From Eunapius fragilis (Eukaryota > Porifera > Demospongiae > Spongillida > Spongillidae), in the NCBI GenBank assembly GCA_963681505.1, contig OY811980.1, positions 7,263,572 through 7,327,571 of the forward strand: a stretch of DNA of 64,000 bases, read 5' to 3'. Positions 1-64,000 of the stretch are shown one piece after another. Position numbers and translations under genes: made by a program. The notes beneath the pieces were generated by a model, which saw only the letters and a program-made list of their open reading frames with translations, made no database searches and had not been told where the DNA came from. Within the stretch, counting starts at the first letter, position 1. Every line of letters begins with the position of its first letter.

Positions 1-290
1 ATAACTGCACAACGTACTTATGTAAAACAAATGGGCCTTACAATCCATGATCCACTACCTCATCCCTCAGTGTATCAGGTAAGTACTGCCTATGAAGAGT
101 GTCTTGTACCTATAGACATGTCCTCTATACAGGTCCTCCTGCCCCACCCACTGATATCATTTCTGTGCAGTCTGGTCCTACTTATGTCAGTGTCTCTTGG
201 ACTGCACCAACCTCAGGTGGTCCAGTGAGCAGATATGATATCTACTATGTGGCTATTGAAGTCCCAAGTATAAGTGGTGGTTGTTTACCT
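1..290 (+). pseudogene. Truncated receptor fragment: end of Ig2 exon plus partial FN3 exon
   Basis: The first 78 bases match the 3' end of the second Ig exon of the receptors further on, ending at a GTAAGT donor. A 54-bp intron follows, nearly identical to that of intact copies, then an FN3 exon from 133 (GPPAPPTD...). Homology stops near 286-290, inside the FN3 domain, where sequence unrelated to the receptors begins. The same truncated FN3 piece recurs at 32898-33013 followed by the same foreign sequence, so the truncation predates the large duplication. The upstream part lies outside the window. No downstream exons follow in this orientation before the next signal exon at 2695. Confidence 0.75.
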
Positions 291-2390
291 TTTGAACAGA
301 AGGTATTAGCATCTATCTCAACAATATACCAATGAGAACTGTTAAAATAACACAATATGCCCAGGACATGGTTTGCCACACTGTCTCCAAAGCCAAACCT
401 CCTTGGTGCATAAGGTTGTTAATATCAATGATGGATGCTGCATCAAAATATGCTTCCTCTACATTTAACGTTTTGTTAAAAACTTACGTTATCTCATCAC
501 CATCCTTATCGCACCAGTGATGCTTATTTGAAGGTTTCCCAGGCAAGTGAGTGGAAACAAAATACTTCTGTACCTTATCTCCCCATGTATGCGTGGGTCA
601 TAATAATATGACCTTCTACATTAGCCACTAGTGTTACATCATCTCAAACTTCACTTCATCCATGTACTTCTTTTAGGATACATCCATGTTGCTGTCTTAA
701 TGAGCCATGTGAAGTGAATGCCATTCTTTTGACATGCAATGGCTGTATAGTCATGCTAGCCTCCCAGATCTATGCCATGGTTTTGGGAGTCGGTTCCAGC
801 TAATTTGTATTCAGCAACGTATTCTTCAGTTAGAGGCCATGATATATTCAACTTCCTGTATTTCCAATTACAGGATGATTATGGTGTCAGCATCATCATG
901 CATAATTTTTCAATTCACAGCCCACCCCTTTGGGCTTTCTGTCAATACTAGTTACACGGGATATCGCATCAGAACAAAAATACCTCCCCATGAAGATGCA
1001 AACTCATCAACACAGAGTTGCCATCCTGGAAAGATTTTCTGCACCCTTCGTTCATTAAAATCATTAATAAGACGTCAAACTGAGGACCCATCTGTTGTCT
1101 GCAACCTCAAGTGCAGGGCAGAACCAAAGTTGTCATTAGTGGATTTCAAAATGGTCCCTTGAAAAGCTATCCTGCTCTTTAAAGTGAAGGACAGGATATA
1201 GACCATCCCTTGTCGATCAACCACATATCCCACCTGGCTTCTGATGTCCTCGTTAATGAACACAGTACACCAAAAATCCTCTTAAGTAGCCTTAGTACGT
1301 CCTACAGGCAAGTGGCCTGAAGTCTAAGAAATTACTCCAGGGAACATTTGTAAAAGACCATGACCACCAGCATCATCAGGTCCAGCTACTCCTTCAAGAA
1401 CTTAAATTGTATGATGATACAAGTGATAGTGAAATGTTCCCACTAGCAGTGTTAAATTTTCCCTCAAACACATTGCCGCTCAGCTGGTGCCAATGTCCGA
1501 GATGGCATTCATGGCCATGTAAATAAAACTGTTCCAACCGCATAAGGACATTGAGAATATGTGCATGCTTGTCAAGAGATGAAAGCTACCGAGAACCCTT
1601 AAATCCTTGTCGACAATCATGGTTGAGAATATTCATGTTGATTTTGAAGAGGCCTATATTAAAACTTTATGGCATAGTTGGGTGATTGTAGCCGGCGTAA
1701 GAGGTACAGATTTTAATTCCTTCACGAAAAAATGTGCTACATAAAATTCGGGAAAATTGGTGGGTGGACACACTGGGCAAAAACCTTGCATAATACTCAA
1801 CACCTCATATGCATCGATATCCATGAAAATTTCGGAGCAAACTGAAAACTGAACATTAATTTCCTCCAATCAGAATTGCTTGGTTTTTGAGCTGGTATTT
1901 CACGGCTGTATATACCATGATGAGTGATATTGCAATCTGTTACATCTCAAACAGACACACCATGGTTATGGTTTATTTGAGATGCCCAACACAGAATATT
2001 TTTTTGTTGGCAGACATACGTTAAAAGTATTTGAGATGTGGGCCCAACACAATAGCAACAGCTCAAAAAACATTTGAGAATTTGTGACAGGGACATACTA
2101 ACTCATATAATGGTCACAGTTGACAGAAGCAATGTAAGTGCTAAGCTCACTCATTGCACTTTAGCCCTTCCCCTCCCCTCGTCCTCTCATAGTACTGCAG
2201 CCCCTCCCCTCATAGTATTTAGTTTCGCACCCAGACCCAACTCTTGAAGAGGTGGGACTTTTCCCTCTGCAAGAAACTGTGCCAGTTTGTAGAGGAGAGA
2301 TGAGTGACGTGAGGTCAGCCATTACTTCTTGGGGATATCTAGATTATGTCATTGATTATGCGCCATTTATTGGAAACTGAAGACAACTGA
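291..2390. other. Gene-poor block upstream of gene 1, with retroelement remnants
   Basis: No gene is supported here. The block is repeated with about the same order at 33014-34800 and in part at 7330-8160 and 36340-37680, so it travels with the 5' flank of the short-tailed receptor genes. Short ORFs on both strands match between copies but carry frameshifts and no recognisable domain, except the integrase-like remnant listed separately. From about 2155 there are CTGCAGCCCCTCCCC-type pyrimidine repeats that reappear at 7940, 37315 and 41950. Confidence 0.6.
1470..1610 (+). mobile_element. Decayed LTR-retrotransposon integrase zinc-binding remnant
   Basis: Across shifting frames this stretch encodes a pattern like I-H-G-H-V-N-K-T followed by a Cys-rich VHAC..CQEMK segment. 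It resembles the HHCC zinc-binding region of Ty3/Gypsy-type integrases. Related copies at 34110-34240 (HACSRCQEMK, C-x2-C intact) and 36520-36650 (HACFTCQEMK) preserve the cysteine pair better. This copy has lost one cysteine region and contains stops. Recognition rests on a short motif only. Confidence 0.4.
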
Positions 2391-2400
2391 TGGACCAATG

Positions 2401-2537
2401 TAGTCTCGTACCCAGACCCCCAATCCCACAGCTGCGGATAGATTACATCACCGCTACGTAGGAGTAGAGCTGTATCCTTTCGTAGAGGTGATGTAATTCA
2501 TCCGCAGCTGTGGGGTGAGGATCTGGGTACGAGACTA
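2401..2537. mobile_element. Foldback MITE with TAGTCTCG termini and 9-bp target duplication
   Basis: The 137-bp element is almost a perfect palindrome: it opens TAGTCTCGTACCCAGAC and closes with the complement, with arms extending through GCTGCGGATRGATTACATCACC. It is flanked on both sides by GGACCAATG (2392-2400 and 2538-2546). The paralogous block near 37682-37692 has the empty site with a single GGACCAATG. A 9-bp duplication suggests a Mutator-like or Merlin-like non-autonomous element; no transposase is encoded. Confidence 0.85.
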
Positions 2538-2694
2538 GGACCAATGGATGTCAAAGCATCATTTGATGAGGTGGGATGGAATGTGACTAACATACCCCGC
2601 TACATCAAACAGTCCAGGCAGCAGTTGCTATAAACATTCACGGCACATTGATTACAACCCTTGTATGGCAAAAGTGCATTTGTCAGTATTTGAG

Positions 2695-5600
2695 ATGGAT
2701 GCGTGGATGAAGTGTGTACCGTCTCTACTATTGTTGATCGCTCTGGAACAAGTGTCAGGTGCATGCATGGTTAATTAATGTATGATGGGCGCAGCAGTCT
2801 ACAGATTTCAGCCTTTGCATTCAAAATTACCTACAGTTTTGACAGAGAATATACGGGGAGGACAGAGGGAGGAAGAATGTTTGGTCTGTACGTGACAGGG
2901 CGGATACAGGGAGGGGAGTCCAACAGGGCCGTAGCGTCCAGTCCGGCCAGTCCGGCCATGGCCGGACCGGTTTTAGCCTAGCCAACTTCCAATTATTATG
3001 TAAATACTATAATTTATTAAATCCCTCATGATCTCCTACCCTCGCTCCCACCAATGGCCGGACCGGTTTATTTATCGTGGCTACGGCCCTGTCCAACGTA
3101 ATAAAATTGTAGACTTGTTCAACGACGACTGGGGCGCTCAACGGTGCTTTTTTGTTCGACGTTAATTACTTTATGACTTATACGAACGTAGACAGACGTA
3201 CGTACATGTATGTTGACGTTTGAAATTAAACCACGGCGGGCACAGCTGGTCAAAAGAAAAACAGGCTATACAACAGCCCTAGCCCCCAGGCCAGCTTATA
3301 GGGACAGTCCTAGTCCCCAGGCCAGCTATAGGGAGTAAAAGCCATTGACACCACTACCCAATAAACAGACAATGTTTTGTTGTGCCTTTTTATAAAGACC
3401 TCATTTTAATTCCATCATTTATCAGATCAGTAATATGGCTGGTCTAAAGATCTTAAGGAACACATGGGATATTGTACCATGAGGAGGTTGTCCATCCTCA
3501 ACTGTTAGTGATACTGATCTTGGGAAAGGGATTGTACTACTGACTAGGGCTGTCTTCCATGGGATCATTGCTATGTGTTGGCATGTGCATATAAATCAGT
3601 GAACTAAGTGTTCTTTAACCACCACAGGCCAGACTGTTGGAATCTTTTGGAATGTGTATGGCGCAAATCTAATGGTTGCCAACAACAGTCTGGTGACCCT
3701 CTCTGTGATCCAAAACAGAGTGAGTGCAACATCTACCCAACAGTTTCCTCTGGTGTGTGAGGGTATAACAGGTGGACAGTGGTATCAACCAAATGGAGCT
3801 CTGTTTCCACTAGCAACACCAGACCCTGTCACCACCCCTGGGGGGTTGGGTCAACGAAATGTGTCACATGGAGTAGAGCTGTATCGTGGAACTCCTTCTG
3901 ACTTCCCACATGGTGTTCAATGTTGTACCAATACCACCATCACACTCTGTGTTGGAATGTACTCTGATCTCAAAATAGCAGCATCATCAGGCATAATTGG
4001 AACTACTAGCTATGCTCTCTCTGTAGCAGCCACTTGTAAGTAGAGAGGAAAGTACATCACATGTGTTATGGAAGTGTTGACTCTCCCACAGATGGTCCTA
4101 ACATCACAGGAGGTGTCCAGTTTCAGCTGTTGACACCTACAAATGTTGATCCACCAGTGTTCCAGTTGACCTGCACCAGCACTAGTTCTCCTCCTACAAC
4201 TGTGCAGTGGACCATCAATGGAAGTCCAGTGAATGGTGGTAACTATGCTTCCTCTCAGATAGTGACAAATCAAACAACATCTACTTACAACAACACCCTG
4301 ACTGTGACTGGGAGAGCACCTGGGATGTACACATGCAATGTCACCACTACCTGCTCACCAGTGTGTGGAGGTACAGGGTTTACTCTCAATCCAAGATCCA
4401 CTACCTCATCCCTCAGTGTATCGGGTAAGTACTGCCTATGAAGAGTGTCTTGTACCTATAGACATGTACCTCTATACAGGTCCTCCTGCCCCACCCACTG
4501 GTGTCACTGCTATACAGTCTGGTCCCACATCTGTCAGTGTCTCGTGGACTGCACCAACCTCAGGTGGTCCAGTGAGCAGATATGATATCTACTATGTGAC
4601 TAATGGAGTCTCAAGTACAAGTGGTGGTTCAACCACTTCTACCTCTTATGTCCTAACCAACCTTCAAGTTGGGGTTCAGTACAACATCTCTGTCATAGCT
4701 GTGGGCACTTATATGCCATCTCAACTATCAGCAACAGGTACAAAGTCCTTTAAATATAGGTGATTTCAAACAAGATGATTGGTTCGGCTGCATTTAATCT
4801 TGTGCTTAAGTAAAGGTTGTTGTACCACATGTAGGCCTAATGTGTTGTGCTTAGGTTTTCTGGAATTGCAATTTCTGCTAGCATTTCAGCCAGTGTAAAT
4901 CTGGTCAATCTACAGCCTATTCCATCTGTATAAGATGTGCATTGTACATCTTTCAGTATACAGTCCACCACCTGGTCCAGTGAGTGGACTACAAGCCTTC
5001 AACAATACCTTCACAACCATCACACTCACATGGCTACCCCCTCCTACCCCCAATGGGGTGATCATCATGTATCAGGTGACCTACTCCACCAATGGAATAG
5101 TCAACACAGCCACACCCCCAGTGACAATAACAGGACTGGTACCAAGGACCCCCTACACCTTCTCTGTCATTGGTTACACCATCACAGGACCAGGGACACC
5201 ACAACAAGTACAGACCAGTACTGCAGCTATACGTGAGTGTACAGCTGTTACTGTATCTTACATTTGTTCACACATACACCTGCATGATGCTTTAATGTTG
5301 TACCCTTCAGCCAATGTGACAGGAGTGGTGGTAGTAGCCACCAACACAACATCTGTCAGAGTGTCCTGGCTGGTTGTCCAGTGGCTCCCTCAAGATGGCA
5401 TCCTTACAGGGTACACTGTATATTATCGTTCTCTTCCCAACACTTCAAAGAGGCAGTCGGGTGGGTACATCAGTCAGACCTTCCCACCAACCACCACCTC
5501 TGGGGACATCACCAACCTCAGTCCTAATGGAGTGTACCAGTTCAGTGTGGTAGCCATGGTGACCATTGCAGGACAGTCATACAATGGAGACATCCCATCA

Positions 5601-6074
5601 TCAGGAGGTGACACACCCACCATCATACCAGGTTAGGACTATCTCGTGGCAATATCACAAACCAATGACATGTGATGTTGAAGGTACCCCAAACAATATG
5701 AGCAACTCATACTCTGGAGGAGTGCTTGCTGGCTCACTTATAGCTGAGTTTGTTATCCTTGTGGTTGTCATGGTGATCATTGTGGTTGTGGTGGAGTACT
5801 ATAGGTGGAAACAAAGGTGTGATCTCTATTTAGAAACTGTTTGTGCTAATACTTTTTCTGACACTGATCAATCACAGTAAGGCATTCATTACAAGGTCAA
5901 AAAGTGAATACTCTAACACTCGGTAAACTGTTTGAACCAATACATACATCTCTCTCATGTTTGACCAATACATACATCTCTCTCAGTAATGTGATCACCA
6001 TGAAGTCATGTGATGCATATGATGAAATAGGAACAGGTGGACAGGGCAGCTATGAAGTGGTTGGACACAACTAA
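2695..6074 (+). CDS. Gene 1: Ig-Ig-FN3x3 transmembrane receptor with short ITAM-like tail
   Basis: Exons at 2695-2758, 3628-4035, 4092-4424, 4480-4737, 4957-5232, 5311-5631, 5684-5804 and 5987-6074 total 1869 nt (622 aa), open throughout. Exon 1 is a signal peptide (MDAWMK then a Leu-rich core). Then come Ig-like domain 1 (aa ~22-157, C..W and QCC..LC cysteines), a classical Ig domain (~158-268, ending GMYTC), three FN3 domains (~269-354, 355-446, 447-553), one TM helix (~565-588) and a 30-residue tail with YDEI-x7-YEVV, ending GHN. All extracellular introns are phase 1 and the TM-tail intron is phase 2. The TM exon acceptor (GATGTTGAAG) has a poor pyrimidine tract; if that 52-bp intron is retained, translation stops two codons after IIP, giving a soluble form. 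Ligand unknown. Confidence 0.8.
2924..3091 (+). mobile_element. CAGGGCCGTAGC-type MITE (hAT-like) with 5-bp target duplication
   Basis: The 168-bp insertion in intron 1 of gene 1 begins CAGGGCCGTAGC and ends GCTACGGCCCTG, flanked by TCCAA on both sides. The empty paralogous sites (GAGTCCAACGTAA) occur near 9493 and 38096. It contains an inner palindrome around GGCCATGGCC. An independent, oppositely oriented copy is at 8444-8610. CAGGG termini are typical of hAT elements; 5-bp duplications are known for some hAT groups. No coding capacity. Confidence 0.8.
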
Positions 6075-6480
6075 AGCGGAACAAACAGTTATATTTATGT
6101 ACAAGTGCCAAAAGACTTGCAAAGCAGTTACTGTACATTAATTGTAGTACTAGGACATTAGTTGGTTAACTATGTTTGCAGATGTACTTCTCTGAAATAG
6201 CAAAGATGTAAACTTTACATTTGTGTAAATATTTCTCCTCTGGTGTTATGGTTCACAGTGTGGTGTGGTATGTAGGCACTGCATGAGCTGGTAGCAAAAC
6301 CATCTGGATACCAATTTATGAGACTTCCCAGTTCAGCACTACCCTCTCCCAAACAACACAAACACAAATAGATTCTAAACGGAGACCACATTTTTGTTTG
6401 TTGGAGGCCTATTATTTTTTCAGGCACTAACAGTATTGTTTGTACTTGCAAAAAGATCACACATGGTTATTGTGATGAGC
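6075..6480 (+). other. Conserved 3' block of short-tailed receptors (probable 3' UTR/flank)
   Basis: Downstream of the stop codon, a block beginning near TTATATTTATGTACAAGTGCC and containing the TTATGGTTCACAGTGTGGTGTGGTATGTA stretch, then a T-tract ending TTTTTTCAGGCACTAACA, recurs at 13940-14290, 15470-15750, 41230-41640, 43210-43500, and inverted at 28250-28440 and 58510-58710. Its co-occurrence with tail exons and lack of a conserved frame argue for 3' UTR or flanking sequence, possibly with an untranslated 3' exon at the T-tract acceptor. Confidence 0.45.
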
Positions 6481-7325
6481 ATCCGTAGTATCTGATCGCG
6501 TATCTAGTTCCGCCGACAGAATTCGAAAGTTATGCTATATAAGAAGCTACAGCATAGAAATCAATTCGTCAAAACAATTATATGCGATAGTGTCGGGTAC
6601 TTACGTGTATGGTAGTTTTTGGCTTTCATTTCAAGCTGCGTAACGAATGATTGAGTTGAGAGTAACGCACAGGCGTCATGCAGAAAATGATACCTTGAAT
6701 ATTCGTCAGGAGGCTTCCTATAACGTTATCGCTGCTCCATTCCGTTCTCAACCGTTTGGCAATATGGTTGGACATCTATACATGGAGCCGTAGGGACCCT
6801 GAAATCATCAATAAGGCCTCAGATGCTCTTAGATTCAGTGCGTATACCTCTTCCACAGCGTGCAGGAATTTGAATCACGCCCACGACACGTGGGTATTTT
6901 AAACCGAATACCAAATGAGGTACTATTCGCTTTAGTTAATTGCCCGAACAGTTAGGCGTCTAACTGACACCCGAAGATAACCTGCGGACGCATCCTGAAG
7001 CGATTGGTACACTTGGCGTGCTTTACAAACGTTCCTGTCGTGAGTTATATTATCCCGAAGGAAGAAGAAGAATAAGAATAATAAGAAGAAGCCGACGGAG
7101 GAGAAATTTTAGGTGGGACTGGGTACGGACGATGGGGACGAGTATTTTTGTTCTCTAGAAGTACACCGTCTTATGACACAGATACAGCGCTTCTTTTTTT
7201 GATATCGCTCGGTTGCCACTGAGAGCGAAGTGACCCGACGCTTGGCCGTCCCGCTAGACGTGAGTGACGTTTTTATAATGACATTCATGATACTGCAGGA
7301 TTCCTATATGGAACCTACTCGCGTA
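6481..7325. other. Unit A-specific insertion with GAA-rich stretch; no gene seen
   Basis: This stretch is not found beside other copies of the flanking blocks. It ends in a GAAGAAGAAG-rich part (7060-7092). The sequence around 7028-7060 (CGTTCCTGTCGTGAGTTAT then purine repeats) resembles, in reverse complement, 47515-47580 in unit B, so it may derive from a shared repeat family. No domain or long ORF is recognisable. Confidence 0.4.
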
Positions 7326-7329
7326 GGTT

Positions 7330-8660
7330 CCGATAGTTGGGTGATTGTAGCGTTGAGGTACAGATTTTTAATTCCTTCTTGGTCGTTACGAAAAAATGTG
7401 CTACAAAAAATTGGCGGGTGGACACACTGAGCAAAACCCTTGCATAATACTCACACCTCATATGCACCGATATCCATCGGAGCAAACTGAAACCTGGATG
7501 TTAAATTCCTCAAATCAGAATCGCTTGGTATTTGAGCAGGTATTTCGCGGCTGCATATATCACGATCAGTGATATTCCAATCTGTTATATCTCAAACACA
7601 CACACCATGGTTATGCTTATACTTGAGATGCCCAACACAGAATATTTTTTTGGCAGGCGTACTGCATGCGGCCATAAATTGTGTCAGATATAATGGCCAA
7701 TGGAAGCCACGTTCAATAAGGAAGCTACTGTGTGCATAATGTAATTTGGTGGGGGTCAATAAATAGAAAGATATTTTATACTTTTTAGTTAGAAGTATTT
7801 GAGATGTGGGCCCAACACGACAACTCAGAAAACAGTTGAGAATTTTTGACAGGGATTTTCGACATACTAATTGCAAGTGGTCATATAATGGTCACAGTTG
7901 ACAGAAGCAATGTAAGTGCTAAGCTCACACATTGCACTTTAGCCCCTCCCCTCCCCTCGTCCTCTCATAGTACTGCAGCCCCTCCCCTCATAGTATTTAG
8001 TTTCGCACCCAGACCCAACTCTTGAAGAGGTGGGACTTTTCCCTCTGCAAGAAACTGTGCCAGTTTATAGAGGAGAGATGAGTGACATGAGGTCAGCCAT
8101 TCCTTCTTGGGGGTATCTAGATTATGTCATAGATTATACCCCATTTATTGGAAACTGAAGAAAGGTATGTGACTAACCGATCCCGCTACATCGAACAGTA
8201 ATGTTTCCAGGCAGTTGCTACAAACATTCCTGACGGCACATTGATTACAACCCTTGAATGGCAAAAGTGCATTTGTCAGGCTTTGAGATTGATGTGCGGA
8301 TGAAGTCTGTACCGTTTTGTTGATCGCTCTGGAACATGTGTCAGGTACATGCATGGCTAATTAATGTATGATGGGCGCAATAATAGCCATGTCTGTGTCA
8401 CAGACAGCAGTGTACAGGGAAAGAGAAAGAAGTGCAATACATGCAGGGCCGTAGCCATGATAAATAAACCGGTCCGGCCATTGGTGGGAGCGAGGGGGGA
8501 GACCATGAGGGATTTAATAAATTATAGTATTAGCATAATAATTGGAAGTTGGCTAGGCTAAAACCAGTCCGGCCATGGCCGGACTGGCCGGACTGGACGC
8601 TACGGCCCTGACATGCAAGTATATTTGGTTTTGTACATGACAGGGGTGGATACAGGAATG
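7330..8660 (+). other. Extra copy of short-tailed receptor 5' flank with dead signal exon
   Basis: This is a further copy of the block preceding gene 1's first exon. The signal-exon equivalent (8287-8344) has lost the first ATG and reads MKSVPFC then an in-frame TGA, so it cannot act as a start exon, though the TCAG/GTACAT donor remains. It is followed by a CAGGG MITE and a receptor fragment, then by a second 5' flank (8885-9280). The mosaic suggests unequal exchange between flanks. Confidence 0.6.
8444..8610 (-). mobile_element. Second CAGGGCCGTAGC-type MITE, opposite orientation
   Basis: The 167-bp element has the same termini and inner sequence as 2924-3091 but is reverse-complemented. 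It is flanked by ACATG on both sides; the empty paralogous site (GCAATACATGCAAGTAT) lies at 35506-35522. Two independent insertions, each with a 5-bp duplication, define the element ends well. Confidence 0.8.
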
Positions 8661-8663
8661 GTC

Positions 8664-8883
8664 TACATCAGGCACTATTGGCTATACTCTCTCTGTAGCA
8701 ACCACTTGTAAGTAGAGAGGAAAGTACATCACATGTGTTATGGAAGTGTTGACTTTCCCACAGATGGTCTGAACATCACAGGAGGTGCCCTGTTGACACC
8801 TATAAATGTTGATTCACCAGTGTTCCAGTTGACCTGCACCAGCACTAGTTCTCCTGCTACAACTGTGCAGTGGACCATCAATT
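8664..8883 (+). pseudogene. Receptor fragment: end of Ig1 exon, intron, start of Ig2 exon
   Basis: The end of the first Ig exon (to donor at 8707), the conserved ~56-bp intron and the first ~120 bases of the Ig2 exon (from 8764) are present, with a 12-bp gap after AGGAGGTG. The exon is cut off after GTGGACCATCAAT and abuts another copy of the 5' flank (TTGTAGAGGAGAG). The fragment is nonfunctional and marks a recombination joint. Confidence 0.75.
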
Positions 8884-8985
8884 TGTAGAGGAGAGATGAG
8901 TGACGTGAGGTCAGCCATTACTTCTTGGGGGTATCTAGATTATGTCATTGATTATACGCCATTTATTACAACTGATGGATCAATG

Positions 8986-9123
8986 TAGTCTCGTACCCAG
9001 ACCCCCAATCACACAGCTGCGGATGGATTACATCACCGCTACGTAGGAGTAGAGCTGTATCCTTTCGTAGAGGTGATGTAATCCATCCGCAGCTGTGGGA
9101 TTGAGGGTCTGGGTACGAGACTA
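8986..9123. mobile_element. Second copy of the TAGTCTCG foldback MITE
   Basis: Same palindromic element and same insertion site as 2401-2537 (left GGATCAATG with one mismatch, right GGACCAATG). It was therefore duplicated together with the flank rather than inserted independently. Confidence 0.8.
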
Positions 9124-9280
9124 GGACCAATGGATGTCAAAGCATCATTTGATGAGGTGGGATGGAATGTGACTAACAGACCCCGCTACATCAAACAGTC
9201 CAGGCAGCAGTTGCTATAAACATTCACGGCACATTGATTACAACCCCTGTATGGCAAAAGTGCATTTGTCAGTCTTTGAG

Positions 9281-12200
9281 ATGGATGCGTGGATGAAGTC
9301 TGTACCGTCTCTACTATTGTTGATCGCTCTGGAACAAGTGTCAGGTGCATGCATGGTTAATTAATGTATGATGGGCGCAGATTTCAGCCTTTGCATTCAG
9401 AATTACCTACAGTTGTGAAAGAGAATATACGGGGAGGACAGAGGGAGGAAGAATGTTTGGTCTGTATATGACAGGGCGGATACAGGGAGGGGAGTCCAAC
9501 GTAACAAAGGAGAGTGTGTGAGAGGCGGTTCTCCTCTCCGGGCTGGGAGGGCATTGTAGACTTGTCCATCGAAGACTGGGGCGCTCAACGGTGCTTTTTT
9601 GTTCGACGTTGATTACTTATACGAACGTAGACAGACGTACGTACATGTATGTTGACGTTGAAATTAAACCACGGCGGACACAGCTGGTCAAAAGAAAAAC
9701 AGGCTATACAATGAACAGCCCTAGTCCCCAGGCCAGCTTATAGGGACAGCCATAGTCAGTACTCCACAGACCTGTCAGACCAGCTTATAGGGACAGCCCT
9801 AGTCCCCAGGCCAGCTTATAGGGACAGCCCTAGTCCCCAGGTCAGCTTATAGGGACTGCCCTAGTCCCCAGGCCAGCTTATAGGGACAGCCCTAGTCCCC
9901 AGGTCAGCTTATAGGGACAGCCCTAGTCCCCAGGCCAGGTTATAGGGACAGCCCTAGTCCCCAGGTCAGATTATAGGGACAGCCCTAGTCCCCAGACCAG
10001 CATATAGGGACAGCCCTAGTCAGTAGTACAATCTCTTTCCCAAGATCAGTATCACTAACAGTTGGGATAGACCATTACCTCCTCATAGTACAATATCCCA
10101 AGCCTTAACCCTTCAAGTGCCAGCCATGATACCAGAGAAATGGTGGAATCAGGCTAGATGAAACTATACAATACCAAAAGGCATCACAAAAACAATTGTG
10201 TGTTTTTTGGGTGGTGAATCAATGGGGAACAGAGTAAATAGTTCACTCCTCCCCTCACTCCTAACAATGTTGATGTCCACCTGTGCTCAGCATCCCTATA
10301 TCCCACACAGGCCAGACTGCTGGGATCACATGGAATGGCATGTGTAGCCAACAACAGTCTGGTGACCCTGGCAGTGGTCCTGCAGAGAGTGAGTGTGGTA
10401 TCTGGATCATTGTTTCCTCTGGTGTGTGAGGGTATAACAGGTGGACAGTGGTATCAACCAAATGGAGTCCTGTTTCCACTAGCAACACCAGACCCTGTAA
10501 CCACCCCTGGAGGGTTGGGTCAACGAAATGTGTCAGTAGGAGTAGAGCTGTATCGTGGAACTGCTTCTGTCTTCCCACATGGTGTTCAATGTTGTACCAA
10601 AACCACCACCACACTCTGTGTTGGAATGTACACTGATCTCACACTAGCAGCATCAGTACCAATAGCCCCTACTAGCTATGCTCTCTCTGTAGCAGCCACG
10701 TGTAAGTAGAGAGGAAAGTACATCACAAGTGTTATGGAAGTGTTGATTCTCCCACAGATGGTCCTAACATCGCAGGAGGTGTCCAGTTTCAGCTGTTGAC
10801 ACCTACAAATGTAAATCCACTAGTGTTCCAGTTGACCTGCACCAGCACTAGTTCTCCTCCTACAACTGTGCAGTGGACCATTAATGGAAGTCCAGTGAAT
10901 GGTGATAACTATGCTTCCTCTCAGATAGTGACTAATCAAACAACATCTACTTACAACAACACCCTGACTGTGACTGGGAGAGCACCTGGGATGTACACAT
11001 GCAATGTCACCACTACCTGCTCACCAGTGTGTGGAGCTACAGGGTTTACTCTCAATCCAAGATCCACTACCTCATTCCTCAATGTATCAGGTAAGTACTG
11101 CCTATGAAGAGTGTCTTGTACCTATAGACATGTACCTCTATACAGGTCCTCCTGCCCTACCCACTGATGTCACTGCTGTACAGTCTGGTCCCACATCTGT
11201 CAGTGTCTCTTGGACTGCACAAACCTCAGGTGGTCCAGTGAGCAGATATGATATCTACTATGTGGCTAATGGAGTCCCAAGTACAAGTGGTGGTTCAACC
11301 ACTTCTACCTCTTATGTCCTAACCAACCTTCAAGTTGGGGTTCAGTACAACATCTCTGTCATAGCTGTGGGCACTTATATGCCATCTCAGAGTGCTGGTG
11401 TCATACTGACTCTGAGTGAATACACGTTTCTGTCGGTTGAGCAAAGCGAATTAGACAGAAACTTAGCTCCCTCCCAAATGCGATTTGCGGTACAGCACGT
11501 GATGCTGCCACGTGCTGGGTGGGGTTTAAATGGGGATGCGTGCAGTAGAATTGTCATTCTAAGTGTTGTGCACACGTGCTGCAAACTTTTCAGTTTGGAT
11601 GCATTGCGCTGGGTATGCATTGGACAGGGGAATGTTGTGTTCCTTGACAGCACAGATAGACCAGCACGATAGAGGTGGCAAAGGAGAAGACCAGGACTGT
11701 CATGTGTAGAATTGACACAATATGATTATGTTGTTGGGAGCGTTTTCCTTGTGGCAGGTTTTGTCCCAAAGGGTTTTCCTGCTTCTGAGGTTTTTTATCG
11801 CTCCGTGTGTATGTCGTGTTTTGTAATGTTGATGTTCCATGTTGTTGTGTGTGTAATGGTGTTGGGGCAGCGTGCACAATGAACTTAAACCAAATTGGTG
11901 GTTGATAGGGAGGTGGGGTATCACGTGCGGCAGCGGCATGGGGAGGGAGGTCATCATATTATAGTTATGGTATTTAATCATTACCCTCTCCTCCTCCCCA
12001 GTTCCATCAACCCCCTCACCAATGGTAGCACAGGTCACCCCGACATCCATCACTGTCATGTGGTCACAGACTGCTGGAGAGATAGGTGCCACCTACACCC
12101 TCTCCCACACTTACCAGGGACCATGTACTTGTGGTGGTGGTAGTGGGAATGTGTCCATTGGCACTGCTACCCAGTACACCATCACTGGACTGCAGGAGTT

Positions 12201-13935
12201 CAGTCCCTACACCATCACCCTCACTGCCTCCAATGGTGGAGGGAGTAGCCCTCCAGCTAGTGTGAAAGTCAACACCTCCTCAGCAGGTGAGTTGGATGAC
12301 CTCATCTCAAGATGGCTGACTCCTTTCCCTTCTCTCTCCAACAGCTCCCTCTGCTCCTCCTAACAGCCTCACTCAAGTGACCAAGACCTCCTCCACTGTC
12401 ACCATCAGTTGGGGGGAAGTCCCATGTGTGGACCAGAACAGTGTAATAGTGGGGTACAGTGTTCTCTATGGACCTGTGACCAGAGGTGTGAGAGGGACAG
12501 TAGCTACCTCTGGGAGGGCAGTGACTGTGACTGGACTGGCTCCTTATACCAACTACTCCATTGAGGTGTCAGCAGTCAACAGTGATGGAGCCATGGGTCC
12601 TTATACCTCTCCTCTCTTTGTGGTGACTGAGCAAAGTGGTAAGTGTGAGGTGGATGAATATTGAAGGAGTGAATTATTCCTCTCCACACTAGCTCCTGGT
12701 CCAGTGAGTGGACTACAAGCCTTCAACAATACCTTCACAACCATCACACTCACATGGCTACCCCCTCCTACCCCCAATGGGGTGATCATCATGTATCAGG
12801 TGACCTACTCCACCAATGGAATAGTCAACACAATCACACCCCCAGTGACAATAACAGGACTGGTACCAAGGACCACCTACACCTTCTCTGTCGTTGGTTA
12901 CACCATCACAGGACCAGGGACACCACAACAAGTACAGACCAGTACTGCAGCTATACGTGAGTGTACAGCTGTTACTGTATCTTACATTTGTTCACACATA
13001 CACCTGCATGATGCTTTAATGTTGTACCCTTCAGCCAATGTGACAGGAGTGGTGGTAGTAGCCACCAACACAACATCTGTCAGAGTGTCCTGGCTGGCTG
13101 TCCAGTGGCTCCCTCAAGATGGCATCCTTACAGGGTACACTGTGTATTATCGTTCTCTTCCCAACACTTCAAAGAGGCAGTCGGGTGGGTACATCAGTCA
13201 GACCTTCCCACCAACCACCACCTCTGGGGACATCACCAACCTCAATCCTAATGGAGTGTACCAGTTCAGTGTGGTAGCCATGGTGACCATTGCAGGACAG
13301 TCATACAATGGAGACATCCCATCATCAGTAAGTGACATACCCACCATCACACCAGGTTAGGACTATCTCATGGCAATATCACAAACTAATGACATGTGAT
13401 GTTGAAGGTACCCCAAACAATATGAGCAACTCATACTCTGGAGGAGTGCTTGCTGGCTCACTTATAGCTGAGTTTGTTATTCTTGTGGTTGTCACAGTGA
13501 TCATTGTGGTTTTGGTGGAGTACTATAGGTGGAAACAAAGGTGTGGTCTCTATTTAGAATCTGTTTGTACTAATACTTTTTCTGACACCAATCAATCACA
13601 GTAAGGCAAGATCAAAAAGTGAATATTCTAACACTCGGTAAACATTTTGAACCAATACATACATCTCTCTCATGTTTGAACCAATACATACATCTCTCCC
13701 ATGTTTGAACCAATACATACATCTCTCCCATGTTTGAACCAATACATACATCTCTCCCATGTTTGAACCAATACATACATCTCTCCCATGTTTGAACCAA
13801 TACATACATCTCTCCCATGTTTGAATCAATACATACATCTCTCTCAGTGATGTGATCACCATGAAGTCATGTGATGCATATGGTGAAATAAGAACAGGTG
13901 GACAGGACAGTTATGAAGTGGTTGGACACAACTAA
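9281..13935 (+). CDS. Gene 2: Ig-Ig-FN3x5 receptor with ITAM-like tail (frame depends on acceptor choice)
   Basis: Exons: 9281-9344 (MDAWMKSVPS signal), Ig1 to 10701, 10758-11090 (Ig2), FN3 at 11146-11397, 12002-12286, 12345-12638, 12693-12956 and 13035-13355, TM 13408-13528, tail 13848-13935 (YGEI-x7-YEVV, ends GHN). It has two FN3 domains more than gene 1 (exons at 12002 and 12345). With the acceptor used by its paralogs (10311) the Ig1 exon is frameshifted by a 2-bp loss (ATG--TGTAGCC against ATGTCTGTAGCC in gene 5). Using the upstream AG at 10290 restores a 411-nt exon in frame, giving 2433 nt (810 aa) but replacing the start of Ig1 with ASLYPTQARLLG. It is either a rescued or a recently damaged gene. 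Confidence 0.65.
9716..10022 (+). repeat. 31-bp minisatellite in intron 1 of gene 2
   Basis: About nine copies of a 31-bp unit (CAGCCCTAGTCCCCAGGCCA then GCTTATAGGGA). Shorter versions sit at the same intron position in gene 1 (3278-3332) and gene 5 (38265-38412). Confidence 0.85.
13663..13846 (+). repeat. 29-bp VNTR directly before the tail-exon acceptor
   Basis: Six to seven copies of TTTGAACCAATACATACATC + TCTCCCATG run up to the CTCTCAG acceptor of the tail exon. Equivalent arrays precede the tail exon in gene 1 (5931-5986, two copies), gene 5 (40914-41078), gene 4 (28586-28730, inverted) and gene 7 (58863-59095, inverted). The unit itself contains a pyrimidine tract resembling the acceptor. 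ORFs on the opposite strand (MYVLVQTWERC repeats) are by-products. Confidence 0.9.
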
Positions 13936-14524
13936 CCAAGAACACACAGTTATATTTATATAAAAGTGCCAAAGGTCTTGCTTAGCAGTTACTCTACATT
14001 AATTGTGGTACTAGGACATTAGTTGGTTAACTATGTTTGCAGAGGTACTTCTCTGATGTCATAGCAAAGATGTAAACTTTACATTTGTGTGAAAATATTT
14101 CTCCTCTGGTGTTATGGTACACTGTGTGGTGTGCTATGTAGGCACAAAATAGTTGGTAGCAAATTCAGCACTTCCCTCTTCCAACCAACACAAATGCAAA
14201 TTGATTCTAAATCCTTTTTTTTTTTTTTTCAGGCACTAACAATATTGTTTGTACCTGCAAAAAGATCACACATGCTTATTATTGTGATGAGCATATTCAT
14301 CACAGCCCCACAGACACACAGATACACATGTGAGAGAGAGAAGATAGCTCAACTGATATATTTAGAGTTGTGGAACCCACACACAGTAGTGTATTAAGGG
14401 GAGGGGGGGGGGGGGTTGGGGGTTTAAATCCCCCCCCTCCCAGCCGTTCAATAATATTATTCATAGCAGGAAATTATTGATAGTTGTGAATAAATCATTA
14501 AAAAAACCCCCTCTTTATCTGCCG

Positions 14525-14558
<34 letters not shown>

Positions 14559-15382
14559 GGCACATCCGCCCCTGCGCATACTCTCAGTGAAAAGAAAGAA
14601 AATCTGCACCCAGGAAAATCAGCTAGCATGTTCCCAAAGTTCCTAAGCTACCACAGTACTAGTTCTGTTCACTTTCTGTACATTGTGATCTGATATAGCC
14701 CCTCATATTACTACAACCCTCTCCTCATATTACTACAGCCCCTTCCCTCAGATTACTACAGCCCCTTCCCTCAGATTACTACAGCCCCTTCCCTCAGATT
14801 ACTACAGCCCCTTCCCTCACATTACTGTAGCCCCTCCCCTCACATTACTGCTGCCCCTCCCCACATATTAATGCAGCCCCTCCCCCTCAGTTTACTGCAG
14901 CCCCTTCCCCTCACAGTACTGCAGCCCCTCCTCCCATACCTTATATTTATACACAGGTTTCAGATGACCCTTGAAGAGGCGGGACTTTCCCTTCAAGAAA
15001 CAGTGTTTGTGGAGGAGAGATGAGTGATCAGGAGGTGTGGTCAAGCCATTCCTCCTTGGGGCGTGGTCAGCCATTCCTCCTTGGGGTGTGGTCCTGCTTA
15101 TCTAGATGTTTTGTGTTCACTCTCTTTACAAAGCAAGAGATATATCATTGCAACACATTAATTATGAACCAGGCTTGACATTACATCAGTCACACTCCAT
15201 GTTATGTAACTATGGGTAACAGTACCAGTGACTGCATATCCTTATGCCTCAGCCAGCCTCATGTATCATTGGCTAGCCCCTTATTGGTTAGCCCCCTCAT
15301 GTATCATTGGTTAGCCCCCTCATGTATCATTGGCTAGCCCCCTAAGAGATATGTACATGTAGTCTAGCTACATATCTCCCAG
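13936..15382. other. 3' flank of gene 2: conserved 3' block, homopolymers, CTGCAGCCCC repeats
   Basis: It contains the conserved 3' block (13940-14290), a poly-G run (about 14401-14415), a run of some 30 C (about 14525-14556), and a ~23-bp repeat of TTACTACAGCCCCTTCCCTCAGA type (about 14695-14935). It also holds ATGTATCATTGGYTAGCCCC repeats (15260-15345). No gene is supported. Confidence 0.6.
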
Positions 15383-15650
15383 TGATGGCATCACCATGAA
15401 TTCATGTGAGGCATATGGTGAAATAAGAACAGGTGGACAGGACTGCTATGAATTAGAACAGTACACAGTTATGTTTACTAAAGTGCAAGATGTAAACTTT
15501 CATTTGTGTAAGATACTTCACCACTGGAGTTATGGTTCACAATGTGATGTGGTATGTACGCACATAGCTGAGAGCAAAACCATCTGGATACAATTCATCA
15601 GACTTCCCAGTTCAGCACTACACTTTCTCAACCAACACAAACACAAATAG
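15383..15650 (+). other. Second tail exon downstream of gene 2 with altered 3' reading frame
   Basis: After a good acceptor (ATATCTCCCAG) a second copy of the tail exon opens in the same phase 2 frame: SDGITMNSCEAYGEIRTGG then DCYELEQYT. A ~32-bp deletion relative to 43190-43230 removes the usual VVGHN-stop, so the frame runs on into former 3' flank for 89 residues in all. It could serve as an alternative last exon of gene 2, or be a nonfunctional duplicate; no transcript evidence can be seen. Confidence 0.45.
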
Positions 15651-16019
15651 ATTCTAAATCTTCCACCTATTGTTTTTTTCAGGCGCTCAACAATATTGTT
15701 TGTACCTGCAAAAAGATTGTGCATGCTTATTGTAATGAGCATATTCATCACACATATCACACTCCACACACATCACACAGATACACATATATGAGAGAGA
15801 GAAGAGAGCTCCGCTGATATATTTAGAGTTGTAGACCCCACGCACCCTCAGTGGAAGTTTGTCTGTTTATTCCTACCAGCACAACTGCATTCAATGATGT
15901 ATACCTATGTGTTGGTTAAGGGGTAGTGCTGTACTGGGGGCATGGGGAGGGTGGAGTCACAGACTGTGCACATGCATACTCAATGTGTCAAAGTGACTGG
16001 AACCTGAAGTAGTCAACCA

Positions 16020-16260
16020 TGAGAGGGCTCAAAGATGAAACAGCAAAAGAAGTACCATGATCAGAGTTCAAAGGAACTTCCTCCATTAGCAAAGGGAGTG
16101 AAGGCAAGGATATGCAAGTGGGAGGAGAATGGGAACCTGCAGCTGTCATACTCCAAGATCCTATTTTGTCAGAACTGCTAATGGCAAGAAGAAATATCGT
16201 CGAAACTGTCAACACCTGCGAAAGTCACATTAACAAGTATACAACCCCATTCATGAAGCA
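16020..16260 (+). mobile_element. Ty3/Gypsy-type integrase C-terminal remnant
   Basis: Translated with one frameshift, the region gives KQQKKYHDQSSKELPPL-KG followed by GGEWEPAAVI and then ARRN. This order (KYYD..KELPPL..G, W.PA.VI, RRN) is the usual end of metazoan Gypsy-like integrases. Unit B has the same remnant at 43975-44195. No LTRs or other pol domains are adjacent. Confidence 0.6.
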
Positions 16261-16654
16261 CTGGGAGATGACCCTCAGTGTAGCAGTGGAACCAGCACAA
16301 GTGATGAAACCAAATCCTGTATGCACTGCCGTAGGGGTCTTGCAACTATCAACCAAAAAGGAATGGTATAGCATAATGGCATATTTGGACCTTGACTTTT
16401 AGGATTAACAAATTAGTAATGAATTAATGACTCCTATAGCTGCTCCCTGTATGAACCGTGAAGTATAACGGTGGTCTTGAAAAAGCTCAGCAAGCTGTGG
16501 ACACCCCCTGTTAGCTTCATCAAGTTCCCTTCATGTTGGAACGTCCATGCCACTCCCTCTTCCATAGATGCTGCACATCCAGGTTGAGACACCCCCCTCT
16601 CTTTCATTCCATCACCCACAGACTATGAATACTGGTGTTCTTATATGCTAGTAG

Positions 16655-16790
16655 GAAAAAAACTCAGGAAACAAGTAATAAATCATTCTCTATGAGAAAG
16701 TTGGTGGCATATATGATTGGAAAAGGAAGGGGTTTGTGTTCGAAATATAGGACTATTACAATGTTTTTATTACTTGAATAAAATAATTTG
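16655..16790. mobile_element. Partial foldback element (GAGAAAGTTGGTGG family)
   Basis: It carries single-arm sequence shared with the complete foldback elements at 47785-48093 and 52035-52310: GAGAAAGTTGGTGG...ATATAGGACTATTACA. The second arm is mostly missing. The surrounding ~180 bp is absent from the equivalent place in unit B (44575-44600). Confidence 0.55.
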
Positions 16791-17352
16791 AAAACATGCA
16801 TTAGGTCCTTCTTAGCAGCAGCAGACCAGCTACACACACACACACATGCACACCCACCACACACCCACACACAAATACACATGCATACACAAATTGACAA
16901 AGACCACAGAGTAATGCTTCATCAACACAGAGCAGGCCATGTCACTAAACTGAGAGGGAAGGATTTTGGGAGTAAGAGTGGAGTTATGAGGCAGCGTCTG
17001 TGCAGTATTTAAAATCATTCTCATGACATTTCTACATAGTGGGTAAGTTTCTGGATTTATAGCTAGTAGCTATAGCACACCCTTGAATGCCAAATAAACT
17101 AATTGCAGAGCTTGTTCAGAAATCCCTGGTGGACTGTGCAGGTGAGCCAGGACATGCACTCCCCTGGACACAAGGCCAACCACTCTACTTAATTTATGCA
17201 TGGCCACCCAGTGGACAATATTAATGATAAAGACAAAATTAACATAAGGTGAAAAGGACTAACAACTACCGAAATAGGGCCTGGAGACGAGGATAACACA
17301 AACCCAACTGATAAAAAAAATCTCGTTCCCAGACGTATTGTATGTTTTGGTG

Positions 17353-20300
17353 ATGATTGCGTTCGTACTCTGTGCACTTCTACTCCTAGCCGCAGGTAAG
17401 CCGATGTGAGAAGTTTCCCATCAGCTAGCTACATGTTTAGTTGATGGGATGATTACCATAAACTGAAACTGGACCTTGTTTGTTTTTACTTCATCACCAC
17501 ATGCTTATAGATATTAGCGTAACTTCTCCCACCGCCACGCGCACACACTGGATCTATAGTTTGTGTTAGTGTCTTTTAACACTTTTAAGACCAATACTAA
17601 CTACCTATTTATCATTCTCCTTTTCGGAAACCGGACCGCGGCCGGCCCGTAAGATAATATATTATGGGCGTGGCTGCTATGGATAGCGTCACCTTTAGAT
17701 GCGTTGCAGGTCTCTGGAGCCTATAGACTTAGCAGTTATGCCATCACTCATGTGTGCTAGGGTCCGCGGAGGGATTTTAAGAGTGCACGATCCGTCACGT
17801 TGGTGCGGCACATGCACAGCCGGTTGTTTTATAAGACAGCGTTCTTTGTATCCACTTGTTCTGAACGAACAATAACTACCAGTACACCGAAGCATGTGAA
17901 ATACTATCACATGAAACAAAAACATGAAATACTATCACATGAAACAAAATAAATTACCGTGAGCTTACAACTGACTAGAAGGTATATGTGCAAATATATG
18001 CCTCTACCTTCATATTTTAGACCTATTACTCCCTGCTTTGACTCTGTAATAGGCCGGGCCGTAGGAGGGAAGGAAATGAAGCGGTTTGGCCCAGAAAATT
18101 TCTCGTTGGGGTATCACGTACACTAATCAGTCCCTGACAGGTATGAAAAACGTCAAGTATCAAGTGCGAGCTTACTTTCAGCATTCCCCTGCTGTAACGC
18201 TGTTTTTTCGAACACGGTACCATCAAAGGTTTGTCAGCTGCTTGTCTAGCAAAATGCAGGATCATGCGCTATTTAGCTGTATGCATGATTTTGCGGGGAG
18301 GTGTGTGCAGATCGTTTTCATTGGTCTGTCCTCTTAGGACACCTACTATCTGGTGGGCTTTGTTGTAGATGTCACTAAATGGGTAGTCCCTGTTCATGCA
18401 TAATGCATAACGTGTTACAACAGCTGGAATTGATCATACATATGAATTCCAGCTGCATCAACATTTGAAGACACTCAATTACTCAACAGACAACTATAAG
18501 CATGAAGCAGTCTTTGACCACAAACCTATACCATCACCATTATAGCATGAAGCAGTCTTTGACCACAAACCTATACCACCACCATTATAGCATGAAGCAG
18601 TCTTTGACCACAAACCTATACCATCACCATTATAGCATGAAGCAGTCTTTGACCACAAACCTATACCATCACCATTATAGCATGAAGCAGTCTTTGACCA
18701 CAAACCTATACCATCACCATTATAGCATGAAGCAGTCTTTGACCACAAACCTATACCATCACCATTATAGCATGAAGCAGTCTTTGACCACAAACCTATA
18801 CCATCACCATTATAGCATGAAGCAGTCTTTGACCACAAACCTATACCATCACCATTAAAGCATGAAGCAGTCTTTGACCACAAACCAATACCATCACCAT
18901 TATAGCATGAAGCAGTCTTTGACCACAAACCTATACCATCACCATTAGAGCATGAAGCAGTCTTTGACCACAAACCTATACCATCACCATTATAGCATGA
19001 AGCAGTCTTTGACCACAAACCTATACCATCACCATTAGAGCATGAAGCAGTCTTTGACCACAAACCTATACCATTACCATTATAGCATGAAGCAGTCTTT
19101 GACCACAAACCTATACCATCACCATTATAGCATGAAGCAGTCTTTGACCACATGCATGCACCACTTTACCTAGAAGCAAAGCACAAACCACACCACCATC
19201 ATCACCCAGGGATTATGGCACACTCAAGGTTGATCGTCAACTCTGCAGCATAGCAATATTTGTAGCCCCCATTCCATCATTCCACAATATGCAAGGATTC
19301 ATTTCTTAGCACCCCTTCATGCACAATCATTTCATATCTCCCACAGGTCAACCTCCTAGGATCACCTGGAATCAGAATGAACTGTTAGTGATGGCTGCCA
19401 ACAACAGCCTGTGGTCTCTCTCAGCAGTACCAAACAGAGTGAGCACATCCAACCAATCAGCATACATGAAACCTCTCGTGTGTGAGGGTATAACAGGTGG
19501 ACAGTGGTATCAACCAAATGGAGCCCTGTTTCCACTAGCAACACCTGACCCTGTAACCACCCCTGGGGGGTTGGGTCAACGAAATGTGTCACGAGGAGTA
19601 GAGCTGTATCGTGGAACTCCTTCTGACTTCCCACATGGTGTTCAGTGTTGTACCAATACCACCATCACACTCTGTGTTGGAATGTACACTGATCTCACAC
19701 TAGCGTCATCATCAGGCATAATTGGAACTACTAGCTATGCTCTCTCTGTAGCAGCCACTAGTAAGTAGAGAGGAAAGAACATCACATGTGTTATGGAAGT
19801 GTTGACTCTCCCACAGATGGTCCTAACATCACAGGAGGTGTCCAGTTTCAGCTGTTGACACCTACAAATGTTGATCCATCAGTGTTCCAGTTGACCTGCA
19901 CCAGCACTAGTTCTCCTCCTACAACTGTGCAGTGGACCATCAATGGAATTCCAGTGAATGGTGGTGACTATGCTTCCTCTAAGATATTGACAGATCGGCC
20001 AACATCTACTTACAACAACACCCTGACTGTGACTGGGAGAGCACCTGGGATGTACACATGCAATGTCACCACTGTCACCTATATCTGCACAGCAGACTTG
20101 TGTACAAAAAATGGGCCTACTAACAATTCAAGATCCACTACCTCATCCCTCATTGTACCAGGTAAGTACTGCCTATGAAGAGTGTCTTGTACCTACAGAC
20201 ATGTACCTCTATACAGGTCCTCCTGCCCCACCCACTGGTGTCACTGCTGTGCAGTCTGGTCCCACATCTGTCAGTGTCTCTTGGACTGCACCAACCTCAG

Positions 20301-23300
20301 GTGGTCCAGTGAGCAGATATGATATCTACTATGTGGCTAATGGAGTCCCAAGTACAAGTGGTGGTTCAACCACTTCTACCTCTTATGTCCTAACCAACCT
20401 TCAAGGTGGGGTTCAGTACAACATCTCTGTCATAGCAGTGGGCACTTATATGCCATCTCAGAGTGGTATGTTTTATTGACCATGTTGGCTAGCTGAAGTA
20501 AATGTTAATGTAATGGTATGATGATGCCCTGGGGGTAGGGCAGGGTTATTAAATATCAATTTGTGTTGTGGTATAACAGAAGTAATTTATGATGTGTGTA
20601 AATGTTTTGAAAATTAGGATGTTGAATAACGAGTTCCAAGTGTGTTGTCCCTTATGAAATGTGACACCATATTTCTCAACTGTTGATGACCACCTTGCAT
20701 ATCCCAGTATACCCCTGATTATCCCTGTCTATCCTTGAGTATACTTATCTTTTTTCTCTTTTCTATTCATTTTGTTCTACTCGGTATTTTGGTATGTCCA
20801 CCACAGTTACTACAAACAGTACCTTGGTGTTCATCTCAAGTGGCTACCCTCTTCATACAACTACCATCTCCTCCCAACCTACAAGTGCTGTTCCCTCCTC
20901 CTCCCCTACCACCCCCTCCTCCTCCTCCTCCCTCATTGGTGGTATAATCGGTGGGATCATTGGAGCACTGGTGTTTGTGGTGTTGATTATCATCATTGTT
21001 GCCATAGCAATACTCCTCCTGAGGTAGGCTACCCAGCAGTATGTATAATTCATTACCATTGTCCACAGACGTAGGGAAAATGGAGTTACCAAACCAGAAG
21101 CAGTCTATGACATGGATGAGAAGTGAGTGGGAATTATCAATGACCCTATTAAAAACACAATTATTGTTAATAACATCATTAACAGCATAGCCATGAATAC
21201 ACTGCACTGACTATAGGGACTATTTTGCTATGAGGAACCCTCTATGCACACCAATAGTTGGCAGCGTTTATAATTCTTTCCATATGAAATAGTTGGTACA
21301 GTAACCTGTATCAACATTTAGGAAGTGTTAATTAAATCATCATCTCATCATACCATGATCATCACCTGCTGATGCCCTCATATTATGATCATACCAAGAC
21401 CATCACCTCATACCATGACCATCACCACCTCATACCATGACCATCACCTCCTCATAACATGACCATCACCACATCACAGCATGACCATCATCACCTCAAA
21501 CCATGACCATCACCTCATACTATAACCATCACCTCCTCATACCATGACCATCACTTCCTTATACCATGGCCATCAACTCCTCATACCATGACCATCACCT
21601 GACCTTCACCTCCTCATACCATAACCATCACCTCTTCATACCATGACCATCACCTCCGCATACCATGACCATCACCTCCTCATACCATACCATCACCTCC
21701 TCATACCATGACCATCCCCTCCTCATACCATGACCATCACCCCTCATACCATGACCTTCACCTCCTCATACTATGACCATCACCTCCTCATACCATGACC
21801 ATCACCTCCTACCATGATCATTACCTCCTCATACCATGACCCTCACCGCCTCATACCATCACCTTCTCATACCATGACCATCACCTCCTCATACCATGAC
21901 CATCACCACATTACAGCATGACCATCATCACCTCAAACCATGACCATCACCTCATACTATAACCATCACCTCCTCATACCATGACCATCACTTCCTTATA
22001 TACCATGGCCATCAACTCCTCATACCATGGCCATCAACTCCTCATACCATGACCATCACTTGACCTTCACCTCCTCATACCATAACCATCACCTCTTCAT
22101 ACCATGACCATCACCTCCGCATACCATGACCATCACCTCCTCATACCATACCACCTCCTCATACCATGACCATCCCCTCCTCATACCATGACCATCACCC
22201 CCTCATACCATGACCTTCACCTCCTCATACTATGACCATCACCTCCTCATACCATGACCATCACCTCCTACCATGATCATTACCTCCTCATACCATGACC
22301 ATCACCGCCTCATACCATCACCTTCTCATACCATGACCATCACCTCCTCATACCATGACCATCACCACATTACAGCATGACCATCATCACCTCAAACCAT
22401 GACCATCACCTCATACTATAACCATCACCTCCTCATACCATGACCATCACTTCCTTATACCATGGCCATCAACTCCTCATACCATGGCCATCAACTCCTC
22501 ATACCATGACCATCACTTGACCTTCACCTCCTCATACCATAACCATCACCTCTTCATACCATGACCATCACCTCCGCATACCATGACCATCACCTCCTCA
22601 TACCATACCACCTCCTCATACCATGACCATCCCCTCCTCATACCATGACCATCACCCCTCATACCATGACCTTCACCTCCTCATACTATGACCATCACCT
22701 CCCCATACCATGACCATCACCTCCTACCATGATCATTACCTCCTCATACCATGACCATCACCACCTCATACCATCACCTTCTCATACCATGACCATCACC
22801 TCCTCATACCATGACCATCACCCCTCATACCATGACCTTCACCTCCTCATACTATGACCATCACCTCCCCATACCATGACCATCACCTCCTACCATGATC
22901 ATTACCTCCTCATACCATGACCATCACCACCTCATACCATCACCTTCTCATACCATGACCATCACCTCCTCATACCATGACCATCACTCTCCTTAGACCC
23001 AGTGCTCATAAGTCTGAAGCAGGGACCTATGAAGCTGTGGGTGACAAGAAGTAAGCTCACATACACATCCCCACCGTTCTACTTTCCTCTCATGTTAATC
23101 CTTTAGCCATTACTGTACCATTCCCTTCCATCCTCCTATTCCTTCCTTTTCTTCACACTCCTTTCCTGTAAGTGTTGAAGGTGTTAGTTATGTGTGTTGG
23201 TTGCTTTCAGAAAAGACCCTCCCACCAAATCATCAAGTCCCCAGACCATGTCCAGTGCCCAGACCATGGTTAGCTCCCGCAATGATGTAGATGATCAATA

Positions 23301-26300
23301 TCTGAACATTACAAAAACAGGTATCCTTCTCCCCTCCCCTTCCCTTCTCCACCTCTCCTCTCACCACCAACACCTCTCATTCCCTTCCATTTACTTCCCT
23401 TCTTTACCTCCACCCGGCCCACTTTCTCTCTCCTCCCTCTTCTCTCCTCTTTCCCTTCCTTCCTTTCATTAAGCCTTCCCTATTCCCTGTTTCTTCTCTC
23501 CCTCATTAAGTCCCCTCCCCTCCCTCCCTCCCTCCCTCCCTTCCTCCCTCCCTCCCTCCATCCCCTCACCAATACCTTCTCTCATTCCAGTTCCCAGCAT
23601 TAAGGAGTTCCCTTCTAACCGTGATGTGGTGGATGGGGAGGAGGTGGTCTTCAATGTTCGTGTCACAGGATACCCAAGGCCCTCCTTCACCTGGTACCAT
23701 AATGGGACCAAGGTCACCACAGACCACTCCCTCACCATTGGGGAGGATGGAAGCCTTGTCATCCACACAGCAGAGATGGAACATGCAGGTGTGTATGAAC
23801 TGGAGGTGGCCAATGAACTAGGTGTGGACAGACGTAAAGTGTCCCTTGGTGTGTACGGCAGTGAGATAGAGCTGCCTGGGGACTACCAGATGACCATACC
23901 AATAATACCATTGGCCAAGTTTGGACAACATGTATCAAAGAATCACGAGAAAAACAATGTTGGGTTCAACAATCAGTACAGGGTGAGTGGGTGTGGCTAT
24001 CTCCATGGCAACAAGAAGGTTTTAACCCTTATGTGCCCTTCATTAGTCTCTGGAGTCCAGTACCAAACGTCTCTCCACTGTGGCCACTAGTGCTGATAAT
24101 AAGACACTTAACAGATTTGCAAACATTGTGCCCTGTGAGTTTGGGGTGTAGGGACTGGGGATGAGGGATCACGTGCCACACCCTCATGCCCACAGATGAT
24201 GAGAATCTAATCCAGCTCTCTCCAATGGAGGGTCAACAAGACTGTCAGAGGAGCTACATCAATGCTTCTTTCATTTCTGTGAGCACTTGAATTGATGGTG
24301 TGTTCCATGAACCACAAGATGTGTTCCTTCTTAACAGGGATACTCAGGGCCAAAGAAGTTCATAGCCACTCAAGGTAGCTCACCTCTCATGAAGCATGTG
24401 ACCTCTTACCTCCTCCATCTTTCCCCCTCTCTCCAAGGTCCTCTTCCACCTACTATTGTGGACTTCTGGAGGCTGGTGTGGCAGGAGGGTGTGCCTTCCA
24501 TCGTCATGGTGACCAACATCAAGGAGGATGGCAAGATCAAGTGTCAGCAGTACTGGCCAGAGTCAGGCCATCAGAAGTATGGACCTTTCTCTGTAGCCAC
24601 CACTGAGAATAAGGAATTTGCAGACTATGTCATCAGGGTCTTTGAAGTGTCTGTGAGTTTTAGTGGGCAACTGATGCTCAGGATACTGTGGGATACTGTG
24701 GGATACTGTGGATGTGGGATACTATAGGGGTGAACCATGACAATAGGTGTGGGCACTAGAATGACCTGTGTTCATTTTGTTGTGTCCCTACTACATGCAT
24801 ATACTAGTTTGCTCAGGATACTGTGGGATACTACTAGTATCTGCAATGTATAGCAAAAGCCTGGATGGTTGGATTCTGCTTAGCAATATACTGTAACTCA
24901 ATATGCTGTACCTTCATGTAGTTACATGGTTTAATAGAGCACATGCAGTGTTGTGTAGTCCCCAGTAGTGTTGTGTAGTCCCCAGTCTACCCTCTAAGGC
25001 ATAATGTGGGCTTCAAATAGAATTGCACTCTCCTAATCCATTAGCATTAGTGTGTACAAGCGTTGCTATGATAACAATAATAGTTAGTGTAGTATGGGCT
25101 AGGTAAGTAGTCGTTTGTTCACAATCATGGCAAAGCCCAACATTTACACCACCAAGACTGCACTAAAATAGTATCACATGTATATAGCAACTCTTACTAG
25201 TACACACTAATGCTAATGAACAAGGTGGGTGCATCAGTGTGGGTAATACGGTCACCACTAAGTAAGCAATGTGGCATGGTCCCCAGTCCTTCCACCCTCT
25301 CATCCTCCTCCCGTAGCTGTCAGGGTCAGATGTACCCAAAAGGAAGGTGATCCAGTATCACTTCACTGGCTGGCCTGACCATGGGGTACCAGAGTATGCC
25401 ACCTCCCTCTTGGCCTTCCACAGGAAGGTCAGGTCCCAACATGATGGGGGCAGGGGACCCCTCTTGGTACACTGCAGGTGGGTGAGGGGAGGAGGGAGAG
25501 GGGTGTCATGGTGACCCCTGTGACCCTACAGTGCTGGTGTGGGGCGCACGGGAACACTGATTGCGATAGACACAGTCCTGGAGCAGGTAGAGAAGGAGGG
25601 AATGGTGGACATAGCTGGTACCATCAGGAAGATGAGACGACAGAGGATGAAAATGGTTCAGACACCTGTAGGTCACCTCATGTAGCCCCTCCCACCCCTC
25701 TCTCATGCCCCTCCCACTTCCTCTATCACAGGATCAGTACATATTTATCCATGATGCCATTCTGGAGTCAGTGATGTGTGGGAACACTCAGGTCCAGGTC
25801 TCTGATATCCATGTCTCTCTGAACTCATTCCAAACCAAGGATCCTGTCTCCAATAAAACAGGACTGGAATCTCAGTTTGAAGTACTTGTGACATTCCATC
25901 TCTGATGTGATTGGTTGATCAATTCATCATCTGTATACCTATGCAGGTCCTGGGACAAGTGTCCCCTGATCCCACATCAGTCCGCAGAGACGTTGCCATG
26001 GAGGATACAGGAAAGAACCGCAGTATGGACTACCTCCCCCGTGAGTAGGGAGGGGGGAGGGGGGAGAGGGAGAGAAAGGAGGCAGTGTGGGGAGGGAGGG
26101 AGGTAGAAGGAAGAGGAGGAGAGGGATGAGGAAATGGCCTGGCCAGTGTGTTAGATTTTCATCATGTGCACATTCTCTCTGTGTGCAGCTGACAGGTCTC
26201 GTGTTATCCTCAGACAGGAATATCCTGATTACATCAATGCCTGCTTCGTTAATGTCAGTACTGGTTATTGCCTGTCATTAAGGTTAGGGTTGCCATGACT

Positions 26301-27233
26301 ACATTGCTCCTCCCACACCAGGGATACAAGCAACAAAAGGCCTTCATTATAGCCCAAGGTCCCTTGAAATCCACATGTAGAGACTTCTGGAAGATGGTAT
26401 CTGACAGGAAATGTGGAGCCATTGTCATGTTATCCCAGCTCCAGGAGGAGGGGAAGGTGGGTGGAGCCTGAACTGGTGCCCAGACCATTATCTGTCCCAT
26501 GTGGTATAAAGGAGGTGTGTCACCAGTACTGGCCAGACCAAGGGATTGAGAGCTATGGGGAGTTCACCATAGAGAGTGGAGGGCAGGAGGTCCATGATGG
26601 CTACACCACAAGGACACTGTACCTGGCTGCTGCCAAGGTGGGTGTGGTCGCTGTTGATGTGTTGGCTGTGTGTATGTGTGTCAGTGTGTGTAGAGGTGTA
26701 TGGTCCTCTGTGATCAACTAAACATCTGCAGAGTACACAAGTACATCAAGTGACCCAGTTCCACATCACCAACTGGACACCTGATGGGGTGTGTGCTAAC
26801 CTTGCCACCATCACTGATGTCATTGAAGAGGTGGACAAGGTGCAGAGAGGGACTGGGAACCACCCCATTGTGGTGCACTGCAGGTACCTCCTCCCATCCC
26901 AACCATAGCCCCCTTTGGATCATGTGAGGTCACATGATACTTCCTCCTCCCGTTTCCAGTGACACAGTGGGAAGGTCTGGTATGTTCTGTGCCATTACCA
27001 TGGTGACCCAGCAGTGTAAGGCAGAAGGAGTGGTGGATGTGTTCCAGACAGTAAAGGCTATTCGTACCCATAAGCCTGGAGCTGTGCTCACTGTGGTAAG
27101 CTGTACTTGGTACTCTATTGAACCATAGGGTTATCTGTTTATATCTCCATGGATACAGGACCAGTACCAGCTAATCTTTAAGGTAGTGGTGGTGTTCCTT
27201 GATCAGTTCAACCAGTACTCTAACTTCCGATGA
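17353..27233 (+). CDS. RPTP-A: Ig-Ig-FN3-TM receptor tyrosine phosphatase with cytoplasmic I-set domain and tandem PTP domains
   Basis: The 23-exon model sums to 3531 nt (1176 aa) without a stop. Exons: 17353-17395, 19347-19760, 19817-20161, 20217-20465, 20807-21023, 21069-21122, 22997-23050, 23211-23320, 23591-23982, 24047-24134, 24196-24278, 24338-24374, 24438-24652, 25317-25477, 25532-25667, 25732-25881, 25947-26040, 26189-26253, 26322-26456, 26512-26637, 26732-26883, 26960-27095, 27159-27233. Order: signal peptide ([15 protein letters not shown]), Ig1 (aa ~15-152), Ig2 (153-267), FN3 (268-350), Ser/Thr stalk and TM (351-422; stop-transfer LLLRRRE), linker with tyrosines ([20 protein letters not shown]; 423-495), I-set (~496-590), PTP D1 (~605-916), PTP D2 (~917-1176). 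It should remove phosphate from tyrosines at the membrane. Ligand and substrates are unknown. Confidence 0.9.
18498..19151. repeat. 45-bp minisatellite in intron 1 of RPTP-A
   Basis: About 14.5 near-identical copies of a 45-bp unit (CATGAAGCAGTCTTTGACCA then CAAACCTATACCATCACCAT then TATAG). Because 45 is divisible by three, both strands stay open ([15 protein letters not shown] and its antisense), producing spurious ORFs of 118 and 219 aa. A more diverged array sits at the same intron position in RPTP-B (49068-49572). Confidence 0.95.
21340..22990 (+). repeat. ~22-bp minisatellite with higher-order structure in an RPTP-A intron
   Basis: About 1.65 kb of CCTCCTCATACCATGACCAT-type units fills the intron between the two first cytoplasmic exons. 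Variant strings (for example GACCATCATCACCTCAAACC) recur at about 21482, 21920 and 22379, so blocks of ~440-460 bp have been re-duplicated. The homologous intron has 0.46 kb in RPTP-B (52865-53325) and only short arrays in genes 4 and 7 (29755-29840, 60358-60550). Confidence 0.95.
23591..23880 (+). other. Cytoplasmic, cysteine-free I-set Ig domain of RPTP-A
   Basis: One exon encodes [18 protein letters not shown]..., then [17 protein letters not shown] and [12 protein letters not shown], the standard I-set layout (G-x-P-x-P, W, and G-x-Y near the end). The canonical B-strand cysteine is V and the F-strand cysteine is L, so the core disulphide cannot form. The domain follows the TM stop-transfer sequence, which places it in the reducing cytosol, like the I-set domains of titin and telokin. 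Its role is unknown; it could anchor or position the phosphatase. RPTP-B has the same domain at 53893-54182. Confidence 0.85.
24047..25881 (+). other. PTP domain D1 of RPTP-A, catalytic residues intact
   Basis: Seven exons give [38 protein letters not shown], the WPD loop WPDHGVPEY, the P-loop [12 protein letters not shown] (split by an intron after HCS) and [13 protein letters not shown]. Nucleophile Cys, P-loop Arg, WPD Asp and the Q-loop region are all present, so activity is expected. Length and motif order match the membrane-proximal domain of classical RPTPs. Confidence 0.92.
25947..27233 (+). other. PTP domain D2 of RPTP-A, atypical active site
   Basis: The domain has [40 protein letters not shown] and HQYWPDQG, then NWTPDGV in place of WPDxGVP. 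Next come [13 protein letters not shown] (C-x5-R kept, but Asp-Thr replaces Ala-Gly) and VLTVDQYQLIF, where the usual Q-loop QT is LT. It is probably weakly active or inactive, serving a regulatory role as in many RPTP D2 domains (family knowledge; inference for this protein). Confidence 0.85.
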
Positions 27234-27367
27234 ATAATGCCCAGATGCTGACGTTAGATAATATTTTCTCAGTTTGCAGTTCTGGATGCTCATGGGTAGA
27301 GACTATTCAAAGGCTGATATGTATTTGTGTGAGCAAATGTTTATAACTGACATGCTTTAATCTGTTG

Positions 27368-28003
27368 AGTGTGGTATCACTGCTAGTGGGGACAGGAGAG
27401 ATGGTACATATCACTGCTAGTGGGGACAGGAGAGATGGTACATATCACTGCTAGTGAGGACAGGAGAGATGGTACATATCACTGCTAGTGGGAACAGGAG
27501 AGATGGAACATATCACTGCTAGTGGGGACAGGAGAGATGACACATATCACTGCTAGTGAGGACCGGAGAGATGGTACATATCACTGCTAGTGAGGACAGG
27601 AGAGATGGAACATATCACTGCTAGTGGGGACAGGAGAGATGACACATATCACTGCTAGTGGGGACAGGAGAGATGGTACATATCACTGCTAGTGAGGATA
27701 GGAGAGATGGTACATATCACTGCTAGTGAGGATAGGAGAGATGGTACATATCACTGCTAGTGGGGACAGGAGAGATGGTACATATCAAAGCTAGTGAGGA
27801 CAGGGGAGATGGTACATATGACTGTTAGTGGGGACAGGAGAGATGGTACATATCACTGCTAGTGGGAACAGGGGAGATGGTACGTATCACTGCTAGTGGG
27901 GACAGGAGAGATGGTACATATCACTGCTAGTGAGGACAGGAGAGATGGTACATATCACTGCTAGTGGGGACAGGGGAGATGGAACATTTCACTGCTAGTA
28001 CTT
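27368..28003 (+). repeat. 34-bp minisatellite between the convergent RPTP-A and gene 4
   Basis: About 18-19 copies of CATATCACTGCTAGTGGGGA + CAGGAGAGATGGTA lie just after the RPTP stop. Unit B has ~22 copies at 57535-58290. The array is followed by a conserved CCTCACACTCTCCTGGGATG stretch and a poly-G run at 28118-28138. Confidence 0.95.
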
Positions 28004-28440
28004 ATCTTTCTATGACCTCACACTCTCCTGGGATGTCACTACTACTTCCTAATAAGGTTTTGTTGTGTTCCCTTTACTTGTAAGTAGTGGAACTTCGACC
28101 TGTTTGGATTCAAGGGGGGGTGGGGGGGGGGGGGGGGCCTTCCAAATGGCTGCTCCACAATAAATATGATGAATTTTATCATAGGCAATGAAATCTATAG
28201 ATGCCACTTGGCTTCCATCTATCACCTTTGTTCCCATCAATGTATTCCTTCCAGGCATCAATAATATTGTTCTTGCATGCAAATAGAATAACACAGAGCT
28301 GGGAGTAAATAGATTATGTTTGCTCCCAGCTATGTGCTTACATACCACACCACACTGTGAACCATAACTCCAGTGGTGAAGTATCTCACAAATGTAAAGT
28401 TTTCATCTTGCACTTTAGTAAACATAACTGTTTTTCTGCT

Positions 28441-31400
28441 TTAGTTGTGTCCAACCACTTCATAGCAGTCCTGTCCACCTGTTTTTATTTCACCATATGC
28501 TTCACATGACTTCATGGTGATCACATCAAGTCCACTTGTTCTTATTTCACCATATGCATCACATGACTTCATGGTGATCCCATCACTGAGAGAGATGTAT
28601 GTATTGGTTCAAACATGGGAGAGATGTATGTATTGGTTCAAACATGGGAGAGATTTATGTATTGGTTCAAACATGGAGAGATGTATGTATTGGTTCAAAC
28701 ATGGGAGGGATGTATGTATTCATTAAAACATAATGTAATATTTCTGCTTTTGAGACATAGCGACTACACTCCTCTTATTGGTTGATTGGTTGTTGCTATA
28801 ATGCTAGTTGAAATGCAGGTGAATTCTGGACCAAAAATGACAAGTTTATTCCCTTTATGTCTTGTTCTCCTTGTAAGTCCTCAGTACCTAAACATATACA
28901 TGTGTTACATAAAGAAGTCAAAGGATAAACAGATGTATAAAACGATTGATAAAAATATGGTGATCAGTCAAATCTTTGTATACATCCAAGGAGTTAGATA
29001 TTAATAGCACTTTATTGACCTTGTGATGTGTTATATGATTTAGAGAAAGCTAGTGTGGTTGTGAATATGTCTGAGCTACTCTCAGTCAGTGTCTCATGCT
29101 CGCTCTTGCAGCCTATTTCTACACCTCACTATGAGGTGTAGAAATGTCATTAGCACATTTTTCAGTCATGTCATTACCCATCAGGATCACTTTCCCCAAA
29201 CATGTTAAATCTGCTCAAAATCTTGCCACCTTTAAATCCTATATCTCAGTGATACTGACCTGTCCCCTTCCTGCAAATTTATATCCCTACAAGTAGGCAG
29301 TACACAAGTGCATTTATATTACCTGCCTGATCAGTGCGATTATATCAGCAGCATGTATTGATTCAAGATGTTGCTGAACTATATATATATCTGTACTAAC
29401 AGTTCGTTTTTGTAATTTTAATTTGAATGAATATAGGTACTGATGTTAACATGCAACTTACTTTTTGTCTACAATTTCATAAGTGACACCTTCAGCATTA
29501 AGAGGAGTACTTCTGGGTGGAAAGTAGGAGGGAGAGAGGGGATGGGAGGATGGGAAGGAAGGGAGAGGAAGTGGCAGGGAGGGAAAGAAAATCAGTATGG
29601 GAAAGGGGAGATGTGTGGGGAGGGAGGAGTCAGTAAGAAAAAAGTGGGCAGGAGAAAGAAGAGGGAGGTGGTGGGAGGAGAAAGGAGAGAATGTATGTGA
29701 ACTTACTTGTCACCTACAACTTCATAGGTCACTGCTTCAGACTTGGGTCTAAGGAGAGTGATGATCATGGTATGAGGAGGTGATGGTCATGGTATGAGGA
29801 GGGGATGGTCATGGTATGAGGAGGTGATGGTCATGGTATCCCACAAGACAAGGCAATGGTCCACCTAAGCCTTTACTGCAGGCTGAACCTCAACTAACAC
29901 TATAACTATACAAGTTACAGAAAATAAATTCATACACTCCACTCAGTGATCTCATTGTTATGGACAATGCATGTGTGAGTCATACATAATTGACCCTGGT
30001 ATTATTACTCAGTTATGATTATGTCCACTCACTTCTCTTCCATGTCATAGACTGCTTCTGGTTTGGTAGCTCCATTTTCCCTACGTCTGTGGACAATGGT
30101 AATGAATTATACATACTGCTGGGTAGCCTACCTCAGGAGGAGTATTGCTATGGCAACAATGATGATAATCAACACCACAACCACCAGTGCTCCAATGATC
30201 CCACCGATTATACCACCAATGGAGGAGGAGGTGGAGGAGGGGAAGGAGGAGGTGGGGACAGGACTTGAAGATGGAGGGGTAGTTGTAGGGTAGTACCCAT
30301 AGGCGATAGTAACATTAGCTGTGGGGAGAGATACAAACATACGAGAATGAGGAGAAATAGGCTAGGTAGGAGGAGGTGGGAGAGGGGTAGGAGGTGGAGG
30401 GGACCGCACTTGACGATGGTGAGGAGATCGCAGTTGTATGAAGAGGGTAGCCATTTGAGATGAACACCAAGGTACTGCTTGTATTAGCTGTGGTGGATGA
30501 AATATCGAGTATATATACAAGGATACACGGGGATAAGCAGAGGTATACTGGGATGTGCAAGGTGGTCATCAGCTGTAATATGGGTTACATTTCATAAGGG
30601 ACAACACACTTGGAACTCGTAATTCAAAATCTCAATTTTCAAAACATTCACATCCACACTTCCATCATCACACATAAATTATAATCATGAAGTACTTCTG
30701 TTATTCCACAACACAAATAACCCTGCCCCGCCCCCAGGGCATCATCCTGTACACCATGCACCATTACATTAACATTTACTTCAGCTAGCTAACATGGTTA
30801 ATAAAACATACCACTCTGAGATGGCATATAAGTGCCCACAGCTATGACAGAGATGTTGTACTGAACCCCACCTTGAAGGTTAGTTAGGACATAAGAGGTA
30901 GAAGTGGTTAAACCACCACTTGTACTTGGGACTCCATTAGCCACATAGTAGATATCATATCTGCTCACTGGACCACCTGAGGTTGGTGCAGTCCAAGAGA
31001 CACTGACAGATGTGGGACCAGACTGCACAGCAATGACACCAGTGGGTGGGGCAGGAGGACCTGTAAGACGTACATGTCTGTAGGTACAAGACATTCTTCA
31101 TAGGCAGTACTTACCTGATACACTGAGGGATGAGGTAGTGGACCTTGAATTGTTAGTAGGCCCATTTTTTGTAAACAAGTCTGCTGTGCAGATATAGGTG
31201 ACAGTGGTGACATTGCATGTGTACATCCCAGGTGCTCTCCCAGTCACAGTCAGGGTGTTGTTGTAAGTAGATGTTGGTCGATCTGTCACTATCTGAGAGG
31301 AAGTATAGTTACCACCATTCACTGGACTTCCATTGATGGTCCACTGCACAGTTGTAGGAGGAGAACTAGTGCTGGTGCAGGTCAACTGGAACACTGGTGG

Positions 31401-32812
31401 ATCAACATTTGTATATGTCAACAGCTGAAACTGGACACCTCCTGTGATGTTAGGACCATCTGTGGGAGAGTCAACACTTCCATAACACATGTGATGTACT
31501 ACTTACAAGTGGCTGCTACAGAGAGAGCATAGCTAGTAGTTCCAATTATGCCTGATGATGCTGCTAGTGTGAGATCAGTGTACATTCCAACACTGAGTGT
31601 GGTGGTGGTATTGGTACAACACTGAACACCATGTGGGAAGTCAGAAGGAGTTCCACGATACAGCTCTACTCCTCGTGACACATTTCGTTGACCCAACCCC
31701 CCAGGGGTGGTTACAGGGTCTGGTGTTGCTAGTGGAAACAGGACTCCATTTGGTTGATACCACTGTCCACCTGTTATACCCTCACACACCAGAGGTTTCA
31801 TGTATGCTGATTGGTTGGATGTGCTCACTCTGTTTGGTACTGCTGAGAGAGACCACAGGCTGTTGTTGGCAGCCATCACAAACATTTCATTCTGATTCCA
31901 GGTGATCCTAGGTTGGCCTGGGTGGAGGGTATGATGTAATACATCAATGCAACACCACAAGTGTAATGTGCATGAGGGTGTGTTGGTAGAGCAGGATGTA
32001 CTGGTGAAGATGTATATCTCTACATAACAAGATGGTGGCAATGGTACATGTGTTGACCTTAACTGATTCAATTGCAAAGTTCACTGTATAAGGCATGTCA
32101 TCTTAATCTCCCCATATTTATATACGGGACAGTTCACGTGAAAATAGGGCAAGTCACGTACCCAGACCCAAGTATGTAGATCACAGCTATTGACGTTAGA
32201 ACTAGAGTCTGGGAAAGTTTTATGATTATATTATAGCGATGCAATATCATGTACGACATTTTCGCGTGAACTGTCCCAAATATATAGCCTTTCCCTAATA
32301 CCATACTCTTAGGGAAAGGGCCACCAGTAACGCCCATCTAGGCCATGCTATGTTGTATTCTAAGGAACGTCTTTATTTCATAGTATAACATAACACATAA
32401 ATATATATCAGTCAACTCTGTCAGGTCCTTCTCTGTCTTTATTATCTAAATTAATTATGTTCCGCCTGAATGACTACAACTGATTACTATCTTAATTTCA
32501 CTATGTCCTGAAATGCTGAAATGTCCGCACATCGCTGATCAATATGACTGACAGAAGGTGTAATAATGTTTGCAGAGTGTTGTTGAGTCTAGTTTCTTTA
32601 TAGGCCTGAGTAGCGTATATGCGTTTTCTATTAGCTCCTCCGTACATCATGATCTTGAACCTAGCACTCGCTGATATTTAATTTGGCCGACAGGTCGCGT
32701 GAAACCAAACAGACAAGGGATACAAAACTAATACCATCCACTTACCTGCGGCTAGGAGCGGAAGCGTACAGAGAGCGGCACATGCGAATGAGTAGCAGAT
32801 ATGATGGTGCAT
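28441..32812 (-). CDS. Gene 4: Ig-Ig-FN3 receptor with long tyrosine-motif tail
   Basis: Exons on the minus strand: 32812-32746, 31917-31507, 31459-31115, 31060-30812, 30318-30132, 30086-30033, 29748-29707, 29512-29462, 28585-28441; total 1551 nt (516 aa), fully open. Signal peptide MHHHICYSFACAALCTLPLL, Ig1 (aa ~23-159), Ig2 (160-274), FN3 (275-357), Pro/Ser/Thr stalk and TM (358-419, stop-transfer LLLRRRE). The tail has six tyrosine motifs: AVYDMEE, VTYEVV, VTYEIV, YGEI, YGEI-x7-YEVV. It shares signal-exon type, ectodomain and first tail exons with the RPTPs but lacks phosphatase exons. It runs convergent to RPTP-A, 1.2 kb apart. In Ig1 the TLCVGMY cysteine of its paralogs is Ser. Confidence 0.85.
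28586..28730 (-). repeat. 29-bp VNTR upstream of gene 4 tail exon
   Basis: Four to five copies of the 29-bp unit seen at 13663-13846, inverted, directly preceding the tail-exon acceptor on the minus strand. Confidence 0.85.
30315..30487 (-). other. Duplicate stalk exon of gene 4 that may encode a secreted end
   Basis: Upstream of the used stalk/TM exon there is a second stalk exon (acceptor CCACCACAG, start 30487, [11 protein letters not shown]...). It matches the RPTP stalk but has no convincing in-phase donor. Reading through gives about 57 residues ending SPHS at a TAA that overlaps the start of the next exon. Splicing FN3 to this exon would give a soluble receptor; skipping it gives the membrane form. 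Gene 7 keeps the same arrangement at 61202-61030. Confidence 0.5.
32108..32290. mobile_element. Foldback element with GGGACAGTTCACG arms
   Basis: The left arm TATACGGGACAGTTCACGTG (32116-32135) and right arm CGCGTGAACTGTCCCAAATA (32262-32281) are inverted repeats in intron 1 of gene 4. A homologous element is in unit B at 62979-63130 with more diverged arms. It is probably a MITE present before the duplication. Confidence 0.6.
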
Positions 32813-32897
32813 CGGATCGCCTAAGTGGTGGTTTCGCCCACTTAAAGAACAATTTACTGGTCTGGTAACGAGACCGAAAGCCCCTCCCAAAATGAAT

Positions 32898-33013
32898 AAG
32901 TGTCTCTTGGACTGCACCAACCTCAGGTGGTCCAGTGAGCAGATATGATATCTACTATGTGGCTATTGGAGTCCCAAGTATAAGTGGTGGTTGTTTACCT
33001 TTTGAACAGAAGG
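32898..33013 (+). pseudogene. FN3 exon fragment at the A/B unit junction
   Basis: Starts within the FN3 exon (GTGTCTCTTGGACTGCACC) and stops at GGTGGTTG exactly as the fragment at 1-290 does. It lies 85 bp from the start codon of gene 4, transcribed the other way, and marks the beginning of the second unit. Confidence 0.75.
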
Positions 33014-35339
33014 TATAATTAGCATCTGTCTCAACAATATACCAATGAGAACTGTTAAAATAACACGACATGCCCAGGACATGGTTTGCCACACTGTCTC
33101 CAAAGCCAAACCTCCGTGGTGCATATGGTTGTTAATATCAATGATGGATGCTGCATCAGAATATGCTTCCTTTACTTTTAACGTTTTGTTAAAAACTTAT
33201 GTTATCTCATCACCATCCTTATCACACCAGTGATGCTTATTTGAAGGTTTCCCAGGCAAGTGAGTGGAAACAAAGTACTTCTTCTATACCTTATCTCCCC
33301 ATGCATGCACATTTATTTAGCATGTACTTCTTTTAGGATACATCCATGTTGCTGTCTTAATGAGCCATGTGAAGTGAATGCCATTCTTTTGACATGCAAT
33401 TGCTGTATATAGTCATGCTAGCCTCCCAGATCTATGCCATGGTTTTGTGAGTCGGTTCCAGCTAATTTGTATTCAACAATGTATTCTTCAGTTAGCCATG
33501 ATATATACAACTTCCTGTATTTCCAATTACAGGATGATCTTGGTGTCAGCATCATCATAATTTTTCAATTCATAGCCCACACCTTTGGGCTTTCTGTCAA
33601 TACAAATTACATGGGACATCCCATCAGAACAAAAATACCACCCCATGAAGATGTAAACTCATCAACACAGTTGCCATCCTGGAAAGATTTTCTGCACCCT
33701 TCGTTCATTAAAACCATTAATAAGACGTCAAACAGAGGGCCCATATGTTGCCTCAAGCGCAGGGCAGAACGAAAGTTGTCACTAGAGGATTTCAAAATGG
33801 TCCCTTGAAAAGCCATCCTGCTCTTTAAAGTGAAGGACAGGATATAGACCATCCCTTGTTGATTGACCACAAATCCCACCAGGCTTCTGATGTCCTCGTT
33901 AATAACACAGTACACCAAAAATCCTCTTAATTATAAGTAGCCTTAGGACGTCCTACAGGCAAGCGGCCTGAAGTCTAAGAAATTACTCCAGGGAGCATTT
34001 GTAAAAGACCATGACCACCAAGCATCATCAGGTCCAGCTACTCCTTCAGAACTTAAATTGTATGATGATACATGTGATATTAAAATATTCCCACTGTGTT
34101 AAATTTTCACATTGCCGCTCAGCTGGTGCCAATGTCCTGACGGCCATGAAAATAATGCTCCAACCGCATAAAGACAGTGAGAAATATGTGCATGCTTGTT
34201 CTAGATGTCAAGAGATGAAAGCAACTGAGAACCCTTAAATCCTTGTCGGGTCTGGCTAGGGCAATCGTGGTTGCGAATATGCATGTTGATTTCGAAGGGG
34301 CCTATATAGCATAGTTGGGTGATTGTAGCGTTAAGAGGTACAGATTTTTAATTCCTTCTTGGTCGTTACGAAAAAATGTGCTACAGAAAATTGGCGGGTG
34401 GACACACTGGGCAAAAACCTTGCATAATACTCACACCTCATATGCATCGATATCTATCGGAGCAAACTGAAACCTGGATGGTAATTTCCTCCAATCAGAA
34501 TCGCTTGGTATTTGAGCAGGTATTTTGCGGCTGCATATATCATGATCAGTGATATTCCAATCTGTTATATCTTAAACAGAGACACCATGGTTATGCTTTT
34601 ACTTGAGATGCCCAACACAGAATTTTTTTTGGCAGGTATACTGCATGCGGCCATAAATTGTGTCATTGGCCACGGGAAGCCACGTTCAATAAGGAAGCCA
34701 CTGTGTGCATAATGTCCCATAATGACATAATCTAGATACCCCCAAGAAGGAATGGCTGACCTCACGTCACTCATCTCTCGTCTACAAACTGGCATAGTTT
34801 CTTGCAGAGGGAAAAGTCCCACCTCTTCAAGAGTTGGGTCTGAGTACGAAACTAAATACTATGAGGGGAGGGGCTGCAGTACTATGAGAGGACGAGAGGA
34901 TGGGAAGGGCTGCAGTGCAATGAGTGGAGCTTAGCACTTAAAATGCTTCTGTCAATTGTGGCCATTATATGACCACTTGCAGTTAGTATGTCGATAATCC
35001 TGTCACAAATTTTCTGAGCCAGGCTGTTGTGTTGGGCCCACATCTCAAATACTTTTAACTAACAGTATAAAATATCTTTCTATTTATTGACCCCCATACG
35101 CCATTTGTTGGAAACTGAAGAATACATATCACAATGGACCAAAGGCAATGGATGTCAAAGCATCATTTCGGTGATAGCGAGGGGGTGGTGATGAGGTGGG
35201 AATGGTATGTGACTAACCGATCCCGCTACATCGAACAGTAATGTTTCCAGGCAGTTGCTAAAAACATTCCTGACGGCACATTGATTACAACCCTTGTATG
35301 GCAAAAGTGCATTTGTCAGGCTTTGAGATTGATGTGCGG
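33014..35339. other. Unit B copy of the gene-poor 5' block
   Basis: Parallels 291-2690 with many small indels. It includes an integrase zinc-binding remnant at 34110-34240 (frame giving PHKDSEKYVHACSRCQEMK). No intact gene is recognised; the 103-124 aa ORFs here on both strands match degenerate sequence at 830-1265 and carry no known domain. Confidence 0.55.
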
Positions 35340-35415
35340 ATGAAGTCTGTACCGTCTCTACTATTGTTGATCGCTCTCTGTACCGTTTTGTTGATCGCTC
35401 TGGAACATGTGTCAG
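35340..35415 (+). other. Orphan signal-peptide exon, open, with internal 27-bp duplication
   Basis: The exon reads MKSVPSLLLLIALCTVLLIA then LEHVSG and ends in phase 1 at a GTACAT donor, exactly like the first exons of genes 1, 2 and 5. Part of the hydrophobic core is duplicated in frame. No Ig exon follows before the gene 5 signal exon at 37846, so it is either an alternative first exon of gene 5 or a leftover of a deleted copy. Confidence 0.5.
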
Positions 35416-37845
35416 GTACATGCATGGTTAATTAATGTACGATGGGCGCAAAAATAGCCATGTCTGTGTCACAGACAGCAGTGTACAGGGAAGGAGAAGG
35501 AAGTGCAATACATGCAAGTATATTTGGTTTGTGCATGACAGGGTGGATACAGGAATGGTAAATTATTAAAGGGGCCGGGAGGGTGCGATGTCGAGGTGGT
35601 TCATATCCCGCTCATACTGGACAAGATGTGCTTCTAATTAAGAAAACAAAGAAGTAAATCACATAAACGGTTACTTGCCTTGCTTGCCTTCAACACTTTT
35701 CCGAAATAGACACGTCATATTTTTACCGTACAACTGAAAGTTTTGCTATAGCCGAGCGCCTCAAGTCTTGATGAACCTTTCATCACACCGCAAATATGTC
35801 TTATAAACGGTCCCTAACTGGTATTTGAACTTTACTTCGGCAGCCTATTCTTTTAAGTAGCAATACAATTATAAGATAACCAAACCATAGGGATGAACTC
35901 TGAACTCAATCAGGTCTGTCTTGAGGTTTTAAAAATCGCTTCTCCTAGCTGATTTTTTTGGGTTTGATAACGCGCCCAAAATAATTGCGACTCGGGAGTG
36001 AAATTATATAGAGACGCTGTGTTAAAAAGATGTAATTAAAAAAAAAGTAACTGATCTACTCTTACGATACTGCCATCAGACGGGTCCCCAGACTACTCTT
36101 ACGTTAGTTTTCAGCCAATGAGATATAGCAAAATAGAATACCACTCATAATGGGATATGCAGTAAAGTGTCAGCTCAATTCTGATAGGAAAGAATAAATC
36201 AGTCATTCATTTTTCTGTTTGCCCCGAAATTGTCTCGTGGATGCGGTGTTAAGTGTTATGCTATGCCCAACACAACAGCTCAGTTACTGTAGAGATTTTG
36301 CGACATCAAGAAACTGTGTTTGAGGAGAGAGATGGGGGCATTAGGACGTCCTACAGGCAAGCGGCCTGAAGTCTAAGAAATTACTCCAGGGAGCATTTGT
36401 AAAATACCATGACCACCAGCATCATCAGGTCCAGCTACTCCTTCAAGAACTTAAATTGTATGATGATACAGGTGATTGTATAATATTCCCACTGCATGTA
36501 TCACTCAGCTCAGCTGATACCAATGTCCGAGATGTCATTCATGGCCATGTAAATAAAACTGCTCCAACCCAATAAGAACATTGAGAAAAATGTGCATGCT
36601 TGTTTTACATGTCAAGAGATGAAAGTAGTGAGAACCCTTTAATCCTTGTGAGGACTGGCTATAGAACAATCGTGGTTGACAATATACAGGTTGATTTTGA
36701 AAGGGCCTATATTCAAACTTTATGGCATAGTTAGCGTAAGAGGTACAGATTTTTTATTCATTTTTGGTCGTTACGAGCGTTAAAGCTGGTGGGTGGACAC
36801 ACAGCGGGCGAAAACCTTGCATAGTACTCAACATCTCATATCAGGCTCATCGGAGCAAACTGAAAACTGGATGTTGAATTTCTCCAATCAGAATCGCTTG
36901 GTTTTTGAGCTGCGATTTCACGGCTGCATATAACATGATGAGTGATATTCCAATCTGTTATATCTCAAACAGAGACACCATGGTTATGCTTTTACTTGAG
37001 ATGCCCAACGCAGAATTTTTTTTTTAGCAGGTGCACTGCATGCTGCCATAAATTGTGTCAGGTATGGCCAATGGAAGCCACGTTCAATAATATCCCATAA
37101 AAATTACATGCAGCAGGTTTATTTGGTGGGGTCAATAAATAGAAAGATAATTTATACTTTTAGTTATGCTCACTCAAAGTGGCTAGAAGTATTTGAGATG
37201 TGGGTACAACACGACAGCTCAGAAAACATTTAAGAATTTGTGACAGGGATTTTCGACATACTAAGTGCAAGTGGTCATATGATGGCCACAATTGACAGAA
37301 GATTGTAAGTGCTAAGCTCCACTCATTGCACTGCAGCCCCTCCCCTAATCCCCCATTGCACTGCAGCCCCTCCCCTAATCCCCCACTGCACTGCAGCCCC
37401 TCCCCTCACCCCCCCATTGCACTGCAGCCCCTCCCCTCACCCCCCTCATTGCATTGCAGCCCCTCCCCTCGTCCTCTCATAGTACTGCAGCCCATCCCCT
37501 CATAGTACAAAGTTTTGCACCCAGACCCAACTCTTGAAGAGGTGGGACTTTTCCCTTGGCAAGAAACTATGCCAGCTTGTAGATGAAAGATGAGTGACGT
37601 GAGTTCAGTCATTCCTCCTTGCATGGGGGTATCTAGATTATGTCATAGATTATACACCATTTAGTGGAAACTGATCACTATGGACCAATGGATGTCAAAG
37701 CATCATTTAGGTGGTGATGAGGTGGGTATGGTATATGTGACTCCACATCAAATAGTAATGTGTCCAGGCAGCAGTCGCCATAAACATTCACAGCACATTG
37801 ATTACAACCTTGAATATGGTAAAAGTGCTTTTGTCAGTCTTTGAG
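35416..37845. other. Gene-poor stretch upstream of gene 5
   Basis: 35560-36340 holds unit B-specific sequence without recognisable coding content. 36340-37680 is another copy of the 5' block, with an integrase remnant (HACFTCQEMK, ~36590-36640). About 37315-37500 is a CTGCAGCCCCTCCCC repeat with ~26-30 bp spacing. The empty site of the 9-bp-duplication MITE (GGACCAATG, once) is at 37682-37690. Confidence 0.55.
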
Positions 37846-40800
37846 ATGGATGCGCGGATGAAGTCTGTACCATCTCTACTATTGTTGATCGCTCTGGAAC
37901 AAGTGTCAGGTGCATGGTTAATGGTTAATTAATGCGTGGTTAATTAATGTATGATGGTTAATTGATGGTTAATTAATGTATGATTTCAGCCTTTGCATTC
38001 AGAATTACCTACAGTTTTGACAGAGAATATATGGGGAGTACGGAGGGAGGATGAATGTTTGGTCTGTACATGACAGGGCGGATACAGGGAGGGGAGTCCA
38101 ACGTAATAAGGAGAGTGTGTCGGAGGCGGCTCTCCTTCCACTCCAGCTCCTGGGCATTTTAAGCTAAGTACTGGGTTTTCAACCGTGCTTTAAATTGTTC
38201 GACATTAATTACTTCATAACTTATACATGTTTAAAACCACGACAGGCACACCTGGTCAAAAAACAGCCTTAGTCCCCAGACCAGCTTATAGGGACAGCCC
38301 TAATGGACAGCCCTAGTCCTCAGGCCAACTTATAGGGACAGCCCTAGTCTTCAGGCCAACATATAGGGACAGCCCTAGTCCCCAGGCCAGCTTATAGGGA
38401 CAGCCCTAGTCAGTAGCACAATCTCTTTCCCTAGATCAGTATCACTAACAGTTGGGATAGACCATTACCTCCTCATAGTACAATATCCCAAGCCTTAACC
38501 CTTCAAGTGCCAGCCATGATACCAGAGAAATGGTGGAATCAGGCTAGATGAGGCTATACAATACCAAAAGGCATCACAAAAACAATTTGGGTGGTGAGTC
38601 AATGGTAACAGAGTAAATAGTTCACTCCTTCCCTCACTCCTAACAATGTTGATGTCCACCTGTGCTCAGCATCCCTATATCCCACACAGGCCAGACTGCT
38701 GGGATCACATGGAATGGCATGTCTGTAGCCAACAACAGTCTGGTGGCCCTCTCAGTGATCCTGCAGAGAGTGAGTGTGGTATCTGGATCATTGTTTCCTC
38801 TGATGTGAGAGGGTATAACAGGTGGACAGTGGTATCAACCAAATGGAGCCCTGTTCCCTTAGCAACACCAGACCCAGTAACCACCCCTGGAGATGTTGGG
38901 TCAATGAAATGTGTCAGTAGGAGTAGAGCTGTATCGTGGAACTCCTTCTGACTTCCCACATGGTGTTCAATGTTGTACCAATACCTCCATCACACTCTGT
39001 GTTGGAATGTACTCTGATCTCACACTAGCAGCATCATCAGGCATAGCTGCATCAGGCACTATGGGCTATACTCTCTCTGTAGCAGCCACTTGTAAGTAGA
39101 GAGGAAAGTACATCACATGTGTTATGGAAGTGTTGACTCTCCCACAGATGGTCCTAACATCACAGGAGGTGTCCAGTTTCAGCTGTTGACACCTAAAAAT
39201 GTTGATCCACCAATGTTCCAGTTGACCTGCACCAGCACTAGTTCTCCTCCTACAAAACTTCTATATACAACAACACCCTGACTGTGACTGGGAGAGCACC
39301 TGGGATGTACACATGCACTGTCACCACTACCTGCTCACCAGTGTGTGGAGGTACAGTGTTTACTCTCAATCCAAGATCCACTACCTCATCCCTCAGTGTA
39401 TCAGGTAAGCACTGCCCATGAAGAGTGTCTTGTACCTATAGACATGTACCTCTATACAGGTCCTCCTTCCCCACCCACTGGTGTCACTGCTGTGCAGTCT
39501 GGTCCCACATCAGTCAGTGTCTCTTGGACTGCACCAACCTCAGGTGGCCCAGTGAGCAGATATGATATCTACTATGTGGCTAATGGAGTCCCAAGTACAA
39601 GTGGTGGTTCAACCACTTCTACCTCTTATGTCCTAACCAACCTTCAAGTTGGGGTTCAGCATAACATCTCTGTCACAGCTTGCGCTGTGGGCACTTATAT
39701 GCCATCTCAAATATCAACAACAGGTACAAAGTCCTTTAAATATAGGTGATTTCAAACAAGATGATTGGTTGGGCTGCATTTAATCTTGTGCTAAAGTAAA
39801 GGTTGTTGTACCACATGTAGGCCTAATGTGTTGTGCTTAGCATTTGCAATTTCTGCTCGCATTTCAGCCAGTGTAAATCTGGTCAATCTGCAGCCTATTG
39901 CATCTGTATAAGATGTGCATTGTACATCTTTCAGTATACAGTCCACCACCTGGTCCAGTGAGTGGACTACAAGCCTTCAACAATACTTTCACAACCATCA
40001 CACTCACATGGCTACCCCCTCCTACCCCCAATGGGGTGATCATCATGTATCAGGTGACTTACTCCACCAATGGAATGGTCAACACAGCCACACCTCCAGT
40101 GACAATAACAGGACTGGTACTAAGGACCACCTACACCTTCTGTGTCGTTGGTTACACCATCACAGGACCAGGGACACCACAACAAGTACAGACCAGTACT
40201 GCAGCTATACATGAGTGTACAGCTGTTACTGTATCTTACATTTGTTCACACATACACCTGCATGATGCTTTCATGTTGTACCCTTCAGCCAATGTGACAG
40301 GAGTGGTGGTAGTAGCCACCAACACAACATCTGTCAGAGTGTCCTGGCTGGCTGTCCAGTGGCTCCCTCAAGATGGCATCCTTACAGGGTACACTGTGTA
40401 TTATCGTTCTCTTCCCAACACTTCAAAGAGGCAGTCGGGTGGGTACATCAGTCTAACCTTCCCACCAACCACCACCTCTGGGGACATCACCAACCTCAAT
40501 CCTAATGGAGTGTACCAGTTCAGTGTAGTAGCCATGGTGACCATTGAAGGGCAGTCATACAATGGAGACATCCCATCATCAGTAAGTGACATACCCACCA
40601 TCACACCAGGTTAGGACTATCTCGTGGCAATATCACAAACTAATGACATGTGATGTTGAAGGTACCCCAAACAATATGAGCAACTCATACTCTGGAGGAG
40701 TGCTTGCTGGCTCACTTATAGCTGAGTTTGTTATCCTTGTGATTGTCACAGTGATCATTGTAGTTGTGGTGGAGTACTATAGGTAGAAACAAAGGTGTGG

Positions 40801-41225
40801 TCTCTATTTAGAATCTATTTGTGCTAATACTTTTTCTGACACTGATCAATCACAGTAAGGCATTCATTACATGTCAAAAAGTGAATATTCTAACACTCGG
40901 TAAACAGTCAGAACCAATACATACATCTCTCTCATGTTTGAACCAATACATACATCTCTCCCATGTTTGAACCAATACATACATCTCTCTCATGTTTGAA
41001 CCAATACATACATCTCTCTCATGTTTGAACCAATACATACATCTCTCTCATGTTTGAACCAATACATATCACTCTCCCAGTGATGTGATCACCACGAAGT
41101 TATGTGATGCATATGGTGAAATAAGAACAGGTGGACTTGATGTGATCACCACGAAGTCATGTGAGGCATATGGTGAAATAAGAACAGGTGGGCAGGACTG
41201 CTATGAAGTGGTTGGACACAAGTAA
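37846..41225 (+). pseudogene. Gene 5: decayed Ig-Ig-FN3x3 short-tailed receptor
   Basis: The layout equals gene 1: signal 37846-37909 (MDARMKSVPS), Ig1 38690-39091, Ig2 39148-39404, FN3 39460-39723, 39935-40207 and 40289-40609, TM 40662-40782, tail 41081-41225. Lesions: the Ig1 cysteine codon TGT is TGA (38806 region), followed by a 1-bp loss and 1-bp gain. The Ig2 exon lacks 76 bp, removing its tryptophan strand. The donor after the second FN3 is AT instead of GT. The 3' half is still open, and the tail has an in-frame partial duplication with two YGEI motifs followed by YEVVGHK. The 31-bp minisatellite is at 38265-38412 and the 29-bp VNTR at 40914-41078. Confidence 0.8.
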
Positions 41226-43112
41226 CGCAGAAAACACAGTTATACTTATATAAAAGTGCCAAAAGACTTGCTAAGCAGTTACTCTACATTACTTGTAGTA
41301 CTAGAACATTAGTTGGTTAACTATGTTTGCAGAGTTACTTCTCTGATGTCATAGTAAAGTTAAAAACTTTAAATATTTCTCCACTGGTGTTGTGGTTAAC
41401 AGTGTGGTGTGGTATGTAGGCACTGTATGAGCTGGTAGCAAAACCATCTGGATACCAATTGATAAGACTTCCCAGTTCAGCACTACCCTCCTCCAATCAA
41501 CATGAACACAAATAGATTCTAAACGGAGACCACATCTTTGTTTGTTTGGAGACCTATTATTTTTTTCAGGCACTAACAGTATTGTTTGTACCTGCAAAAA
41601 GATCACACATGCTTATTATTGTGATGAGCATATTCATCACACATCACACACATCACACACACGTACACACATGTGAGAGAGAGAAGAGAGCAAAATTGAC
41701 ATATTTAGAGTTGTGGACCCCACACACCCTCAGTGGATGTTTGGGAAAGAAAGAAAAATCTGCACCCAGGAAAAAAAATAGCATGCTCCCCATAAACTAG
41801 CTAAGCTAACACAGTTCTGTTCACTTTCTGTACATTGTGATCTGATATAGCTCGTCATGGAAACCTCCATTACTGCCTGCAGAACCACAACTCCACAGCC
41901 ACAGCACACAACATCCCATAAACATTAGCACACACTGCTATAGCTCATCTTAGCTTGTCCCCATATTACTGCAGCCCCTCCCCTCAGATTACTGCAGCCC
42001 CTCCCCTCAGATTACTGCAGCCCCTCCCCTCAGATTACTGCAGCCCCTCCCCTCGCAGTACTGCAGCCCCTCCCCTCACAGTACTGCAGCCCCTCCCCCT
42101 CACAGTACTGCTGCCCTTCCCCACATATTAATGCAGCCCCTCCCCCTCAGTTTACTGCAGCCCCTCCCCCTCACAGTACTGCAGCCCCTCCCCCTCACAG
42201 TACTGCAGCCCCTCCCCCTCTGAGTACTGCAGCCCCTTCCCCTCACAGTACTGCAGCCCCTCCCCCCACAGTACTGCAGCCCCTCCTCCCATACTTTATA
42301 TTTATACACAGGTTTCTGGACTTAATTGCAAGATGACCCTTGAAGAGGTGGGACTTTCCCCTCGAGAAACCGTGTTTGTGGAGGAGAGATGAGTGATTGG
42401 GAGACATGATCAAGCCATTCCTCCTTGGGGGTGTGGCCAACCATTCTCCTTGGGGTGTGGTCAGCCATTTCTCCTTGAGTGTGGTCCTGCTCATCTAGAT
42501 TATGTTTTGTTTTGTGTTCACTTTACAAAGCAAGAGATAATACCCTGCCATTTATTGCAACACATTGCTTATGAACCAGGCTTGACATTACATCATCTTG
42601 AAGCACAGTGATAAAAGTAGCATTAATGTTTGGCCATAGTTGTATATTATTGCCAGCCACTAGTGGTAAATAACGTCCAGTACTACTGACATTATGATTA
42701 ATGTGTAGTTATTGTAGTGGATTGGTAATTTCTCCACCACTGGTTGAGGTGTTGCAATGTCACAGCTGTACCCAATGACCACAATGGCAGACCAGGTGGT
42801 TTCCATTCTCCCATATAGGCCTTACCACCAAGCCCTCAGCTATAAGGGAACCAGCAGCAGCCATTGTGGTCATTGGGTACAGCAGTGCTTGGCTTTGAGG
42901 AGTGGGGTACATGTGGTGATGGTCATACAACTGTACGGGATCCTGACCAGTCACACTCCATGTTATGTAACTGTGGGTAACAGTATCAGAGACTGCATAT
43001 CCTTATGCCTCAGCTAGCCTTGTGTATCATTGGCTAGCCCCTTATTGGTTAGCCCCCTCATGTATCATTGGCTAGCCCCCCTAGGAGATATGTACATGTA
43101 GTCTAGCTACAT
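41226..43112. other. 3' flank of gene 5 with pyrimidine minisatellite and unit-specific insertion
   Basis: Holds the conserved 3' block (41230-41640) and about 13 copies of a 22-25-bp CTGCAGCCCCTCCCCTCACAGTA repeat (41960-42290). It also has a ~355-bp insertion (about 42595-42949) absent at the equivalent unit A site near 15186. Within that insertion, CAGCTGTACCCAATGACCAC (from 42764) and its near-complement (to 42884) form an inverted repeat. No gene seen. Confidence 0.55.
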
Positions 43113-43209
43113 ATCTCTCAATGATGTGATCACCATGACATCATGTGATGCATATGGTGAAATAAGAACAGGTGGACAGGACTGCTATGAAGTGGTTGGA
43201 CACAACTAA
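43113..43209 (+). pseudogene. Second tail exon downstream of gene 5, acceptor lost
   Basis: Homologous to 15383-15650 and to the gene 1 tail: it encodes DVITMTSCDAYGEIRTGG then DCYEVVGHN and stop. The acceptor reads CTCTCAA rather than CTCTCAG, so normal splicing onto it should fail. Confidence 0.6.
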
Positions 43210-44737
43210 AGCAGAACACACAGTTATGTTTACTAAAGTGCAAGATGTAAACTTTTGCATTTGTGTGAGAGACTTCACCACTGGAGTTATGGTTCACAAT
43301 GTGGTGTGGTATGTAGGCACAGAGCTGGTAGCAAAACCATCTGGATACCAATTTATCAGACTTCCCAGTTCAGCACTACCCTCTCCCAAACAACACAAAT
43401 GCAGATAGATTCTAAATCTTTGTTTCCACCTCCTTTTTTTCAGGCACTAACAGTATTGTTAAAAGATCACACGTGCTTATTGTGATGAGCATATTCATCA
43501 CACATCACACACATCACACACATGCACACATGTGGAAGAGAGAGAAGAGAGCAAAACTGAGTTGTGGACCCCACACACCCTCAGTGGATGTTTGGGAAAG
43601 AAAGAAAATCTGCACCCAGGAAAAAAATAGCATGCTCCCTATAAACTAGCTAAGCTACCACAGTTCTGCTCACTTTCTGTACATTGTGATCTGATATAGC
43701 TCGTCATGGAAACCTCCATTACTGCCTGCAGGACCACAACTCCACAGCCACAGCACACAACATCCCATAAACATTAGCTGCATCTCATATATCCTGTCTG
43801 TTTATTCCTGCCAGCACAACTGCATTCAATGATGTATACCTATGTGTTGGTTAAGGGGTAGTGCTGTACTGGGGGCATGGGGAGGGAGGAGTCACAGACT
43901 ATGCACATGCATACCCAATGTGTCAAAGTGACTGGAACCTGAAGTGGTCAACCCTGAGAGGGCTCAAATGAAGATGAAACAGCAAAAGAAGTACCATGAT
44001 CAGAGTTCAAAGGAACTTCCTCCATTAGCAAAGGGAGTGAAGGCAAGGATATGCAAGTGGGAGGAGAATGGGAACCTGCAGCTGTCATACTCCAAGATCC
44101 TATTTTGTCAGAACTGCTAATGGCAAGAAGAAATGTCGTTGAAACAGTCGACATCTGTGAAAGTCACATCAAACAAGTATACAACCCCATTCATGAAGCA
44201 CTGGGAGATGACCCTGTAGCAGTAGAACCATCACAAGTGATGCAACCAAATTCTGTATGCTTTGCCGCATGGGTCTTGCAACTATCAACCAAAAAGGAAT
44301 GTGATTAGCATAATCCTGGGATTAACATATATTGTGCATGAATCATGTGGCCTCTATTGCACACTTCATGCAGGCTTGTGCTGACACCTGGTGTGCGAAT
44401 TAAGTACACTGCTTGGCGGCATGTAGGTAAAGAAATGTTTTATTAATTTTAAAATTAATGACTGTAATCATTTACTATAGCTCCTTCCTATGAACCCTGA
44501 AGTATAACAGTGGTCTTGAAAAAGCTCAGCAAGCTGTGGACACCCCTGTTAGCTTCATCAAGTTCCTCTTCCATAGATGCTGCACATCTACAATGTTATT
44601 ATTACTTGTATCAAATAATCTGAAAGCTGTTGACCAGCTCTATACACACACACATACACACATGCGCACACACCACACCCACACACAAATACACATGCAT
44701 ACACAAACTGACAAAGACCACAGAGTAATGGCTTCAT
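43210..44737. other. 3' block copy and Gypsy integrase remnant; no gene
   Basis: Contains another conserved 3' block (43210-43500). At 43975-44195 it has the same integrase C-terminal remnant as unit A (KELPPL, GGEWEPAAVI, ARRN). The 85-aa ORF there is part of that remnant. A short CA-rich stretch lies at 44643-44690. Confidence 0.55.
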
Positions 44738-45260
44738 CAACACAGAGCAGGCCCATGTCACTACACAGAGCAGGCCCATGTCATCAACACAGAGCAGGCC
44801 CATGTCATCAACACAGAGCAGGCCCATGTCATCAACACAGAGCAGGCCCATGTCATCAACACAGAGCAGGCCCATGTCATCAACACAGAGCAGGCCTATG
44901 TCATCAACACAGAGCAGGCCCATGTCATCAACACAGAGCAGGCCCATGTCATCAACACAGAGCAGGCCCATGTCATCAACACAGAGCAGGCCCATGTCAT
45001 CAACACAGAGCAGGCCCATGTCATCAACACAGAGCAGGCCTATGTCATCAACACAGAGCAGGCCCATGTCATCAACACAGAGCAGGCCCATGTCATCAAC
45101 ACAGAGCAGGCCCATGATATCAACACAGAGCAGGCCCATGTCATCAACACAGAGCAGGCTTATGTCATCAACACAAAGCAGGCCCATGTCATCAACACAG
45201 AGCAGGCCTATGTCACTACACAGAGCAGTCTCATGTCATCAACACAGAGCAGGCCATGTC
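44738..45260. repeat. 24-bp minisatellite, expanded in unit B only
   Basis: About 21 copies of CATCAACACAGAGCAGGCCC + ATGT. Unit A has a single unit at 16918-16942 in the same context. As 24 is divisible by three, several frames stay open (SSTQSRPM and others), giving spurious 177-199 aa ORFs. Confidence 0.95.
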
Positions 45261-45602
45261 ACTACACTGAGGGGGAAGGATTTGGTGAACAAGAGTGGAA
45301 TTATGAGGTAGCGTCTGTTCAACCATTTAAATTATTCTCATGACATTTCTACATTGTGGGTAGGTTTCTGGATTTATTGCTAGTTGTGCACCCTTGAATG
45401 CCAAATAAACTAATTGCAGAGCTTGTTCAGAAATATCTGGTGCATTGTGCAGGTGAGCCAGGACATGCACTCCCTGGACAAAAGGCCAACCACTCTACTT
45501 AATTTATGATACCATAGTGGGCAATATTAATGATAAAGACAATGTAAACATTAACATAACTAAAAGTATGTATTAAAAGGTGAAAACAACTAACAACTAT
45601 CT

Positions 45603-45689
45603 AGCCTCGTCCCCAGGCCCTAAAATTAGCGGGACAAAATTTTTTTTGTCTCACTAACTTTCATATAAAAATAGGGCCTGGAGACGAGG
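45603..45689. mobile_element. Small foldback element (CCTCGTCCCCAGGCCC arms)
   Basis: The left arm 45605-45620 and right arm 45674-45689 are inverted repeats with one mismatch. Unit A keeps only the right arm (GGGCCTGGAGACGAGG, about 17277-17292), so the left part was deleted there. It lies about 55 bp upstream of the RPTP-B start codon. Confidence 0.55.
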
Positions 45690-45744
45690 ATAACAACCAC
45701 CTGATTAAAAAATCTCGTTCCCAGACGCATTGTATGTTTTGGTG

Positions 45745-48700
45745 ATGATTGCGTTCGTTCTCTGTGCACTTTTGCTCCAAGCCGCAGGTAAGTCGATGTG
45801 AGAAGTTTCCCATCAGCTAGCTACATGTTTAGTTGATGGGATGATTACCATAAACTGAAACTGACCATGTTTGTTTTTACTTCATCACCACATGCTTTTA
45901 CGTAATTAAGCGTAACTTCTCTCACCGGCACGCGCACATACTGGATCTATAGTTTGTGTTAGTGTCCTTTAACACTTTTAAGACCAATACAAACTACCTA
46001 TTTATCATCCTCCTTTTCGGAAACCGGACGGCGGCCGGCCCGTAAGATAATATATTTTAATGGGCGTGGCTGCTGCGGATGGCATCACCTTTAGACGCGT
46101 TGAAGGTCTCTGGTGCCTATAGACTTAGCAGTTATGCCATCACTCATGTGTGCTAGGGTCCGCGGAGGATTTTAAGACTGCACGATCCGCCACGTTGTTG
46201 TGGCATGCACAGCCGGTTGTTCGATGTTTTATAGCGAGGGGGGTGCAAGAAATATTTCTTAAACACCCATCCTCAGATGTCTTAAAAGGGTACCCACCAC
46301 CCTACGCCCCTTTTTCACCACAATCAGTACCTGATCTAACCACATAGCGTTAATTTCATCGCTGCTGGTTTTGCAAGTATCTGGCGGTTATATATGGGGT
46401 CTCAGTGACGTCCTTTGGCCGGGAGAAACAGATTAATCCGACTCCCATGTAAATTCGAAGCGAAAAAAAAAGATACAAAGACACGTGAATTTAAAAAAAA
46501 AGTAATTATGCAGAGTACCACCCCTACGCCCCTTTTTTTGATCCCTCGTATCTTTTATTATTTTCTTTTAAAGCAGATTCATAATTCTCTCTTTAAGCTG
46601 TACAATATTGGACGATGGGGTCCGTACAGTTTTTCTTGTCCCCCCCCCCCCCCCCCCCCCCTCCTCGTACTACTAGTACACCGAAGCATGTGACATGAAA
46701 CAAAAAAATTACCGTGAGCAGGCGCGGACGTATGAAGGGGCGTGGCAGTTAAAGAGGGGGGGTTAATGATTTATTCACAACTTGCTAATTTCCTGCTATG
46801 AAAATATTATTGAAGGGCAGGGAGGGGGGAGGGGGGGGGGGTTAAACCCTCAAACCCACCCCCTAGATCCGCTACTGCGTGAGCATTCAACTGACTGGAA
46901 GGTATGAGCAAATAGATGGCATTCAGATATTCCTTTACCTCCATATTTAGATTTATTACTCCTGCTTTGACTCTGTACTAGAGCCGTAGGAAGGAAGAAA
47001 ATGAAGGAGTTTGGCCCCAGAAAATTTCTCGTTGGGGTATCACGTACACTAATCAGTCCCTGACAGCTGGTATGAAAAAAAAGTCAAGAATCAAGCGCGA
47101 CAGCCCGGGCCGCCAAGAGCCCGGGCTGTCCGCCCGGGGCAAAATTTTTCTCGGGCCCCTAGCCTAATGAATTAATAATACATTAGTGTACAAATACTGT
47201 ATATACTCATGCTATGTTGTTTGTCATTTGTATTATGTACAAAGCAAATTTTAATATAAACATAAAAATACAGTACGTACAAATCGCTAGAGACTTCCAT
47301 ATAGGTTTTGACCCCGACTATGAATTTAATTAAAATCCCGCGACCCTACCGTAGCTTCGCTCCCGACGATCGGATTGTCTAACTTGTTGCGGCAATCGAT
47401 CTAGAAGTCAAAACTGAGTAGTTTCGTTTTTGTTTCACGTCGTAGAACCGCGTGGTTGTCGAGAACGAAAAATACTGCCGTCCTCGTTCCCCTTCCAAAA
47501 ATAATGGGCGGGTCGTCTGCTTCTTCTGCTTCTTCTTCTTGGGAACTCATAACTCGGGACAGGAACACTTTTAAGCAATGAAAATTGCACCATAGCTTTA
47601 GAATTTGCTGGATGACTCGCTTTGATACAAAAACGCCTAAAAGCCTATATACGGTCTTACCAATTCTAATTAAGCAAAGGTACCTAGAAAATTTTCACAC
47701 TACGTCTGGATTGAATTTAATCGGTTAAATGAAAGGGGGGAAACCTGCGATGCAACAGTGATTTGGGTTTTTAAAAAATTAAGGAAACAAGTAAACTGAG
47801 ATAAAAACATTCTCTCTGAGAAAGTTGGTGGGATATAGGTTTTGCAGGCAAATAGTATACTGGTGTAAAAAGCAAGGAAACAAGTTTCTGAATCATCAGA
47901 AGGGAAAATGTAATAGTCCTATATTTAGCACAGAAACAGCATATGCCTTAGTCGAAGTGTGCTAAATATAGGACTATTACATTTTCCCTTCTGATGAAAC
48001 TTGTTTCCTTGCTTTTTACACCAGCATACTATTTGCCTGCAAAACCTATATCCCACCAACTTTCTCAGAGAGAATGTTTTTATTTACTTGTCATCAATTG
48101 AAGGGAGTGCAGACAGCAGCCTTGCGCGCTTTTTTGTTTGCGAAGGTTTCTATTATTTCATTAAAATCTAGTTGCTTCGCCAACTCTGACTCGACAGCCA
48201 ATGGTCTTAAAGAAGTCAACCGTATCTGGCACATAGTTCATCAGAGGTAGTTCTTAATTTATAACACTAAAAGATCGTTCTGCTTCAGCTACTGTAACCG
48301 GACCCTGATTATCACGAATCTCATCAATCTCATTAAATCTTTAAATGCTATCACATACATCAAACCCATTTTGTTTTAGCGTATTCTGCCCTCTGACCCC
48401 CTCAGCACGCATTGCCTTTTCCCTTCTATTCTGGGCGCCTGATTTGTGATGGTAGCTCATTCTTGCCGCTCGTTAAATAGAAAGTGTAAACGAAGGCGCT
48501 TGATTGGTTACAACGGTCTGGGCCCCGAAACTAATTAGCAACTAAGCCATTCATTATCGACCAGGCCTGAGGGGGCGTGCCTAGTGACTAATAAAAGGCG
48601 TGGCTCTAAAGGCCCGGGCCCCATTGAGGCCCGGGCCCGGGGATTTTTGGCCCCCCCCCCCCCTCTCATTGGGGCTGCTTTCAGCATTCCCCTGCTACAT

Positions 48701-51700
48701 GTAACGCTGTTTTTCGGACACGGTACCATCAAAATACACGTGAGGTTTGTCAGCTGCTTGTCCTTTAGTTCGTAGCTAAATGCGCTATGTAACTGTGTGC
48801 ATGATTTTGCGGGGAGGTGTGTGCAGATATAGCAGGTGTCCTAAGAGGACAGACCAATTATTTTCCACCATATATGGTGAAAATTAATTGTGAATATGAT
48901 TTGGGGACCCCTCTGGATCCGCCTACATGTATGGCTTTGTTGTAGATGTCACTAAATGGGTCGTTCCCTGTTCATGCATAATGCATAACGTGTTACAACA
49001 GCTGGCATATATGAATTCCAGCTGCATCAACATTTGAAGACACTCAATTAACAACATCCATCACCATTATAGCATGAAGCAGTCTTTGACTACAAACCTA
49101 TACACCCCATTATCGCATGAACCAGTCTTTGACCACAAACCTATACCATCACCATTATAGCATGAAGCAGTCTTTGACTACAAACCTATACACGCATGAA
49201 CCAGTCTTTGACCACAAACCTATATACCATCACCATTATAGCATGAAGCAGTCTTTGACCACAAACCTATACCATCACCATTAGAGCATGAAGCAGTCTT
49301 TGACCACAAACCTATACCATCACCATTATAGCATGAAGCAGTCTTTGACCCCAAACCTATATCACCATTATAGCATGAAGCAGTCTTTGACCACAAACCT
49401 AACCATCACCATTATAGCATGAAGCAGTCTTTGACCACAAACCTATCCATCACCATTATAGCATGAAGCAGTCTTTGACCACAAACCTATCCATCACCAT
49501 TATAGCATGAAGCAGTCTTTGACCAAAAACCTATACCATCACCATTATAGCATGAAGCAGTCTTTGACCACATGCATGCACCACTTTACCCAGAAGCAAA
49601 GCACACACCACACCACCATCACCTCCCAGGGTTATGGCACACTCAAGGTTGAGCATTATGTACCTCAATCACTATTCAAATGTAATAGTGCTGTCATAGG
49701 AAGGGATATGGAGTGAGATCTCACGTCCCTTCTAATGCTTCTTGTGGTAATGACTACTTAGAAATAAACATCCTTCTGTACAAATATGGTACACATTTGT
49801 ATATAGTATGTTTACCATACTTGCACATATTCATAACCTTTGGTGATTCCCTTCTTGGTAATCCTGATCACTAAATCAATTACAACTCCTCTGCTGCATT
49901 GCAATATTTGTAGCAAGTTGCCTCCACCACATGCAGGGATTCATTTGTTAGCACACCTGCATACTCATATCTCCCACAGGTCAACCTAGGATCACCTGGA
50001 ATCAGAATGAACTGTTTGTGATGGCTGCCAACAACAGCCTGTGGTCTCTCTCAGCAGTACCAAACAGAGTGAGCACATTCAACCAATCATCATACCAATA
50101 TCCTCTGGTGTGTGAGGGTGTAACAGGTGGACAGTGGTATCAACCAAATGGAGCCCTGTTTCCACTAGCAACACCAGACCCTGTAACCACCCCTGGGGGG
50201 TTGGGTCAACGAAATGTGTCAGTAGGAGTAGAGCTGTATTGTGGAACTCCTTCTGTCTTTCCACATGGTGTTCAATGTTGTACCAATACCACCATCACAC
50301 TCTGTGTTGGAATGTACACTGATAACACACTAGCAGCATCATCAGGCATAATTGGAACAACTAGATATACTCTCTCTGTAGCAGCCACTTGTAAGTAGAG
50401 AGGAAAGTACATCACATGTGTTATGGAAGTGTTGACTCTCCCACAGATGGTCCTAACATCACAGGAGGTGTCCAGTTTCAGCTGTTGACACCTACAAATG
50501 TTGATCCACCAGTGTTCCAGTTGACCTGCACCAGCACTAGTTCTCCTCCTACAACTGTGCAGTGGACCATCAATGGAAGTCCAATGAATGGTGGTAACTA
50601 TGCTTCCTCTCAGATAGTGACAGATCGACCAACATCTACTTACAACAACACCCTGACTGTGACTGGGAGAGCACCTGGGATGTACACATGCACTGTCACC
50701 ACTGTCACCTATATCTGCACAGCAGACTTGTGTACAAATAATGGGCCTACTAACGATTCAAGATCCACTACCTCATCCCTCAGTGTATCAGGTAAGTACT
50801 GCCTATGAAGAGTGTCTTGTACCTATAGATATGTACCTCTATACAGGTCCTCCTGCCCCACCCACTGGTGTCACTACTGTGCAATCTGGTCCCACATCTG
50901 TCAGTGTCTCTTGGACTGCACTAACCTCAGGTGGTCCAGTGAGCAGATATGATATCTACTATGTGACTAATGGAGTCCCAAGTACAAGTGGTGGTTCAAC
51001 CACTTCTACCTCTTACGTCCTAACCAACCTTCAAGTTGGGGTTCAGTACAACATCTCAGTCATAGCTGTGGGCACATATATGCCATCTCTGAGTGGTATG
51101 TTTTATTAACCATGTTGGCTAGCTGAAGTAAATGTTAATGTAATGGCACATGGTGTACAGGATGATGCCCTGGGGGGCGTGGCAGGGTTATTAAATATCA
51201 ATTTGTGTTGTAGAATAACAGAAGTAATTCATGATTATAATTTATGTGTGATGATGGAAGTGTGGATGTTAATGTTTTTAACATTAGGATGTTGAGTTAT
51301 GTAGTAGTACGCGTTTGCGAGGGCGCTGCCTTAGGGTATGCTTAATAATATTCAGCAAATACAGTTACTCAGTACACGGAAACGTCTCAACCTAACTCTT
51401 GTCCAGCTAGTCACGTGACAACCTTTACGTCAGTCAATTAACTCCACTACAAGTTACATATTTGAAGATGTGTTGTCCCTTATGAGATATGACTCCATTT
51501 TTCTCAACTGCTGATGACCACCTTGCATATCCCAGTATACCTCTGCTTATCCCTGCCTATCCTTATATAAGCCTAATTCATTTTGATCTGGTATTTCTGT
51601 ATGTCCACCACAGCTAACACAAGCAGTACCTTGGTGTTCATCTCGAGTGGCTACCCTCTTCTTACAACTACCATCTCCTCCCAACCTACAAGTACTGTCC

Positions 51701-54700
51701 CATCCTCCTCTCCTACATCCTCCTCTTCCCCCTCCTCCCTTTCCTCCTCCCCCCTCTCCCCCATTGGTGGTATAATTGGTGGAATCATTGGAGCACTGGT
51801 GGTTGTGGTGTTGATTATCTTCATTGTTGCCATAGCAATACTCCTCCTGAGGTAGGCTACCCAGCAGTATGTACAATTCATTACCATTGTCCACAGACGT
51901 AGGGAAAATGGAGCTACCGATCCAGAAGCAGTCTATGACATGGATGAAAAGTGAGTGGGCATTATTAATACCATTATTAATGAATCCCTATACAAGAAGT
52001 CAGTTTGCATCTTAGTCATGAATATGTTACTACAAAGAAAAGAAAATATTCTCTAAAGAGAAAGTTGGTGGGATATAGGAATTGGAGGCAAAGGTGGTGT
52101 AAAAAGGAACGAACACAGGATCAACAATGATACGAAAAATTTGAAAGTCCTGTTTTTAGCAACATAAAATGTATGTGCTATACAGAAGTGCTAAATATAG
52201 GACTTTATAAAATATTTTGTATATCCCTTGTTTCCTTCCTTTTTACACCACCGTTGCCTCCAATTCCTATATCCCACCAACTTTCTTGTTAGAGAATATT
52301 TTTCTTTATTTGTTTCCTCTATGTTATTTAATTATTTTTTAAGCTCTCCTCTTTTTTTTTGACGTGAAGGCATTTTGACAAAAACAACATCGCTAGCCAA
52401 AAGTGGTGAATAAAAACTGCGATCAAATGAAATGCCACCTGCTGCACAATTCTAATTATACGTGAATGTTGCCACGGGAACGCTTTAACATAGCACTGCA
52501 TATTACGTGATTACGTAAATCAGTTTCATGCTTTATTGATGTATCTGATACATGTACCTGAAGATGTTCTTTCAGGAGATTTGATATAACTTGCGCTCTA
52601 AAAAAAACCGTTCCTATCCCGAGAAGATGAGAAGAATTGGTCTGGGAACGAGAACAAACGTTTGTGTTCTCTTAGCAAACAGTTAGAAGATTGGATATAA
52701 CTGTCTTTTTCCTTCTGGTTCAAAAGCAACAAAGAACTAAACTATCCATCTTTTGGTACGCGAGTTATATGTGGGTCGCTTTTAATAAATGTTTTCACAA
52801 TCCGGGTCAAATCCTATATAGTTCCTACAAAAATTTAAAGCCATATTGGTTGGCTAGTCATCACTCGCCTCATACCATGACCACCTCATACCATGACCAC
52901 CTCACACCATGACCATCACCTCCTCATACTATGACCGCCTCATGCCGTGACCATCACCTCTTCATGCCATGACCATCACCTCCTCATACCATGACCACCT
53001 CACAACATGACCATCACCTCCTCATACTATGACCGCCTCATGCCATGAACATCACCTCTTCATGCCATGACCATCACCTCCTCTTACCATGACCATCACC
53101 TCCTCATACCATGACCATCACCTCCTCCTAACCATGACCATCACTACCTCATATCATGACCATCACCTCCTCATACCAGACCATCACCTCCTCATACCAT
53201 GACCATCACCTCCTCATACAGTGACCATCACTTCCTCATACCATGACCATCACCTCCTCATACCATGACCTTCGCCTCCTCATACCATGACCAGCACCTC
53301 CTCATACCATGACCATCACTCTCCTTAGACCCAGTGCTCATAAGTCTGAAGTAGTGACCTATGAAGTTGTAGGTGACAAGAAGTAAGCTCACATACACAC
53401 CCATCACCTCCTTCTCCCTCTACACTTCTCTCATGTTCCACCTCCAGCAATTCCCCTCCCCATACCTGTCCCCTTTAACTCTCTTTTGTATGATGTCTGT
53501 TACGTGTGTTGGTTGCTTTCAGAAACGACCCTCCCACCAAATCATCAAGTCCCCAGACCATACCCAGTGCCCAGGCCATGGGTAGCACCCATGATCATCA
53601 ATATCTGAACATTAAAAAAACAGGTATCCTCTTCCCCTCTTCTCCACTACCCCCTCTACCACCAACATCTCTCATTCCCTTTCTCTTTAACCATTTCCTT
53701 TCCTACCCTTCTATACTCTCCCCTTTCTCTCTCCTCTCTCTTTCCCATTCTCTCTTTCCCATCCTTCTTCCTTTCTTAAGCCTTCCGTATTCCCTATTCC
53801 TTCTCTCCCCTCATTCAGTCCCCTCCCCCTGCTTCCCCTCCCTCCTCCTCTCCTTCCTTCCCTCCACTCACCAATGCCTCCTCTCATTCCAGTTCCCACC
53901 ATTAAGGAGTTCCCCTCTAACCGTGATGTGGTGGATGGGGAGGAGGTGGTCTTCAATGTTCGTGTCACAGGATACCCAAGGCCCTCCTTCACCTGGTACC
54001 ATAACGGGACCAAGGTCACCACAGACTACTCCCTCACCATTGGGGAGGATGGAAGCCTTGTCATCCACACAGCAGAGATGAAACATGCAGGTGTGTATGA
54101 ACTGGAGGTGGCCAATGAACTAGGTGTGTACAGACGTAAAGTGTCCCTTGGTGTGTATGGCAGTGAGATAGAGCTGCCTGGGGACTACCAGATGACCATA
54201 CCAATAATACCATTGGCCAAGTTAGGAAAGTATGTATCAAAAAATCGTGAGAAAACCAATGCTGGGTTCAACAATCAGTACAGGGTGAGTGGGTCTATCT
54301 CCATGGTAACAAGAGGGCTTTAACCCTTATGTGCTCTAAACTAGTCTCTGGAGTCCAGTACCAAACGTCCCTCCACTGTGGCCACTAGTGCTGATAATAA
54401 GACACTTAACAGATTTGCCAACATTGTGCCCTGTGAGTTTGGGGTTTAGAGGACTGGGGATGAGGGATCACGTGCCACACCCTCATGCCTACAGATGATG
54501 AGAATCAAATCCAGCTCTCTCCAATGGAGGGTCAACAAGACTGTCAGAGGAGCTACATCAATGCTTCTTACATTTCTGTGAGCACTTGAATTGATGGTGT
54601 GTTCCATGAACTACAAGATGTGTTCCTTCTTAACAGGGACACTCAGGGCCAAAGAAGTTCATAGCCACTCAAGGTAGCTCACCTCTCGTGAAGCATGTGA

Positions 54701-56818
54701 CCTCTTACCTCCTCCATCTTTCCCCCTCTCTCCAAGGTCCTCTTCCACCTACTATTGTGGACTTCTGGAGGCTGGTGTGGCAGGAGGGTGTGCCTTCCAT
54801 CGCCATGGTGACCAACATCAAGGAGGATGGCAAGATCAAGTGTCAGCAGTACTGGCCAGAGTCAGGCCATCAGAAGTATGGACCCTTCTCTGTAGCCACC
54901 ACTGAGAAAAAGGAATATGCAGACTATGTCATCAGGGTCTTTGAAGTGTCTGTGAGTTTTAGTGGGCAACTGATGCTCAGGATACTGTGGGATACTGTGG
55001 GATACTATCTGCAATGCGTAATTAAAGCCTGGATGGTTGGATTCTGCTAGCAATATACTGTAACTCCATACTGTAACTAGCTACACGATTTACTGAGGGT
55101 CATACATTTATTGTTGTTGGTACACTGTCTTTCTACCACCCTCTATAAAATTGCACTCTCCTAATCCATCAGCATTAGTGTGTACTAGTGTTGCTATGAT
55201 AACAATAATAGTTAGTGTAGTATGGGCTGGGTAAGTAGTCATTTGTTCACAATCATGGCAAAGCCAACATTTACACCACCAAGATAGACTGCACTGAAAT
55301 AGTTTATTTATCACATGCATAGTAACTCTTATTAGTACACACCAATGCTAATGGACAAGGAGGGTACAATTCTGTGTGAGCAGCCAAGCATTAAGGACTG
55401 GGGACCACTAAGATAGCATCAGTGTGTATGCTAGCATCCTTATATAAGAAATGTGGCATGGTTCCCAGTCCTTCCACCCTCTCATCCTCCTCCCATAGCT
55501 GTCAGGGTCAGATGTACCCAAAAGGAAGGTGATCCAGTATCACTTCACTGGCTGGCCTGACCATGGGGTACCAGAGTATGCCACCTCCCTCTTGGCCTTC
55601 CACAGGAAGGTCAAGTCCCAACATGATGGGGGCAGGGGACCCCTCTTGGTACACTGCAGGTGGGTGAGGGGAGGAGGGAGAGGGGTGTCATGGTGACCCC
55701 TGTGACCCTACAGTGCTGGTGTGGGGCGCACGGGAACACTGATTGCGATAGACACAGTCCTGGAGCAGATAGAGAAGGAGGGAATGGTGGACATAGCCGG
55801 TACCATCAGGAAGATGAGACGACAGAGGATGAAGATGGTTCAGACACCTGTAGGTCACCTCCTGTAGCCCCTCCCACCCCTCTCTCATGCCCCTCCCACT
55901 TCCTCTATCACAGGATCAGTACATATTTCTCCATGATGCCATTCTGGAGTCAGTGATGTGTGGGAACACTCAGGTCCAGGTCTCTGATATCCATGTCTCT
56001 CTGAACTCATTCCAAACCAAGGATCCTGTGTCAAATAAAACTGGACTGGAATCTCAGTTTGAAGTACTTGTGACATTCCATCTCTGATGTGATTGGTTGA
56101 TTCATCATCTGTATGTGCAGGTCCTGGGACAAGTGTCCCCTGATCCCACATCAGTCCGCAGAGATGTTGCCATGGAGGAAACAGGAAAGAACCGCAGTAT
56201 AGACTACCTCCCTCGTGAGTAGGGGGGAGAGGGAGAGGAATGGTGGGGAGGGAGGGAGGTAGAAGGAAGAGGAGGAGAGGGATGAGGAAATGGCCTCGCC
56301 ATTGTGTTAGATTTTCATCATGTACACATTCTCTCTGTGTGCAGCTGACAGGTCTCGTGTTATCCTCAGACATGAATATCCTGATTACATCAATGCCTGC
56401 TTCGTTAATGTCAGTACTGGTTGCTGCCTGTCATTAAGGTTAGGGTTGCCATGACTACATTGCTCCTCCCACCCCAGGGATACAAGCAACAGAAGGCCTT
56501 CATTATAGCCCAAGGTCCCTTGAAGTCCACATGTAGAGACTTCTGGAAGATGGTGTGGGACAAAAAATGTGGAGCCATTGTCATGTTATCCCAGCTCCAG
56601 GAGAAGGGGAAGGTGGGCGGAGCCCTAACTGGTGCCCAGACCATTATTAGTCCTATGTGGTATATAGGAGGTATGTCACCAGTACTGGCCAGACCAAGGG
56701 ATAGAGAGCTATGGAGAGTTCACCATAGAGAGTGGAGGGCAGGAGGTCCATGATGGCTACACCACAAGGACACTGTACCTGGCTGCTGCCAAGGTGGGTG
56801 TGGCCACTGTTGATCTGT

Positions 56819-56857
<39 letters not shown>

Positions 56858-57396
56858 GTGTATGGTCCTCTGTAATCAACTAAACATCTGCAGAGTACAC
56901 AAATACATCAAGTGACCCAGTTCAAAATCACCAACTGGACACCTGATGGGGTGTGTGCTAACCTTGCCACCATCACTGATGTCATTGAAGAGGTGGACAA
57001 GGTGCAGAGAGGGACTGGGAACCACCCCATGGTGGTGCACTGCAGGTACCTCCTCCCCATCCCAACCATAGCCCCCTTTGGATCATGCGAGGTCACATAA
57101 TCCTTCCTCCTCCCCCTTCCAGTGACACAGTGGGAAGGTCTGGTATGTTCTGTGCCATCACCATGGTGACCCAGCAGTGTAAAGCTGAAGGAGTGGTGGA
57201 TGTGTTCCAGACAGTAAAGGCTATTCGTACCCATAAGCCTGGAGCTGTACTCACTGTGGTAAGCTGTACTTAGTACTCTATTGAACCATAGGGTTATCTG
57301 TTTATATCTCCATGGATACAGGACCAGTACCAGCTAATCTTTAAGGTAGTGGTGGTCTTCCTTGATCAGTTCAACCAGTACTCTAACTTCCGATGA
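45745..57396 (+). CDS. RPTP-B: paralog of RPTP-A with the same domain plan
   Basis: Exons: 45745-45787, 49980-50390, 50447-50791, 50847-51095, 51614-51851, 51897-51950, 53329-53382, 53523-53623, 53893-54284, 54345-54432, 54495-54577, 54637-54673, 54737-54951, 55499-55659, 55714-55849, 55914-56063, 56121-56214, 56345-56409, 56478-56612, 56668-56793, 56894-57045, 57123-57258, 57322-57396; 3540 nt (1179 aa), open. Signal [15 protein letters not shown], Ig, Ig, FN3, stalk seven residues longer than in A, TM, linker, I-set, D1 ([17 protein letters not shown]) and D2 ([17 protein letters not shown]). The linker motif is VTYEVV (ITIM-like), where RPTP-A has GTYEAV. Ig1 has an extra Cys (ELYCGTP for ELYRGTP). 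Intron 1 is inflated to 4.2 kb by a hAT element. Confidence 0.9.
47098..48677 (-). mobile_element. Decayed hAT transposon inserted in intron 1 of RPTP-B
   Basis: About 1.58 kb is absent from the unit A intron (near 18166-18175). Ends are GC-rich and contain CCCGGGCC motifs (CAGCCCGGGCCGCC at left, GGGCCCGGGG...GGGGCTG at right). The minus strand around 48290-48110 reads [21 protein letters not shown], then (frameshifted) [16 protein letters not shown] and [10 protein letters not shown]. This is the pattern of the hAT C-terminal dimerisation region (AERSFS...LR...S.E.A..LDF..II..FA). Stops and frameshifts make it inactive. No clear target duplication was found. Confidence 0.65.
47785..48093. 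mobile_element. Foldback MITE nested in the hAT element
   Basis: Long inverted arms (over 100 bp each) run from CAAGTAAA..CATTCTCTCTGAGAAAG through GTTGGTGGGATATAGG and CTATATTTAGCACA, then back. A related element is at 52035-52310 in another RPTP-B intron and a partial one at 16655-16790. Confidence 0.85.
49068..49572 (+). repeat. 45-bp minisatellite, degenerate unit B array
   Basis: About eleven copies of the 45-bp unit of 18498-19151, with several units shortened or interrupted (for example ATACACGCATGAACCAG). It is therefore less homogeneous than the unit A array. Confidence 0.9.
52035..52310. mobile_element. Foldback MITE in the RPTP-B intron after the first cytoplasmic exon
   Basis: Inverted arms TATTCTCTAAAGAGAAAGTT...GGTGGGATATAGG and CCTATATCCCACCAACTTTC...AGAGAATA, with GTGCTAAATATAGGACTTTA inside. 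It is absent from the homologous RPTP-A intron (21123-22996). Confidence 0.75.
52865..53325 (+). repeat. ~22-bp minisatellite, unit B
   Basis: Same CCTCCTCATACCATGACCAT family and intron as 21340-22990 but about 3.5 times shorter and without the ~440-bp higher-order blocks. Confidence 0.9.
56818..56853. repeat. TG dinucleotide repeat in an RPTP-B intron
   Basis: About 17 TG units in the intron between two D2 exons. The RPTP-A intron (26638-26731) has only scattered TGTG at the same place. Confidence 0.85.
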
Positions 57397-57534
57397 ATAA
57401 TGCCCAGATGCTGACATTAGATAACATTTTCTCAGTTTGCAGTTCTGGATGCTCATGGGTAGAGACTATTCAAAGGCTGATATGTATTTGTGTGAGCAAA
57501 TGTTTATAACTGACATGCTTTAATCTGTTGAGTT

Positions 57535-58290
57535 TGATATCACTGCTAGTGGGGACAGTAGAGATGGTACATATCACTGCTAGTGGGGACAGGAGAGATG
57601 GTACATATCACTGCTAGTGGGGACAGGAGAGATGGTACATATTACTGCTAGTGGGGACAGGAGAGATGGTACATATCACTGCTAGTGGGAACAGGACATA
57701 TCACTGCTAGTGGGGACAGGGGAGATGGTACATATCACTGCTAGTGGGGACAGGAGAGATGGTACATATCACTGCTAATGAGGACAGGAGAGATGGTACA
57801 TATCACTGCTAGTGAGGACAGGAGAGATGGTACATATTACTGCTAGTGAGGACAGGAGAGATGGTACATATCACTGCAAGTGAGGACAGGAGAGATGGTA
57901 CATATCACTGCTAGTGAGGACAGGAGAGATGGTACATATCCCTGCTAGTGAGGACAGGAGAGATGGTACATATCACTGCTAGTGGGGACAGGGGAGATGG
58001 TACATATCACTGCTAGTGGGGACAGGGGAGATGGTATATATCACTGCTTGTGAGGACAGGGGAGATGGTACATATCACTGCTAGTGAGGACAGGAGAGAT
58101 GGTACATATCACTGCTAGTGGGGACAGGAGAGATGGTACATATCACTGCTAGTGAGGACAGGAGAGATGGTACATATAACTGCCAGTGAGGACAGGGGAG
58201 ATGGTACATATCACTGCTAGTGGGGACAGGAGAGATGGTACATATCACTGCTAGTGGGGACAGGGGAGATGGTACATATCACTGCTAGTC
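57535..58290 (+). repeat. 34-bp minisatellite, unit B
   Basis: About 22 copies of the unit described at 27368-28003, between the convergent RPTP-B and gene 7. Confidence 0.95.
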
Positions 58291-61200
58291 CTTATCTTTC
58301 TGTGTCCTCACACTCTCCTGGGATGTCACTACTACTTCCTAATAAAGTTTTGCTGTGTTCCCTTTACTTCTAGGTAGTGCAACTCTGACCAGTTAGGATT
58401 CAGGGGGGGTGGGGAGGCTGCTCCGTCGTAAATATGATGAATTTCATTATTAGCGTGAGCAATTAAATCTATAGATGCTTTGTTGGCTTCCATCTATCAC
58501 CGTTGTTCCATCAATGTATTCCTTCCAGGCACCAATAATATTGTTCGTACATGCAAATACAATAACACAGAGCTGTGAGTAAATAGATTATGTTTGCTCC
58601 CAGCTATGTGCTTACATACCACACCACATTGTGAACCATAACTCCAGTAGAGAAGTATCTCACACAAATGTAAAGTTTTCATCTTGCACTTTAGTAAACA
58701 TAACTGTTTGTTCTGCTTTAGTTGTGTCCAGCCACTTCATAGCAGTCCTGTCCACCTGTTCATATTTCACCATATGCATCACATGACTTCATGGTGATCA
58801 CATCAAGTCCACCAGTTCTTATTTCACCATATGCATCACATGACTTCATGGTGATCCCATCACTGAGAGAGATGTATGTATTGGTTCAAACATGGGAGAG
58901 ATGTATGTATTGGTTCAAACATGGGAGAGATGTATGTATTGGTTCAAACATGGGAGAGATGTATGTATTAGTTCAAACATGGGAGAGATGTATGTATTGA
59001 TTCAAACATGAGAGAGATGTATGTATTGGTTCAAACATGAGAGAGATGTGTGTATTGGTTCAACATGGGTAAGATGTATGTATTGATTCAAACACAATGT
59101 GATGTGGCTGATTTCTGCTTTTGGCACTTTAAACATGACGACTACAATCCTCTTATTCCTCATCCATTGGTTGATTGGTTGTTGCTATAATGCTACTTGA
59201 AATGTTGGTGAATTCTGGACCAAATATGACAGGTTTATTCCCTTTATGTCATGTTCTCCTTATAAGTCCTCTGTACCAAAGCATATGACATAAAGAAGCA
59301 ATGGTACTCAAAGGATAAACAGATGTATAAAATGATTGATAAAAAATGTGGTGATCAGTCAAATATCCAAGGAATTAGATTTTAATAGCACTTATCATGA
59401 CTCTAACTCCAAAGAATTTAAATTGAATTTTTTTGAATTCTTGACTAGACTGTTTAAAGACATTGAATGCATCAAACAAGTCCAGCAAGATCATTACTTA
59501 AATGTGCATGGTTTCCTCATCATAGATTATACAACTTGCTTAGTAAACATTTAGAATACCATAGTGTGTTATGTGACCTTGTGATGTGTTAAATGATTAA
59601 GAGAAAGCTAGAGCTAGTGTGGTTGTGAATATGTCTGAGATACTCTCAGTCAGTGTTTCATGCTTGCTCTTGCAGCCTATTTCTACACCTCACTATGAGG
59701 TGTCGAAATGTCATTAGCACATTTTTCATGTCATGTTATTACCCATCAGGATCACTTTCCCCAAGCATGTTAAATCTGCTCAAAATCTTGCCACCTTTAA
59801 ATCCTATATCTCAGTGATGCTGACCTGTTCCCTTCCTGCAAATTTATATCCCAATAAGTAGGCAGTACACAAGTGGATTTATATTACCTGCCTGATCAGT
59901 GTGTTGTTTTGTAGATTATATTAGTTCAACCATGCATGTATTGATTCAAGATGCATAGCAATTGTTGCTGAACTTGAGGGTTATGCCTTGGTCCTACAGC
60001 TTTATGTAACCATACAGGGTACATTAATTATATATCTGTACTAACAGTTCTTTTTTTTTTTTAATGTAGGTACTGCTGTTAACATGCAACTTACTTTTTG
60101 TCTCCAACTTCATAAGTGACACCTTCAGCATTAAGAGGAGTACTTCTGGGTGGAAAGAGGGAGGGAGGGGATGGGAGGAAGGGAAGGAAGGGAGGGGAAG
60201 TGGCAGGGAGGGAAAGAAAAGAGGAGTCAGTAAGAAAAAAGTGGGCAGGAGAAAGAAGAGGGAGGTGGTGGGAGGAGAAAGGCGAGAATGTACATGAACT
60301 TACTTGTCACCTACAACTTCATAGGTCACTGCTTCAGACTTATGAGCACTGGGTCTAAGGAGAGTGATGGTCATGGTATGAGGAGGTGATGGTCATGGTA
60401 TGAGGAGGTGATGGTCATGGTTTGATGAGGGTATTGTCATGGTTTGATGAGGGTATTGTCATGATATGAGGAGGATAGGTCATGGTATGAGGAGGTGATG
60501 GTCATGGTAGGAGGTGATGGTCATGGTATGATGAGGTGATGGTCATGGTATCCAACAAGACAAGGCAGTGGTCCACCTAAGCCTTTACAGCAGGCTGAAC
60601 CTCAACTAACACTATAACTATACAAGTTACGAAAAATAAATTACAATGATACATACACGCCACTGAACGATCTCATTGTTATAGGCAAATGCATGTGTAA
60701 GTCATACATAATTGACCCTGGTATTATTACTCAGTAATGATTATGTCCACTCACTTCTCTTCCATGTCATAGACTGCTTCTGGTTTGGTAGCTCCATTTT
60801 CCCTACGTCTGTGGACAATGGTAATGAAATATACATACTGCTGGGCAGCCTACCTCAGGAGGAGTATTGCTATGGCAACAATGATGATAATCAACACCAC
60901 AACCACCAGTGCTCCAATGATCCCACCAATTATACCACCAATGGGGGAGGAGGAGGAGGAGGAGGAGGAGGAGGGGACACTTGAAGATGGAGGGGTAGTG
61001 TAGGGTAGTACAGATAGGCGATGGTAACACTAGCTGTGGGGAGAGATACAAACATACGAGAATGAGGAGAAACAGGCTAGGTAGGAGGAGGTGGGAGAGG
61101 GGTAGGAGGTGGAGGGGACCGCACTTGAAGATGGTGACGAGATGGTGGTTGTATGAAGAGGGTAGCCACTTGAGATGAACACCAAGGTACTGCTTGTATT

Positions 61201-61346
61201 AGCTGTGGTGGACGAAATATCGAGTATATATACAAGGATACACGGGGATAAGCAGAGGTATACTGGGATATGCAAGGTGGTCATCAGCTGTAATATGGGT
61301 CACATTTCATAAGGGACAACACACTTGGAACTCGTAATTCAAAATC

Positions 61347-61505
61347 TGGCTAGCTGAAGTAAATGTTAATGTAATGACACATGGTGTACAGTATGATGCC
61401 CTGGGGGCCGGGCAAGGTAATGTGTGTTGTGGAATAACAGAAGTAATTCATGATTATAATTTATGCGTAATGATGGAAGTGTGGATGTGAATGTTTTGAA
61501 AATCA
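61347..61505 (+). other. Inverted intron segment within gene 7
   Basis: The sequence from GGCTAGCTGAAGTAAATG to GATGTGAATGTTTTGAAAAT reads in the + orientation as in RPTP-A/B intron 4 (20484, 51117). In gene 4 the homologous intron segment (30640-30790) reads in the minus orientation with its gene. The local inversion is therefore specific to gene 7. Confidence 0.75.
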
Positions 61506-61647
61506 AGAACATGGTCAACAAAACATACCACTCTGAGATGGCAGATAAGTGCCCACAGCTATGACAGAGATGTTGTACTGAACTAAGAGGTAGAAGTGGT
61601 TGAACCACCACTTGTACTTGGGACTCCATTAGCCACATAGTAGATAT

Positions 61648-61890
61648 AACACAAACAGTCCGAAGGACTGTGTGTGTTAGAAGAAAAAATTAGGGCTTAG
61701 GGCAGGGTAGGGGGGGCCGAAGGCCCGCTACGCCCCTCAATTTTTCACCCCCTCTCCGAATCCGACCTCAAATTGCACCCGTCCCTCCCTCCCGACACTC
61801 TTCATTGAAACTCGCTAACTCGTCTCCCCGTTAATAAACGCCATCTTGGATAGAACGAGGCGCCTGCGGCGCCACACTCTACCCTTCTCA
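61648..61890. mobile_element. Unclassified insertion in the gene 7 FN3 exon
   Basis: About 245 bp interrupts the FN3 exon between GTAGATAT and TCTGCTCACTGG, replacing four bases of the intact exon. It starts with a small hairpin (AACACAAACAGTCC / GGACTGTGTGTGTT) and is GC-rich (GGGGGGGCCGAAGGCCCGC). No copy elsewhere in the window. Confidence 0.6.
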
Positions 61891-62978
61891 AATCTGCTCA
61901 CTGGACCACCTGAGGTTGGTGCAGTCCAAGAGACATTGACAGATGTGGGACCAGACTGCACAGCAGTGACATCAGTGGGTGGGGCAGGAGGACCTGAATA
62001 CAGGATTACACACTTGTGGTGAAGTGCAGTTGATTAGGGGAGAAGTTATAGTGGTGACACTGCATGTGTACATCCCAGGTGCTCTCCCAGTCACAGTCAG
62101 GGTGTTGTTGTAAGTAGATGTTGGTCGATCTGTCACTATCTGAGAGGAAGCATAGTTACCACCATTCACTGGACTTCCATTGATGGTCCACTGCACAGTT
62201 GTAGGAGGAGAACTAGTGCTGGTGCAGGTCAACTGGAACACTGGTGGATCAACATTTGTAGGTGTCAACAGCTGAAACTGGACACCTCCTGTGATGTTAG
62301 GACCATCTGTGGGAGAGTCAACACTTCCATAACACATGTGATGTACTTTCCTCTCTACTTACAAGTGGCTGCTACAGAGAGAGCATAGCTAGTAGTTCCA
62401 ATTATGCCTGTTGCATTAGCTAGTGTGAGATCAGTGTACATTCCAACACAGAGTGTGATGGTGGTATTGGTACAACATTGAACACCATGTGTGAAGTCAG
62501 AAGGAGTTCCACGGTACAGTTCTACTCCTCGCGACACATTTCGTTGACCCAACCCCCCAGAGGTGGTTACAGGGTCTGGTGTTGCTAGTGGAAACAGGGC
62601 TCCATTTGGTTGATACCACTGTCCACCTGTTATACCCTCACACACGAGAGGTTTCATGTATGCTGATTGGTCGGATGTATTCACTCTGTTTGGTACTGCT
62701 GAGAGAGACCACAGACTGTTGTTGGCAGCCATCACAAACATTTCATTCTGATTCCAGGTGATCCTAGGTTGGCCTGTGTGGAGGGTATGAAGTAATACAT
62801 CAATACAACACCACAAGTGTAATGTGCATGAGGGTGTGTTGGTAGAGCAGGATGTACTGGTGAAGATGTATATCCGTGATCTCTACATAACAAGATGGTG
62901 GCAATGGTACATGTGTTGACCTTAACTGATTCAATTGCAAAGTGCACTGTATAAGGCATGTCGTCTTAATCTCTCCCC

Positions 62979-63130
62979 ATATTTATTTATATGAAACAGT
63001 TCACACGAAAATAGGGCAAGTCACGTACCCAGACCCAAGTACGTCATAGCTATGGATGGAATACACCACCGCTATTAGTGTTTGGGAAAGTTTTTATTAT
63101 AGAGACACTGAACTGTCCCATATATAACCC
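62979..63130. mobile_element. Foldback element with GAACAGTTCAC arms, unit B
   Basis: Homolog of 32108-32290; arms AACAGTTCACACGAAAAT and GAACTGTCCCATATATA are more eroded. Confidence 0.5.
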
Positions 63131-63149
63131 TTTCCCTAACACCATACAA

Positions 63150-64000
63150 AGGGATGCCTATCTAGACTGTAAGGAGGATATATGAGAAAGCTTATACACA
63201 CCTGCAATTAAATGTATCAGTCTTGAGCTGCAACCATGATATAATCATTATTTGGGTATACAATGCTCATAGTCTATTGCGTCTATGTTGTTGGTGTGTA
63301 TACTTAGCAACTTCTCTGTCGGGTTCCCGTACTTTCTAAGGAACGTAACACATAAATATATATCAGTCAGTCTTTTTAAAATTATTCATAAAAAATTAAT
63401 TATGTATCGCCCCCCTATTGCACAGTAGTTTGCGGCTGGACACTAGGTTACAATTAGAACAATACCGTAAAAACCACTTCTCATTTCATCGTGGAATTTC
63501 CAATCTCTGCATTATCTAAGATATCTGTTTGATTACAGCAAATTTAAGGTCTTTTTTTGCTATAATAGTCATTATTGTTGTACTTTTTCAAATTCCGTGA
63601 ATGATTTTGCGTGTTTTTCATGCAAACTGTGATTTTTTCAAAACATGGACTTTGCTAAAATGAAGAATTATTTTGTAATTTTGATGCCAATTGCTTTGAT
63701 TTGAAATTTATGTGACATATTTCACATGTTAGCAAGTGTATGCATGCTTTTTGCACAAATGAGATGATTTTTGGTGCTTTCAAGATAGCATGAAATAACA
63801 ATTCCTAAATTAAGAACTATCCATCCATAATACAAAATAAAATAAAATATCTCTGAGTTGTCACATATTTCATCTTGTATGCTTGCAGCTCATCTGTGAC
63901 ATGTAAAATCCTTTGCTCGTCAATGTATAGCCCGAATTCGACGTATCTGAAATTTCAGACCTGCCAAATCTACTGAAACAAAGTAGTTGTAACCACAATG
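63150..64000. other. AT-rich end of window, no gene recognised
   Basis: After short similarity to 32337-32460 the sequence becomes unique and AT-rich. I see no signal exon for gene 7, no domain and no repeat array. The A/B collinearity ends here. Confidence 0.5.

Follow-up and report, generated by a model that had tools for sequence, protein, structure and literature searches.

The DNA analysed here, called the window, is a 64-kb stretch of the genome of the freshwater sponge Eunapius fragilis, assigned with near certainty to chromosome 10 and represented by a single primary haplotype. It contains seven copies of one receptor head, which sort into three gene classes (Table 1). Class A comprises genes A, B and E on the forward strand; class C, the receptor phosphatases (RPTPs), comprises genes C and F on the forward strand; class D comprises genes D and G on the reverse strand, convergent to C and F, respectively. 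Of the seven genes, B, E and G are damaged and the other four intact. The preliminary description had placed this locus in a sponge, which is correct. It had also described seven shared ectodomains of two Ig domains plus FN3. The seven copies were recovered, but three of the seven are damaged, the first domain matched nothing in Pfam or the PDB and is not demonstrably Ig, and the number of FN3 domains rises to three in A and E and to five in B, with a different TM exon. In gene B, the frame is lost in the first head exon (10311-10701). In gene G, a stop separates the tyrosines of the tail exon, which ends in YEVA, and no signal-peptide exon for this gene was found in the remainder of the window.

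Table 1. Genes, exons and domains of the head-bearing receptors in the window.
Feature	Position	Strand	Remarks
First head exon starts	A 3628, B 10311, C 19347, D 31917, E 38690, F 49980, G 62773	A, B, C, E, F +; D, G -	
Gene A (class A)	2695..6074	+	AG/GT at every junction, one terminal stop, intact 646-aa frame
A, signal-peptide exon	2695-2758	+	
A, head domain 1	3628-4035	+	
A, Ig exon	4092-4424	+	
A, FN3 exons	4480-4737, 4957-5232, 5311-5631	+	Pfam fn3, three stretches
A, stalk/TM exon	5684-5876	+	
A, tail exon	5987-6074	+	YDEI-x7-YEVVGHN, then stop
Gene B (class A)	9281..13935	+	Tail YGEI-x7-YEVV
B, two additional FN3 exons	12002-12286, 12345-12638	+	
Gene C (class C RPTP)	17353..27233	+	23 exons, intact 1176-aa frame
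C, head	19347..20465	+	Domain 1 19347-19760, Ig 19817-20161, FN3 20217-20465
C, Ig FG-loop segment	20062..20130	+	Hypervariable; between YTC and RSTTSS
C, Ser/Thr stalk and TM exon	20807..21023	+	TM read by eye
C, three small juxtamembrane tail exons	21069..23320	+	21069-21122 YDMD, 22997-23050 YEAV, 23211-23320 YLNI
C, cytoplasmic I-set and juxtamembrane segment	23591..23982	+	Pfam I-set
C, tandem PTP exons	24047..27233	+	D1 with [18 protein letters not shown]2 with [16 protein letters not shown]
Gene D (class D)	28441..32812	-	Convergent to C; intact 516-aa frame with stalk exon 30343-30487 skipped
D, signal-peptide exon	32746-32812	-	
D, head exons	31507-31917, 31115-31459, 30812-31060	-	
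D, stalk/TM exon	30132-30318	-	
D, tail exons	30033-30086, 29707-29748, 29462-29512, 28441-28585	-	
D, terminal tail exon	28441..28585	-	YGEI ... YGEI-KTGGQDC-YEVVGHN, then stop
Gene E (class A)	37846..41219	+	Pseudogene-like; in-frame stops in head domain 1, Ig deletion
Gene F (class C RPTP)	45745..57396	+	Intact 23-exon frame; I-set 53893-54284
Gene G (class D)	58718..62773	-	Convergent to F; Ig/FN3 exons disrupted

The identity of the head domains was then assessed. Head domain 1 gave no Pfam or PDB match, either as a single sequence or as a 21-member set or profile; its profile had no similarity to the Ig domain profile, and its AlphaFold2 model (pLDDT 31) had no confident fold. Because none of these four approaches gave a positive result, the head was renamed from Ig-Ig-FN3 to unclassified Cys domain–Ig–FN3. 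Head domain 2 is recognizable as an Ig sequence, marginally so: Ig_2 scored 27.7 bits in D against a cut-off of 27, and stayed below it in A (25.0) and for the C exon alone (26.7), and a search of the PDB with its weak model (pLDDT 57) gave no similar fold at E 0.001.

The two copies described earlier as carrying tandem tyrosine phosphatase domains are genes C and F. Each combines a signal peptide, a TM segment and two PTP domains, of which D1 is predicted to be catalytic, with signal peptides and TM segments read by eye and with a simple hydrophobicity scan. Pfam analysis of spliced C returned Y_phosphatase (E 9e-156), I-set (3e-19) and fn3 (1e-13), far beyond chance. WPD and [10 protein letters not shown] are present in D1 of the C and F models, and the first phosphatase domain of C is, as judged from its sequence, active-looking. 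In a further copy of class C, 7018775, the frame is open but exon 20 has no clear acceptor.

Unexpectedly, both C and F carry an I-set domain that follows the TM segment and precedes the PTP domains, a feature absent from the preliminary description. In C, both disulfide cysteine positions are replaced, by V and L. To our knowledge, an RPTP with a cysteine-less I-set on the cytoplasmic side is a new RPTP architecture. The phrases 'intracellular Ig domain' and 'cytoplasmic immunoglobulin' were not found among the matches listed in a literature search.

The remaining five copies had been described as short-tailed with tyrosine motifs; YxxI and YxxV were present in A, B, D and E, but the tail exon of G is interrupted by its stop. 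The D tail, modelled with stalk exon 30343-30487 skipped because its inclusion breaks the frame, has six tyrosines and five Yxx[LIVM] sites, a number reached by 9 of 5000 shuffles. The ITAM consensus is Yxx[LI]-x(6-8)-Yxx[LI] and the ITIM consensus is [SIVL]xYxx[IVL]. The strict ITAM had no match in the four tails tested, and the ITAM-like arrangement YxxI-x7-YxxV occurred in A and D (reached by 64/5000 and 115/5000 shuffles, respectively). Two ITIM-consensus sites were found in D (84/5000 shuffles) and one in F (339/5000), with none in the A or C tails. D combines ITIM-consensus with ITAM-like motifs, which leaves its signalling polarity ambiguous; as read from sequence, the outputs of the phosphatase and of the YxxI/YxxV tails may be opposed. 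SH2 and tyrosine-kinase domains are present in the same genome, and among the matches listed (134 of 1095 candidates scored) no kinase domain fell inside the array on chromosome 10 at 6.9-8.25 Mb.

Beyond the window, the tandem array proposed earlier extends over approximately 1.3 Mb with approximately 75 head loci, and convergent C-D pairs recur within it. The first head domain had 101 matches in its own genome, the best beyond the query itself at E 3e-85. Among 24 I-set matches, 15 were close copies; 14 of these had a same-strand head upstream, and 12 had an opposite-strand tail exon at most 15 kb downstream. Tail exons had a same-strand head within 6.5 kb in 36 of 40 cases, the 40 remaining from 55 matches after removal of 15 partial ones.

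Similar ectodomains in linked genes, a paired-receptor criterion, were found in these convergent neighbours: C and D heads had no fixed differences across 1,020 aligned exon columns, with shared states at 83 sites, and class labels explained nothing of head variation (2470/5000 shuffles). The heads of C and D thus form one sequence pool, in agreement with the earlier proposal of a single head type with either phosphatase or tyrosine-tail outputs. Mosaic tracts run between the two classes: summed squared shared tracts exceeded all 300 site shuffles, and all 500 shuffles when the FG loop was omitted, consistent with ectodomains homogenized between partners, although the test on synonymous sites only (29 sites) was not significant (161/500). 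C-D pairs within one cassette were not closer than random pairings (527/5040).

The Ig FG loop, assigned in C from sequence position rather than structure, is hypervariable: residues vary in 22 of its 27 columns, compared with 28 of 91 outside it (Fisher p 4e-6). No exact loop match was found between C (8 sequences in ten genes) and D (6 in eight); the near matches C8/D8 and C7/D7 differ by one or two residues. Constraint differs between the domains of class C: in five of the six full genes, dN/dS was 1.33 for Ig, 0.31 for PTP D1 and 0.23 for D2, and the Ig value over all 18 heads was 0.95, not above 1. The phosphatase domains are, on these substitution ratios, constrained. High dN/dS can also reflect relaxed constraint.

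A paired-receptor-like locus with RPTPs as one partner is probably real. The shared and mosaic C and D heads, the hypervariable loop and the constrained phosphatases all resemble paired receptors; weighing against this reading are the lack of any exact FG-loop match between C and D, a first head domain without demonstrable Ig identity, tails without a strict ITAM, the ambiguous polarity and the largely broken class A. The best explanation of the data, which we hold with somewhat better than even confidence, is a sponge paired-receptor array with three type-I receptor classes behind one head. The common head consists of a Cys domain specific to this family, an Ig domain whose FG loop is hypervariable, and FN3. 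Short tails with YxxI/YxxV terminate class D and also class A, of which intact members are rarer; in class C, a cytoplasmic I-set domain precedes the tandem RPTP. Most likely, C and D would bind ligands that are identical or overlap, whether the two receptors sit on a single cell or face each other at a contact. Src-type kinases would phosphorylate the D and A tails, on which SH2 proteins would then dock; co-ligated C would strip these phosphates or act on the kinase in a CD45-like manner, and the response would be set by the ratio of C to D engagement. Head exchange between inverted C and D would allow both tails to keep a similar binding face as the FG loop diversifies.

A rather unlikely alternative is a recently amplified adhesion-type RPTP family, in which heads are alike only through the youth of the cassettes, paired signalling does not take place, and the short-tailed copies serve as decoys or are by-products in decay. 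Low dS throughout, PTP exons included (0.034-0.068), speaks for it, as do a mostly broken class A (1 of 9 copies intact), the non-significant within-cassette and synonymous-only tests, and two near-identical block pairs of 13 and 22.5 kb (6925001-6937990/6958353-6971333, 99.87%; 7038659-7061116/7061319-7083775, 99.91%). Class D does not fit this account: only one of the five copies that were read completely is not intact, the head is open in 8 of 9, and D_7035512 has an intact frame by projection with the D template. In the copies read, C and D have different terminal tails, and only the 3' 33-37 bases of their signal peptides are alike (86-89%), which indicates that the classes split before the amplification; despite this split, C-D heads are no more distant (0.051) than C-C heads (0.053).

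The block pairs could also be unmerged haplotypes, making much of the array an assembly artefact, and the available text of the assembly publication gives 802 gaps and a contig N50 of 0.49 Mb (PMC12616128). According to the same source, the Ensembl annotation of this assembly (GCA_963681505.1) derives mainly from transcript alignments; the alternate haplotype has the accession GCA_963681495.1. The artefact view is very unlikely, given that heads differ by approximately 5% on average, that FG loops differ between copies, and that only three pairs of stretches of at least 1.5 kb reach at least 98.5% identity in the 264 kb compared. We regard as extremely unlikely the view that the short-tailed forms are splice alternatives of RPTP genes, with one head in one transcription unit, an outcome that the preliminary description had named as fatal to its own reading. 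Gene D is encoded on the opposite strand and has a signal-peptide exon, a head, a TM segment and a stop to itself, as do three D genes in a 200-kb stretch, and D was accordingly ruled out as a splice form of C. Gene A likewise possesses a separate signal-peptide exon, TM segment and stop; here the splice view draws on extra tail exons at 15384 and 43123, and on the position of class A, which precedes C on a common strand and could be joined to it by read-through splicing.

Among known systems, the sponge RPTPs resemble the LAR-type/R4 tandem RPTPs (PTPRS/F/D, PTPRA) in their tandem PTP domains, with the best PDB matches to PTPRA (6uzt, E 2e-150) and PTPRS. LAR has Ig/FN3 ectodomains, as in the sponge array. 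Unlike these proteins, the sponge RPTPs have an unclassified first head domain and an I-set between TM and D1, and have been amplified next to short-tailed genes whose head they share. The proposed paired-receptor array also resembles vertebrate paired immune receptors (CD300A/C, CEACAM1/CEACAM3, Siglec-11/-16); for the latter two pairs, the available text describes near-identical ectodomains, differing cytoplasmic outputs, linked genes and head homogenization (PMC5112662, PMC5701461). Xenopus CEACAMs come close in their opposite orientation and diversifying binding face: conversion confined to the ligand-binding exon, inverted partners and FG-face diversification are described there (PMC5112662, in part). 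The sponge differs in that its partner is itself a receptor phosphatase rather than an ITIM receptor recruiting one, in its tails without a strict ITAM, and in its phylum, Porifera.

The Hydractinia allorecognition complex (Alr), with 41 IgSF genes and ITAM/ITIM on candidate genes, is likewise an invertebrate array of Ig-type receptors; its Ig domains are V-set/I-set, whereas the sponge head is an unclassified domain with Ig and FN3, and the available portions of the two sources mention no RPTP member (PMC11999971, PMC12065747). In Botryllus, opposing receptors (fuhc/fester) have been proposed for one recognition decision, and CD45-like receptor phosphatases are expressed in ampullae; unlike the sponge genes, fester and uncle fester have no known signalling domains, and the phosphatases are not described, in the sections available, as carrying the same head as the receptors (PMC12065747).

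A sponge immune/allorecognition complex is possible, and we put it forward tentatively: RPTPs with a cytoplasmic Ig domain would serve as inhibitory partners, matched to tyrosine-tailed partners by inverted-neighbour recombination, with a CDR3-like loop diversifying. A 2025 review, in its available text, calls invertebrate allorecognition mechanisms a 'complete mystery', notes that the proteins put forward as candidates in sponges, cnidarians and ascidians show no conservation among one another, and includes the sponge aggregation factor family in its reference list (PMC12065747). With a single head type behind which either a phosphatase or a tyrosine tail stands, with its inverted pairs and its hypervariable loop, the megabase-sized array offers named, testable receptor candidates and a new candidate system for recognition of self, strangers or microbes. 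Taken together, these data suggest that Porifera evolved paired-receptor logic, by origin or by convergence, in a form that uses a receptor phosphatase as one partner; if the array is indeed an immune/allorecognition complex, paired recognition logic would exist beyond Bilateria and Cnidaria.

Self-comparison and exon searches resolved the seven head copies, genes A to G by position, into three classes sharing an ectodomain of domain 1, Ig and FN3 (table). Signal peptides and transmembrane (TM) stretches were identified by eye together with a simple scan. The tandem PTP domains ascribed to two copies in the preliminary description are present in genes C and F with intact frames: gene C encodes 1176 aa in 23 exons with AG/GT at all junctions and a single terminal stop, and gene F has the same intact layout. 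Gene D is intact (516 aa) provided that one in-between stalk exon is skipped, and gene A is intact at 646 aa. The class D and class C signal peptides are alike only over their last 33–37 bases, and the class D terminal exon reads YGEI ... YGEI-x7-YEVV-GHN before its stop. The proposal of seven copies behind one head holds for the common head, but B, E and G are damaged; a signal-peptide exon sought for gene G was not found in the remainder of the window. Extra ITAM-like tail exons lie 3' of B and E, and likewise after several class A genes of the array; these are possibly alternative 3' exons. Isolated head fragments were read as relics of lost copies.

Receptor classes and further features (window, position within the 64-kb stretch; C9, C10, C16, chromosomes)
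Feature	Position	Strand	Genes and layout
Class C		+	C, F: signal-peptide exon (MIAFVL...), domain 1, Ig, FN3, Ser/Thr stalk and TM, 3 small tail exons, I-set exon, tandem PTP exons
Class D		-	D, G: own signal peptide (MHHHICYSF...), common head, TM resembling class C, tail exons YDMEEK, VTYEVV, VTYEIV, terminal exon
Class A		+	A, B, E: third signal-peptide type, head, 2-4 additional FN3 domains, distinct TM, tail Y[DG]EI-x7-YEVV
Extra tail exons	window 15384-15455, 43123-43206		3' of B and E
FN3/Ig head fragments	window 135-317, 8763-8882, 32887-32991		
Minisatellites, 45-, 22-, 34-base units	window 18499-19152, 49058-49572, 21389-22993, 52891-53325, 27375-27999, 57537-58289		
Near-identical blocks, 99.87%	C10:6925001-6937990 / 6958353-6971333		
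Near-identical blocks, 99.91%	C10:7038659-7061116 / 7061319-7083775		first member ends in class C copy without I-set/PTP exons
Second tandem-RPTP type	C10:7550000-8200000		L001, L002, L004-L008
Strongly diverged heads	C16 (41%); C10:6369096 (34%)		
SH2-kinase genes	C9:163096-171643		three genes

The head had been described as Ig-Ig-FN3. Domain 3 is FN3 (52 bits, cut-off 25) and domain 2 marginally Ig (Ig_2, 27.7 bits in D and 25.0 in A, cut-off 27), while domain 1 is left unclassified. It is ~137 aa long, and its cysteines C44, C99, C100 and C108 are nearly invariant; a Pfam search with 21 members gave a best E of 0.14 across any family, its profile matched nothing in the PDB at E 10, and its predicted fold had a pLDDT of 31.

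The class C PTP region has matches to PTPRA (E 2e-150) and PTPRS that extend across both domains. In the first PTP domain, D1, WPDHGVP and [10 protein letters not shown] are conserved in 5/5 copies compared; the second, D2, shows [10 protein letters not shown] together with WTPDGV where WPD is expected, and probably has weak activity or none. The I-set domain of gene C (residues 497–583, E 3e-19) is placed on the cytoplasmic side because it lies between the sole TM stretch seen and D1, which starts at 644. Its best PDB match is titin, and in alignment with DSCAM the two disulfide cysteine positions are occupied by V and L, as expected in a reducing cytosol. Minisatellites occupy corresponding sites in the two RPTP units, within introns and directly 3' of the PTP stop, and may promote recombination.

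On the tail side, composition shuffles reached YxxI-x7-YxxV in 64/5000 cases for A and 115/5000 for D, the five Yxx[LIVM] sites of the D tail in 9/5000 and its two ITIM-consensus sites in 84/5000; a pattern scan with the ITAM and ITIM consensus found no strict ITAM in the four tails tested. Both tyrosines are kept in 21/21 tail exons of the window and a further 200 kb, although these exons are closely related and do not count as independent cases. The YEVV ending is missing from two, and in one of these, G, a stop separates the tyrosines. Candidate tail partners exist, since SH2 domains (70 matches) and tyrosine kinases (at least 154 matches, to a family also covering other kinases) are both encoded in the genome, joined within one open frame in at least four cases on C9; no kinase lay inside the array among the matches listed. 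Three C9 genes have SH2 then kinase in a single open frame, in Src-like order and apparently intronless there.

The window lies at C10:7263572-7327571. Assembly odEunFrag1.1 comprises 218.91 Mb in 23 chromosomes and a 28.5-kb mitochondrial genome, according to its description (PMC12616128). Sequence C24 carries cox1 as well as a gene for ATP-synthase subunit c (Pfam E 9e-14), which is flanked by cytochrome-b-like and nad4-like frames. Such a gene content is typical of demosponge mitochondria. Searching the genome with head domain 1 gave 101 matches, or 92 loci after nine second fragments were dropped. The tandem array proposed earlier is borne out by 75 of these on C10 at 6.9–8.25 Mb; 3 lie elsewhere on C10 and 14 are dispersed over C1, C2, C4, C7, C11, C16, C19 and C22. 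Dispersed heads on C1, C11 and C19 have a same-strand tail exon downstream.

Neighbourhood counts identify the convergent C-D pair, or cassette, as the repeating unit: of 15 close I-set copies, 14 are preceded by a head on their own strand and 12 are followed within 15 kb by a tail exon on the other strand, and 36 of 40 tail exons have a same-strand head at most 6.5 kb away. Across the fully read 264 kb (the window and 200 kb), six class C copies are full-length: five are intact and have canonical splice sites, and the sixth has an open frame and an unclear acceptor. A seventh copy has neither I-set nor PTP exons. Of the class D copies 4/5 are intact, and of those of class A 1/9, the nine including two near-identical duplicate pairs. 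The near-identical blocks are either very recent duplications or unmerged haplotypes.

Among the matches listed (97 rows; 150 of 365 candidates scored), 47 PTP clusters fall on C10 at 6.9–8.25 Mb, and 28 of them lie no more than 13 kb from a head on the same strand: 10/11 before 7.5 Mb and 18/36 after it. A second tandem-RPTP type, with ~45–58% identity in the better-matching PTP exons, in part has the same head exon 4.7–12.5 kb upstream on the same strand. Since several clusters after 7.5 Mb are of this type, at least two phosphatase families seem to use the head.

The head comparison covered ten copies from class C and eight intact ones from class D. No fixed C/D difference occurs in the 420, 354 and 246 columns of the three head exons, in which 30, 44 and 9 sites have at least two states common to both classes. 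Mean distances are 0.053 among C, 0.050 among D and 0.051 between C and D, and class-label shuffling gave equal separation in 2470/5000 cases. In the copies read, each class has its own terminal tail and, for most of its length, its own signal peptide, so the classes should predate the cassettes; head exchange between C and D best explains the lack of separation. A Sawyer-type statistic, the sum of squared shared tracts over C-D pairs, lay above 300/300 shuffles (248 sites, introns included) and, without the FG loop, above 500/500 (189 sites); restricted to the 29 sites in fully synonymous codons, it was not significant (161/500). Same-cassette C and D were not significantly closer than random partners (527/5040).

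Pooled pairwise dN/dS values, which carry no confidence limits, were 0.69 (domain 1), 1.33 (Ig), 0.41 (FN3), 1.19 (tail exons), 0.83 (I-set), 0.31 (D1) and 0.23 (D2) in five of the six full class C genes, and 0.83, 0.95 and 0.71 for domain 1, Ig and FN3 over all 18 heads. The Ig FG-loop segment varies in 22/27 columns versus 28/91 elsewhere (p 4e-6), with eight sequences in ten C and six in eight D, and no C matches any D exactly among them.

We consider a paired-receptor array the best explanation, and a reasonably probable one. The array resembles paired receptors in anatomy and evolutionary pattern: published work on Xenopus CEACAMs describes conversion limited to the ligand-binding exon, partners in opposite orientation and a diversifying FG face (PMC5112662), and that on Siglec-11/16 describes binding domains kept alike through repeated conversion (PMC5701461). 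A recently amplified RPTP family without paired signalling is rather unlikely; the absence of an exactly shared FG loop, which counts against fully matched partners, makes it slightly stronger and the paired-receptor array slightly weaker.

No comparable sponge locus appeared among the open-licence papers listed. The sponge array differs from known paired receptors in that a receptor phosphatase stands where the ITIM receptor would be. The polarity, ligand, expression and biological role of the receptors are what we infer: most likely, phosphorylation of the D and A tails would be weighed against class C phosphatase activity upon ligand engagement.
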